A stretch of 64,000 nucleotides of DNA from Deuterostichococcus epilithicus. Its lineage: Eukaryota; Chlorophyta; Trebouxiophyceae; Prasiolales; Stichococcaceae. The translations under genes were made by a program, and so were the position numbers. The DNA lies in assembly GCA_033439295.1 (NCBI GenBank), contig JAVTLE010000003.1, positions 2,170,001 through 2,234,000 of the forward strand, in the 5' to 3' direction. This document shows positions 1 through 64,000 of the stretch, one piece after another. How positions within the stretch are numbered: the stretch's first letter is position 1; every line of letters begins with the position of its first letter. Below the pieces are notes generated by a model. The model worked only from the letters and a program-made list of their open reading frames with translations. It was not told where the DNA came from and ran no database searches.

Positions 1-1
1 G

Positions 2-52
2 ACGGACCCAGAGAAGGCAAGGGCACTGAAGTATGTCATTGACGCCATCTGA
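2..52 (+). CDS. 3' end of an unidentified gene (partial)
   Basis: Sixteen codons ending in TGA at 50-52 read TDPEKARALKYVIDAI in one frame, with GC-rich third positions and amphipathic helix character. The body of the gene lies outside the window, so the product cannot be named. The call rests only on codon quality and on the lack of a competing frame, and it could be chance. Confidence 0.3.
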   Translation, partial: TDPEKARALKYVIDAI

Positions 53-724
53 GAGATGTACTCATAGACTAGGCAGCCTCCGGACATGACAGCTTTCACA
101 ATGGTGCCGTTAGCTTTTCACTCATCACGGCGGCAGTGCGAGGAGCCCGCTGCAAGTTATGGCCGGCTCCGCCTGTGCAAAGCGGCAACATCATTGGTCT
201 TGTATCGCTGCGCGCATGAGGCACCATCTGCAATGAAAGGTAGTGAACATGAAGACCGTATCTTACAAACCGTATGCGTCAATGTCCAAAGCACTCCAAC
301 GTCGTTAGGTACAACAAATGAAGCCTTGCTGGTCAACATGCTGCGCTGCGCTGATCAAAACTGCCACGAGAGACGGTCACTCCTAGCACTCTGACTGAGC
401 AATCGTCCAATCCAATGTGAATTGCATTCTCGTCCCAGTCTGGTGCGTCATGCAGCTGCATCAGAAAGCCTTATCGTCTCACGACTCACTCTTTGACAGT
501 TATACCCTCAGATGTCTCTACGTCAGCGGCCCCACATCCGCAGGCGCCGCGGTCAGTCTTCCTGTTTCCCTCTCAATACTCACGGACCGCCGGGGTGCTG
601 ACTTGCAGCCCCTGCGGCGGCACTGAAGCGGGTGCAGCATAGCAGCCCGGCAGGCTCGGGGCGGTAGCGGGGCGGCAGCAGCCACCGGCACCAGACCGGG
701 TGCAGCATCCCACAAAACATTAGA
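53..724. other. Intergenic, between two convergent gene ends
   Basis: Nothing coding is convincing here. Short open frames occur on both strands, but none shows a recognisable motif or joins plausible splice sites. A TGTAA element (the green-algal poly(A) signal) on the minus strand near 265-269 could serve the J-domain gene but is far from its stop. Confidence 0.4.
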
Positions 725-1644
725 TCACGACGCATGGATGGGCGCCGACATGCGCTCGCTGATCTCCACCGGAAAGTCCTTGCGGTGGCGGCTGTGGCTG
801 ACGCGCAGGCCCAGGCCTTGGGGGCTCAGCAGAAGGTAGAAATAGCGCTCCAAGTAGTCCTGAGTGAATCACCACAGCGAGTCACACAACGTTGATGGAC
901 TGACAAACTTGATCATCTGGCCAAGCAATGCCCACGTCTGCAGGTCTTCTGTCGTGTAACCCTTCATCCGCAGTATCATCTGCATCAATGCAAGCATGCG
1001 GGGAAGCGCACTTGGAAGTAGGTGATGCGATCCAGACAGCCAAACTGGAGGTCATGCTGCTCCCGCGTCGCCGGGTCTGTCAGGACTGACAGTGCAACAG
1101 ACAGCCAGGTCAGGACGTTAAAACGAGCTTTGAGAGTCAGCGAGCGGGACGTGGATGACCGTGGGTCAATGTACACCAAACAGGTGTTGTAACATGCATC
1201 GTCTGCGGTGCCGCACCCTGGTAGGCGCGCGCTATGTGCTGGAAAGTCTCCTTTGCATTCTCGTCCCCTCTGTGCCTGTCAGGATGCCATTCCTGCGACA
1301 CAAAGTAGAGTGCGATCACGGAGGATATCAGTATGTCGCCAGTGTCTTCAGCCCTGCAATATGCAGCCTGGCAAGCACTCAGTCCTACGCCGCAGCTCAC
1401 CCTAGCCAGTCGCCTGTAAGCTTCCTTGATTTCACCCTTTGTCGCCTGCACGCAACATCGCTTTGCAAGTAACAAGCATGTTGCGCGAGCACGCTGGTCG
1501 CGAGTGCCGGAAAAGCCAGCCCGTGCATGTACGCGTGCGTGGAGTGGAAATGGGCAAAATACAACGCACCGTGACTTCAAGACCCAGGACAGCATATTGC
1601 GATCCATCAACGTCGTCCAGCTGGAGGGAAGGCTCCTTCTCCAT
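725..1644 (-). CDS. J-domain (DnaJ/Hsp40-like) protein
   Basis: The J domain would stimulate the ATPase of an Hsp70 partner; substrate and location are unknown. The domain is split over four exons: YAVLGLEVT (ending 1570), ATKGEIKEAYRRLAR (1401-1445), EWHPDRHRGDENAKETFQ onward (1217-1292, containing the invariant HPD), and VLTDPATREQHDLQ onward (1012-1085). Phases agree at the junctions checked. Downstream blocks read MKGYTTEDLQTWALLGQ and DYLERYFYLLLSPQ, then a stop at 725-727. The ATG at 1644 gives a start just before the J domain; the frame is open further upstream without an ATG, so a 5' exon may be missed. The last two blocks are in the same frame but separated by an in-frame TGA at 869-871, and no fitting intron was found. 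That could be a sequencing error, a missed junction or decay. Confidence 0.75.
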
Positions 1645-2257
1645 TGCCTCACGACATCGAGTGAGATAAGCCGGGTCGTTGCTAGCTTTGCAAACCTTGG
1701 ACGTTCTGCCGCTCAAACCACCGCCTACAACCTACAACACCTGCATACCTCCGCAAACACTGTCCTGCGCGCTCTGTGCAAATGCCGTTAGCGGTTTCAG
1801 CCGAGTGCCGGTGATGTGGCAAACTGCAGTAATCCCTTTGGCCAATACGAGAGTCCGCCAAGAAGTAGGGGGCAAAATGAATTTGCCTCGTTGCCGCGCG
1901 CGGAGTGCAGGTGCAGTAAGCCGCAACGCGTCTAGATTCAGCTGACGCACATGCTCAAGGTCCGCTTCCACCCTGATCAGCGTCGCTGCCGACCCGCGTG
2001 GCTGTGCGTTCCGATCCGGATCGATCATCCCTCCCCGCATGGTGCTCCTTTCGGCACCAGGCTGCGTCGGGAAAGCAGTGCAGCTTCGACGGACTTCTAG
2101 GTGCTTCACAAGTCTCTGCTTCCTCTATCAGCATGATGGTACTTGTAGTCGATCGATCCGCATGCGGCAGGAGAGGGTGTGGTGCCGCGCCGCGGCCACC
2201 AATACTAGTGCAGCTTGGGCACAGCATTGCCTGCCCAGGCGGTGCCATGCGTTAGCC

Positions 2258-3784
2258 ATGACACCTGTTGCGGCCGCACGACGTTGTCATTGCCGCTCTG
2301 CGGTGCGGTGTGCTGCACAGCAGCAAGAGCAAACACCTCCTGCACAAGGCATCCTCCAGGTGCCGTTGCCGCGTCATACAACGATATGTCCTCGCCACCA
2401 TTCCCTGTTCATCTTCTCTGGTCAGCAGCTAATCGAAAGTGTACGAGATGAGATCACCAGCACATGTCACGCGCTGTAGGGCGTCAGGCTGGCACCCACG
2501 CTGGCACTGTTGTTTGCTACCGGCTTTCTTATTGGCCCGCCAATGGATGGCTTTCACACCAACGTGGACCTCCTTCAATACGACAAGCTTCCCATCACGA
2601 TAGGTGCGCGATATCCAGGACGCCTGTGCCTGCGTTACAGCTGTTCTCCTCCCACCTTACCCTGCACATAGTGTGCATGCATGACGCATCCATGAATCGC
2701 CAACCACAACAGCCGTGATCTGACCCCGAAGAAATGCACCATCACGATTGGCCTGAAATGCGTTCAGGCAGCTGGAAGACGTCCCTGGCGGACCCGCTGC
2801 TGCTTGGGACATACTATGCTGTGGGCGGTCTGCTCGTGTTGGCACTGGACTATGTGCTCGGCGGCAAAGATGATGACCATCGACAGCGCATTTGCCAACA
2901 CGCCAGCCCTGCCTGGGTGGCCCTGAGCTTCGGGTGGGCTGCTGCGTCTGTACTGTCTGCCACCAGGGTGCACACGGCAACTACATTTGACCAACCCCCG
3001 ATGCGCATGTGCATGCACCTCGGCTGCCTGCACCGTGCGATTGCCGGTGTCTCCGACACCAACTCGCACCTGACATTCCGTGCAGAGTCCTGGCAGCCTA
3101 TCTGCAGCTGTCCGCGGCACTCTATGCCGCAGACTTGTCGTACGGCCAGGTGAGCGCCTGTCAACACCGCCTTGTATGCGTACACCAGCGAGCCAGAACG
3201 TTTTCTGCAGCTCTGCCCGGCTCGAAAGGGTGCACTGGTGCATCCTCCTGGCACAGATCTGGGCGGTACTGGCGGCAGCGGGGTTTGCCGCCTGGAAGCT
3301 GACCGACGGGTCGCGGGCAGGGCTGCTGTTGGCGCTTGTTAGTGCCGCGGTGTGTCCTGTCGCGGAGCTGGGCCTGATGCACTTCGTGGGGCTGTGGCAC
3401 TACCCGCGGGCCGACCTGTTTGGCGCCGAGGGCATCGTGTCATGGTGCGCGGGAGGGGATGGTCATGAGGCCGGCCGAGAGTCACATTCAGTGTGTATTG
3501 TGGCAAGCACAGCGACATCTGCAAGCTTGCATGGCGTGATGTCGGGTCTGAAGGCATGTGCGCAAGACACCGACTCTTTGGCTGCGCTTTGCAGGACTGC
3601 CTGCTGCTATGCCTACTACACAGGTAATATTTATACTGTGTGGGATGCCCTGAGTCTCGTGTATTCCCACACACATGCAATGGTAATTGCCGCAATGTCA
3701 CTGACATGAGCTTCTTGTGACCGCACAGTCGTTGTGGGCAACCTGGCGCGATGCTTCGCAGCTGAAACGAGCAAAAAAGGCTGA
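2258..3784 (+). CDS. INSIG-like polytopic membrane protein
   Basis: The predicted protein resembles the INSIG (insulin-induced gene) family of ER membrane proteins, which in animals hold back SREBP/SCAP and HMG-CoA reductase. The algal role is unknown. The first exon from ATG 2258 to 2359 encodes an Arg/Ala-rich leader. Later exons encode hydrophobic segments: LALLFATGFLIGPPMDGF near 2502, DPLLLGTYYAVGGLLVLALD near 2791, AAYLQLSAALYAADLSYGQ near 3094, and ILLAQIWAVLAAAGFAAWKL near 3241, followed by AELGLMHFVGLWHYPRADLF near 3364. The last exon, VVGNLARCFAAETSKKG, matches the conserved C-terminal GNIGRQLA region of INSIGs and stops at 3782-3784. The assignment rests on segment order and the GN-x-x-R motif from memory. 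The junctions around 2420-2500 and 2870-3090 are not fully resolved, and the leader could be a plastid transit peptide. Confidence 0.65.
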
Positions 3785-4164
3785 CTGCTGCTCATACATG
3801 TACTGCCATTGTGCAAAAAGCATGATACGATTTTGATTTCCATGCGCTTGCTTGACCTTGTACTACTACGACCTGGACACTGCAACATTCTTGTACCCAG
3901 ACTGCCTCCTCGAAAGTGGAAACTGTTCAACAGCATCGCTATTTGTGCAGCACTGTCAGCAAGCCAGGCGTTGGACATATGAACATGCTCACATCAACAC
4001 CTCAGTACACACGGACCATGTTGGAGGTGCTGGAGGTGGTGTCTTCAAACGCCAGGAACGGCATTTCTACCAGGAACAACTTGGGTACCTCGAGAGCATC
4101 TACAGGAGAAACACATGGGGGGACCTGCATGTTGCATGTGCAACTCTCCTCGTTCCACAACCCG

Positions 4165-5111
4165 CTACCACGGCAGCCAGCTGGGCCAGGCCAGGCTATG
4201 CCGCGCCACCTGCACCCGTGCCGAGGTGTACAGCCAGCTTGCCACGTGCCAGGCGAGCGCCAGCATGATGGCCGTCTGCAGCAGCCGCACCAGAGCCAGT
4301 GACGTCTTGTCCAGCCACGTCGGCGGAGCCTGCGCACTGAGATGAGGCTGTCAGCCCTGCCGTATCAGTTCCTGAACTCATCTGCACCGACAATTCCTGT
4401 CGTGGGCCACTCGTGCAGGAGCTGGTGCCCTCGCGGCAACTGGCACAACCCTTCTCGACATGCAGAGGCCAACACATGGAATCGCAATCCTGCTGCAGAG
4501 TCGCGGAGTCCTGTGGAAGGCTGACCAATGCAGGAAGAAGCAGGAAGCTGCTCGCCTGTTCCCTGGTGTTGAGCGCGTCCTTCTCGTTCGTGCTCCGCAC
4601 GCCCCAGTCATACAGGCCCACCACAAACCGCTGGCAGCGCCCCTGCAGTTCAGTGCACATAAGAGTGCAATCAGCAACAGTCCAATGCGTATGGTCGGTC
4701 GTGTCCACTGTCGTCTTGGCAAGCCGTCCAGGCAGTGATAATTGCTGGCATTATGATGTCAATATAATCTCAGCGTCACGTCCCACGGCTCACCTTGAAG
4801 GAGGCGTCCAATTCCTGCTCATGATCGCCCTCGTCAATGGAATCATTCAGACCTGGGGCCACGCACAGAGAGAAAACACGAAATGTTGCAGGCTTCCAGA
4901 GGCCGCAGTGTGATGTGCCGGCAGCAGGTTCAGATGCGGTGCATGCTGTGGCCATACCTGCCGTGAGGCCGTTGTACGTCCGGCACACGAAGTCGCCTCG
5001 CCGCGCGCTGTGCAGCGAGCTTAAGCATGCGCCGGCTGGGGCGGCGGCTGGACTGGAGGCTGCAGGAAGCGGCGATGTGCCGTGCGGCAGCCGCAGCGGC
5101 CGCAGCTGCAT
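4165..5111 (-). CDS. Small membrane protein with transit-peptide-like leader, unknown function
   Basis: A complete four-exon model of 154 codons is phase-consistent: 4958-5111, 4794-4852, 4556-4642 and 4165-4329. The ATG at 5111 begins MQLRPLRLPHGTSPLPAA, an Ala/Ser/Arg-rich leader of about 45 residues typical of plastid import. An acidic stretch follows (DSIDEGDHEQELD), then GRCQRFVVGLYDWGVRS. A C-terminal hydrophobic helix (LVRLLQTAIMLALAWHVASW) should cross a membrane once; the protein ends PSWLPW. Intron 3 has a GC donor (CAG|GCGAGC) rather than GT. I do not recognise the family. Confidence 0.7.
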
Positions 5112-5948
5112 GGCGGGACACCTACAAGCCAGGTTACTGGTTGAACGGCAAATCAGGAATGATCGTTTGGATGGGCCATTAGGGGTTTGATTTAGTGCGT
5201 TCGTTACCTGTGCTGTTGTCCCAGCACCAGGCCGGTGCGTGGGACGGGTGCTGCCAGCATGGTGTCAGGTTCTGGTGAGGATGCAAACGGCCAGAGGCAG
5301 GTGCCAGTAGGTGCAGCGCGTATTATGCGACCGCCCGTGTACTCTGGAGGCTCTGGAAGACGCGATTGTGCTGCGCGTGCCGCTGCTGCACCTCTAGGCA
5401 CAACACCTAGTTTCGGAAGTAGGAAGGCGAAGCCAGCGGCGCTAGTGCCGGCGGCATATGAAATTGCAGACGCTCATCAAAACCTATCTCATCCCGAGGG
5501 AGAGCTCCCCACCATGACCTTGCACAGGTACAACTAGAGCGGCAATGCTTGAACAAGAGCTCAGACATGGCTGTGCTGCCAGTCACAGCAGGGCCGCAAG
5601 AAGCGGTTCTGGAGCTCCCGTTGCGGCGCCTACACCTTGTGTGAAAGCCTGGCGGGCGGTCCGTTTGCATCCTGCAATGTGCTAGGCTGCTGACGGGTCA
5701 AAGAACAAACAAACTCAAAAATCATCCCGAACGGCTGTTCCTGCTACTACCCTCTACCAAACGCAGGCTGCTGAGATCCAGTGACGAAATCAAAAAGCAT
5801 GTCAGAACAGCTGTCCTGCTACTACCCTCTGCCATACGCAGGCTGCCAACAACAGTGACGAAATCATAAGCATGTCAACGCTGGTGCCGGCAGCGCCGCC
5901 TGCACGCCCTGGCAAACGCCGGCGGTGCTTTGCGGGCCCCTCTGGCAC
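5112..5948. other. Intergenic, with a short tandem repeat
   Basis: This lies upstream of the small membrane protein gene and downstream of the exostosin gene. No convincing gene is present. It holds the 74-base tandem repeat described separately. Confidence 0.45.
5717..5880. repeat. Tandem repeat, two 74-base units plus the start of a third
   Basis: Units at 5717-5790 and 5791-5865 share CTGCTACTACCCTCT, then ACGCAGGCTG and AGTGACGAAATC. A third unit begins at 5866 (AAGCATGTCA). The repeat lies just beyond the 3' end of the exostosin gene. The units differ at scattered positions, so the duplication is not recent. Confidence 0.75.
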
Positions 5949-8900
5949 TCATCGGTACTCATTGTCACTGGTGCCCTCCTTGCCGGCGGGCGCCGCACCA
6001 CCACACTTTGCCGCCGGCAGCGTACCGTGCGCGCAGGCGTGCCGCAGCAACGCCTTGAGACTGGAGGTGAAGGCATCATCGCGCGGGTGAACCGCCCCCA
6101 TCTCGTCAAATCTCACCAGTGTGTGCAGCGGGTTGACCGAGTACAGGAAGATGTGCTTGATCTACAGTTCACCATGACGTACGTTATTGCACTATGGCCA
6201 CGTCAGACCTGGTAAGGCGCCTGAGTTTGGGTTTTAGGGTTTCGGGTGTAGGGGTTTCTCCTTTGGTCCTGCGTAGACGAAAACTCAGGGACCAAAGGAG
6301 ATACAGGAGCTGATGTGGAGTGGGAGTGAGTTCAGTGTGCCGCAGCGGATGGCGAGGCAGCAGGCAGCGCTGTCATCACGGATGGAGGCCCTTGCGCGGG
6401 GCCAGGGGCTGCGCTGCTGCGGGCAGAGCTGCGGGCGCCGGTGGCGCTTCCAACTCGGACCAGGTCCAGGCAATGAACCTGGTGAGGTTGCAGCATGGTG
6501 TAGCCTCCGCTCCCCGGCACCCCAGCACTCGGAGCCGGATGGAGATGTGAAAGGAGCATTGCCCACCTGGTGCAGACGCTGCGTCATTGCAAGGCGCGAG
6601 GTGCGTCCATGCCGCTGCTTTAGGATGTCTATGATGTTGGCGGACTCCAGCTCCGCGGGGTCCACCACTGAAGTGAACTCCGAGTAGTCGACCAGGTCCG
6701 CAAACGCCGAATGCTGGTTCAGGTACCTGACACGCCAGGAACAAGGGGAATCAGGAGAAAGTGACTCTGTCCCCCACCATCTTGAGGTCCGAGTAGTCGA
6801 CCAGATGGGCAAACGCCGAGCGCTGCGCCAAGGCCGAGGCTGCTTCCAGCATTGCAGGGGTCTGAGATTCTAGGGAAGCGCGGGCATGAGTGAGTCCTGT
6901 GGAGCGGCGGCCGTTCAGCACGGCGTCGCCTCGGCGGTGGTAGCGCCGTGGCCCGGCTCGGCAGTGTGCTACGCTTGTGACCGGCTCATGCCGACCCGTT
7001 CAGCATGCTGAAGGAGTCAACAGGACAGAATACAGCGTACAGAGCCGGATTCTGGGCAGGTGGGCCGGCGCACGAGCAGCACAGGCCTCGGCAGGTCGCA
7101 GAGTCAAGCGCTGACATTTCGGAGGGTTCGTGCACTCACTTGTCGAAGTAGACTGGCACGGTGTCGGCGGCCATACAATCCATGCTCACGTGGCGCGATG
7201 GACCATCCCCGTACGGCTGCATCATCGAAAGAAGACAGGTGAGATACAGCAGGAACAGCGCGTCGCACAGGGGGCACCAGATAGAGGTGATCCAGGACTG
7301 CGAGAGAAGTATGGGCACCTGGAGGCAGAACCACGAGGCGTGGGTGACCTGCATGGGGGCAGCCGAAGCGGATCAGAAGGTGTGACGCCTGGGGGGCTGC
7401 TGCGGCTTGGGCGCTGGCTGACAGCACGGCTGCCGGCTTATTCATCCTCGTTCGGAGTCGTGCGGCCGGCAGGCGCGACGGTCCTGTTCGTGGCCGACCA
7501 AGGGCAGCTACTGCGAGACGCCCGCGTGCAGGGTGTGGCAGGCCGGGGTGTCAGTGCTGAGTCGGCCAGGACGGCGGCTGCCGCGGCGGGAGCACAGCAC
7601 GAACATGCGACCTAACCTCAATCGCTGAGCGCGGCGGGCACACACCTCGTAGATGAGGCTCTGGTTGAATCTGCCGATGTTGCCACGCGGCTCGTGGTGG
7701 ATGCACTTCGGCTCCTTCGCATTGCACTGGTCCTTCAGCACCTGGCGCAGAGGGAAGCGCACCTGCACAACACCAAGTGCTGAACAGTCCAGGCACGGCA
7801 GAAGTGTCCCAATGCCCCTGCATCAGATGCCTGCAATTCCCGAGCACACTGCCGCGCTGCACGAGTGGGTGGTCGCAGCTGGCAGCCTCCGGCAGCAGCA
7901 GCAGCAGCAGCGCCAGCAATGGAGGCGACAGCAGCAGCCAGGTCCGTCACCAGACTCCTTTTACAAAACCGCCGGGCAAGCAGTCTCACCCGCATGCTCT
8001 CCATCGCGAAGGTCTGCTTGAGCGCGAGCGTCGCCTCGCGGTCGAAGGGCGTGTGGAAGTAGGCCGAGCCGGCCGACAGGTGCAGGTGGCCCGGCCATGG
8101 CACGGGGATCGAGTGCCTGCGCTTGCGCTCGGGCCCCATTTTCTCCAGGTCGCCGGTCCACACCTCCACTGTCAGCACGTGCAGGTGCTGCGCATGCTCG
8201 TGGCACAGCAGCGTGCACGCCTCCACCTGCGCGGCGCGGTGGGCGTTTCTTGTGTGGGTTTTCCCCTGTTTTCCTTTTCTGATCAAATGTCGAGATTGTC
8301 TGGCATGGAGCACGCCCACACCCATGACCGCTGTGTGTCACAGGTCGCAATGCATACTGGGCACTACCTGCTGCACACAGCAGAGTCTCAGCACTGCGCA
8401 TGATCCGGTGCCGCCTCAGGACTCTCATTAGACCTCACGAGCAGTGATTGATGTGGTGAACCTGGCCTCAGGTTGCCGGCCGCAGATCAAGGCACATCGG
8501 CGACGGCGTTCTGCCACCGCATGCGCTGCGCCAGGTGTTGCATCCTGATGTGCAGCGCGCGGGTGTGCAGTACTCGTGTGAGAAGATTGAGCCTCATCCA
8601 CACAGCAGAGGTACCTTCGTGTACATTTTGTTGCCAACGCCGCAGCCGCCGAGCAATTCTGCCTCTCGCCGCCCGATGGCAATGAAGTGCGGCTTGTCCC
8701 GGTAGTGCGGGAAGTCCGTCTCGAAGTTCTCCCAGAACTGCTGCACCTGCGTTGGTGGTACGCACTGCACGATGAGCTGCCTGCATCGAACCTGAGGCCG
8801 TTGCAGAGGCGCCAGTAATAGGGAATCACTTGCATGATCGCCTCCGACACTGCATCTGAGGGCGTCTGGGCAAAATGCGTCGGCACATGGGCGCCACGCC

Positions 8901-10008
8901 TGCGGCACGCTCTTGATCGTGCACACAGAGTGCGCCTGCTGTTAGACCGACACGCCGCGCTCGAGAACTCGGGCAAGGGGTTTGCCCTCACCAGCACTCT
9001 GGCAAACCCTCCAGCACAGTCTCTGTTTCCCAGCACTGATGTCTCATTTATCTTTTTGCACACAATGCAGCACAGGCTGCGCACCCGTGCGTGGTAGGCG
9101 AGCTTGTGGGCGTCGCCGTCCATGGCCTGGCTGAGGCGGCACTCCAGGGCCGCGTATATCGGCAAGTAGATCATGTCCGCCTCCTCCATGGTGTGCACCC
9201 GCAGCGGCGACTGTGCAATTTCAGGGCACCGAGTCATCAACTGGGTTTCTGTGACATGGCAGGCAACGTCGAAGCCAGCCCCTCTCCGCTGTGTACCACA
9301 ACGCGTCTGCAATGGCGCACTTGAGACGTCAATGTGTAATTACACCGTCACAATTCAGTCGCCACCCAGGCGCCTGACACCCTGCGCCTGACATCCTGCT
9401 CAGCACCTATACAGGCGCTCAGTGGCACAAGACGAGTTGCTGAGCAGGTTGGCGGAGCCACTTGAACACTTGCCTGCAGGAGCTGCATGTGAAACAGGAC
9501 GTCCAGGCCGTACATGTAAGTGTTCCGAAGCTCCATGCCTGCACGGCCAAGAACAGACACTGTGACCAGCTGGCCAACGAGACGCTTGTCAGATGCTACC
9601 GGCTTCTCCTGAGGCATGTGAAATCTCTCGCACACAGGCTGCTTCTGACGGCCTGAACCGTCATGCGAACAGTCAAACGTTGAGCTGCGCAGCCGGACGC
9701 ACCGTCCATTTTGTCCTCGATTGCGCCGACAGGGTTTGAGATGAGGGCCTGCGGGTCTGTGCCGAACTGATGGAAGAACCTGCAGCAGACAGGTTTCTCG
9801 CCTGCCTGTGACCCTATTTCACAATCCAGATGCACTCTTGCGAATACAAGCTTGCAAGCTATGGCTGTCGCACGGTATACATGCAGCCGCGCCCCGCAGC
9901 ACACACGGCTGACGCTGCTCACCTCTTGACATCATAATCCGTCAGCACGCGCAAGTTGAAGATCTCGGGGAGGTCCGCCACATATATTCGTGGATGGTGG
10001 TGTGTGAC
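5949..10008 (-). CDS. Exostosin-like glycosyltransferase (GT47 family)
   Basis: Members are type II membrane proteins of the Golgi that transfer sugars onto cell-wall or matrix glycans; the donor cannot be told here. In order, the exons read RIYVADLPEIFNLRVLTDYD (9923-10008), the usual opening of the family; MELRNTYMYGLDVLFHMQLL (about 9520); HTMEEADMIYLPIYAALECR (about 9190); THFAQTPSDAVSEAIMQVIP (about 8890); PHYRDKPHFIAIGRREAELL (about 8690); KRRHSIPVPWPGHLHLSAGS (about 8110); and ASWFCLQ, then after an intron PYGDGPSRHVSMDCMAADTV with PVYFD (7138-7210). That last block is the donor-binding signature of exostosins. The C-terminal exon IKHIFLYSVNPLHTLVRFDE stops at 5949-5951. The intron after LFHMQLLQ has a GC donor. 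The first exon, with the membrane anchor, was not found between 10009 and 10819. One intron holds a decayed copy of the next exon. Confidence 0.85.
6787..6825 (-). repeat. Decayed copy of a downstream exon start (exostosin intron)
   Basis: This stretch reads SAFAHLVDYSDL and repeats the working exon at 6677-6714, which reads SAFADLVDYSEF, 110 bases away. It lies in the intron just before that exon. Confidence 0.8.
7892..7910. repeat. CAG trinucleotide run
   Basis: About six CAG units lie within an intron of the exostosin gene. Confidence 0.8.
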
Positions 10009-10819
10009 CTCTGCATGCAGCCGCTGCTGGCAGGCGGCTGGGCAGGAGCACGCCATCAGAATGAGGCTGAGGGCTGGCAGCCATGGCTGCCAGCTGTGCC
10101 GGGCGCCCTACAAAGAGATCGCAGGCGATCAGGACACTCCCTGTAAGGACGCATGTATGCAAAGGCCACCGGCATGTCGGAGCACAATCCGCTGAAGGAT
10201 GCCTCAGCAAAATTCAAAGGGCATCACTCTAAGCAGCTGGATTGTCGTAGAGGGACGTCCCATCAACCCAGACGTGCAAAGTGGTTGCCCAATGCCTTCG
10301 CGGGACCTGCACGCCTCCCTGCACCCGCACTCGGCAGGACGGCAATCCCGGCTGTCCAGACGCACCATGAGGGCGCGCCAACTGCGACCAGGTGTATCGG
10401 TACGAGAATTCAGCTTCGGGTTGCGCCGGCCCTGCGGCAGATCCGCGCGCGCAGACTATCCAAGCTATGTTTCCTTCTAAGTGGCAGGGAGTTGGTGCAA
10501 AGGCCGAGCACGCCAGACGTACTAACACCAAACGAAATGCTGACAGCTATCGTAGGCAAACGAAGCACCCTTCCTGCGCGTCACGAGTGCCAAGTGACGG
10601 CGCCCGGCCAGCTGCTCAACAATACAACAGACTGTCTGACAGCTGTCAAAATTCAATCACCCTCCGGCCAACTGCTCGCTGCCGCCTTCCCTCAAACCTT
10701 CAAGTGGATGGCTCTTGAGTCTCTCTTCTCACTTTGTGCTTCGTTTTCAGAGAGTCTGATAAACCCCAAGGGCTGTCGCTGTAAATCTTCGGTGCTGCGC
10801 TGCGCCGGTGCGTTCACAG

Positions 10820-13668
10820 CTACGAGCGCAGGGCTGCTGCGCCGGAAGCGCCTTTCTTCTTGTGCCCGTGCGGCAGCACCATGATCTGCAATCGTCACAT
10901 GTGCAGAGATCAGCCTCCCGCACAACATGCACAGTGAAGGTGCAGACCCCGTGCAAGCTAATGTTTCTGTGCATGACGGTATCATTGCATATGCGCACAT
11001 GGACGCTCTGGTCGCGCGGCGTGCAAATGAAGGGTTGGGTCGCCTTTGCGCGATCCGAGGCGAGCATGAGGCGGTCATCGTCAATCCACTCGACACCCTG
11101 CGGCACAGGTGTCGCATCGTCCTTGTTTGCCGCATCAGTAATCCGCTCAAAGTCGTGAGCCAGCACCTATGGCTGGCTAGCGTCATCCGCGGAAGAACCG
11201 GCGCGGTTGCTTATTTGCTGCGTCATTTACTGCCAGTAGGACCTTGGCCTGAAAAGCAATGACATAAGACAGATGCGAGACGGCAGCATGACAATGACAT
11301 CCTCACCTCCACGTTGCAGTAGATCTGCAGCCGGGGTGGGTCAGCTATCAGCCAATGTACGGTATACCATCAGTGCAGGCACTGCAATGCCGCAGTGACA
11401 CAATGGGATGCACAGCAGAACAGCAGCGCCCCGGCGACATGCGCACATGTGCTGCCCTGGCAGCAGCACCCGTGTGGCCTCTTGTGAACACGCACCTGCT
11501 CACAGTTGTCGTTGCGGGGGAAATGGTAGTGCTCGCCATTGCCCAGAAACTCCATCTTCTCAAAGTCAAAATCGCCGAGCCAGACCTCCGAGTCTTCCTG
11601 TGTCTTGTAACTTCTGTGTCAGTCCCTTGGAACTTCCCTTTGCAGCAAAGGCGCTTTGTTGCCTGCAAGCTGCAGGGCACTGAGGCGACTGCCCAACGAG
11701 ATGCAAGTGCGTCTGCGCCGCACGCGCGCGAGGGTGGGTGCCACAGCAGGTCAGCGCGCCTGTGAGGTGATCGCCAGGCGGTTGCCGCGGAACGCCATGT
11801 CCGAGTAGTCTGCAAAATTCGCCGAACCCGGCACCTTGATGACCTTCTTCGTCTCCCACCTGCGATGCAGTGGATGTCATGTTGGCGCGCTGCACCCCGG
11901 CTGAGGCGCCACTCTGGTGCCTGCTCCATTCCAGCAAGGGCAGCACGTCGGCAAGGCAGTGTTCCGTGTGTAGAAGCAGCCGGAACCGGCGTCCCCAGCG
12001 ACCCACCCGCACTCCTTGTCGTTCTTGTAGTACTTGCTCAGCACGATGCGGCCGTTGCCCTTGGTGCGGCCGTGCTTGCCGCCGGAGCAGAAGTTGCCCT
12101 CGCACAGGCCCAGCAGCCAGCGGCCTGCAAGCGGCGCTCGACCATCGACGCGTTCGAGGACTCGACGCTGCAGCAGGAAAGCAGGAGACAGGCGCAGCGC
12201 AGGACGGAACTGCTTCTTTTCCCAGGGATGGCTGATGAGACAAGCGCACCTCCTTCGTCGTCAGCATGGAACTGTATGCCCTGCAAACAGAATGAAAATG
12301 ACTCAAACTCAGACGGGCCACATTGCATGAAGCGTTGGTGCTTCGGACACTCGGTCCTGAACTAACACTCTTACGTATCTTGTTCGACACATGTAATGTG
12401 CCCACCTCGAAGCCCTTGTTGGCGTGGCTCAGCTCGAAGTCCACGGTGCAGTTGTCGATCACCGTGTAGGATGCGCCGTCCTCCGACAGCTTCATCTCCT
12501 CGATGATGGGGTGGTAGTGGTCTGCGGCGGGGACACCAAAACACATTTTGCGCAAAAACCGCTGGCATCAAATCACAGGAAAGCGACAACCCTCAACAGG
12601 GTCGTCTCCGTATCAAACTAATGGGGTGGCTTGTAATGGCACGCGGGACAGGTTCATGGCATGTTCTTAAAGTATGGGGAGCGACAGGAGGATCGCAGTC
12701 TGGCCACACAGCAGCCGATCAGAGAATCAGGTTTCTCACCGCTATGCTCGACTTCCTCCTTGACGACCAGCAGCGTGTCGCTGTCCGGGATGTGGGTGAT
12801 GCCTTCAAACTGCGAGTCATCGATGCCGTTTGCCGCGCTGGATGAGCCGTCAGGCACCAGTCGGCTCTTGTTGCTCTTGAACTGGAAGCGCTCGTCGAAC
12901 TCGCCGAGCGCGCGGATGCTATAGTGCAAGATAGCAGAAATGAGGTGGGCGCATTGACGTAGTAGATGCACCCGGAGTCTGCATTACAGCTGTTGCAAGC
13001 TTGACAGGCGATGGTCATGGTCACATGCTTGATCCTAGCAACGTCTTTCCGGGTTGCACACAAACGCTTTCTTGCATCTCTTGCATGCAGAGCATTGTGC
13101 TCAGTCACGAACACTATCTCGCACTTGTCAAAGACGACGAAATACTGGGTGTCGTTGCCGCGCTTCGCGATGCCGCTGGCCTCAAACTTGGTCTCACCCT
13201 CCAAGTCGCCCAGCACGCCGGCGATCGGGATCTCGCGCACATTCTTCAGCGACTGCTTGCGCCAATCCTCGGACTCGCAGACGGTCTTGCGCTTGCGACC
13301 GAGCCGGCGGCTGTCGAGGAAAGCTGCAGTGAGAAACCTATGCGATGAACGTCTTTGCTATGAGCTGGAGAATGGCATGCAGGCATCACATTGGGCTGCA
13401 CCATATGCCGACACATCATTCACTCACTTCTGGTGGCCTGCGGCACGAACTTCGGCTCCTGGTGCACGGGGATCGGCCGCAGCCCTGCTGCTCGCAGCAC
13501 GTCTACGGTTCCGCTGAACGCCACGTGCCCGTGCAGCGGCAGGGTCACGACGCCATGGAAGGGCACTTCAAACTCGTTGTGCGGCGCTGCGCTGGCGGCC
13601 CGCGCCGGTACGCAAGAAGCTGACAGCAGCAGCACTACCGCTGCAGCCACAAAGGCTGGAACACTCAT
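10820..13668 (-). CDS. Secreted beta-propeller-like protein, unknown function
   Basis: The ATG at 13668 opens a clear signal peptide (MSVPAFVAAAVVLLLSASCV, then PARA), so the protein is probably secreted. About ten exons follow. Readable blocks include EIPIAGVLGDLEGETKFEAS (about 13215), EGITHIPDSDTLLVVKEEVE (about 12780), PIIEEMKLSEDGASYTVIDN (about 12490), KGFEGIQFHADDEG across a junction, WLLGLCEGNFCSGGKHGRTK (about 12100), FADYSDMAFRGNRLAITSQ (about 11800), WLGDFDFEKMEFLGNGEHYH (about 11560) and QGVEWIDDDRLMLASDRAKA (about 11070). The C-terminus is QSVHIMVLPHGHKKKGASG, ending at TAG 10820. Repeated strand-turn blocks with 'GI.HIPDSD' and 'GVEWIDDD' recall SdiA-regulated or phytase-like esterase propellers, but this is inference. 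One intron (after AITSQ) uses a GC donor. Confidence 0.75.
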
Positions 13669-14059
13669 GCTGCAGCTAGAGATGCGGCTGCTGCTCAGGT
13701 GGAGCGGCTTCCGAGCAGATGCACCTCAGATCAAGCTGATCGTACTAGCCGAGTCTCGTTTTTGCAGGCAGAAAAGGGCTCCGACTGCCTCACGAGCCGT
13801 GCTCAGTCCTGATCACCCGCGGAGTCAGGTGCACACTGCACAGAACGCGCAGTCGCTGGTCGACCTGAGCAAGCAACCAGGTGGTACCGGAGCTCTGAAG
13901 GTGACTTTTCGACCCCCGCTCATACTCGCTTCAGTTGCCTGCTTGCCGAGGCACGCTTCACACACTGCCAGGTTTATCTGCTTTTGCTCGTGCACGTAGC
14001 AAGGCTGAGACCTGCTTCGACACCGGACGGCAGTGTGAACGCTCAGAGGCTTCCTTGCG
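13669..14059. promoter_or_regulatory. Divergent promoter region, 391 bases
   Basis: This lies between the start codons of the secreted propeller-like gene (-) and the p47-type gene (+). No TATA box or repeated motif stands out. Confidence 0.4.
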
Positions 14060-17000
14060 ATGGCCTCTCAGGAGGACATCAGCCAGTTTCTCGCGATCAC
14101 AGGAGCGCCAGCAGATGCGGCGACATTCTATCTAGACAGCGCTGGCGGCAATGTCGAGGCAGCCATCTCGGCGTTCTTCGAAAGCGGCGGTGCCGGAGGG
14201 TCCGGGCCAGCAGCTCAGGACGACACTGCTATAGTCGATGACGACCCGGAATTTGTCCCAGGTGCATAACATACGCTGTTCATTATGTAGATGGGATTCA
14301 CACTATACAAAGCGCCCTCGACGCAGACGGCTTGCACACGCTGAAACATCAACATTCGAAAGCTGGGAAGCTTCGCTTCATGGGCCCTGTGCCTCAATCG
14401 AGCTGCGTTATAGAATATCCTTCCCCAACATTGATCATATGTGCATATGCGATGCTGATACGGTAGCAGTTTCTCACTTCTGTGAGCGCATGCACCTCGC
14501 TCCACTTGTACCCTCCGCCCTCCGCCCTCAACTCTCGGTCTCTATGGTCATCGGCGTCAGATGCCAATGCAAGGCCCACATGGCTATGCGGATGCATCTC
14601 AACTGCGGTTCATTGCATTGCATTGCATTGCACTGATGCAGTGCAGAGCAGCAGACAGCTCCTGGACAGCACAGTCTGCATAGGCCCCGATTATGCCCCG
14701 AGACGAGCGGTTCGCACTTCCTGTTGTTCATCCCCGCAGACGAGGCGCCAGCAGCGGCCGGAGGCGCAGCCGGCAGTGGCGGAGCAGGCAGCGGCCTCAG
14801 CGGCGGCCGCGGCGCTGGCGTTGAGGGCGGCAGCGGCCGGCCGAAGCGGCCGGCGGCGCAGGGCGGGGTGCGCTCTCTGGGCGACCTGCAGGGCGACGAC
14901 ACCGGCAGCGATGATGAGGGTGACCAGAGCAACGAGCTGTACACAGGCGGTGCCAAGAGGTGGGCGGTCGGCTCTGTGATCATGTATGTTAGAATGCGTC
15001 ATCAGCCCTTCCTGGTCTCCTCTTTAATTCCAAGTCTCTGTTGTGACAAGCCAGCCTCCACTGCGTAGGATGAGCAGAAGTGCACAGGCTGTCCACTGCA
15101 ATGTTCCAGAAGTTGGTTGCAGCTCCTCAGGACTCTGTTGCATGCCTTCGGCCCAGGTTGAGCTTTGAGCTTCGAGCTGCCGAGGTGCACTGCAAATGAT
15201 GATGCTGACTGCCGCTGTGTCTCTGTGCGCAGTGGCCAGGTGGTGAGAGGACCTAAGAAGAACAAGGTAAGCAGTCTGCTGTCATACATTGATGTAACAG
15301 TTCCTCATGATTCCTCGTGAACGCATGCATGCTGAGAATCACCTCAAGCACAATATGTTCGGGGCCACTAGCAAGCCGTCATCTCTTACAGATCCAACCC
15401 AAATTGCCAGGACACCAAGGGGAGCGACGTGGAGGGTTTGTTCGACCGCGCGCGCCAGGCTGGCGCGGTGGACGGCACGGCAGACGACCTGCGCTCTGGC
15501 GGCGGCGGCAGCGGCGGCCGTGTAGGTGTGCATGTTTTGGAAGTGGGACGCGGCAGTGCAAACAGCACCCGCTGCGCCAAACGACCGGGGCCCTGCCTCC
15601 CCCACATGATATCAGTCACGGACTGCAGCTTGGAACCACGGAACCCATGCAGGCGGCACGTTCTTGGGCACACGAGCTGCGGTCGTGCACACTCCGCAGG
15701 CGGCATGTTCTCGGGCATGGCGCGTACGCTGGCGGGCGGCGACGCGCCGGCAGAGACCGCGGCGGCGGAGCCCGCGGGCGAGCCGGAGGCGGCGCCGCCG
15801 GCGCCGGTGGTGCACACCATCACCTTCTATGCGGACGGCCAGTTCACCGTGGACGACGGTGCGTGCCTGCCTGTCTCGCGGTTATGAATGTGCAATGGCG
15901 GGCGTCGTGGAGGGCTGACGTTCTCAGGTTTGTGGTGCCTTGCTCAGGAGCTCGGAGCCTGCGACGCCAGCGGTGCAACAATTCGCAACATGAGCTGCAT
16001 CGTGCAGCTCGTGCACTTGCCGGGTTGCGTGTGACATGTCCCGACTGGCCGCACGCGCGCATTGGCGGGCCAGCTGCCAGAGGTTCAGCAGTGCATGAGC
16101 CTAGAGGCTGCCCGCTGCTGGCTGTGCAGGGGAGCCGCGGGACATGCGCGACCCAGCCAATGCGCCGTTCATGAACAGCATCGCACGCGGCGAGTGCCCC
16201 CGTGAGCTGGAGCCCGCCGACAGCTCCACCCCCGTCAATGTGAACCTGGTGCGCGCCTCGACCCACATCTCGAACCAGATCTCAGTCCGCTCAGAGATCC
16301 ATGCCGGCTCGCGGGTCGAGTGAACAGCATGGCTGCGGCATCATGCAAGCTCGAGCAAGGTTGCAGGCCCGTCGTGGGCTGACATTCCTCTGCGAGGCCG
16401 CTGTGACTGGAAATACCAAGCACCTGCGGCTTCAGGGTTGAATACCATCATTGCGGTGACACATCCAAACTCGGGCGCAGGTACGCAACGCCGGTGCCTA
16501 CGAGCCTCCGCCCAAGCCCGCCTACACCGCCTTCTCTGGCGCCAGCCGCACCCTGGCAGGTGGGCACTGCAACCTCTCGCTGAGCAGGTACACGCCACCT
16601 GCGCGGCCGCTTCTCGCGCAATGCTCTGTTTTTTTTTCAAGACCAATTTTCAAACGAAAATGATTTCGCTTTCATATGGATCAGCGAACTATCTCATTTT
16701 GCCAACTGTTGTGATGGTCAACCACTCTCGCTTTCGTAACCATCCCAGCTCTCCTTGACGGCAGGCCCTGAACCGGCGGCGGCCTCGGCGCCCGAGGCGC
16801 CAGCGGCGCCGCCGGCGGCCTCGGCGCCGCCGGCGGCCTCGGCGCCGCCGCCCTCGCTGGGCGGCAGCAGCGCCACCACGTGGCCAGGACCTGACGAGAG
16901 CCAGCCGGTCACATCCATCCAGCTGCGCCTCATAGACGGCTCGCGCCTCGTCGCCCGCTTCAACCTGTCGCAGGTGCCGCTCTGATCAACAGCAAGTAGC

Positions 17001-17374
17001 AGTTCTTTCCCAAGTTGCAGGTCAGGTCTGATCTGATCTGCAGGTCATCAGCAATGCGTCTGTCAGAACCGCTGCGTGACGCAGTTCCTGTAGCCCTGCG
17101 TGGCATGCTGTGCCTGGCATGCCGCATGCTGCGCTGCTACTTCTGTTTCACACTACATGCTGTGGTGCTGGATCCGAGCTCCTCCAACACGCTGTGCTCA
17201 TGATCCTAGACGGTGGGCGATCTGCGGAAGTTCATCGCCGCATCGCGGCCGGATCTCGGCAGCTCCGCCTACCGGCTGGCAGTGCCGTTCCCGCCGGCGC
17301 AGTTGACGGACGACGCCGCCACCATCCAGGCCGCGGGCCTGCAGAATGCTGTGGTCGTGCAGAAGCCGGCCTGA
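14060..17374 (+). CDS. p47/NSFL1-type adaptor of p97/CDC48 (UBA-SEP-UBX)
   Basis: The protein is a cofactor of the AAA ATPase p97/CDC48 in membrane fusion and ubiquitin-dependent steps. Exon 1 (ATG 14060) is the UBA domain, beginning MASQEDISQFLAITGAPADA. Exon 2 from 14738 carries a Gly/Ala linker, then GGVRSLGDLQGDD and NELYTGGAKR, a hallmark of p47. Then come SGQVVRGPKKNK and DTKGSDVEGLFDRARQAGAV (15411-15521). The SEP domain spans TITFYADGQFTVDDG and EPRDMRDPANAPFMNSIARG (about 16130). The UBX domain covers VTSIQLRLIDGSRLVARFNL and TVGDLRKFIAASRPDLGSSA, ending VVVQKPA with TGA 17372-17374. Nine exons with agreeing phases were traced. An Ala/Pro-rich insert of about 40 residues precedes UBX. 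Plant relatives are the PUX4/PUX5 group. Confidence 0.92.
14611..14632. repeat. CATTG pentanucleotide run
   Basis: Four perfect CATTG units lie in intron 1 of the p47-type gene. Confidence 0.85.
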
Positions 17375-17877
17375 TGTGCCCGCCGCCAAGCAACTCTGCA
17401 AATGTCGGGCAGGAAGGACATTGTGGTCTGTCCCTTGGTCGTTGATTGCCGCTCGCTGCGCAGCATTGCCGCTCGCTGCTTTGCAATTTCTGGAGCGGCT
17501 GACACGCATAGAGTCATTGAGCGTCCACCTGTAGCTCGTGGTCCGGCCTGTCTGTGGATTGTTACTGCCTGGGTATTGGAACTGAGCAAAACGGCCCAGT
17601 CAGCAGACGAGCCATTCCACCCGCTCGCACTTTGGTTCTCGTTTCCTTAGTTGCGGGGACAGTAGCAGACGAGCCATCACAGCAGGATTGGGCGGCGGCC
17701 AGGCCCAAAATCACCTCACGTGCGTTCGGAGTTGCGCACAGCAAACTGCAGTTTCCTTATCGATACTCATTACTTCATGACCGCAAAGAGCATCCATAGT
17801 TGCTATCTCCACTTAGCCAGGTAGCACTGCCGTCAGAGCAAACCAACCAGGCACTCTGCGGTTGGATTGCGTGCAAA
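17375..17877. other. Intergenic, between two same-strand genes
   Basis: Nothing coding is supported. It has two short internal direct repeats: TTGCCGCTCGCTGC at about 17447 and 17467, and AGCAGACGAGCCAT at about 17602 and 17668. It must contain the 3' end of the p47-type gene and the promoter of the adenylate kinase gene. Confidence 0.45.
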
Positions 17878-20399
<2,522 letters not shown>

Positions 20400-21095
20400 G
20401 TGGGGGCTGAACCCTAGGCAGGGGCTAGAGCCTGGCGCGCGAGCCCCAAAGGGCCGGCGCGGGGCGCTGCGCATGGCGCCCGGCCGCGTCTGGCGGTTGC
20501 AGGTGGCGGCAGCTGCTGCTGCAGCTGACAGGGCGCTGGGAACGGTGGCGGAGGATCGAATGCCGTGCCGGCGCCGGCGCCTGGCCGCAGACTGTCGCGC
20601 AGTTTGCAAGACGCTCGCTGTAGAGCATGCATTGCCAGCATCAGCAGCGACTACAGCGCTGCACTGGATACACAGAGCAGTGGGACAAACCCTGGGAGGC
20701 AGGACCCGGCAAACTGGTTGTTGGTGTCGACCAAGGCTGTGTTGTAGGATTGAAGGCATGGAGATGCATAATGCAATGCCAGCATTGCAGTCCCTTCCCC
20801 GCCACCATTTGGAAGAGATCACGGGTAGGTATGATGGATGACTTGGCGGCTTACGCAGAGCTGTTGACATCATAGGTCGTCTGACTCATTCTTGACTTGC
20901 TTGCACTTCAGGTATGCCAGGCGTGAAGCAGTGGTTTTGGGTCCGGGACTCCTCACACCAGAGCTGCAATCTGGTTACCCTTGCACATTGTTGTGTCATT
21001 CCGGGGTCGCGACTTTACATTCCAGCACAAGTAGTAGCACAGGTAGGAGCAGGATCTCGAATAAAAGCACTGGCGACGACCAATGGAACTCTTGA
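20400..21095. other. Intergenic, convergent 3' ends
   Basis: No gene is supported between the adenylate kinase and HMG-box stops. A minus-strand TGTAA lies at 21015-21019, 77 bases past the HMG-box stop. Confidence 0.45.
21015..21019 (-). terminator. Possible TGTAA polyadenylation signal of the HMG-box gene
   Basis: TGTAA is the usual poly(A) signal of green algae. This copy is on the correct strand, shortly after the stop codon. Position is the only support. Confidence 0.4.
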
Positions 21096-21829
21096 CTACT
21101 CGTCTTCATCGTCCTCGTCTTCTTCGATCTGCTCCATCGGGGCTGCCTTGCCGGACTTCTTGGCATCGTATGCCGCCTGCTCCTTCTTGTGCCGCGACTG
21201 CAAAGCCAGTTCTGACCATGTCAAGGACTGCCTGGTACAGCAAAATGATAGAGGTGTCCATTATGGATGGAGCAGTAAGTCTTCGGCAGCGCCAGCCCGC
21301 CGACAATGATGCTGATCGGCATAACGCCGCCGTCAGGATGTGCAGCTGCCTCACAGCAGTGCGCCTCAGCCCGCATCCGGCAGCATGGCGGCTTGCTGCC
21401 TGGTGCACGCAGCGCTTGACAAAACCACCTGCAACCTTTTGACGTGACACAGGACTGGCAATCAATTCGTAAGGCACCCCCAAGCATTCTTCGCACCTTG
21501 TCCGTGTCCGCCATGGCCTGGTACGGCTGCTTTTCCGCATACGTCAGCTCTCTCCAGCGTCGGCCCAGCTCCCGCATGATGTCGGGGGAACTCAGGTCCG
21601 GGTCCTCGGCCTTGACATTCGCACGTGTCTCGTTGCTGAAGAAGATGTATGCCGAGCGCGGCTGCATCATGGGAAACTATAATCACGTCAGAAACATGCA
21701 GTGCTGCAGGTGTAGCTCGGGTCCTTGACCTTATTTGACTTCCGCCCGCATCTTGCTGCTGCAAAAGATGTATGCCAAGCGAGGCTGCCACACCTTCTTA
21801 GGCGCGTCTTTGTCCCTTTTCGGGGCCAT
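21096..21829 (-). CDS. Small HMG-box (HMGB-type) DNA-binding protein
   Basis: It is a 100-residue nuclear architectural protein that binds and bends DNA. Three exons are phase 0 throughout: 21794-21829 (MAPKRDKDAPKK), 21497-21661 (PRSAYIFFSNETRANVKAED, then GRRWRELTYAEKQPYQAMAD) and 21096-21197 (SRHKKEQAAYDAKKSGK and an acidic tail). The single HMG box has the basic N-terminal arm and the C-terminal Asp/Glu tail of HMGB proteins. Both intron positions match those flanking the HMG box of SSRP1 elsewhere in the window. Intron 1 contains a decayed copy of the start of exon 2. Confidence 0.93.
21736..21790 (-). repeat. Decayed copy of exon 2 start (HMG-box intron 1)
   Basis: It reads PRLAYIFCSSKMRAEVK against PRSAYIFFSNETRANVK of the real exon (21613-21666), 123 bases away. 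The copy includes the CAG before the exon edge. Confidence 0.9.
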
Positions 21830-22777
21830 GGCCTCCCTTCTGAGGCTTGCCACGCACCCCTCTCCGGCAGCTTGGGTGCTGCAAGCGGTTGTCTGCCGTT
21901 GGTTGATTTGCGGCGCTTCAAGCTAAGTGCCGGAGCGTCCTGCATCACAACGTAGATTCACAATCTTGAGACTACATGTCACCTTGCTTGCCCACTACTG
22001 TCCATAGCACCAGATTCATCACCACTGTTGGTGCAGCTGCTGCAATCAACACGCTTTGCTCGTCCTGCTTTGCACAAGAAAAGCCGCAACTGGAAAGCTG
22101 AAGTGTGCAAGCCATGACAGAGACTTGGCAGTTTGCATCAAGCTCTTCAGGGCAGCCGAGTACTCTTGGGATATGGCGTTTGCCAGATGAGGCGGTGCAT
22201 TCTGCTGGTGGCAGGAGCCGGAAAGCTTGGGTTCAAGCACTGCAGCCTGTTTGTGCGAGAGAGGATACCGTGCCTGATAGATGACCTGGTCAGTGGCTAC
22301 TTACCACTGTGGGCACAGCAGTCGACCGTCGCGTCGATGGTGTCGAGTTGTTGCAGAATGATACAGCAGGCAATGGGCCTCAAGGGGGCAGATTGGCGGG
22401 TTTAGCGGCGGAAGTCGAGCTGAAGTTGGGCGAATTCATCCCAGAATGCACATAGAAGTCTTCACTGTGTACGACTATGTCTGGAACGCACATAGAAGCC
22501 TGGAAAACGTGTAAGCACCGTTGTTCCTGATCTACATCGCTTTCAGCCTGTTCCTCCGTATCACCGCAGTGGCAAGCCAGGTGATCTGTGTCGACACGTT
22601 TCGTGCAGAGCGAAAGCCGCTACTGTCTCTGCTGCCTGCGGAGATCTCTTCCGTTCTGCAACTTCTCGACGCAAGTGCTGCGTTGCTTCAGTTCAACTTA
22701 GAGCAGGCCACAGCTCGTTCGTTTTGCCGCAACTGGTTGTCGCTGGGTCTGAGGTGAAATCCGTGTCCCCGGTCACG
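21830..22777. other. Divergent intergenic region, no clear gene
   Basis: This lies between the HMG-box start (-) and the F-box/LRR start (+). A plus-strand frame at about 22133-22405 is open for 90 codons but has no motif. Two copies of GCACATAGAAG lie at about 22448 and 22487. Confidence 0.4.
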
Positions 22778-24822
22778 ATGCGTCCCAGGAAGTCCCGCAC
22801 AAAGAGCAGCACCGACGATAGCACGCGTGCCGGCCGGCCGCACGCCAAGGCTGACATCGTGGCGCTCGACGATGCTATCTTGCTGCGCATCTTCGAGGTG
22901 CTGGACCTGCATGACAGGTGCGCACCCTCGTGCACTTTCAGGCGCCTCTGCGCCACCCAGCGTGCTGCATCGAGCACGATGATGCCAGAATTGCAAGTTT
23001 CGCGGAATCCCTTGTGTGCAGGCTGGTGGCTGAGCAGGTTTCGCGGCACTGGCGGGCCGTCCTGAGGTCGCCCAGCCACCTGTGGAAGGACCTGACGCTC
23101 AACTTGAACGGCGAAAGAACAGAGGCGACCTGGCTGCAGCTGAGCGCATTCCTCCGACCCCGGCTGGGCGCGCTGTCCCGCATCTCCCTGCCGGGCAAGA
23201 AGGCAAGGGCCCAATTGCCAGATATGTGGCTGCCTTTCTGCCTAAAGCCCCAGGACCGCTTTCTTGCGGTGTCTTTCTCGTGCTGTTGAGGCCAACAGCG
23301 TACGTTCTGCTGATCCGTGCTCTACTCCTGCGCAGAATGCGGCTGTGCTCGACAGCTCGGTCCTCATGCTGCTCGCGGGCGCCTCTTCGCTGCGGGAGCT
23401 GACAATAAACTACTACTCGGACCCAGCCACGTTCGCCCGCTGCTGTCTGTTCGAGCAGATTACTCACCTCAACGTCGAATGGCCTTTGCTCAATCCTGTC
23501 AGGGAGTCGGACTTTAACGCCGTGCTGCGGGGCCTCAGGTCACTGAAGTACCTGTCTCTGGCCTTCTCAGGTGTGATACCGGCCACACTGAAAACTGTTG
23601 TGTGGTGTTCCCCACAACCTGCGTCACATGCATCATGTGCTTCATGCTGCTCATGCGCAGCTCACATGTGTGCAATCTCGCTGAGGTTTTCCCTTGGATC
23701 TGGCCTCACAGGCTGCAACGCGCAGCCGGAAGCTTGCGGTTTCCCATCGGCACTCGTGTCAGCCACACAGCTGCAGGTCGTCAGAATCGGCGTGCACAAG
23801 TCCACCGCAGTCATGTGCTTTGGCACGGTGCCGACGGCATTGTTCAGCGGCCTCACGAAATTGTCACATTTGGCGTTCTATAACTGCGGGATATCTGGTA
23901 GAATCCCAGCGGCCATCAGCTGCCTCACCGATTTGGCACACCTCGAGATTCTGTGCGCTCATTGGGAGGTGCCACAGCTTGATCTGCCACCCGAAATCAG
24001 CCATTGCAGCAGCTTGAGCAAAGTGCGACTCAGCAGCCGCACCGTCTCCCCAGCCATGTGGAAGCTCTCAGCGTTGCAGCATATTACGCTTGATCAATGG
24101 AGCCCATCAGCGGCGGACCTGCAGCAAGTCAGCCGCCTCAAGAGCTTGGAGCTGCTCCGCATCTGCAACGCCGGCGACAGGTTGCCGGCCGAGCTGCCGA
24201 ACCTGTGTGCGCCGTCAGGCCTGACATCGCTGATCTTGGATGGGAATGGCCTGCGCAGTCTGCCGGGACTGGGCTGGCTGACACAGCTGGAGGCACTGTC
24301 TCTCAAGTCCAATAGGTGAGTAGGACGGGATTGCCGAGGACCAACGTTCATGGGCACAGCCTGTGATAATGCCGCGCTCGGGTGTGGAGACCTTGCTTGT
24401 TCATCAGCTGCTAGTGTGTAGAGCATACAAGCGGAGTTTCGGGGTTTGGTGTCCTGGCATCCGGATGTTGCAGAATGACACAGCATTTTTCTAACGGCAG
24501 GCTGCGGGCGGTGCCCCCCCAGGCAGTGACATGGATAAACCTCAAGATGTTAGACCTGTCTTGGAATCCGCTGCAACTCGTCTCCGACGAGGGCGACCGC
24601 GACGATTCCAGACTGTTCACGACGGTACACGACCTGAGGCTGCTGGGCCTGCGGCGGAATGATAGCGAGGCATGGTTGCCGAAAGAAGTCGATGCCGCGG
24701 TCCGGATTCAGCGCAAGTGCGACAGTGGCGGCAGAGAAGCACAAGTCATATGCTGGGCCGACTCAGCCGAAACCTGCGAGGTGGATGTGGAGACGAAATT
24801 CCTGAGTGATTGGGTCAACTGA
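22778..24822 (+). CDS. F-box / leucine-rich repeat protein
   Basis: It probably is a substrate receptor of an SCF ubiquitin ligase. The ATG at 22778 begins MRPRKSRTKSSTDDSTRAGR, basic and possibly nuclear. The F-box reads DDAILLRIFEVLDLHDR, then LVAEQVSRHWRAVLRSPSHL after an intron (HW.AV..SP..LW is typical). LRRs follow: SSLRELTINYYSDPATFARC, LRSLKYLSLAFSG, LTKLSHLAFYNCGISGRIPA, LTDLAHLEIL, LSALQHITLDQW, LKSLELLRICNAGDRLPAEL, LTSLILDGNGLRSLPGL and LKMLDLSWNPLQLVSDEGDR. The protein ends TKFLSDWVN at 24820-24822. The long exon from 23745 to 24314 codes for most LRRs without interruption. The frame is open upstream of 22778 but lacks an ATG. Confidence 0.88.
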
Positions 24823-25548
24823 ACCCTGAACCCCCGCAGAGGGGTCAGGCAGTGTCTGGGCAGTCGAACGTGACCGTCCCATATGGAAGTAGGTGATTGC
24901 AAGCTCGATGTCAGCTGCTAGTTGTACAAGTCGGTTCACAAGGGTATGTCAGTAACCTCCTGTCCTGCAATGTGCCTGCCCTTGCACATGCCAGTGTTGG
25001 GTGCCACGCTTCTATGCAGTTTAGGTAACAATGCGTGCAGTGTTGCTGAACCGGACTCGCTGCGCAACATTGCAGAGAGCAAGCTCGTATGTCATTTCCA
25101 CTCGTTGCTGTTTCCGTCGAGCAGCTGCAATGTAGTCTAGGTGGTGCTCGCGCCGTGTTGTGAGCGATTGCGTCCCGCCTCTCTGCCTCTGTTGCAGTGG
25201 TGGCTTTGTGTGAAATGACACATTGCCGCGGTGGCGCAATTTGACAACTCATAATTAGTGGCGACTGGCGAAAGGGCTCTAGCAATTACAAAAGATCAGA
25301 GAAGCCCCGCACATCAGCTGCAGTGAGTTTGCGTTCGACGTTGACGGTTCTGTCAACCTGCGATCCCAAAGATGGAAGGCAGATGCTCACCATACCTACG
25401 GCACCGTGACGCACCGCACTCCTGTGCAACCACTTGTGGTCTGGAACGGCATGGAAGGCTTCACAGTTCTCTGTTGCATAGCTGGAATCGTTGCCAGCAG
25501 AGTGGGCGGCTTCATCGCCTGTGTGATATGGCGACCGTCTGCGCTGAA
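24823..25548. other. Intergenic, convergent 3' ends
   Basis: Nothing coding is supported between the F-box/LRR stop and the SmB stop. A minus-strand TGTAA near 25284-25288 lies about 260 bases past the SmB stop. Confidence 0.4.
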
Positions 25549-27729
25549 TCACTGCTGCGGGCGCGGGGGGCCGCCCGGCGGCGGGAAGCCGGGGTGGAAG
25601 CCTCCCGGCGGCGGGAAAAAGCCTGGCGGCGGACGCATCTGCAGGCGCCAACAGTGACGCCCTCAAACCTACTGCAAGGCTGTGCACAATTGCTGCGCAC
25701 AGGACCACGAGCAGTCGGCAGCAGACACGCTGCGCAGTGACAGGCACGCGCTGCACAGCAGCCTGGAGTGGCGACTCGAGCTCCAGGCGAAATTAGTGGG
25801 CAAGGCTCCCTGTATGCAAGCCGACGACACACGGTCTCAAGGTCAGAGGCGAGAGGCGCACCCCAGGGGGCGCCATGCCGGGGCGCGGCGGGCCTCCGGG
25901 ATACATACCAGGTGGCGGCATGCCCGGCCGCGGTGGGCCTCCCGGGAAGCCGCCTGGCGGGCCGCCTGCGCGGCAGACAGGAGCGCCAGTCAGGGAGGGG
26001 AGCCTGCCGCAGGCGCAGTGTTACCGGAGAAGGGGTGGAATGATGACCGAGAACCGTCATTGAGTGAGCCTGGCTTGAGCCCTTGGTCAAGCGCAAGCCA
26101 GCGCGCCTCCTGGTAAGAACTCGCAGCTGTCATCTTCGTCTTTGGCCCACAACACGCTTCCTCATGTTCAGAATGTCTCAGACCACAGGAGTTCAGCTTG
26201 CTCACTCATGGGCGGCGGGCGGAAGCCTGGCGGCGGGCCGCCAGGGCGTGGCTGCCCTCCGGCCGGCGGCGCCGACCCNGGCGGCGGCCGCATGACGGGT
26301 GCGCCCTGCATCTGCGGCCGCGGCAGCATCATGCCGGGGGATGGGCCGCCCATGCCTGGCACCGGACCCGTCAAGCCCTGCGTGCGGAACAGGGAATTTG
26401 ATCTCAATCGTTGTGCTGGTAGCTTTGGGCAACCACAGCAGCAAGGCTTGCGCAACATTCCTTGCTGGCTGCACAATTCACCCTTGCAGTGGGAAACGCC
26501 CAAATGTGCTCTCAACCAGCATAAAGCTGACGGTGACGGTGACGGTCCAGGGGACAGCACGAGGACCAGCAGCTGTGAGCACAACAGGGCAACTCACCAC
26601 GGGCGCCTGGCCCGGGGCTGCGGCAGGCATGCCACGTCCTGCAGCCCGACCCATGCCGGGACCACCCTGCAGCAGCGCGTGCGAACCATCAGCAAGGAAA
26701 CACACATGCACAGAGCAAAGCCAACGCCAAAGCCACGAGCATCACGCTGCAGGAACAGGGGAAGTTTCGCCCTGCTAAGAGGTACAGTAGAGCGAGCCTC
26801 AGATTGGCCACGCATTAGCCATGCGGTGCATCAGCCTCGGTGACACAGGGACGCGCATGGCGTCCAAAATCGGGCACATGCAGCAGCAGGCGGAAGCCAT
26901 CGCGCACACCGGCGCGGCCTGTGCCTTTGCGGTGAGCGCGTCGGCGGGTGGCGGGCCCTCAATGGTCATGGCGATGACCTCGTCGCCGCGCAGCAGCACC
27001 AGTCCCAGCACACGGCGCTCCTCCCGCTGCGGGGATACAAACATCAAAAGGTTTCGATCGGGGTCTGCAGCCTGACTGCCACTTTGCCGCTGCTCCATCG
27101 GGCATTGCAGCCTGACTGCCTCTTTGCCGCTGCTCACAGGCGCTGCACTTCACTGCACCGGCTCTTGGGGCCAGTGCAGCACACCTGACGCCACTCGAAG
27201 ACAAGCATCGAGCATCGTGGTTGGGGTCACAAGTGCAGATCGTACCTCGTCCTCGGACCTGCCCTTTTTGGGTGGCAGCTTACGGTACTCCTCTGCATCC
27301 CCCAGCACCAGGTTCATGTGCCGGTCGAATGCCATGAACCTGCGCAACAGTGAACATCATGTTCTCATCAGGAAACAATGAAAGTGTCAGCTGATGCCCA
27401 GAAGCGCGGTTCATCACACCGAGACGCACGGTGTGCTGCCTGTCCACGCACCAGCCAAGCACAGTGCAGCGCCTCTCACCTGCCGACCATCTGCCGCCCG
27501 TCGGTGACGGTGACCCGCATGCCTGTGCCGCAGACAGCGCCACAGCCTCAGTAGGAGCTCCCAACAACTTTTCAGCACCTTGAGACATGCGTGCTAGAGC
27601 GAAGGCTGCTCAGACAGCAGTCGACTGACGGATGCAGAAGTGTGGCATGAGCCAGCAGCACTGCTGGTGGCCCCTTGACTCACGGTAGTTGATGTACTGC
27701 AGCAGCTTGCTGGTCTTGGAGACCGACAT
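25549..27729 (-). CDS. Small nuclear ribonucleoprotein SmB/B'
   Basis: It is a core Sm-ring subunit of spliceosomal snRNPs. The ATG at 27729 begins [16 protein letters not shown], then [14 protein letters not shown], then [20 protein letters not shown] (Sm1 motif), then [20 protein letters not shown] with TIEGPPP (Sm2 motif). The Pro/Gly/Met-rich tail has [54 protein letters not shown] and [14 protein letters not shown], ending with TGA 25549-25551. About eight exons were seen. The domain order and PPGM-type tail fit SmB rather than SmN or LSm proteins. One unread base (26279) falls in the tail exon. Confidence 0.94.
27071..27135. repeat. Short tandem duplication in an SmB intron
   Basis: GCAGCCTGACTGCC followed by CTTTGCCGCTGCTC occurs twice, about 36 bases apart. 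Confidence 0.8.
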
Positions 27730-28188
27730 GGCTGCGGCAGGCGTCTACCACACGCGAGGCTGCCTCCAAAAGCCTCTTGATTGATCACCAAGGCTGCTGC
27801 GCCTGGGAGCTCAGTCCTGAGCAACAAGCAGCAGCTCCTTGGGCCACTGGTGCCAACGAGCTGATCAGTCTTGCTTGGTTGATCGCTGTGGGGCCTACAA
27901 GCTGTGCTACTGCAGCCATGCTGTTGCTGCTGCTCGAAATGTGGCCCAGGGGTCGATGCAGTGAGTTGCCGCCGTGCCCGCGTCTTTCGCAGCCTGGCTG
28001 CCGCACTGCCCGCATGTGTTGTTTCCGCATCACTGAGTGTATCGTGGAACGACGAAAGTCTGCTATCTCCGGCGGAGAGGTACGTCGGGCATCGGCTGCG
28101 TGCCGAGGTCCTGTGGCATCAGCTGGACCACGAGCAAGAGACGATCTGCCTGCTGGCGCCGGGGCGCTGAGCAGACCGCTTCGCCACC
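27730..28188. promoter_or_regulatory. Divergent promoter region of two splicing-factor genes, 459 bases
   Basis: SmB starts to the left and the SR protein to the right, so both initiation regions must be here. CCACC just before the SR start codon gives a strong initiation context. No TATA box was seen. Confidence 0.5.
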
Positions 28189-30894
28189 ATGAGTATGCGG
28201 CGGGAGCGTGCCACCAACTGCAGCTTGCTGCTCCGCAACCTTAGCAAAGGCACAAGGTGTGTGTTGTGATTGCAAGTGTCCAACCCACGCTTGGCTGTGG
28301 GGTACAAGCTGCGAAGCGTTATCGCCGCCATCTGAGGGCCGGCCGAACATAGCTGCTCGGCTGCTGTCGCCATCAGAAGCCAATTCTGGGGCACTGATTG
28401 CAACTCCACAATCATGTGCGCCTGCGCAGGATTGATGACATCAAGTATCAGGCAGAGAAATTTGGCACCGTCCGGGACGTGTACCTGCCCAAGGTGATCT
28501 GCCGTTCATTGCTTCTCTGCTTGCAAGTGTGCCAGTCGCACAATGCGGATCAGCATCATTGCGAACCAGCAACCGGCCCTGTACACCCACACCTTCTTCT
28601 GTGCTGCCTCTGACAGGACTACTACACCGGGTGAGTCGGCTCCGCCACCGCCACCTCGAACTCGCCTTGCCCTGCTCAATACCTGGCCCCAAAGTTTCCT
28701 TTGCACCGCACCTCCTGCCAGACCGTCTGCAGGGTGCATCTTCCGGTGCATCTCAATCGATGTCGTGCATCCATGCCTCATTGGCTGACGCGCAGGGAGC
28801 TGCGAGGCCTGGGGTTCGTGGAGTTTGCGGACCCGCGCGACGCAGAGGACGCGCAGCGCGGCCTCGACCGCATGTTCCTGGAGGGCCGTGAGGTGTGTGT
28901 TCACACCTCGAAAACCCTGAGTGGCGCGGCCTGACGACACGTCGGTCCCGGCGCTGCAGGCCACTGCAGGGATCTCAGAACCGAACAAGCAGCAGCTTCG
29001 CAGGGGTGCCACATGCGAGCACACAGCATGGCAGCACCGGGCGTCGCCTGCTGCCCTGCTCGCGCAGACGCCGTCCGTCATGCAGAGTTCCAGAGGGAAG
29101 GTGCCCAACGAAGGGATTCTGGTGCCCCGCAGATCTCGGTCGTGTTCGCGCAGCAGGGCCGCAAGCGGCCGGAGGACTACAGGGCCCAGGGCGCCCCACC
29201 ACGTGAGTGATGTACCGTGGCTCGTGGGCACCCTCCGCCGCCCCCACACTATCCCTGCAAGCATGTCACCTCTCTCCTCCCTGCGGGTCTGCGATGGTCT
29301 GCAGCACCTGTGCAGCGCCGCCCTTTGCGTTTACAGTCAGCACATCGCCTGCAAGGCTTCGTCCGGCGGACGCTCTGGCACATTGTCGCAGCTTTGAAGT
29401 GGTCGTTTCAGCGGATTTCTCAAAAGGACCTGCCTAAGCATTGGTGCCTGTGTGCTCGCAGTCGGTGGCGGCGGGTATGGCGGCGGCGGCGGCGGCGGCG
29501 GACGCGACAGGTACGACGACCGGGAGCGCCACTCCAGCAGGCGTAGCCGCCGCAGCTACAGCCGCAGCCCGCGGCGCAGCTACAGCCGCTCGCGCAGCCG
29601 CACGCCGCCGCGCCGCTCGCGCCACTCCTCCCGCAGGTGGGCAGGGCACAATAACAGCCTCTCATAGGCCAGACCGGTCTTGCATGTTCAATGTGACGTC
29701 CCTTTGTGAAGCCCACCATCGAGTCCAGGCCTATGCAGCCTGCATAGGAGTTGGAGGGAGGGGGGGTGTTGCACCGGTTCTTTTGCATTGCAGTTGCAAT
29801 TGCGCTCGTCACCCCGCCGGCAACCTGGGTCCTGTTCCTGAAAACCGCGTTTGCGAGTAAGCCTGTGCTGACAAGAGCCAGTCGACCGTCGGCCGCAGCC
29901 ACCGCTCCCGGCGGCGTAGCTATAGCCGCAGCCGTACGCCTCGGCGCACCTACAGCCGCTCTCACAGCCGCAGCCGCACACCCCCGCGCCGGTCGCGCCA
30001 CTCATCCTACAGGTGAGGCCACCGCCCCGACCTTCCTGCCGTTCCCCGCAGGTGCCTCCAGTAATGCCTGGGCGCACCCAAAGCATGACTGGGTTCGGGC
30101 GACCCCCCAACACACCACAGCGTACGTGCAGACTGGTCTGGGCCTCTTGGGTTGTGAGCAAAGCACAGCCTTCAAGGTGACGCCGTGGCCAACATGGCCT
30201 CAAGAGTGTTTTGAACCATTGGTGCAGGCGCTCGCCGACGCCGCCGCCACGCAGCAGCCGCGGCCGCGATGTGAGCCGCTCGCCAACGCCACCCCGGGCG
30301 CGCAGCCGCCGCGGTGACAGCCGTTCAGCGTCGCCGCGCCGTGAGCGGTCCATGTCTCCTCGCCGCGCCTCCCGGTGAGCATTTCTGGGTGCATTCATCA
30401 GACTGTTAAGATCGTCAGATGACCCTTGGTTGCCTGTTTACCAGATGTCAATGCCGGAAAAATGTTACCTCCAGGCCGCTTTGCTGCGGCATTGCCTGCT
30501 TGTCTGACATCCGGACATCCGGGCCACAGCAGTCATAGCCTCAGCGAGGCCAGGGTGTACCAACACTTTGGCGTTGGATCACCACCACCACCAGACCGTG
30601 TTGTGTGTTTCCTCGTGCACTTTCTTCCAGCTGTGGATTGCGGGTGAGGTGCCAGCACGGTGCTTGCTGCAAGTTCCGGCGCGCCAGTCTCCCGGCTGCG
30701 GCTGCCGCAGTGGACGCGCATTGCAGCTGGCGCCTTCCTCGCTTTCCTCACACTCTCGAGGCTGCCGCGCAGATGACCCTTTGTCTCCTTTCCCACCTTC
30801 CTCACCTGGCTGCCGCAGGTCCCCAACGCCGCCTCCGGCCAAGGAGTACTCGCGCTCGCCGGCGCGCGACTCCCGCTCCCCCACACCGCGCTGA
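28189..30894 (+). CDS. SR splicing factor, SC35/SCL type (RRM + RS domain)
   Basis: It binds exonic enhancers and recruits the spliceosome. The ATG at 28189 begins MSMRRERATNCSLLLRNLSK; SLLLRNL is RNP2. After an intron, RIDDIKYQAEKFGTVRDVYL with PK, a small exon DYYTG, and GLGFVEFADPRDAEDAQRGL (RNP1 region), then ISVVFAQQGRKRPEDYRAQG. The RS domain spans several exons: a Gly run, RRSRRSYSRSPRRSYSRSRS with RTPPRRS, a second block RRTYSRSHSRSRTPPRRSRH, and RSPTPPP blocks. It ends SPARDSRSPTPR at TGA 30892-30894. The short charged N-terminus before the RRM fits the plant SCL28/30/33 subgroup. Confidence 0.93.
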
Positions 30895-31738
30895 GCTGGC
30901 CCGGCCGCGGCGCACCACTGGGCAGACGGACGGGCGCGCCCCTGCTTCGGCATGCTTTCAAGATGCGGCCCTGGCGGCGCGTGGTGGTGATCTTTGAGCG
31001 GGGCTGCGGCACGGGATTCGCGGGCCGGCAGCTGGGCTGCAGGGCCGCGCAAAATCTGGCAGCTGGCCGCTCTACGAGACCAGAAGGCCATGCACCTCGA
31101 TGGCTCAAACAAGAGAGCAAGACGAAGAGCAAGGCGACTCTCCTCGGTCGCCGCACGTGATGTTCCGAAGGCGCCAGGTGTCTGATATGCGGCTGCTCGT
31201 GGTGCTGCTGCCAGTTCGAGTGGTCCACCACACACACACTCCTGGCCTACTACGGGTTGTAGGCTCCACAGTCTTGTGTTCGATCCTCCCTAAACATGTT
31301 TGCGCTCTGCAGGCCAACCCGATGCCCACCAGAGGATGTCGAGAGATGGCCAGGCCTGATGCCCTGCTGACGCTTTCGAGTCATGACCCCATGCTGCTGA
31401 TGGCCTGCTGATGACACGAAGCTGCGCAGCAGTCGAGCGCCGCATCGCCGTCTCAGAGAAGGCCGCAGGCCTCTGCATTCTTCCCAGCGCCTTGTCTCTG
31501 ATTGCTTCGTTTTGCTGCTGCAGCACACATGGTAATCTTTATGACTGTGTCCAAACCGTCTTGCCAATGCCACTTGTCCAAGTCCGATCACACATGCCAG
31601 TGTGCATGGAGCAACAAGCAAGGTAGTCCTGCGATAGGTGCATGGCGGTACGGTAGACTGAACTGGTGCCGCTCAGATTTGAGGTTCAGTGCATCATGTC
31701 TGTGCCCGCGGCTTTCGCGCTGCTTTTCTCTCCTCCAC
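30895..31738. other. Intergenic, convergent 3' ends
   Basis: No gene is supported. It must hold the 3' UTRs of the SR gene and of whatever remains of the dynein light chain locus. Confidence 0.4.
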
Positions 31739-33045
31739 TTACACCGGGAACCCATCCAGCTTCACTAGTTTCGGCAGTCTCCTCAGCACCTGCGAAACAA
31801 CCAGGCGTATCCTTGGCCGCGGCAACAGAAAGTAAACACGTGCGCCGGAGGGCTGCCGCTGCCGGCCATTGTTACCGCCACGAACAGAACCCAGCAGGAT
31901 GTCTTGCAGAACCACGGCGCTCCAAATAGGTACATGAACAGGCAAGGCAGGGTCGCAGACCCTCCTCAAGCGATGCCCCCTTGCACCTCGACCCCGTACT
32001 CGGCATTTGCCGACTTTGCGTCGCTGCCGGCAAACTCGGTCTGCACTGGGTTGTTGACCAGCAGCAGCTCCTCAAGGTGCCGCCAGCCGCTCTATCTCTG
32101 CCCTGCCCTCGCGCACCGTGTTGTTGCTCATGTACAGCACCCGCAGCTTCGGCAGCGCCTCTATGCCCGCCTGCATGTGCGATCACACTATTGACAGAAG
32201 CCGCCTCACTTGTGATCGAATCTGCTCAATCTCATGGCTGCCAGCACAAGAGCACAGCATGCAGCGCGGCGCCGGTCCGCCTTCGAAGTGCGCAATGCTC
32301 GGGCAGTCCGCATGCCATAGCAGCCTGACGTGTCAGGATGCACGCGCTCACCAGCTTCTCGATGCTGTTGTTCGAGACTCACAGCTGCAGCAGGGTGGCA
32401 GCCACCGCCTCCACCCCGTCCAGCTTGTTTTATGAGGTTCCGCCCCACGGACAGGGTCTCCAGGTTCGAGAGTCCAGCCAGGCCAGCGATATTTTCAATG
32501 TTGTTGGTGGACAGCGATAGGTGCCTGCGTCATCTGGTGCGGTGGCAGGTCTCAGAATAACTCACAGACTAGCTTAGATACCTTCATCCAGTGGGTTCAG
32601 GTCAGTCTTTTAGAATCCAGTTATGGAAGTGTAACAGAACGCTGCTTCAGGAAGTGGGGCACGCAACCTCCTGTGTCCTGACGATCTGCATGTGCTCAGG
32701 ACCGCGCACAGAAACGCAACAGGCGCTGCTTTGCAGAAGCAACACTCACTTGCATGCTTTGAGCCCCGCGAGACTTCCGTCCATCTTCTCAATGGGAGGA
32801 CATTGCCCAAAAAGCTCCCACCTGCACTCAATTGCAGCGATGATGAAGCGGCATTCGTTGTGTATTCGGCTGGCTGGCACGTGCACATGCAGCGTGCACT
32901 GCCTCGCAGGAAGTTCGTGAGACATCGAAAGATTTGCACCAGATTCTCGAGATTCCAACAGACTCGCCGTTTCTGCCTCCACAGCCGCGGCGCTCTTTTG
33001 CTGAAAATGCGCAATGGCCTCCTTGATGGACGTGGCCTCCGCCAT
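31739..33045 (-). pseudogene. Outer-arm dynein light chain 1 (LC1/DNAL1), apparently broken
   Basis: LC1 is an LRR protein bound to the motor domain of the outer-arm dynein of flagella. The ATG at 33045 begins MAEATSIKEAIAHFQQKSAA. Then PPIEKMDGSLAGLKACK (about 32766), HLSLSTNNIENIAGLAGLSN with LETLSVGRNLIK, LDGVEAVAATLLQL, VSNNSIEKL, LPKLRVLYMSNNTV, HLEELLLVNNPVQTEF and VLRRLPKLVKLDGFPV (stop 31739) follow the LC1 order closely. The frame is damaged: one extra base after NLIK (about 32427), a TGA where LC1 has the Trp codon of its L-W pair (about 32393), and a frame change before HLEELLL (about 32079), where bases seem lost. Splicing does not explain these. Either the gene is a recent pseudogene, as expected if the alga lost flagella, or the assembly has local errors. 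Exon edges and the first exon look intact. Confidence 0.75.
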
Positions 33046-33576
33046 CAGCGCTCAGCGCTCAGCCGGTGTCACTGCTTTGATTACTCTATGAAACCAAACT
33101 GAGAGCTTCATAGATCAAAAGGGCAACTCGATGCATGTCCAGGTTCTGCCTCCTTGCACCTCCAAGGATTGCCTTCGCGTGGGGATGGGAACGGCAGGCA
33201 GCACAGATCAAAGGAGCGTACAGCATATGCATCAACATCGTCTGATTTTAGTTGCCTGTCACTTTTTTTGCTGGACCGGCAGTGCGAATCCCCGAATTGG
33301 GCTTACGCTGTTCGTGGCAACCAAGGAAACTGGAAGCAGCAGCGAGCCCGCTGCTTCCTGCCTGTACCTCGTGAGCAAGACTTGAATGGCAAAATTGAAT
33401 TTGCAACAAAACCCCAACGGAAGGACCGTTGTGCACTGGTTCGTAGTCTTCACAAAGTAGTCAAGAAGGTCCTGGTTGACGTCACGCATGCCAAATACTT
33501 GAAGCAGCAGTTGTAAGCCATCATCCTTGGCAGCTGACCACGTGCGCAGGGCCGAAGGGCCCAGGGCTCTCACACC
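33046..33576. promoter_or_regulatory. Divergent region between dynein LC1 locus and SSRP1
   Basis: The 531 bases separate two start codons facing away from each other. Open frames of 120-140 codons overlap on both strands here but show no motif and run into the SSRP1 first exon. Confidence 0.4.
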
Positions 33577-36500
33577 ATGGGAGAGCCTGGGAAGCACCAG
33601 TTTGGCAACATCACTCTGGGAAGCCGAGGAGGCGCGGTGAGCATCCACCTCATGTTGGCGCGTGCTTTGCTCGACGCAGTCGAGCATTGGAAAGCATGCT
33701 GCGCACGTCAGCTTTGAGCTGTGACCTGTGAGGAATGATTGACAAGACGCATAACCTGTTGCTTAAGGGCCTTGACCGAGTGCTGTACCAGAGGTCTCTA
33801 GTGCCAGTGCATGAAAGGTGGCAACGCCCGCAGTATGAACACAACCATTGGTGGCTGCCAGATGCTTTTCTGCTGGTTTCGAAATACTTCTGTCAAAAGA
33901 GCTGATCCTTGACGATGCAGAGTCAGGGTCAGCTGACGATCGACCAGCAGGGCATCGTCTGGCGCAAATCCGGCGGCGGCAGGAAGCTGGATCTGCCTAA
34001 GAAAGGCGAGAATTTTCCAGTAGCGGTCAAGGCAACATCCACAGCGAACAATGTGCAGCTCCCCTCGCAAAGCGTCGCGGTAGACTCATCGGGCAGCCCT
34101 CATTTCGCCAGACCCGCCATGGCCGGCTGCTATGCATGCTGTGCGCCGCTGCGGCAGCTGACGGCGACCTGTGATGCACCGCGTAGACATCGAGAGCCTG
34201 GAGTGGACGAAGATCCCGCGCGGCGGCGCGCTGAACGTGCGGCAGGAGAACAAGCCGACGTCTGTGTTTGTTGGCTTTCGGGAACAGGTGTGCTGTCTTC
34301 TTAGGGCGCAGGGTTGATGCTCTGATGCGCTGTGCAGCATTTGCGGGTGCGGCAGACGTCCACTTCCGGGACCAGGTATCCGACATCAAGAATGCGACAC
34401 CTTGTCGGGAGTCTAGTTGGGTTAGCATATGCTTGACTTACTAGCTGTGACGCTGTTGCCGGCTCATCCCCCGCGCAGGACTATGAGAAGCTGCGGGACA
34501 TCAGCAACGCCAACTTCGGGCAGGATCTGAAGGTAAGGGCAACCGACGCTGTACACAGGCTCATATGCTTATGCTACAGCGAGCTCACACCGCATTGAGG
34601 ATCTGCAGCTCGGTGCAGAGGCGTGTACGGCTGCGCATGTTGGCACTCGCACTGGAACCCTCCTCCTGCTGGAACCGCTTGTGTTTGACGGCCGCCCCAT
34701 GCCTCTGGTCGCAGGAGATCACATTGTGCGCCAGCGGGCGAAACTGGGGTGACGCCGTAGTGGACAACGAGTCGTTACAATTCAGCGTCGGCTCCAAGCC
34801 GCTGTTCAATGTCGCACTGCCCGACGTCACGCAGGCGAGCAGCTGGTCTCTTCTTGCTGTGCTACCTCGATTTGGAGGGTGCTTGGTGGGGCTGCAGAGG
34901 GAGCGGCACAGTGGCGGGACGGGCGGCTGTCACCGTACTGGCTCACGCTGGGATGGTTGAAACGGGGATGAAGCTGCGACGCCTGTGCACCGATTGAACC
35001 TGGTGTTTATCATGTCCGTCTGGGCGCTCGCATCCTGTCCATCTGGAGATCGCATCCCGTGGCTTTTCTCCTCTGCGTAGCAGCTGCATGCATTGGACAG
35101 GCTTTTCCGAGAGCGCATTGAGGGAAAGAGTCGCGGCCAAGCTGCACAAGCCCTGCATACGTCACCTCTCGCTCTCCTGGACCCGCCGGCCTGCAGGTGC
35201 AGCGCGGCAAGGACGATCCGAGGCGGTGCCGGTGGTCGTGCCGGCCACCACCATCGAATGCAAAACACTTGCCTCTCTGTCGTCGCTGCAGGCGCAACAG
35301 GGCGAGGACGAGGTGATGCTGGAGTTCGTGCCGGCCGCACCATCGAGTGCGATGGACTTGCCGCTCTGTCATCGCTACAGTTGCCATGTCGTCTCCGCTA
35401 CAGGTGCAACAGGGCAAGGACGAGGTGATGCTGGAGTTCATGCCGGACGTGGCGGCCGGTGAGAAGGAGGACACCCTGTGCGAGATGACCTTTTATGTGC
35501 CGCGCGACAGCGAGCGCTATGCTGGGGACGAGGAGACGCCCGCCTCCAAGGTGACATCCATTGTCTCTGCTTCTGCAGGATGCATGCACCTTCTGACTGT
35601 ACAGCAGATGTGAAGCAAGCGACGGATGCTCACAAGCACGACGTGGGGAACCAGGAGACGCCCGCCTCCCAGTCAAAATGCCAGAAGAATGTACTCGAGC
35701 AGGAGGTCGGCAACTGCCGCTCTCCTGTTCCAGTACGTTATTCTAGCAGTTTGACCTGTCTTCGCCCTGTCTCCCGGTATGTGCGCTGCATGTGCCGCAA
35801 GCCTTGGGCCGCACCCTGCTCCATGAAAGGCGACAGACATGGCCGCCTCTGGTGGGACGACCGGCATGTTCGCCGCGCGCTGCAGCATGGCCGCCACCGC
35901 GGCGCCTGGGCTGCGGGCCAGGGAACCTGCCATCCCGTTGCTGGCGCTCCAACATCTGCATAATGTTCCAGCCCCAACACATGCATCATGTGCCATCGAA
36001 CCATATGAAAAACGAGTCGTAACCCTGTTGCCTTCAGCAGAAGGTGTTTTTGGGTGCGGTGGGGCAGTTCACAGGGGACGCGGGCGACAGCCAGGGTCCA
36101 GATGCGCTTCCTGCACCGCACATGGCATTTTTGCACATCTCTTCGTTGCTAAACGAACCAGGTGTTCCTGGACGCGGTGGGGCAGTTTACGGGCGACGCC
36201 GGCGACAGTCAGGACCCGGTGGCGACGTTCGACACGGTGCAGGTGCTGGCGCCGCGGGGGCGCTTCTCCATCGAGCTGTACTCCTCCTACCTCAAGCTCG
36301 TGGGCCAGGTGGGTCTGAGGGTTGCCTCTTGTGGAACCTACATTGTATTGCATCAACGTCCCAAAAGCTTGAGAGCAGTTGGGTGCAGCCGCGGGGCGGT
36401 TCAGCACCGAGCTCAGCTCGTTTCGAGTGAAACCCTGTCAGCCAGAAGCGTAGCTAGAAACGCTTTTACTTGTCAAGACGGGGCCAGCAATGATGCTCCG

Positions 36501-39500
36501 CCCGTCTCGACCTCGCGGGCCGAGTGCAGCGCCGTGCTTGATGGCGCAAATACTCATGCATCACAGACTGTGCAACTGCGATTCTGCTGCGCCCAAGGGC
36601 TGTGAGCCACCTGTGCACCGACCTGCTCCGGCACAGCTGTAGGTCGCAAATGTCGGTCGAAAGTTGAGTAGCCATGGTCGTGCCGAGCTCCGCATGCGCA
36701 CTGCCAACAAGTATCTGTACTTTGCGTGCTGGCCACCAAACAGCCTGCTTGGCTGAGGGACCTGACTGGCGCTCCAACCCAATGCTGTTCAAGGCTGAAG
36801 CTGCGCCTCTCGCGGCTCGGCTCCTGCGTGCCGCTGCAAGTCTGACAGTGCGGGGTGCAGTGCGGCCTGCTGCAGCCATGCCCATCCGATACACGTTCGT
36901 CCCTGGGTGCCTCTGAACCGCCCTCCCTGCAGCGTGGTGCTGCAGACCCAGGACTACAGGGTGTAGTGAACACACTATGCTTATCGAAAACATGCTGAGA
37001 TGCAGACCCTTTCACATCCAAGAACCTATCGCACCTCATCTACGCATGCAGCTCACGTGTGTCCCCTGCCGCATGGTGCCTGCAGAACCAGGACTACCGG
37101 GTGCAGTACGACGCGCTGCAGCGGGTGTTTGTGCTGCCCAAACCGCACAGCCCCTACACGCTCGTGGTGGCCGCCCTGGACCCGCCCATCCGCAAGGTGC
37201 GCTGCACAGCCCCATTTTCCCATATGTATAAGGTATTAGATAGCAACAGTAACAGACCCCTCATGCACGGAAGGGTTCCACAGGGACAGTAGGAGGTATC
37301 ACTTCTTGGCATTTCACGCTTTGACACCTGCATGCAGCGGCGACCGTGGGCTGTTGCAGGAGCGCTGCATCGCCTCTCTGACCTGCCTAAACCCTGCTGC
37401 CGCAGGGGCAGACGCACCACGAAACACGTGCTGCATTGCCTCTGACCCCTGCTTCCTGCTGCCGCAGGGGCAGACGCACTACGCGCACGTGCTGGCGCAC
37501 TTCCACTCGGACGAGGAGATGACGCTGGCGCTGGACCTGACACAGGAGCAGATTGACGCCAAGAACGAAAAGGTGCACCCTGCCCTAATCATGTGAACCC
37601 CGTGCACGGGGAATGCCGATCATCAGCATGCTGCGCATGGCGGCGCATCTCACGAAGCCAGCCTGCGCAGTGGCGGGGTGCCGACTGGCGCATGGGTTTG
37701 CTGTGCGTTCACGGCCGTTGTGCTCGGCAGAAATTGCGCCACGCCTCGTGATCCTGGGTTCGCGAGGGTGCTGAATGCGTGCCGAGTCCAGGGAAGCGCA
37801 CATGGATTTACAAGATTTAAGCATTTCGGTGGTGTTTTGAGGCTGTTTCACGCCCGTGCTGCGCTGCAGCTGGGGGTGAGCTGGCACACAGGCTGGCCAG
37901 ACCGGGGTGGGAGAAATCCGCTAAGTTATGAGCTTTCTGCTGATGGTTGGGTCGCTGCTGGCACTGACACCTGTCCTGCTGCGGCGCTGCAGCACAAGGG
38001 CAAGCTGACGGACACGCTGGCGGGGCCCGGGTGGGAGGTCTTTGCCAAGGCGCTGCGGGGGCTGAGCGGCGCACGGCTCACGCGGCCGGGGCAGTTCCGC
38101 TCGGCGGACGACGGCCATGCTGTGCGGTGCTCGTACAAGGTTCGTGTCCTCGTCCTCGTGGATGTTGCCGTCGCTTAAGTCGCAGCGAATGTTTGTATAT
38201 CGAGGCCATGCCTGGCATTGCTCCTGCACAAAAGGTGCGTCCTTGGTGTTTTTGGGATGGAACTGCGTTCGAACGGACGTGCTGCTGGCAATGACTCTGA
38301 CGCAATATCTCTGCTGACGACGGGCACGCCATGTGGCTGCTTCTGGAAGGCGAGTCGAGCCATTATTTTGCCAACCAGTTCGTGGCAGCCTATTGTACCT
38401 GTACCCCTGGTGCAGCGCCAGCTGGGTTGCCCATGAGCCACCATGCCCATGCTGGCTTCTTGACGCAGTCCTGCCTCATCGACAAGCTGCTGCTGCTGCT
38501 GCCAACTGGAGGCTGGCAGAATGTGCCTGTTGGGCGTATGACAGAGCGTTTGCTTGCCTGGTCAACTCTAGAAGCTGGCGCCGCTGCAACAGCGCACCCG
38601 AGGCCTCACATCCAGCAACGACCCCCCCTCACTGACCCCACCCTGCAGGCGGACGACGGCTACCTGTACCCCCTGGAACGCGCCTTCTTCTACGTCCACA
38701 AGCCGCCGCTCCTGCTGCTGCACGAAGACGTGGAGTCTGTGGAGTTCTGCCGCCAGGGCGGCGGCGGCGCCGCGTCGACCAAGACCTTCGACCTGGCCAT
38801 CCGCGACCGCAACGACCAGGTGCGCTCGTGGTGCTGTGCGGTCCCCTGGTCGCTGATTATTGATGCAAGGCGCAAGGTGCAAGGTGCAAGGTGAAGGTGC
38901 TGTCCCTGTGCGGTAGCGCAGGTCTCAACGTTCGCTTGCAAGACAGCCAGGCCAGAGGACTTTGATCGCTCGACAGAAAAAAAGCAGCTGGCGTTGCCCT
39001 GCTGCATTTATCAGTCGGAGGTGATGTTACGATGTCGCACATGGCAATGTGCCTCCCGCAGGAGTACCTGTTCCGGGGCATCCAGAAGGGGGAGTGGACC
39101 AACCTGTTCCAGTTCATCAGCGTCAAGGGGCTGCCGGTTGCCAACCTTGCGGAGGCGGAGCGCGGGCCCGGCGGCGCCGCGCGCACCCTCGAGCTGGACC
39201 TTGGCGACGATGTGGACACCGGTGCGGCTCATGGATGTGGCACCTACCTGTAGGCCCTCACACAGCAAGCGCCTGCCTCCGGCCGGCGTTGCCGCCTGCA
39301 GCGGCGACGGCGTCGGCAGCGGCTGTGACACTATGACACGGCGCCTTGCATGCTGTGGAAAGGAGCCGCATCTCGGCCTGCCGCACACGTTCTCTGCTAG
39401 CGAGCGGCGGCGCCGCCTGCCACTGCTCGTTGGTGGGCATCCGAGCACTCAGCTTCAGCAGTCGCGCAACAGACACATTGCACCTCGGATAGCAACACAC

Positions 39501-41085
39501 ACGCGGCGCTTCTGGAGGCTGTTTGCTGCAAGCAGGGCTTGCCAGGCATGCGGACCGGGCCGACAGCAAGCTGGAGCCTCATTTCCGCGTGCCGCATGCC
39601 TCTGCAGGCATTGCGCGCATGGATGCCGAGTCGGACGAAGAGGACGAGGACTTTGACGCCGGCGGCGCGGCGGAGGCGTCGGACGACGACGACGACGAAG
39701 ACAGCGGCGGCTCCGACGCAGAAGAGGTGCGAAAACATATAGCCATGTGAACGTGTGACTGCAAAACTTGGTTTCGAGGTTAACTCCCCAACAATGTTTA
39801 GCATCTCCTCAGCATCCGAGCCGCGGAGCGGCCCGGCCGTGCCTGAGCCAGTAGCAAGTCTGCCAGTTTATCCTCCTCTGTGTCCCTCAGCCAGTGCAAA
39901 CATGAACGGCGAGCATCCCCACCCACACGCAGCGGCGCAGCTGAGTATCATCCAGGTCAGCCTGGTGCCTCGGCTGACATCGCACTGCTCGAGCGTGCGG
40001 GGCCGGGGCGAGTCCCTGGTATCAGATAGATCGCCTGCAGCACAGTGGCTGCATGGAGGCCGTCGTGGAACCTGACCAGCGCGTCACAACGGGCACCTTC
40101 GCAACCTGGTGTGTGCATTGTCCAACAAGATGGCGTTGAGCCAGCCTGGGCAGCCAGCCATTGTGCAAGCTTCTGGGCAGAGCCAGACGAGCCATATTCG
40201 CAGAGCCATACTCATACACCTGCAAATCGGTGCTGTGCCTGCCGCAGGCGCCGGCGCCAAAGCCGAAAAAGCGGCCGGCATCGGGCGACGGCGGCGCGGC
40301 GCCCAAAAAGGCAAAGGCGCCGCCAAAGGAAAAGAAGGAGAAGCCGGTCAAGCTGACCAAGAGCGGCAAGCCGGTCAAGCCGCGAGCCAAGAAGGACAAG
40401 AACGCCCCCAAGAAGGTGGTTCTACTCCATGTATTCCCCACCGACGATGCCCAGAGTCGCTTCCCCAAGCTGTGCCCCCCTGCGAGCGACCTGCTAGCGA
40501 AAATCGCTATGCAGGCGGGAGGCCGTCATACACGGCTGCCAGCAGCAAGCTGTGAGGTCAGTCATTCCTACAAGCTGTCCCTGGTTGTGCCAGCCCTAAT
40601 GATGCGTTCACATCATCTACACTGCAGGGCCTGTCGGCGTTCATGTTCTTCTCCAACGCCAACCGGGAAAAGGTCAAGGCGGACAACCCAGGCATCGCGT
40701 TTGGTGAAGTCGGGCGGAAGCTGGGCGAGCTGTGGCGCGCCGCCGGCCCCGACGAGAAGGCGCCCTTCGAGAAGCAGGCCGCGGCGGACAAGGTGCGAAA
40801 GATATTCAGCCTTCCTTTCAGCCTGTCTTAATCACATGGCTGCTGGGACGCGGGAGCACGGCACGGAGGGGATGGAGGCGTACACCCAAGAACCTGTTCC
40901 TCAACCCCTGAATAATTATCGTTTACCCCTGAACTGCCCTGCAGGAGCGCGCCAAGGAGGAAATGGAGGCGTACAACTCCAAAAAGGCCGCTGATGCGGA
41001 CGGCGACGCGGATGGCGACGCAGATGCGGATGCAGACGGCGGCGACGAGGACGCGGGCAGCGTGGGCGGCAACGAGTCTGAGTAG
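33577..41085 (+). CDS. SSRP1: SSRP1, HMG-box subunit of the FACT histone chaperone
   Basis: With SPT16 it moves H2A-H2B during transcription and replication. Exon 1 from ATG 33577 to 33636 reads MGEPGKHQFGNITLGSRGGA; exon 2 continues SQGQLTIDQQGIVWRKSGGG. The N-terminal PH-like and POB3 region follows: DIESLEWTKIPRGGALNVRQ, DYEKLRDISNANFGQDLK, SGRNWGDAVVDNESLQFSVG and DEVMLEFMPDVAAGEKEDTL. The middle double-PH domain includes VFLDAVGQFTGDAGDSQDPV, GRFSIELYSSYLKLVGQ, DYRVQYDALQRVFVLPKPHS, LSGARLTRPGQFRSADDGHA, YLYPLERAFFYVHKPPLLLL and FRGIQKGEWTNLFQFISVKG. An acidic stretch (about 39620-39725), a Lys-rich linker, the HMG box (LSAFMFFSNANREKVKADNP) and an acidic tail end at TAG 41083-41085. The intron after LPDVTQ has a GC donor. 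Six or more decayed junction copies lie in its introns. Confidence 0.95.
34357..34380 (+). repeat. Probable decayed copy of an exon end and donor (SSRP1)
   Basis: It reads VHFRDQ before GTATCC, against VGFREQ before GTGTGC at 34270-34287. Because FREQ joins DYEKL well in the family, this block is better seen as an intronic copy than as an exon. Confidence 0.55.
35197..35250 (+). repeat. Decayed exon-start copy, first of two (SSRP1)
   Basis: CTGCAG followed by VQRGKDD repeats the acceptor and VQQGKDE of the working exon starting at 35404. Confidence 0.8.
35292..35340 (+). repeat. Decayed exon-start copy, second of two (SSRP1)
   Basis: It reads AQQGEDEVMLEFVPA against VQQGKDEVMLEFMPD at 35404. 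Flanking intron sequence (GTGCCGGCC, CACCATCGA, TTGCC.CTCTGTC) is repeated too, so the unit is a true tandem duplication of about 95-112 bases. Confidence 0.92.
35636..35672 (+). repeat. Decayed exon-end copy (SSRP1)
   Basis: CAGGAGACGCCCGCCTCCCAG repeats the exon end at about 35530-35550 (EETPASK), 119-120 bases downstream, with the donor lost. Confidence 0.88.
36043..36102 (+). repeat. Decayed exon-start copy (SSRP1)
   Basis: It reads VFLGAVGQFTGDAGDSQ against VFLDAVGQFTGDAGDSQ of the working exon at 36162, 119 bases upstream of it. Confidence 0.92.
36378..36422 (+). repeat. Decayed exon-interior copy (SSRP1)
   Basis: GTGCAGCCGCGGGGCGGTTC with CACCGAGCT follows the order of GTGCTGGCGCCGCGGGGGCG at about 36243 in the preceding exon. 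It is the weakest of the SSRP1 copies. Confidence 0.55.
36931..36965 (+). repeat. Decayed exon-start copy (SSRP1)
   Basis: TGCAGACCCAGGACTACAGG repeats TGCAGAACCAGGACTACCGG at 37081, 140 bases downstream, including the acceptor AG. Confidence 0.9.
37391..37435 (+). repeat. Near-identical exon-start copy (SSRP1)
   Basis: The acceptor and start of the GQTHYAHVL exon (at 37468) are present twice, 64 bases apart. The first 24 aligned bases are identical across the acceptor. Either AG could be used, so which one is spliced is not certain. Confidence 0.9.
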
Positions 41086-41499
41086 GTTGGCGCAAGTTTG
41101 GCGCACCCAATCAATCGGAACCAGGTCTGTCGTGCTGCTGGGTGGGCGAGTGGCATATGGCTGTTGACGGTGTTGGAATAGTGTGTGAGAGGACTTCTGT
41201 ATCTCTGGAACCCAGCCACGGCTGTTCAAGTTAAATCGATCTCAGGTGGCTCTGTAAGTGCCTCGCATACTAAGGACACTGTGCCATGTGTCACATTGGG
41301 ACACAGCACTACCACAGCCAGCAATCCTGCAGTCAGGCTGCAGGGGTTCCCATCCAGGGCTGAGACTGCAGTTGCCCTCCCTGTCGTTCCTGCGAAGTAT
41401 CAGCACACTCTATTGGGCAACACGCTTGCAACTACTGAGGGTCAGCACATACGTGCACTTGACAAGTCCATATAGACACGATGCCCAAGCGCACCTACA
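41086..41499. other. Intergenic, convergent 3' ends
   Basis: No gene is supported between the SSRP1 stop and the stop of the small minus-strand gene. Confidence 0.45.
41253..41257 (+). terminator. Possible TGTAA polyadenylation signal of SSRP1
   Basis: It is the first plus-strand TGTAA after the SSRP1 stop, 168 bases downstream. Support is positional only. Confidence 0.35.
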
Positions 41500-42283
41500 T
41501 CACGCGTGCGCCTTGCAGTATCGGTGCAGGCCGATGAAGCGACCGAATGCTGTCCGCCGCGCCTCAAAACCGCAGGGGTCGGCCTGGCCGTAGGCCTGCA
41601 GCAGCATTTACTGGATCGCCCTGTTGAACCAATATAACATTACCGCGCCTTGCATGTGCAGCATCCCCATTACAATGGGTGTCACCCAACGAAATTACTC
41701 TTTGCCTGCAGCAGCTGGTGCAGCTGGCGAGAGGTCAGCTCCATGAAGTCAGGGACGTTGGCCGGGAAAAAGTCCGGCACAGTGCCGTCGTCTCTGCACA
41801 AACATGCACAACATTTGCAGTGCACATGGCATGAATGGCGCTCAACCCTGGCCGTGCACATGTGCGGAGCGGCCACCTGCGCTTGAGCACTTTCTTGTGG
41901 GGATATGACTCACTTCACCAACTTTCGGCATCATTCGTCCAGCAGTACCTGTAAAGAGGCTGGATCGCTCTGGACTTGGCATGCTCCACGTCCAGCAGGT
42001 GGTTGTGCTGCAGTGCGCGGTGCCGCAGCGCCTCTGGTGCAAAGTTGCTGCTGAAGCGCGGCTTGGCTTTCGGTTGCAACTTGCTGCCTTTATTCAGCGC
42101 GCCGGCTCTGGGCTGATCGCTTATAGTGAGGGTCCTTGTCAGCCCCTCCAGCAGCTGCGTCTGCTGCGAGAGGTGGCCGCTGATTTCGGCGAGGGTGGCC
42201 TCGACGCGATGTGCAACGGATTTGTCGGCGGTCTGCAGCCCAGCTGCTGCGCACTCGGTGGCAGCAGCAGGAGGCTGCGCCAT
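41500..42283 (-). CDS. Small protein of unknown function, three exons
   Basis: The model of 172 residues is phase-consistent: 41949-42283, 41706-41793 and 41500-41595. It begins MAQPPAAATECAAAGLQTAD. A helical segment (VAHRVEATLAEISGHLSQQT with LLEGLTRTL) could form a coiled coil. A basic linker (KLQPKAKPRF) leads to LLDVEHAKSRAIQPLYRDDG, then FPANVPDFMELTSRQLHQLL and a C-terminus AYGQADPCGFEARRTAFGRF ending at TGA 41500-41502. Intron 2 has a GC donor (CTGCAG|GCAAAG), and the same CTGCTGCAGGC occurs at its acceptor. I do not recognise the family; no signal or membrane segment is visible. Confidence 0.72.
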
Positions 42284-43328
42284 GTTGTGATGCCACAGCC
42301 CAATGAGAGTGCATCTGAACCTATTCAAGGCTGCCGGCGGATCCTTGATGGTGCTAACGTCGATTCAGCCGTTCCGAGGGATTCGGCTGAGGTGACTCCG
42401 AGCGGGGAGTGTGCAGGTGTGCAATGCTTTGTCAAAACGAGATGCATTTCTTGAACGGCTGCAGGACGTACTGACCGCAGACGAACGAATGCACGATGAT
42501 GCATCCCTACACACACCGAACCAGCGCAGCAGTCGAACCAGCATCCAACTCCTCAAAAGGGCAGCAGCGTCCGGCACATAAGTCACTCCCGCGAAATGCC
42601 GCCAGCATACATATGTCCAAAAGGCTGTTGTACAATCATCATTCACACGCACGCCGCCGCTGCTATGCCTCGCTGTGCCTAATCGTCATGATCTCCTGCG
42701 ACTCCATACGCCGCCGCTGCCGCGCCCACGAACTGCAGCCGGCAAGTCCACACAAGCCGTCGTTCACACACAAAGCGGATTGAGACGCTTTCGGTCAGCT
42801 GCGGCCATTATTTGTTCCAGACAAGGCGGATCCAGACACAGGATTGTGCTTTGTGTAGTCCAGCGAGTGGCGGCGGCGGCGCCCGCCGCGGGCGTGCCTC
42901 CGGGTAGTACGTAGCGATGGCAACGATGTGCGGGATTGCGTTAGCTTACGCCACTCGCATTGGTTCTGGTGCAGGCGGACAGAAACACCTACGTCCTCTG
43001 CCTACGAGCTCGTACGCTCAGAACATCAAGCCCGCTCAAGAAAGAGCGGGAATGACGTGATCGGCCGAGGCGAACGACGTCGCACAGTGCAGGGCGCTCA
43101 ACGCCATCTAGCGAATAGTTTAACGCGGTCCGTTCCGATGCCACATTGTGCAAACATCCACACACTACAGAAACAATCCCGCTGCCGCGCCGCAGTTCAA
43201 GATTGATTCGACTCCCAACGAGTGGCAGCGGCCTGTTGACATCCATTAAAGCGTTTTGTCCTGGTGGCGGAACTGCAGCAGCCCAGCGGCTTCGTTCGCC
43301 ACTTACAAGGTAGCTTGGTCGAATCAGC
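42284..43328. promoter_or_regulatory. Divergent intergenic region, about 1 kb
   Basis: It lies between the small minus-strand gene and P450 reductase. A perfect 7-base-pair inverted repeat with a six-base loop lies at about 43028-43047 (CCCGCTC/GAGCGGG), of unknown meaning. No gene is supported. Confidence 0.4.
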
Positions 43329-46300
43329 ATGAGCTCGCAGCCGCTTAACGAGCTGCTGCTGCTGTCGACCCGGCCAATCCTGCCAGCACTGGGCCTCGCC
43401 TCAGCGACGCTGCTGGTGCTGTGCCTCGTGCTCCTGGCAATCAGGTCGCGTGGAAACGCGTCCATCGACAGCTCCAAGAGAGTCGTCGCCAACGGCGCGG
43501 CAGAGTCGCAGCAGCAGGCCAATGGCACGCCGGCGAAGCCGGTCGTGCGCATCCTGTTTGGCACGCAGACCGGCACCGCGGAGCGCTTCGCCAAGCAGCT
43601 CAGGTAGGCTTTTAGAACCGGCACTATTTAGGGCATGTTGGTGGAATGGTCTCACACGCTCGATTGGTGGGAACGGACCAGTAAGAGCATATGCTGGCGG
43701 GTGCTCTGGAATCAGGCCCCGCGTGGCGCGCTCGGCTGGCTTCAGTTCAATTGGCGCACGAGCCCACTGCGCCGGCTGGTCTGCTGCTGCACAAGTAGCT
43801 AGCAGTTGAAAGTATCTCCATGGCGGTCTGGATGCGAAGGCTAGCGGGCCAAATTCCAAGGGACGGCACAAAGGCAGAGGAGTCCCAACATGAAGCGCAG
43901 CCGAATTGTTCCCTGGAGGACAGGCAGCACAGCACACTCGTTCAATGCCCGAGCTCACGCCCTGCATGCCGATGGACATGCTGGCATGCCAGCAAGCTTC
44001 AGCAGCTGTCGAGCCGAATGCTCCCGCTCGTGTGCAGGTCTGTGCTGGCGCTCCGCTACGGCGACGGCACGGACTTCGTCACCGAGGACGTTGAGGCGTA
44101 CGCCGGCGAACAGCGGCTGCCCAAAGAGGAGTGCGTGCTGTTCCTGATGGCGACGTACGGCGACGGCGAGCCAACAGACAACGCAGCGGACTTCTATGGC
44201 TGGCTCACAAAGTCGGCGGAGGACGCCGACAATGGCACCGGCGACGACGCCCTGCTCAAGGTGGACAGTCTCTGATGGGGACATCCCTTGTGGAAGAGCC
44301 TTGAGTTGAGCCATCCTGCTGTGCACTCCTGTGACACGAGCGCCATGGTGGCAGGCCGCACATGCACTCTGCTGGCGACGCGGCAGTCACCTGGTGATGT
44401 TGATGCCGCTGCAAGACTTTGCGGCGCTTCCCAATGCACGACGTCGAGTGTCACAAGGGAAAGCCAGCCTTCTAGGCAGAGCAGGCTGGGCAGGCGCACA
44501 GCTAGTCAGTGCTCTGGTTCATCCTCGAATTGTTCCTGCAGCGCGCCATGCGAGCTCCTCACATGTTTTCATGACCCAATCCGCTGCGCGCGGCATGTTT
44601 TCCCCTCATATCAATACTGCATTTGCATCGCAGGGCTTGACGTACGGTGTGTTTGGGCTGGGCAACAAGCAGTACGAGCACTTTGCGGCGGTGGGCAAGC
44701 GCATGCACAAGGCGCTGGCGGCGCTGGGCGGCACCCCCGTCTGCCGCCGTGGTGACGGCGACGACGACGAGGACATCGACGCCGACTTTGACGCCTGGCA
44801 AGCAGACCTGCTCAAGGGCCTGGATGCCTCGCCGCTCGTCTCCGTGCCAAAGGTCCGGCCTTGTGATTTGCTCCATTCCAGTTTGTTACCTGGAAAAGTA
44901 GGCACATCTTGACGCCTGGCACGTGGCTCTGCTGACGGGGCTCGCCGCTCGTTGATGAGCCCAGCGCAGGAGTAGATCCTGGAGCTGTGTTGATGAAAGC
45001 TCTTTGCACCCGAGTGTGGACCAAGTGCGAACTTCCGCTCGAGGATGAGGCTGATCTGGCAGCTCCGGCAGGCAGGGTTCAGGCTCCTGTGGTTACCCGG
45101 CATAGCTGGCATACTCGTACAGTTCCAGGTCTTGCAGATACAGGCCAAACCTGCCGCAGCGGATGGACTGCCCCATCCTTGCGACGCCGGAACCAAACTT
45201 ACATTGACAACTCTAAACACCGCTGCACCGAGCGGAAGCGAGCTGCTGGATCAGGGGAGTCCATGTCGCCATTCGCCTTCGACTGCAAACCTCACTCGAG
45301 TTCTTCCATCTCTGAGCAGGGCGGGGACGAGCTGCTGGAGCAGCGGCGGCTGTCCATGTCGCCCGAGGCGGTGCCCGCCTACGAGGTGGAGGTGCTGACG
45401 GGCACCGCCGCCCGCGAGGCGGACCGCCTGCTGCAGGTGCGGCCAGAACTCGAAATTTCTCATTCAAGAGGTGTCTTAAGCTTAGTACGTCTGTGCGTCT
45501 GTACCTTTGTGGCAGCCAGCCCTGCTGCGGATGCGCTGTCCCATGTCTGTGTGCGACTGCATCGCACTCACAATGTAACGGCAGGTCTGGAGCATCCTTG
45601 CACAGCCACCCTCACTTGTCACGGCGTGACCCAGACCTGCCATTACACACAGGGCAACGGCACGGGCGCGGACAGCCACAACCCATACGAGGCACGCCTG
45701 GCGACCGTGCGTGAGCTGCACCAGCCGGCCTCGGACCGATCCTGCCTGCACGCTGAGCTGGATGTCAGCGGCTCCCAGGTACGGCTGCCTTACGTCAAGC
45801 AAGCCGTCCTGAGGGGATGGCCGCTTGGGATGGTACCGAGTGTCAAGAAGGGGGGTATGTGCAGCGCGCCAGCCAGCCTCCGGCCGCTCCTGCCGGCACG
45901 CCGAGCTGGTCGTCAGCGACTCCTGGGTCTGGGAAGGCTTCCCCTTCGCACATTGCATCATCCGCAAGGCTTGAACAGCAATCGTAGTTGGATCAGGGTG
46001 CGAGGGCGCCACCAAGTTGTCTTGATACAGCCGGGCTCGGGCCCACTCCTGCCTGCTCACCAGCCTGGAGGTCAGCAGGCTCCATGTCGGGATGCACGCC
46101 CTTTCTCGGTTTTGCATACGTTCCCTGTCCAGACGTCCCTCCCGGGGTTCCGACCTCCTGCAGGGTTCTGCGGGGGCACCCGCACCTTTGGATGCAGCTG
46201 GGTGCTGAGGTGTCGAGAAGGGGCGCTCAGCAGTGGTCCAGCCGCGCCCCAGACCGCTTGCGCCTGCTCGCAGAGCTGAACATCAGCTCAACCAGGCTGC

Positions 46301-49206
46301 TGCACCTGATGCACCTATGGTGGGGTAGGGCACCATGGGTGCGTAGGTTCAGCGCCTTGGTTGGGTGCATTGGGTGCACCCATGGTGCCTCACGTCATGC
46401 GACCCCCCATGTGCGCAGGTGTAGTATAAAATCGGCGACAACGCGGCAGCGCTGCCGGAAAACAGCCCGGAGCACATCCCAAGGCTCCAAGGGCTGAACC
46501 TGCCTCGCCTGCTCCCCCCCCGCAGGTGCAGTACGACACCGGGGACCATGTGGCGGTGCTGCCGGAGAACAGCCCGGAAACGGTGGCGGCCGCCGCCGCG
46601 GCGCTGGGCCTGCCCCTGGACACGGTCTTCTCGCTGCGCCTGCCGCCCGGCAACCCGCAGCAGCTGTCGCCGCCCTTTCCAGGTGTGGATAAGCCCTGTG
46701 TTTCTGGCCCTAGCATGTGCCCCTCGCAGCGCCACAGCATGACGCACCACAGCTCATGCACGTCGCCAGCGCAGCTGCGCCCGCGCCCAGCGTGCACTGC
46801 TTGTGCAGCCGGTCCGCTGGGCCGCCCGCGCCACCCCTCGGAACCCTGTCGCGCTCGCTGCCCCCGCAGGCCCCATCTCGCTGCGCAGCGCGCTCGCGCG
46901 GCACGCCGACGTGCTGGCGCCGGTGCACCGCGGCGCGCTGGAGGCGCTGGCAGCGTTCGCGGGCGACCCGGGCCAGGCGGCGCGGCTGCGGTGGCTGGCC
47001 TCGCCTGACGGCAGGGCGGAGTTCCAGGCGTGGGCCGTCGGCCCCGGCCGGACGCTGCTGGAGGCGATGCAGGAGTTTTCCAGCGCAAAGCCGCCGCTCG
47101 GTGCGCGGTTCAACAACTTTCGACTACGTTCAATCTTGTGCCATGTCCCATACCCTTCTGCCTCCTGGCCGTGCTGCTGAAAACAGTGCAGGACTTCTTC
47201 AGCGCCGAACTGCCGCTCGATGCGTGCTGTTGGACGACATGCGACGCACCTTTTCCGGTGGACATTATACCCTTATTGGAACGCAGACAGATACGACGGG
47301 CAGCCGTCTGGCATGGCCACGAAGGACCAGCACTCCCAGTTGCCACAAGCAAGTTTTGGCGCGTGGACCGTGACCCTGCGGCGCATGTCAAACCTTTCCG
47401 CCCCGGCGGGCCGCCGCCGCCGCAGCGTTCCGCTCTGAACGACTCTCGACCCGCTGCCGCGCGCAGGCGCCTTCTTCGGCGGCATCACGACGCTGCTGCA
47501 GCCGCGCTTCTACAGCATATCCTCCTCGCCAAAGGCGCACCCGCGCCACATCCATGTCACCTGCTCCGTGGTGGAGGAGCGGAAGGGCACCGGCCGCTTG
47601 CACCACGGCGTCGCGTCGACCTGGCTCGGGCGCCTGCCGGCAGGTGTGGCTGTCACCTTGGACATCGCAAGTCCAAGGGTCTACGCTGGGGTCTCTAAGT
47701 CCAACGACTTGCACTCAGCTGTCTCTGAGCATTGGCAATTTCATCTGGTCACTTGGGGAATCTCCCTGCGTCTGGTCAGGGTGGCAGACAGAAGGCAGAC
47801 GGACAACGTGAGCGCTGAACACTCGATTGGGCGAAGGGACTTGTGGACTTGCCTATGCCTTGCCCCTGCCTGCGTGCTGCAGCGCACTGCGCAGCAGCGC
47901 ACAGCCAAGCCCCCGTGAACTACGAGAGGTCACTCGTCGTCAGCCAACGTAAATGCGGCCAGAGGCGCGCTGACCCGTCTGCATCAGTGCAACCCCAGCT
48001 CACTGCGCTGCACTGCTGTACTCTTCCCCGCATGCCCATGCAGGGTCCAAGGTGCCGATCTATGTGCGCAAGTCGACGTTCAAGCTGCCGCTTGCGATGG
48101 CGACGCCGCTCGTCATGATCGGCCCCGGCACTGGCCTTGCCCCCTTCCGCGGCTTCCTGCAGGTGCACCTCGCATTGCCCGGAGTTGCCTGCCCGCACCC
48201 CAGCCCTGTTCATGGTCTGACTCGCGAATGATCGACACTCAGCTCCAGCTGTGGCAGCAACAGGAGGCCTGACGCGCGAACAAGGGTTCCACATTGCGTG
48301 ACGTCACAGCTGCCCCTGGAGCGATGCGAACAAGGGTTCCAATCCCTGTCTAGAGCCATCTGCCATCTGCATGGTTGTCATCCTTACATATTCTTACCTG
48401 CAGGAGCGGCAGGCGGCGGCGGCGTCAGGGCAGGCGCTCGGCCCAGCGCTGCTGTTCTTCGGCTGCCGCCGTGCCGGCCACGATTTCATCTACGAGGCCG
48501 AGCTGCGGGGCTACCAGGAAGGCGGCGCCCTCAGCGGCCTGGTCACCGCGTTCTCCCGCGACGCCCCGCAGAAGGTGTATGTGCAGCACCGCCTGGACGA
48601 GCACGCAGGTGAGGCGTCACTGGGCTGCCGGGAACATGTTCCCTGCCAGTCCTTGCCGGAGTGTTCGCGGCCACGGTTCTGAGTACCGGGATGCTGCTGG
48701 CTCCTGCGAGCAGCTGGAGATCGGAGCCCCTTTCGTCGCACAAGGCGCTGCCCTTGACACCAGTTGTTGTACCCCTGGGAAAACCCAGACGCAGACTCGC
48801 CAGCCTGCGATTGCGGCACTGCTGGACATGCTATGCCATGCTGTGCCCATTGTGAAGTCCTTGAGAAGTCTCTGCAAGGAAGGGTCCACGATGAAGCAGC
48901 TGCAGTGCAACACCGGCCCTGCTCAGATGGCGCCACATGAAACGGGCACGGTTCAGCCGCAGCGGCCGCGGCATCAGGCCAGGATCAAACCTGCTGCACT
49001 CTGCGCCCGCAGACGAGGTGTGGCGGCTCCTGTCGGAAGGTGGCGGCAGCCTCTACGTGTGTGGCGACGCAAAGCACATGGCGCGGGACGTGCACCGGGC
49101 GCTCATCGCGCTGGCGGCGCGGCAGCGGAAATGCAGCGCGGACGCCGCCGAGGCCTGGCTCCAGCAGCTGGCGGACGCAGGGCGCTATCAGCGCGACGTC
49201 TGGTGA
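43329..49206 (+). CDS. NADPH-cytochrome P450 reductase
   Basis: The enzyme passes electrons from NADPH through FAD and FMN to ER P450s. The ATG at 43329 begins [20 protein letters not shown], with a membrane anchor [20 protein letters not shown]. The FMN domain has [35 protein letters not shown] and [20 protein letters not shown]. The linker and FAD domain have [40 protein letters not shown] and [20 protein letters not shown] with [14 protein letters not shown]. The NADPH domain has [47 protein letters not shown] and [20 protein letters not shown], ending with the expected aromatic DVW at TGA 49204-49206. About eleven exons were traced. All expected cofactor motifs are present. Its introns carry at least seven decayed junction copies. 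Confidence 0.95.
44906..44960 (+). repeat. Decayed exon-end copy (P450 reductase)
   Basis: It reads [14 protein letters not shown] against [14 protein letters not shown] at 44787-44829, about 122 bases downstream. Confidence 0.85.
45232..45275 (+). repeat. Decayed exon-start copy (P450 reductase)
   Basis: GAGCTGCTGGATCAGGGGAG, then TCCATGTCGCC, repeats GAGCTGCTGGAGCAGCGGCG, then TCCATGTCGCC, of the exon starting at 45320, 88 bases downstream. Confidence 0.9.
45867..45930 (+). repeat. Decayed exon-end copy, first of three (P450 reductase)
   Basis: It reads [19 protein letters not shown] over an exon end that reads [19 protein letters not shown] (45719-45779). Confidence 0.92.
46029..46080 (+). 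repeat. Decayed exon-end copy, second of three (P450 reductase)
   Basis: CACTCCTGCCTGCTCACCAG, then CCTGGAGGTCAGCAGG, follows the same exon end more loosely. Confidence 0.75.
46236..46296 (+). repeat. Decayed exon-end copy, third of three (P450 reductase)
   Basis: CGCTTGCGCCTGCTCGCAGA, then GCTGAACATCAGCTC, aligns with CGATCCTGCCTGCACGCTGA, then GCTGGATGTCAGCGGCTC. Confidence 0.75.
46419..46470 (+). repeat. Decayed exon-start copy (P450 reductase)
   Basis: GCGCTGCCGGAAAACAGCCC repeats GTGCTGCCGGAGAACAGCCC of the exon starting at 46526, 107 bases downstream. The copy also has CGCAGGTG at its start, as the real acceptor does. So this intron holds copies of both of its flanking exons. Confidence 0.92.
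47170..47226 (+). repeat. Decayed exon-end copy (P450 reductase)
   Basis: GTGCAGGACTTCTTCAGCGC repeats ATGCAGGAGTTTTCCAGCGC near the exon end at 47054-47101, and CTGCCGCTCGATGCG matches CCGCCGCTCGGTGCG at the donor, 121 bases downstream. Confidence 0.9.
48276..48342. repeat. Short direct repeat in a P450 reductase intron
   Basis: GCGAACAAGGGTTCCA is present twice, 51 bases apart. It is not derived from an exon. Confidence 0.8.
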
Positions 49207-50277
49207 TCGATCGGAGCATCGGAGGTCTCACACGGCTGACCTGCGGGACCCTGCCGTGCCGCCGTCGCTGCTGCGCCATGGCAGCACATGAGACGGCGGC
49301 GGCTCCCGCCGCACGGTGACGCAGTGGTGGGGTGACCAGCAGTCGCGCGTGGCCGACCGGTGTGGAAGGCGGATGGCAGGAGTGGGGCGGAGAGGAACCC
49401 TGTGCGGCCGTCGCAGGGCCTCCGGTGGGCTTGCAAGATGCTCGTGAATTCGCTTGGATGGACCGTTGTCAGCCACCAAATGCGGCCTGGTTACTTACAG
49501 ACCTTTGTGTGTTAACCCACGCACCTAGGTCCCTCAATTGTATTCAGTCGTCTTGCATCTCGTCAGTTGGTCACTCTAGGAGGACAGCCATCTAAGACAG
49601 GCGGAGTGTTATGTGTCTTGGAATGACCTGCACATTCCGTATCCCGTTTGATGCATGATAAACGGTAGAACCCTCTGCGGTCGTTTTACCATACGAGTAC
49701 ACAATCCCCGACAAAATCAGCTATCAGCGCACTACGGCTGCCCGCAGCGCCTGCAGAGCCAGCTGCGGCCCCGGTTACATTGTCCCATAAGCCAATGGAC
49801 GCATAACCCATATGGACGCATGGGTCAGACGTCATCAACTAATCAGTCTCGATGGCCAAGTCAACCTCGCGGGCAATAGCGCACTGCCAGTAGTGGTGCA
49901 GGCGGCCTGAATTGCTCACCTCGCCGCGAGGACATAACTCACCGACCTTGGGCGGCCTGGAACGTGCGGAAGGGCAGCTGCGGCGGCCTCGGCACTAATA
50001 TTACGATGCCGCCGGCCGCCCCTGTGTTTGGTGGCTTTGCCACAAAACCAGGCTTTTCTGGCCCGGCGCGCCAGAGGTCCCGATTGCAATTTATACTTTG
50101 AATGGCGGTGTCGGCAATGCGGCATGTACAATCAAACTGAATAGGTAAGCTCCAAAACAAGGCAGTGCTGCATTTCGCCGTTCCTTGCTAAATGCAAATT
50201 CAAGTAAGACAGCAATCAACTTCCGCAGAGTGAATAACCCGAGACTGGTGCAATATGGTACTCACAAGGCCTAGAGA
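49207..50277. other. Intergenic, convergent 3' ends
   Basis: No gene is firmly supported. A minus-strand frame at about 49942-50160 (FVAKPPNTGAAGGIVILVPR) ends at a good donor GTGAGT but has no partner exons or motif, so it is not called. Confidence 0.4.
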
Positions 50278-50472
50278 TCATCCGGCGTTCTGAGCTGATC
50301 CCAGGTGTATGTAGCCGTTCCCCAGCAGCACTTTCTTGCGATAGCCTTTCTTGGTGCCGACGGCAATGTCGGCTTGCGGCAGTGCTAGCGCCGCCCTGAC
50401 ACGCATGCCCTTCTTGCACCACTGCCATGTCGCCTGGTCGTGCCTCGTCTGGCAAGCCTCCAGCCCGCCCCC
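50278..50472 (-). other. In-frame extension beyond the proline-rich protein stop
   Basis: After TAG 50473-50475 the same frame stays open for 64 codons to TGA 50278-50280. It contains WQWCKKGMRVRAALALPQAD and KKGYRKKVLLGNGYIHLGSA, which look coding and unlike the repeats. It may be the real C-terminal domain, reached by splicing past the stop (CTGTAG is a possible acceptor), or the TAG may be an assembly error in a repeat with several unread bases. Confidence 0.5.
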
Positions 50473-50926
50473 CTACAGCTTGCGGCCATACGGAGGCGGC
50501 GGGGGAGGCGGTGGCGGAGGTGGCGGAGGGCTGTATGCAGCCTGCTGCAGCTTGCGGCCGCCGTAGGGCGGCGGNGGGGGAGGGGGTGGCGGCGGCGGCG
50601 GAGGGCTGTACGCAGACTGCTGCAACTTGCGGCGGCCATAGGGCGGCGGCGGGGGAGGCGGTGGCGGAGGTGGNGGAGGGCTGTACGCAGCCTGCTGCAG
50701 CTTGCGGCCGCCGTATGGCGGCGGTGGCGGGGGAGGAGGTGGCGGCGGCGGAGGGCTGTATGCAGCTTGCTGCAGCTTGCGGCCGCCGTAGGGCGGTGGC
50801 GGCGGCGGAGGTGGCGGCGGCGGCGGGGGAGGGTACGATGCCTGCTGCAACCTGCGGCCGCCGTAGGGAGGCGNCNGGGGAGGCGGTGGCGGCGGCGGCG
50901 GGGGAGGGTACGATGCTTGCTGCAGC
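50473..50926 (-). repeat. Six tandem coding units of about 72 bases
   Basis: Each unit codes for a (R/K)LQQ(A/S)(A/S)Y spacer and a long polyproline run. Spacers are more conserved than the number of prolines. Confidence 0.9.
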
Positions 50927-51946
50927 CTGCGATCAAGGAGGTATGGAGGTATGAAGGCATGTGCAGTTGGCAGCAGCAACGTGCAGTGTGTGTGACAAGC
51001 ACCGTGCTCCAGTCCAGCATGTCTTCAACCTCAGCCTCCAGGTCCTAGACGGACGCAGCATTCATCACCTTCGCGTGCTGGGTGGCGGTGGCGGGGGANC
51101 NGGGGAGGTGGCGATGGCGGCGAGGGCGGCCCATAGTAGCCTTGGCCTGTGAGCCACACATGCACATGAGGATCATTGAGACTTCCTCTGCTGACGACGG
51201 GACATCATCAGAGGACTTGCATCCTACCCTGCAACGGGTTTGCCATAATGGCTGAGGCAATCCAGCCGGGTGCCTGCATCTGCCTACATCTGCCAGTAAA
51301 GGAGGGTGCTCTTGCTGTCACTGCTGTATCCAGGAGGCGGGTCTCTTCGCACGCAGCCCCCGGCCTCCACACGTTTGACCCGTGTCGCAGCCTTAGGGCA
51401 CCAGGTATGGGGCAGACCGCTGACTGAATCAGCCTTGCCTCACGCGGATATTCGCGTGACCAAATGGCTTGGTGATCAGGCGAGGTCATGAGACATCGTC
51501 CGCCGAAAATACAGGCTTGGCAATGCCGTGAGAAGCCATGGATTCGGTCCCGACGTTCTGTACGTCGAACGGGCCAATACACAACGATTTGCTGCCTTCC
51601 AGAACAGAGGCCGGTCGGGTCGGCCAACACCACGACGACGTGGATTTACCTAGTCGCTATTCCCTGTCAACTTCACACCGCCAACACATTGCGTGCATGC
51701 ACTGACCGACCGCCCAAGACAGAAAGAGCGGTCCTGGGACCTAGCGCGGGCGCCCGCCGGCCTGAACGGAGCTTATACACCGAGACCGGCAGCTGCTACG
51801 TGACCGACAAGCAACATGTGCAGCAGACCGGCTGTTGGTTTGAGGAAGGGGGAGCGGCCGTGATGAGCGAAGAGGCTCTCACCCTCGACCAGGGAAGCGG
51901 CGCAGAAGCACAGCGCCAGCGCCAAAAGCAGCCGATGATGCGCCAT
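50473..51946 (-). CDS. Secreted hydroxyproline-rich (extensin/pherophorin-like) repeat protein
   Basis: It is probably an extracellular matrix or cell-wall glycoprotein. Exon 1 (51883-51946, ATG 51946) encodes a signal peptide MAHHRLLLALALCFCAASLV with EG. Exon 2 (51069-51146) continues QGYYGPPSPPSPPP; the GGC codon is completed across the junction. Exon 3 (50473-50926) encodes six units of the form RKLQQAAYS followed by 9-14 prolines and YGG. Variants are RRLQQASYP and RKLQQSAYS. It ends YGRKL at TAG 50473-50475. Polyproline runs would be hydroxylated and glycosylated; the basic/Gln/Tyr spacers could crosslink through Tyr. Six unread bases fall in exons 2 and 3, so unit lengths are uncertain. 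The frame continues open beyond the stop. Confidence 0.8.
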
Positions 51947-52945
51947 GGCGCACGCCGATATATGATCCGGCGGCTGCTTGAGTCAGCGCTCTGCCGGCAC
52001 TATTCTTGCAAGTGGGCAGAGTGTCTGAACGTGAATTAATCTGCCCGTCTGTAGCGGTTCATATTCGACGGCTGACAAGTGGCGAGCAATATTTCTCAAG
52101 GGTTTTGAGGACGGGCCTTATGCCATCGCCTTGTAAACTACCGGGTAAAGAATTTTCATTGTCTAACAGGGTCGGGCATCGCGCTGGGTGAACTTTCGAC
52201 AATCGTGGGATACCGCGTGATAATCTAGGGGCGGTGCCGTCCAACAAGTTCATGCTGCAGCTTCCAAGATTGTCAGATGAGACCGTGCACAAGATCACTT
52301 TGGCACTCGCCTGATGAGCAGCCTGCTATTTGGGCGAATGCGTCTGTCTCACCACCCGCATAGCATGGCAGCCTGGTTCAAGTGATCTAACATCTCCAGA
52401 ATGGGGGCACACGCCGCCGGTCGACGAGCAGCAGGGAAGTCAGCTGCATGTAGAAGTGACATCTGACAACATGCGATGCTGAAATCCGGCACAGATGGAG
52501 CGCTACAGTTTGTAGTGCGATGCGTCATGCATGGCACCTCGGCAGCATTTGACAGAGGGCCGTCTATATATCGTGTGCCTTCAGCTTTAGTTATTGAGAT
52601 GTTGAAAGTGCTGCTGGCAGTGCCGCGGACTATTGACTAGCCTAGGCAACCTTTTGGTACATACATGCAGGTGCGAAACCCAATGCCGTTCGAATGTCAA
52701 CGCACTTGCACTGTGGTTCTATCACATCGTGGACTTTTTAAGTTAGCGTAAGGCCGCTCTCAGGCTTTTGATTTCGAGGGCTTCAAGAATCACAGGTATC
52801 GCAATGTTGCAGAGCTGATGATGGCATACGAGATCTCAAAGCGCTGCTGTATCGTCAAGGCAGGTTGCGCCAGCCTGTTGTCGGCCTGCTGAGTGCACCG
52901 CATTATTGCATCCACGGGCACTTGGCGACTACATATGCCCAAAAA
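51947..52945. other. Intergenic, lower GC, no clear gene
   Basis: It holds the promoter of the proline-rich protein gene on one side and the 3' end of the orphan gene on the other. A TATATAT-like run lies near 52564-52570, with no gene to follow it. Confidence 0.45.
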
Positions 52946-54550
52946 TCACAGCACGATCAGGCACTGCTTGATGTACGGCAGCTCCTTGGCGGCCGTTCTT
53001 GGCACAATCTTGGAGCGGTCGCGTCGCAGCACAGCGCGCAGGGCCGCCTTGCTGCCGTGGATTCGTGCATCTGCCAGACAGATGCCGCACGCCCGAAACT
53101 CCCTGCAGGATGCATTCAGTCATCTGCTCACAGAGTCTTCGCAGTCTGCAATGGCACTGTCTTGATTTGCATGCGCGCTTCCATTCCATCAATTTGCAGC
53201 GGCATGTGCGAGTGCATGATGCAATGATGTGAAGCATGGAATCGGCCCTACACTCAAGCATGATTCCTTTCAATCTTGAAATTGACCTTGCAGGCTAATT
53301 GTCTGTGCACGCACCGCCTGCCGGCAGCATTGCATAGCACTCACTTGCGCAGCTGCGTCTTGCTCATTCCAAAATCTTCGTATTGCTGACGCAGCGCCTC
53401 ATTGATCTGCTCCAGCAGGGCCGTGGGGCGCCTGTCGTGAGCTGCCTCTGCCAGTGTCATGCTGGCCAAGCAATCCGCCAGCGACGAGGAAGGTGCAGAG
53501 CTGCAGAACAGGCGCAGGCAACCTAGCAGCCTCATCGACACGCTGATGATGCAAAGGCAAGGCATCCAGCACAGAATCAATTGCGTGAGCGCCAGTCATC
53601 AGACGGCGGAGCGCAGCGCATGTCCCGTATCTATATTTCAGTGTTGCGACGTTTGGCGGACCTGATTTTCCGCACCGCATGGCTGGTGTCCAAACGTTCC
53701 ATTGCAAATCATGGAGGATTAGGGAGCACCTAGTCGATGGCGCAGCTGCGATGCCGATCGACACCAAAACGCCACTGTCACTGTTGCTGCTGCTCGTGTC
53801 GGATGAAAGGCTGCGCCGATCGTCGTCGTCCGAGTCGCTGTCCGATATAGGCAGTCGTCTGTCAGTCACCTGCTGGGGCAAGCGACGGAGATGATGTCTC
53901 AACTAACGTAAGTAGAACATGCGGTATGTGAAGACCATGCCAATGGGCGCATCTTCGCATCTGCGGATTGGTGTCAAGGCAGTCACGGTCGGTCTTACGG
54001 CGATTTGAAGGCTGCATAGCACGGAAATCACTGCACAGCAGATGTTACACCAACTCACGATGCCGCCGCGCTGCCGGCAGGGGGATCGGGTATTGTCATT
54101 GTTAGGTATCTGTTCCGACCCATTACGCACGATCGAGCTCCTGCAACGATGAATTCGCCTTCACGTGATGGAGAGGCTCCATGTTGGCCTTCATAGGTGC
54201 ACGCCTCAATGCATTCGGATCTGGGCCTGCATCTGCTGGCATCGCACACAGACATACCCGCGGCCCAGCATGCGAGCCATTATGGCGACGTCGAATCGAG
54301 TAATCAATTGCTTGAGCGACGATTGTGTAAGCGTGACGAGTGCGGAGATTTCCGCTGCTTTCTTGCAATCTAGGCGGGCGTACAACCCTGTTGCTGAGCT
54401 CGAGGTTTCCGGTATCAGTCTGGACGTGTCGACTTTCCAGGTCAGGGAGCGTCGGCATTGAATTGCCGATGCACCATCTAACAGTGCACGCGGCAACGTG
54501 CATCTCGGCGTGCTGAGCACCGGCGGGTCCAAGGTCACTAGCGTTCCCAT
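52946..54550 (-). CDS. Orphan protein of 275 residues, five exons
   Basis: The model uses exons 54258-54550, 54059-54140, 53730-53869, 53345-53500 and 52946-53102. All junctions have GT-AG sites, phases agree, and the total is an exact multiple of three from ATG to TGA. The protein begins MGTLVTLDPPVLSTPRCTLP, then has YARLDCKKAAEISALVTLTQ and LKQLITRFDVAIMARMLGRG, a Ser/Asp-rich acidic stretch (SDSDSDDDDRRSLSSDTSSS), a helical segment ALLEQINEALRQQYEDFGMS and a basic C-terminus SKAALRAVLRRDRSKIVPRT ending QCLIVL. The acidic and basic segments suggest a nuclear or chromatin-associated protein, but no family is recognised. GC content is lower than in neighbours. Open frames on the opposite strand of exon 1 look almost as good, so that exon is the least sure. 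Confidence 0.6.
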
Positions 54551-55052
54551 CGAGCTGATTGGAGATCGATTTCACGCAGCTGGAAAGGGGTTGCCCATCA
54601 TGCTGGAGCCCCAGGGAAATTTGCACTTTGCACTCAGCATCTGAACTTCTTGCGCGCCTCGCCGTTAACGTACGTCTAGCGGAGCTTGGAAGTCATGACA
54701 TCCATGGTCGGGATCACAAGAGCCCTTCTGTTTGGGTGATTCTGGCGGTCGATATATCCCGATCTCGAACAGGTTCGGATGTTCACAGTATATTGAGCGA
54801 CATTGTTTGAACAAAGATCTTCCTCGTTGACAATTGAACAAACTCTGCCTGAAACATTCAGTGCATTCAGCCTGATGCGCTCAGATCCCGGGACAATCCT
54901 GTCCAGGTTTGGGAGCAGGGCAAAGCATGCAGGCCGCATTTCGCAACAGCTGTCGAGCATGAGATGTACATCCTCTAGTCTTGCCAGGAATCAGTAACAC
55001 TGCGCTCAGCGACAGCAGGCCGTGAACTGCACTGCGCAGCACCGCCGCAGCT
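54551..55052. promoter_or_regulatory. Divergent region upstream of the orphan and the LPA1-like gene
   Basis: The 502 bases separate opposite start codons. Frames at 54559-54810 (+) and 54676-54960 (-) are open but have no motif. Confidence 0.4.
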
Positions 55053-58000
55053 ATGTCTCTAGAACAGCCACATCCCCCACAACCCGACAGCACTGCGATC
55101 GCCAAAGCAGATTATGATGAAGGCCATGTTCACCAAGCAATGATCCAGGCCGGCTCTGCTACAGCGCCAATCGACATCAGCCGAGGCGCGTCCACAGAGT
55201 GCCGGCGCACGGCCTCAGTCAGCAGCAGCCTTGGCGGCTCCCTGCAGCACAAGATCAGCATGGGAAGCCACCGCAGCATGAGCGGCATGCTGCCATGCCT
55301 GACGGTCATCCGGGTGGCGCCGCACGCGTTCGATGCGTCCACGGCCGGCGCCCCCAGCGCTGCAGTGGGCGCTGCAGCAACCAGCAGGAGCAGCGGCGCA
55401 GGCGCTGCCCCCGCCGTGGCCAGCGCGTCCACCAGCTCGCCCGCAGGCAACTGGAACGGCGACGCTGTCGATACTCGCTTGCGCGAAACAGCCGCAGCCG
55501 CAGATGACTCTCACGCAGCGACCGCCGGCGCAGCGGCGACCGGGGCCGGCAGCGCCAGGGAAGCTCACAGCGGCAGCGGGCCGGCTGCGCATCCACAGGG
55601 GCCGGCACGGTACACCAAGTCGCTGCTCAAGGCGGTGCTGCAGCTCATGGGCTGCAAGCCGCGCCATGCGCACAAGGCGAGACGCTTCCGCCCCTCTGAC
55701 ACTGTTGGCACGCTGATTCTGGCGGGGCCCACAACACGAGTGCATCAGTGCCACCGCGCTACCTTGAACCTTCGCTTCCAGAGGGGAAGTCTCATAAGTG
55801 CGAAGGCGGGCGCCAGCCCCTGCTCTCATTCCAGGCTTCGTTCCCAGCAGCAGCTATAACCCACTCTGCGCCGCACCACCGGGCTGTCTCTCCCGGCCAT
55901 CGATCCCTGCAGACAGACAAATCTCGCAAGCGTGCCCAGCCTGTCCCTGCCGTGCGCAGATGAGCGAGCGTCTGTTCGCGGCGCTGGACGTGCAGCTGGC
56001 TGCGGACTCGGGCGTCGCCACCGGCCGCTTCGCGTCGCTCGGCGGCGGCCGCTGGGCGCTGGACATTGCCCGCCCCGCCTTTGAGGAGCTGCTGCGCGTG
56101 CAGCTGCAGTCGTTTGCCTACGACCAGGCGCATCACATGGCGGACCTGCGTGTTGCCTGCTCGTGAGTCTTGTCCTTAATCTTCAATAAACGATCGAATG
56201 GTTTGAAAGAAGTCAAGTCAATATGATGGGCGGGCGGGTTTGCGCACGCCCAGGCGCACCAAGCACCTGCGCGTCGCCTGCTCGTGAGTCGCAAAAGAGT
56301 TTGTATAAAATTTCCAAGACCAAACCCTCTTGGGAGTTTGAGAGTTCATGCCGGCGTTGTCACACAGATGCCAAGCCGCGGGCAAGCAATCGCAAAACTG
56401 GGCGGACTTGCGCACTGCTTCCACCCTCTGCTGCCGTGCTCCCAGCACGCCGCTGGCAACACTACTGGGCTCTGCAATTCGTGCAAACAGCCCCGTGACT
56501 TATGGGCCCTGTCCCCCTGCTTCCTCACGCGCAGGGTTCAGGAGCGCGGTCCGGCGCCACGGTGCAGCCGTGCGGCACCAGCGGCATACCCCTGGATTGC
56601 ACCGCCGGCGCCAAGATGTCACATCCCTTCGTCTTACCTCTGTTCTCAGCGTGCAGGACCCAGGAGCGCCGATCTAGCGCCACGGTCGTCACCGTGCTGC
56701 TGTGCGGCGCCTCCGGCCCACCGGCAATCCTCCAGTCGGAAGACTTTGAACAACATGGACAAGAAACCCCACCTTCCACACACGCAGGATCCAGGAGCGC
56801 CGGTCCTCCGTCACCGTGCTGCTGTGCGGCACCAGCGGCACCGGCAAGTCGACGCTGGCCTCGCTGCTGGCGGGCCGCCTGGGCGTCAGCAGCATTCTTT
56901 CCACGGACTCGGTCCGCCACATGCTGCGCGGTTTTGCGCCCGAGGCGGCCGCGCCGCTGCTGTGGGTGTCTACCTACCAGGCCGGCGACTGCATCAAGTG
57001 AGTGCCCGACGGCCTCTGTGCTGTGCCTTTTGAGTCGGTGCTGTTTTGACGGGCCGCATTTGTGGCGGCAGAGAGCTGCTGCGTGATGTCCACCTATTAG
57101 GCCAGCGGCTGTGCCAAGTGCAGGTTTGATAGCCTCCGTTCTGGGGCTCATGAGCACGGTCAGTTTGAAGTGTGTATGTTGTGACGTGCTTTCAGCCCTT
57201 GGTCAGGGATCGAACACACGCTTCCGGCATGCCTGGATGTGGCCGCACTGGGTCCGGATCTGAGACCCCCTTCTCGATTTGGCTCCCTGGGGGGTGGCCG
57301 TGCTGGCACTGTCTGCCGGATGCATGCTGGCGAGCCTCACAAAGCTGCATCTGTGGTTTCGTGCGAGATGACGGCTGCCTCATCGTGCAGAGAGGCGGCG
57401 CCGAGCAGCGGGAACACTGCGGACGCGGCGGCTGCCGCGACCAAGAAGCAGGCCACCATCATGGTGGGCGGTCAAGCTCCCCACCCTGGACCCTGCACCC
57501 TACACCCATTTCGCATCGCTCAGTCAGCTGACACGCCGCAAGTCCACTTGCGGCCATCGGCTGCTGCGCCCTTGCAACCCGTGCTTGGCAAACCCTGCCG
57601 GACACCATGCCTGCTGAACCCCCGTGTTGACCCATGCCTGACGTGTGTGGGATTCCTTGGGATTTTCCCTACAGGGCTTTAAGGCACAAGCGGAGATGGT
57701 GACGTGTTCAATTTGATCGTTCACCCTACAGGGCTACAAAGCGCAGGCGGAGATGGTGATGCACAGCCTGGGGGCGCTGGTGGCCGGGTACGAGGCGCGC
57801 CGGGAGAGCATTGTCATCGAGGGCGTACACCTGGCGCCGAATGCCGTGATGCGGCTCATGGCAGCGCACCCCTCCATCGTCCCCTTCCTCGTCTACATCA
57901 GGTGGATGCGCAAACGCTTTGCATGTACAAATTCGGTTGCGGCTTTTACACTCAAGGGGCGTCGCGGCGCGGCGTCTGCCTGCAGCAGGCAGCCACCAGC

Positions 58001-60993
58001 AGCACGCGACAGCGGCTTGGAGGTCGACAAAGCGTGATTTGGATTGAAGAGACAGGCTCCTGCTGAGATCGTGATGCTGCCTCTCCGGCTGCGCTGCAGC
58101 TGCGTCCCCAAGAGGTGTGCGCCGCAGCAACGAGGCGAGGCACTGTGAGCGGTGTGCGGTGCATGCAAGACACATGACGCTAAACCCCGGGATGGAGCTG
58201 GATGACAGTCGAAATCACGTCCCTAGGCTGCATCTGAACGAGCCTGTTAGTGTGCGGCAGCAACAAGGCCAAGCACCACGCGCGCAATGCACGTGACGCT
58301 GGTTTCCTGTGCGCCGCAGTAATGAGGCCAAGCACCGGGAGCGGTTCGCAGTGCGTGCCAAGCACATGACGCTGGACCCCGCCGGCAACCGCTACATCAA
58401 GTACATCCGCAACATCCGCACCATCCAGGTGGGCTCAGGGTTTTGGGTTGGAGATGAGCTGCAGCAGCTGCACCTGTTTTGACCCCCCATCACGGCTGCG
58501 CCCATGAATAGCCCATGATGTCCCATGTTTCACGAAGGAGGCGAGGGCATTATGGTATTCACGCGACTACCCGCAGCCTGTCATGGCAGGCCGCGCGGTG
58601 TGCTTGCAGTTGTCGGTCCTGGCAATATCCGGATGCGGCATTTGATGCTTCATGCACTCGGCTGCGGAGCATCACCTGAAGAGGAGGCGCGCCGGCCACC
58701 CTGCATCGTGCGCACCCGTTGGCTGGAGTCGCGGCCGGGAAGACGCCCCTCCCCCTGTCCCGCAACAGTGCACCTCAAGGGCAGATGGCGAACATCCAAA
58801 ACATGGACCCCCGCCTCCACGCCAGGAGCAAGAGCAGTTGAGAATCGAGAATTGAGAATTGAGAATATCCCCATGGCAGGAGTATCTGGCGAGGCGCGCG
58901 GACCGGCACTGCATCCCGAAGGTGGACAACACCAACGTGGATCGCAGCGTGGCCACGATACACGCCACCATCACCGGCGCCCTGCGCCGGCGCACCCTGG
59001 TGTGCTCCCCTCCCTCGCTTGTGGCTTGGATCGTTCGTGTGGTCCCATGGTCTGGATGGCATGCACGTGAGTCAGAGGGGGCCAGATGCGAAGCAAGTCA
59101 CACGATAAAGCCTGTCATCTTCCTGGGAACCGACCTCCAGTCTGAAGGTGCCCGCCAGCATTGCAGCTGCGCTTCACAAACGCAAGCAGTAAACGAAGCT
59201 CTTCAACGAAAGTCCCAAAACTCAACGTCTGCTTACCGCCGCAGGGGGAGCCGCTGCTGGACCCGCGCAATGGCACCGCCCGGGTGGTGGCGGCAGAGTT
59301 TGCCGCGGCGCGCGGCGACACCTGGTCTTCGAAGGACATGCTGCAGCTCATCCGCCGCAAGAGCCAGGTGAGCCACGCCCCGTACCTGTAGACTGAGCGG
59401 ATTCTTTCGGGAGTCTGCCGTTGACGCATAATGCCCGGCCGCTCCTGCTCCAAGCACTCGCCAGTCCATCACGCGACGCCATCCCTGATGCGGTACCATC
59501 TCGACTCGGACCCTGCGGCTGCACATCCTGCAGGGGCGGACGCCACCGTCGCTGGCGGGGTTGCGGATGACGGCAACCATGCCGCCGCTGCGCGAAGGCC
59601 GCCCGCTGGTCATGTCCGGCGATGAGGAAGCGGTCGCGCCGCTGCGCAGTGAGGCTCCTCATCAGGNCTCCNGCGCGCGCGGCGGCGGCGGCGGCGGGGC
59701 GCCCGGTGCGGCGGCGCAGCTGCCGGTGCTGGAGCGGCGACAGGCAGCGCCGCGCGCGGCGAGGCTGCAGCTGCCGGCGCGGCGGCGCCAGATGCGGTCA
59801 GGGACGGCGGCGGCGGCAGCGGCGGCGGCGGCATTTCTGCAAGCGGCACCGGTGCCGCCGGCGGCGGCGACGGCGGCCCAGCGGCAGTACGGGGGCTGCA
59901 GAGCCTTCCTGCGGGTGCATGGCCGCTGGAAGGCGTTGGTAGCCTGCCAGCAGCGGGGTGCTCCGCTGCCACCCGCGGCGCAGTCTGCGTCACAGCTGTG
60001 GAGGCCGGCGGCCTTTCTGCGGCGAGGCCTGCATTCAGCAGTGCAGACGGAGGCGGCGCTGGCGGCGCAGCTGCGCAGCCGCGCCGCTCTCGGCTGAGCG
60101 ACGAGGGCAGCAGGAGCGCCGCCGGGGGCGACGGCAGCGCCGGCAGCGGGGCGGCGGCCACGCCCGAGGCAGTGGATGCAGACGCCGCTGCGGCCGCAGA
60201 GCGGCCACGCAGCAGCGAGGGCTGCGGCGTCAGCAACCTGAGCCGCTTCCGCCGGTCCGCGACCGACCCGCGCGGCAACCGCAGCAGGCGGACGGCCCTG
60301 GGGCTGTACTCTGGCGGCGGCGGCGGGTGGCAGCACTCCGGAGTCGAACGCAGCAGCCACTCGGGTCACTCTGTCGAGCACAGCGGCCTCTCAGGCGCGT
60401 ATTATGTTAAGGACGCAGATTTTGCAGGCCATGCGTTATTTTTGTAGTCAAGCTGGCAGCGTCGAGCAGCTGGCTGTTTGCTTACCATATGCTGACAACG
60501 CCACGTCGCACCGGCTCAGGCTTCACCAGCTCATGCATGCTTTGAAGCCCGAGATATCAAACCGTCTAGCAGGCGCGTCTCTCGGCGGCGGCAGTACCTC
60601 GGCGATGGACACAGATGTAGACGGCGACTCGCATTACCGCTCAGGCGACGGCTCAGAGGCGGCCGTCGGCCGTGGATGGAGCACCGAGGTGCGGGCTTTT
60701 GACCTCTCCACTGCATGTTTTCTGCTGACGCTGAGGAATTGTACGCCCTGAAATATGAGAGAATCCCAATACAGCTACTTTGCAACACAAGCGATGATGC
60801 TCAGTGTTGCAAAGACGTCGACAACGATATGCTTCGCAGGATTTTAAGGAAACCTCCTGCCGCCTCATGGTTGAATGCTTGGTAGCAGGTGGGATCCGTG
60901 GCAGACAGCGCCACAGAGGGCTCAGACGGCGGCGGCGAAGAAGAGAACCAGAGTGAGGGCGCCGGGGCGAGCGATGGCGTTGGCGTGTCATAG
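55053..60993 (+). CDS. LPA1-like P-loop protein (2-phosphoglycerate-kinase-related)
   Basis: Plant LPA1 (LOW PHYTIC ACID 1) proteins affect seed phytate; they are related to archaeal 2-phosphoglycerate kinase, and their activity is not settled. The ATG at 55053 opens a long Ala/Ser-rich N-terminus. [20 protein letters not shown] then HK ends exon 1 (55676, GC donor). Exon 2 (55960-56162) has [20 protein letters not shown]. Exon 3 (56788-56997) has the Walker A loop [20 protein letters not shown], then [20 protein letters not shown] and [12 protein letters not shown]. Then come [94 protein letters not shown] and [18 protein letters not shown]. The C-terminal third is Ala/Gly/Ser-rich with two unread bases (59667, 59672), so frames there are less sure. 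It ends GASDGVGVS at TAG 60991-60993. Its introns hold at least seven decayed junction copies. Confidence 0.9.
56255..56290 (+). repeat. Decayed exon-end and donor copy (LPA1-like)
   Basis: CACCTGCGCGTCGCCTGCTC with GTGAGTC repeats GACCTGCGTGTTGCCTGCTC with GTGAGTC at the working donor (56143-56169), 122 bases downstream. The copied donor is still intact. Confidence 0.92.
56527..56590 (+). repeat. Decayed P-loop exon copy, first of two (LPA1-like)
   Basis: CAGGAGCGC.GTCC, then TGCGGCACCAGCGGCA, repeats the acceptor side and Walker A coding region of exon 3. Confidence 0.88.
56651..56728 (+). repeat. Decayed P-loop exon copy, second of two (LPA1-like)
   Basis: It reads [13 protein letters not shown] over the real [13 protein letters not shown] (exon 3 from 56788), with the preceding CAGGA.CCAGGAGCGCC also shared. 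Spacing between successive copies is about 124 and 134 bases. Confidence 0.92.
57087..57140 (+). repeat. Decayed exon-end plus intron-start copy (LPA1-like)
   Basis: GTCCACCTATTAGGCCAGCG, then CTGTGCCAAGTG, repeats GTCTACCTACCAGGCCGGCG, then CTGCATCAAGTG (56968-57000). Similarity continues into the intron (AGCCTCCGTTCTG against GGCCTCTGTGCTG), showing that genomic DNA, not a spliced message, was copied. Confidence 0.9.
57666..57703 (+). repeat. Decayed exon-start copy (LPA1-like)
   Basis: CCCTACAGGGCTTTAAGGCA, then CAAGCGGAGATGGTGA, repeats CCCTACAGGGCTACAAAGCG, then CAGGCGGAGATGGTGA at 57725, 58 bases downstream. Confidence 0.93.
58116..58192 (+). repeat. Decayed exon-start copy, first of two (LPA1-like)
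   Basis: TGTGCGCCGCAGCAACGAGG, and later ACACATGACGCTAAACCCCG, repeat the acceptor and exon at 58309-58381 ([10 protein letters not shown]... HMTLDP). Confidence 0.9.
58250..58303 (+). repeat. Decayed exon-start copy, second of two (LPA1-like)
   Basis: TGTGCGGCAGCAACAAGGCC, then AAGCACC, then GTGACGCTGG, repeat the same exon start more briefly, 59 bases before the working one. Confidence 0.82.
58838..58865. repeat. GAGAATT short tandem repeat
   Basis: TTGAGAATCGAGAATTGAGA continues as ATTGAGAATA, about four imperfect 8-base units, in an LPA1-like intron just before the acceptor of the EYLARRAD exon. Confidence 0.8.
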
Positions 60994-61117
60994 GGAGCGC
61001 ACTAGAGAACTAAGCAGCGCGTTGATCGACCTATGTTCTATCGCCAGTCTATGAGCGGCACCATTTGTTGTTGTTCATCACATGTGGGGACCTTCTTGAC
61101 TCAGTCCCAGGCGGGGC

Positions 61118-61157
61118 TTTAAAAAAAAGAAAAAATTACTAGAAAAAAAAAGAAAAG
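61118..61157. repeat. A-rich tract
   Basis: Two runs of 8-9 A separated by a few bases lie between the LPA1-like stop and the next F-box gene. It could be a retrocopy tail, but no element body is visible in front of it. Confidence 0.7.
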
Positions 61158-61233
61158 CACACGGGTCCCAAGATGAACAGTTGGTTGACTTGCAGTCTGC
61201 GGCTGTCATCGGGCCGTGACAGCTTTTGCGGCG

Positions 61234-63669
61234 ATGGCAGCCGTGACGCACATCCTGCAGCATCTGAGTCCCCGCGACCGGGCTGCCGCTGCGCTGGTTT
61301 GCAAGGCACGGTTTTTTCCACACCATCGAGATCGAAAAGTGGCATCTTTTTGCAACCATGAAACATAGACGCGCGATTGTCATCCATCTAGGATACCTTT
61401 CAGCACACACCAGATGCACTCGCGGCACAATTGCTGTGTGCTAATGAAAATTTGCAGGCAGTGTGCTCACACTAGAGGCATCGTTCAGCAGGCTGCAGCA
61501 GGCTATCCGAGGTGCGACACCTGCAGCTCGCTTTTCTGTGCAGGAATGGGCGCACGCGGCCGAGCATCCGGACCTTTGGTCCACGATCGACCTTTCGGGC
61601 AACCAAAGTGCGGCGGCGGCGCTGCGGTCCCTGCTGAAGAGCCGGCTGGCACGGCAGCACGTGCGCCACGTCAAGCTGGAGTTTGCGGTGGGCGTAGACG
61701 ACGCGCTGCTGCAGCTGCTGGAGGGCTGCAGCCTGGCCAGCCTTAACTTGAATGCCTGCCAAAAGTGCGCCATTCCATTTGCACCGGCCGCTGATCCAAG
61801 TGTAAATGTCAGAACGCAGGGCTGCCGACGAGCATTCCGCATACAGGCTTTATGTCCTGCAACAGTGCACAGTCTTTGGGAACGCCTGGCAGAATGCGAC
61901 TCCCATGCATATGAGGTGCTGTTTCGGGGCGAGACAGCCCATGCCGGACTGGGTCGCACTGCCGCGGCAGATGTGCTATTTCGACCAAGACGAACCATGC
62001 CGACCATTGCCGCACTTCCGCGGCAGGGTCACCGACGCCGGCGTTGCCCGGCTGCTGCGCGGCTGCCCCGACCTCCGGTCGCTGTCTCTGTACTGGAACC
62101 TGAGCGTCGGCGACGCCACGCTGGCGGCGGCCGCCGCGTCCTGCCGCAAGCTGGAGGCCCTGAACCTGTCAGGCTGCAAGCGCGTGACGGACGACGGCGT
62201 TGCGGCGGTCGCCGCGGCGTGTCCCCGCCTCACGGACCTGGACTTGACCAGGTGGGACGATCCTGTAGATTGTTCAACTCCTCACATGCGCGCAAATTCA
62301 AGTGTCCGTTTCCCTGTGCCCCAGCTTTGCGGGGCGGCTGGCAGCAACTCCTGCCCGGGTCGTTGGCTGCGCCTGGAGGGTGCTGTTGTGTGGTGCATTG
62401 ATGCCGCTGTCGCCACGTCGCCCGGCGCATAACCAACAGCTTCTCTGCGCGGCTCCAAGGCGTGCAGCGCCTGACTGGTACAACGTCGACACAAGAGCGA
62501 CTGCGGCACACATGGCATTACACAAACCCAAGACCCTGCGAGCAGGTGTGTCGAGGTCACTGATGATGGCGTGGAGGCGGCGGCGTCGGGGCTACGCGAG
62601 CTGCGCGTTCTGCGGCTGTATGCGAATTCCGGCATCACCGATGTCGGCGTCAAGGCAATGTCACAGCTGCAGCACCTGGAGGTGGGGCCGCTCGTCCACT
62701 CCGCGGTTTAGGGTTTAGATCGAAGCAGCAGTGTTGCTGCTCGCATATTCCAAACCTGAAAGCTGGCTGCTGCTGCACCCTGCATTTGTGAAGTGCGCAC
62801 GTAGGCGCCTGCTGCCATTTGACGAGTCAGGACAGCGCCAAGCCGTCGGGGCGTGTGCTTGGCCGCACAGTCAGCGCTGGCCCTCAGTCCTCGATCTGCC
62901 GGATGCACACTGTGTGCTGATTGGTGTCGTCAACTGCTCCCAACAGGTGCTGGACCTGACGGGCGGTCATGCGGTGTCAGCAGTGGGCATCGCTGCCCTA
63001 GCAGCCTGCACGGAGATCCGGTCGCTGGCGCTGACGTGGTGCATCCGCGTCGGCGACGCCGGTCTCGTCGCGCTGGCGGCTGGATGCAGGAAGCTGCAAT
63101 TGCTGAGCCTGCATGGCCTGCGGCTGGTGACCGATAGGTACGCCCTTCCCAACCCTAGGAATTGCGCCCATGTGTTGAAAGCTGTCGTAGGTTGTACCCC
63201 CTGGACCGCCTCCTCGAATGCATGGCCTCAGAGCTCGAGATTGCAGCTCGCGTGCCTGCATCCTGCCTGTGCATCAGCACTCTTGAGCTGTCCGTTTGAC
63301 ACCCTGCAACAGCCATGGCAGCCGGCGTGCGCCCTGGTCTTTCGAGCATGGTCTCACACTCCTTCAGCCAGAGAGGGCCGCGGTGTGTTATCAACTGGCC
63401 TGGTCCATTTGGCGCGTCCTACTGACCGCGAATCAGATGAGGGATGGCCATCAGGACACCATTCTTGGCCGGCAGGCTGCCCCAAAGGTGTAGCCTGATT
63501 ATTTTAGGGTTCGCTGTGTTTTTGCAGATCTATTGAGGCGCTGGCGGCGGGCTGTGCTGGCACGCTGCACACGCTGGACGTCAATGGGTGCACCGGTATC
63601 CGCCGGCGCGAGCGGGCGCACCTGCAGGCGCTGTTTCCGCTGGTTAAAACCTGGGTGGTACACACCTGA
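61234..63669 (+). CDS. F-box / leucine-rich repeat protein, FBXL/AMN1 type
   Basis: It probably is an SCF substrate receptor. The ATG at 61234 begins MAAVTHILQHLSPRDRAAAA, the second half of an F-box (LSPRDRAAAALVCK); the usual LP.E opening is short or missing, so a 5' exon may be lost. The next exon has EWAHAAEHPDLWSTIDLSGN. Cys-containing LRRs then follow: VTDAGVARLLRGCPDLRSLS, LEALNLSGCKRVTDDGVAAV with AAACPRLTDLDLTR, VTDDGVEAAASGLRELRVLR, LDLTGGHAVSAVGIAALAAC, RVGDAGLVALAAGCRKLQLL and LHTLDVNGCTGIRRRERAHL. It ends KTWVVHT at TGA 63667-63669. Six exons were traced. The CC-type LRRs with 'V-T/G-D-A/D-G' spacing are typical of FBXL2/20 and AMN1-like proteins and differ from the plain LRRs of the other F-box gene in the window. 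Confidence 0.88.
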
Positions 63670-63702
<33 letters not shown>

Positions 63703-64000
63703 GTGCGTCGTGAGAAGCACTTCAGCTGCAGGGTCCACTACGGGCAGCACGGACCTTGCGACTTGTCAGGGATGAGCCGCTGCTTTTTTGGTGCAGCCTT
63801 CCCCGTGCACAGTCGGTTTTGGTGCACGCATCCGGCAATTGGCAGCGAGACGGCTGTGTCCTGCTACCCAGCTGCTGCTTCCTCGTGCAAGCGCACATGA
63901 TGTATCTGCGACAACATTGAAACCCCTTCACTGCGTGCACTCCTACTCGGGAGCCTGGCTGCTGCAGAAAGTTTGTGTTGCAGGTCTGCGGAAAGCACTG
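63670..64000. other. Intergenic to the window edge
   Basis: Beyond the GGC run no gene is supported. Confidence 0.4.
63671..63701. repeat. GGC trinucleotide run
   Basis: About ten GGC units start just after the F-box/LRR stop codon, in its 3' UTR. Confidence 0.9.

Follow-up and report, generated by a model that had tools for sequence, protein, structure and literature searches.

Decayed copies of flanking exon edges in introns of Deuterostichococcus epilithicus point to a local duplication process that stretches introns

Introduction

Tandem exon duplication, as in mutually exclusive exons, leaves exon sequence repeated in the adjoining intron. The copies described here differ from it in that only about 50 bp at one exon edge are copied, and the copy then decays. 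In the tandem genomic duplication model of intron gain (Lehmann et al. 2010, PMC2891723), as presented in the parts of that paper drawn on here, exonic sequence together with a splice motif is duplicated locally and one copy turns intronic, much as in the present case. There, however, the outcome is a new, duplication-sized intron at a new position, whereas here old introns grow and most duplicates are non-contiguous. PMC3296678 discusses a route to new introns in which a double-strand break is repaired with filler DNA that ends up between direct repeats, and describes a search for repeats of at least 5 bp. In that scheme, too, direct repeats enclose unrelated DNA, but the repeats found here are about 55 bp long, lie on splice junctions and accompany the extension of old introns. 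Introners (PMC9860276) alter intron content genome-wide, and in this they resemble our case; unlike introners, the DNA enclosed by our copies holds no common element. Both PMC2891723 and PMC3296678, in the passages cited, treat new introns, and the junction-anchored growth of existing introns differs from what they describe. Among the literature matches listed, no title or abstract opening reports such splice-junction copies, which is a weak absence.

A first-pass annotation of 64,000 nucleotides of D. epilithicus DNA (the window) had reported about 25 decayed exon-edge copies lying inside neighbouring introns. We call such copies echoes. Exon-edge copying into neighbouring introns is confirmed here as real and genome-wide: roughly one intron in ten has a decayed copy of its own neighbouring exon's edge.

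Materials and methods

The window comprises positions 2170001-2234000 of contig JAVTLE010000003.1 (C3) in a 46.8-Mb genome of 21 contigs. With 17 further 10-kb stretches (L002-L018) it makes up 234 kb of sampled DNA; three more bring the sample to 264 kb. Exons and introns were called with a self-trained two-strand HMM gene finder, and the models rest on DNA sequence alone. The finder returned 544 exons and 493 introns (median intron 243 bp), the splice consensus in predicted introns being YGCAG/G at acceptors and GTGMGY at donors. Local repeats were searched with BLAST at a cut-off of at least 30 bits, with copies 20-600 bp apart. In the own-edge test, each of 491 introns was compared with its own flanking exon edges, a match being a score of at least 18. 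Pair sets vary with the limits used per test and comprise 37, 39, 41, 43, 48 or 50 pairs. Twenty of 68 exon-intron matches, namely long coding repeats, distant matches and contiguous duplications, were dropped before the counts for having a spacing d above 240 or an intron part outside -25..30.

Results

Local repeats in the sampled DNA are direct. The 264 kb yielded 115 direct pairs and one inverted pair (a count that leaves out self-alignments of palindromes, of which there are 59 in the 264 kb, two of them seen in the window), and the reversed-sequence control yielded one; in the first 234 kb the corresponding numbers were 105, 0 and 1. Separated inverted copies are rejected on these counts. 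The 105 direct pairs fell into 54 exon-intron, 36 exon-exon, 3 exon-intergenic, 12 intron-intron and 0 intergenic pairs, compared with shifted-annotation means of 33.6 +/- 5.6, 14.6, 3.0, 36.2 and 17.6, respectively. Exon-intron pairs are thus enriched, and intron-intron and intergenic pairs depleted; many of the exon-exon pairs stem from coding repeats or from echoes that the models took for exons. When introns were compared with exon edges, the excess of own-edge matches was clear: 51 of 491 introns matched their own flanking edge and none of the 491 matched the edges of other genes, which rejects chance as the source of the copies. A reverse-complemented own edge reached a score of at least 18 in one case. 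At least one echo was found in 20 of 50 gene models, and in 17 of the 29 models with at least eight introns; the suggestion that most genes show echoes was therefore too strong.

That the copies are chance matches, or artefacts of assembly or annotation, is scarcely credible. The gene models are self-trained on the genome's own letters, which speaks for such a reading, but the controls yield only 0-1 matches, and the copies are diverged, hence not duplicated reads. Moreover, a relative's SSRP1 protein picks out three echoes in the window as extra, weak partial matches (35182-35217, 35286-35369 and 36041-36088), and the segments that they hit are present once in that protein. The best matches of the predicted SSRP1 protein are an MMETSP algal transcript (69%), another entry (66%) and Myrmecia (56%), which places the host among the trebouxiophyte green algae. 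As an outside check of the gene models, most predicted SSRP1 exons are matched by the relative's protein, whereas two small ones, 39608-39726 and 39941-39964, are without a match; it also matches 33577-33636 and 33921-34004, upstream of the model's start.

The early estimate of copy number in the window was a fair one, since the parts list holds 22 copies in 21 entries between 6769 and 58284 (one entry has two). An automatic list gives 20, of which two are repeats within introns, not copies of an exon, and two lie outside 6677..58381, with one belonging to both groups. On the minus strand, an exostosin-like gene carries an acceptor-side echo at 6769..6825 (source 6660-6716, d 109, 77% identity), and the head of an HMG-box exon is echoed at 21702..21788, outside the gene model (source 21577-21665, d 125, 71%). 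All other copies are on the plus strand. The donor-side echo of an adenylate-kinase-like gene at 20032..20069 (source 19918-19955, d 114, 95%) stops precisely where the 5' splice junction lies. In SSRP1, exon 35404-35550 has two more copies of its edge at 35191..35380, forming a contiguous or near-contiguous tandem array (spacings 95 and 112), and a donor-side echo at 35635..35672 (d 122). Acceptor-side echoes of this gene lie at 36042..36106 (exon 36162-36308, d 118, 78%), 36925..36967 (exon 37086-37196, d 139, with 22 intron bases copied), 37857..37913 (exon 37993-38139, d 123) and 40850..40884 (exon 40945-41085, d 91), and the acceptor-side copy at 37364..37433 is a contiguous tandem duplication (exon 37468-37572, d 66). 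The P450 reductase gene has acceptor-side echoes at 45218..45270 (exon 45320-45436, d 89) and at 46414..46471 (exon 46526-46682, d 107), the latter with a TAG at its second codon in the exon's frame. Its donor-side echoes lie at 45866..45928 and 46028..46095 (first and second of exon 45653-45778, d 148 and 306) and at 47164..47245 (exon 46870-47100, d 121). In an LPA1-like P-loop gene, a donor-side echo at 56238..56290 (d 126) includes the donor GTGAGTC. Exon 56788-56997 of the same gene has a first acceptor-side echo at 56687..56727 (d 122), partly called exon by the models, and a second at 56514..56586 (d 253); exon 57732-57901 has an acceptor-side copy at 57667..57702 (d 57); and exon 58320-58428 has acceptor-side echoes at 58250..58284 (first, d 59) and 58116..58189 (second, d 192, with 12 intron bases copied). 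Among the gene names, P450 reductase, SSRP1, HMG-box and a P-loop AAA protein are backed by Pfam; exostosin, adenylate kinase, LPA1-like and p47/UBX rest on reading of the translations.

Echoes are anchored at splice junctions. In the 57 pairs of exon versus noncoding sequence (34 on the acceptor side, 23 on the donor side) the aligned copy spans, at the median, 48 bases of exon and 5 of intron, so that the copy begins at the junction and has its sharp end inside the exon; that the copies straddle exon/intron borders, as had been proposed, is borne out. Ten of the 68 exon-intron matches have their start deeper than 25 bp in the exon; nine of these ten are spaced at least 196 bp apart, and only one shows the usual spacing. 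That usual spacing is 120.0 +/- 18.4 bp in 43 first-order pairs, made up of a copy of 54 +/- 13 bp and an unaligned spacer of 66 +/- 20 bp; second copies lie mostly about twice as far from the source. In five cases the same exon is echoed on both of its sides. Because some copies carry intron bases, up to 100 of them, genomic DNA was copied; for these the genomic source proposed earlier holds and a cDNA origin is rejected.

Echoes decay like neutral DNA, without codon or splice-site constraint. Mismatch rates at codon positions 1, 2 and 3 were 0.165, 0.197 and 0.264 (52 pairs, five of the 57 having been dropped), a pattern that fits an unconstrained copy beside a constrained exon. The AG is retained in 14 of 23 acceptor echoes and the GT in 10 of 18 donor echoes, close to the expectation from a mean identity of 0.79, so the echoes look like relics and not like maintained decoys. 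This agrees with the earlier proposal that the outer junction is kept while the inner one decays, and leaves its companion, that echoes serve as decoy splice sites, unsupported. We consider it very unlikely that selection maintains the echoes as functional decoys or as alternative splice sites: strong splice-site scores persist in several of them, but splice signals in echoes are not conserved above the neutral level, the codon-position mismatches suit an unconstrained sequence, and spacings are spread over the three reading phases (d mod 3, 12/17/14 in 43 pairs). Identities centre on 75-80%, with at least 90% in only 2 of 48, and most events therefore look old.

The number of echoes tracks intron length, as expected if, as suggested at the outset, they mark intron lengthening. 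Introns with 0, 1, 2 and 4 echoes have median lengths of 240, 366, 565 and 775 bp (442, 35, 15 and 2 introns), in a tally of 73 matches versus 2 in the control. Echo-bearing introns make up 27 of 99 at 350-800 bp, 13 of 392 below 350 bp and 2 of 22 above 800 bp. Over 485 introns shorter than 1 kb, length rises by 129 bp per echo (bootstrap 101-158). Insertions without a length preference predict slopes of 82 +/- 20 (55-bp insertions) and 147 +/- 18 (120-bp insertions), and a strict length preference lifts these to 198 and 256. An addition of about 120 bp per event is favoured by these values, not proven. That longer introns have more copies points to a local duplication process that stretches introns.

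What lies between echo and source bears on how the copies arose. All-against-all scores of the spacers were near those of shuffled sequences and no common consensus emerged; on this comparison and a k-mer test, a shared mobile element in the spacers is rejected. Five stretches were searched in full length against the genome; among the best candidates, which alone are scored, none matched a spacer except for an overlap of about 10 bases at one exon, and the same five stretches yielded no paralogue with alignable introns. Copying of the spacer from its neighbourhood is rejected, also when other loci serve as controls; on the same strand z was then 1.9 and 2.8, and the top score of 27 belonged to one SSRP1 tandem case. 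Compared with shuffles, spacer and outer flank are unlike. Non-homologous DNA between direct repeats, a feature of double-strand-break-repair filler, is accordingly what is found here, barring intron rates several-fold above the echo rate. Our best explanation, held tentatively and at less than even probability, is that insertions of about 120 bp resembling break repair, each consisting of an edge copy and unrelated DNA, recurred at exon margins and were tolerated through splicing.

The first-pass annotation had suggested short tandem duplications as the cause. These are clear in about four to seven pairs, but most pairs have no recognisable copy of the intron half. It could nevertheless be that units of about 120 bp were duplicated in plain tandem across the splice junction, and that the intron half, in introns evolving several times faster, has diverged past recognition. 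The spacing then equals the inserted length, and contiguous cases do exist: the copy is at least as long as the spacing in 4 of 57 pairs, namely 35191/35286, 37364/37430, 9178/9311 of L014 (92%) and 3772/3879 of L016 (71%). Overall, copies are much shorter than the spacing (54 +/- 13 versus 120 +/- 18 bp in 43 pairs), unlike the contiguous copies of tandem genomic duplication, whose length would approximate it. When duplications of the same age were simulated with introns evolving at the echo rate, 96% of them could be aligned for more than 15 bp beyond the junction on the intron side, as against 13 of 50 observed alignments (with the intron part limited to 40 in the search). Introns three times faster reproduced the observed alignment ends, and would also account for the few intron-intron pairs. 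Comparison of the intron halves leans against this reading. In 37 pairs (one SSRP1 tandem pair excluded), likeness relative to shuffles gave a combined z of 1.15 and 0.07 in two scorings and -0.63 in a third, where, with alignment trimming included, 3.7/2.8 would be expected in two scorings at a threefold intron rate and 2.9/3.0 at a fourfold rate, falling to about 0 at sixfold. Relative to shifted registers z was 0.97-1.90, and reversed flanks scored below shuffles. An uncontrolled flank comparison had leaned weakly to likeness (2.2-3.7), which was gone once shuffles served as the control. With the intron halves unrecognisable, plain duplication would need introns more than about three to four times faster than the echoes inside them; echoes, however, are themselves intronic and neutrally decaying, and would be expected to change at least as fast as the DNA beside them, and intron halves still alignable at 71-76% identity in two plain tandem cases (L016 3772/3879 and 35191/35286) contradict a four- to sixfold rate. 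Plain tandem duplication with fast introns is nearly as likely as repair-like insertion, and we lean against it.

From the ages of the echoes, random local copying would have left about 97 intron-intron and 43 intergenic pairs, an expectation that assumes a fixed copy of 55 and a spacing of 116 and a score cut-off slightly unlike the BLAST cut-off of the observed counts. The 264 kb contain no intergenic local direct-repeat pair and 12 intron-intron pairs. Contiguous or near-contiguous repeats with a spacing of 37-77 bp account for seven of the 12 and echoes are involved in four, which leaves one unexplained. Random short-range copying at the echoes' rate is rejected on these numbers. What sets exon margins apart is either targeting, or a junction-reading mechanism, or intron decay that is faster than assumed. 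As a junction-reading mechanism, DNA repair that takes pre-mRNA or spliceosomal exon fragments as its template, for example, might paste exon edges into the adjoining intron. The clustering of source ends at the junction, the rarity of exon-internal starts at the usual spacing, the scarcity of intron-intron copies and the direct orientation would all suit such copying. Its intermediate and its enzyme are both hypothetical, though, many copies include 7-38 intron bases, the lengths of echo-bearing introns suggest that more than 55 bp was added, and a fixed spacing combined with selection can also give junction anchoring; we regard it as decidedly unlikely.

Several further features of the sampled DNA were recorded. 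In the HMG-box gene (21668-21801, minus strand), the echo starts about 9 nt past a plausible donor, AAG/GTGTGG, read by eye. The short intron there may be nothing but one duplication unit and is a candidate for an intron gained by the same process. Where the donor and acceptor sides of short introns are alike, several echoes that were called as exons are involved. The model at 14060-20399 seems to fuse a UBX-domain (p47-like) protein and an adenylate kinase across a 1257-bp intron and probably represents two genes, named from their translations. An intron of the adenylate-kinase-like gene holds about 15 imperfect copies of TGCAG, the genome's acceptor motif, at 19226-19301, and similar DNA occurs on contigs C11 and C12. 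Downstream of the P450 reductase domains, 50495-50931 is a GGC-rich tandem array of about six 75-bp copies, open in several frames and with single N's within. A piece of about 55 bp of a dispersed repeat at 17613-17670 is flanked by the direct repeat AGCAGACGAGC; among the matches listed for this query, 40 of 43 genome matches are to the repeat, 37 of them at at least 95% identity, and it looks like the 5'-truncated end of a non-LTR retrotransposon with a target-site duplication. Two or three copies of this repeat lie 124-240 bp apart in L042-L044, by eye as parts of a longer tandem unit. A dispersed element of about 55 bp is present at 7430-7490 of L003 and in L045, where two diverged copies of it are separated by 108 bp; their flanks differ, an arrangement that recalls the echoes but has no known exon around it. 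Among the places where copies of a dispersed repeat lie close together (L042-L045), three resemble tandem transposon ends by eye and one is unexplained.

Discussion

On the repair-like insertion reading, local insertions of about 120 bp would have struck exon margins repeatedly in D. epilithicus. Each would have produced a second copy of about 55 bp of exon edge, together with 0-25 bp of adjoining intron, and separated it from the first by about 65 bp of unrelated DNA, which is what fill-in synthesis at a staggered double-strand break or a template switch, followed by joining with filler, should leave; the spacer DNA would thus have come with the copy. Since the duplicated piece would carry or abut a splice junction, the spliceosome could remove the whole insert and leave the protein unchanged. 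A surviving insertion would make the intron one unit longer, and the superseded copy would decay neutrally. A minority of events would be plain contiguous tandem duplications. Exon margins would be favoured by targeting together with selection, and the few intron-intron events are the chief weakness of this reading. A more far-reaching version, which we think unlikely, is junction-guided duplication in steps of about 120 bp, almost only of exon edges and possibly defined by RNA or by exon-bound splicing machinery, explaining a large share of the long introns in this lineage.

Intron lengthening is poorly documented event by event, and each echo is a dated tag of one event. Echoes could therefore yield the rate, size and position of intron-growing insertions within one genome, and a single closely related genome is enough to tell apart the duplication and repair models that compete to explain what happens at exon margins.
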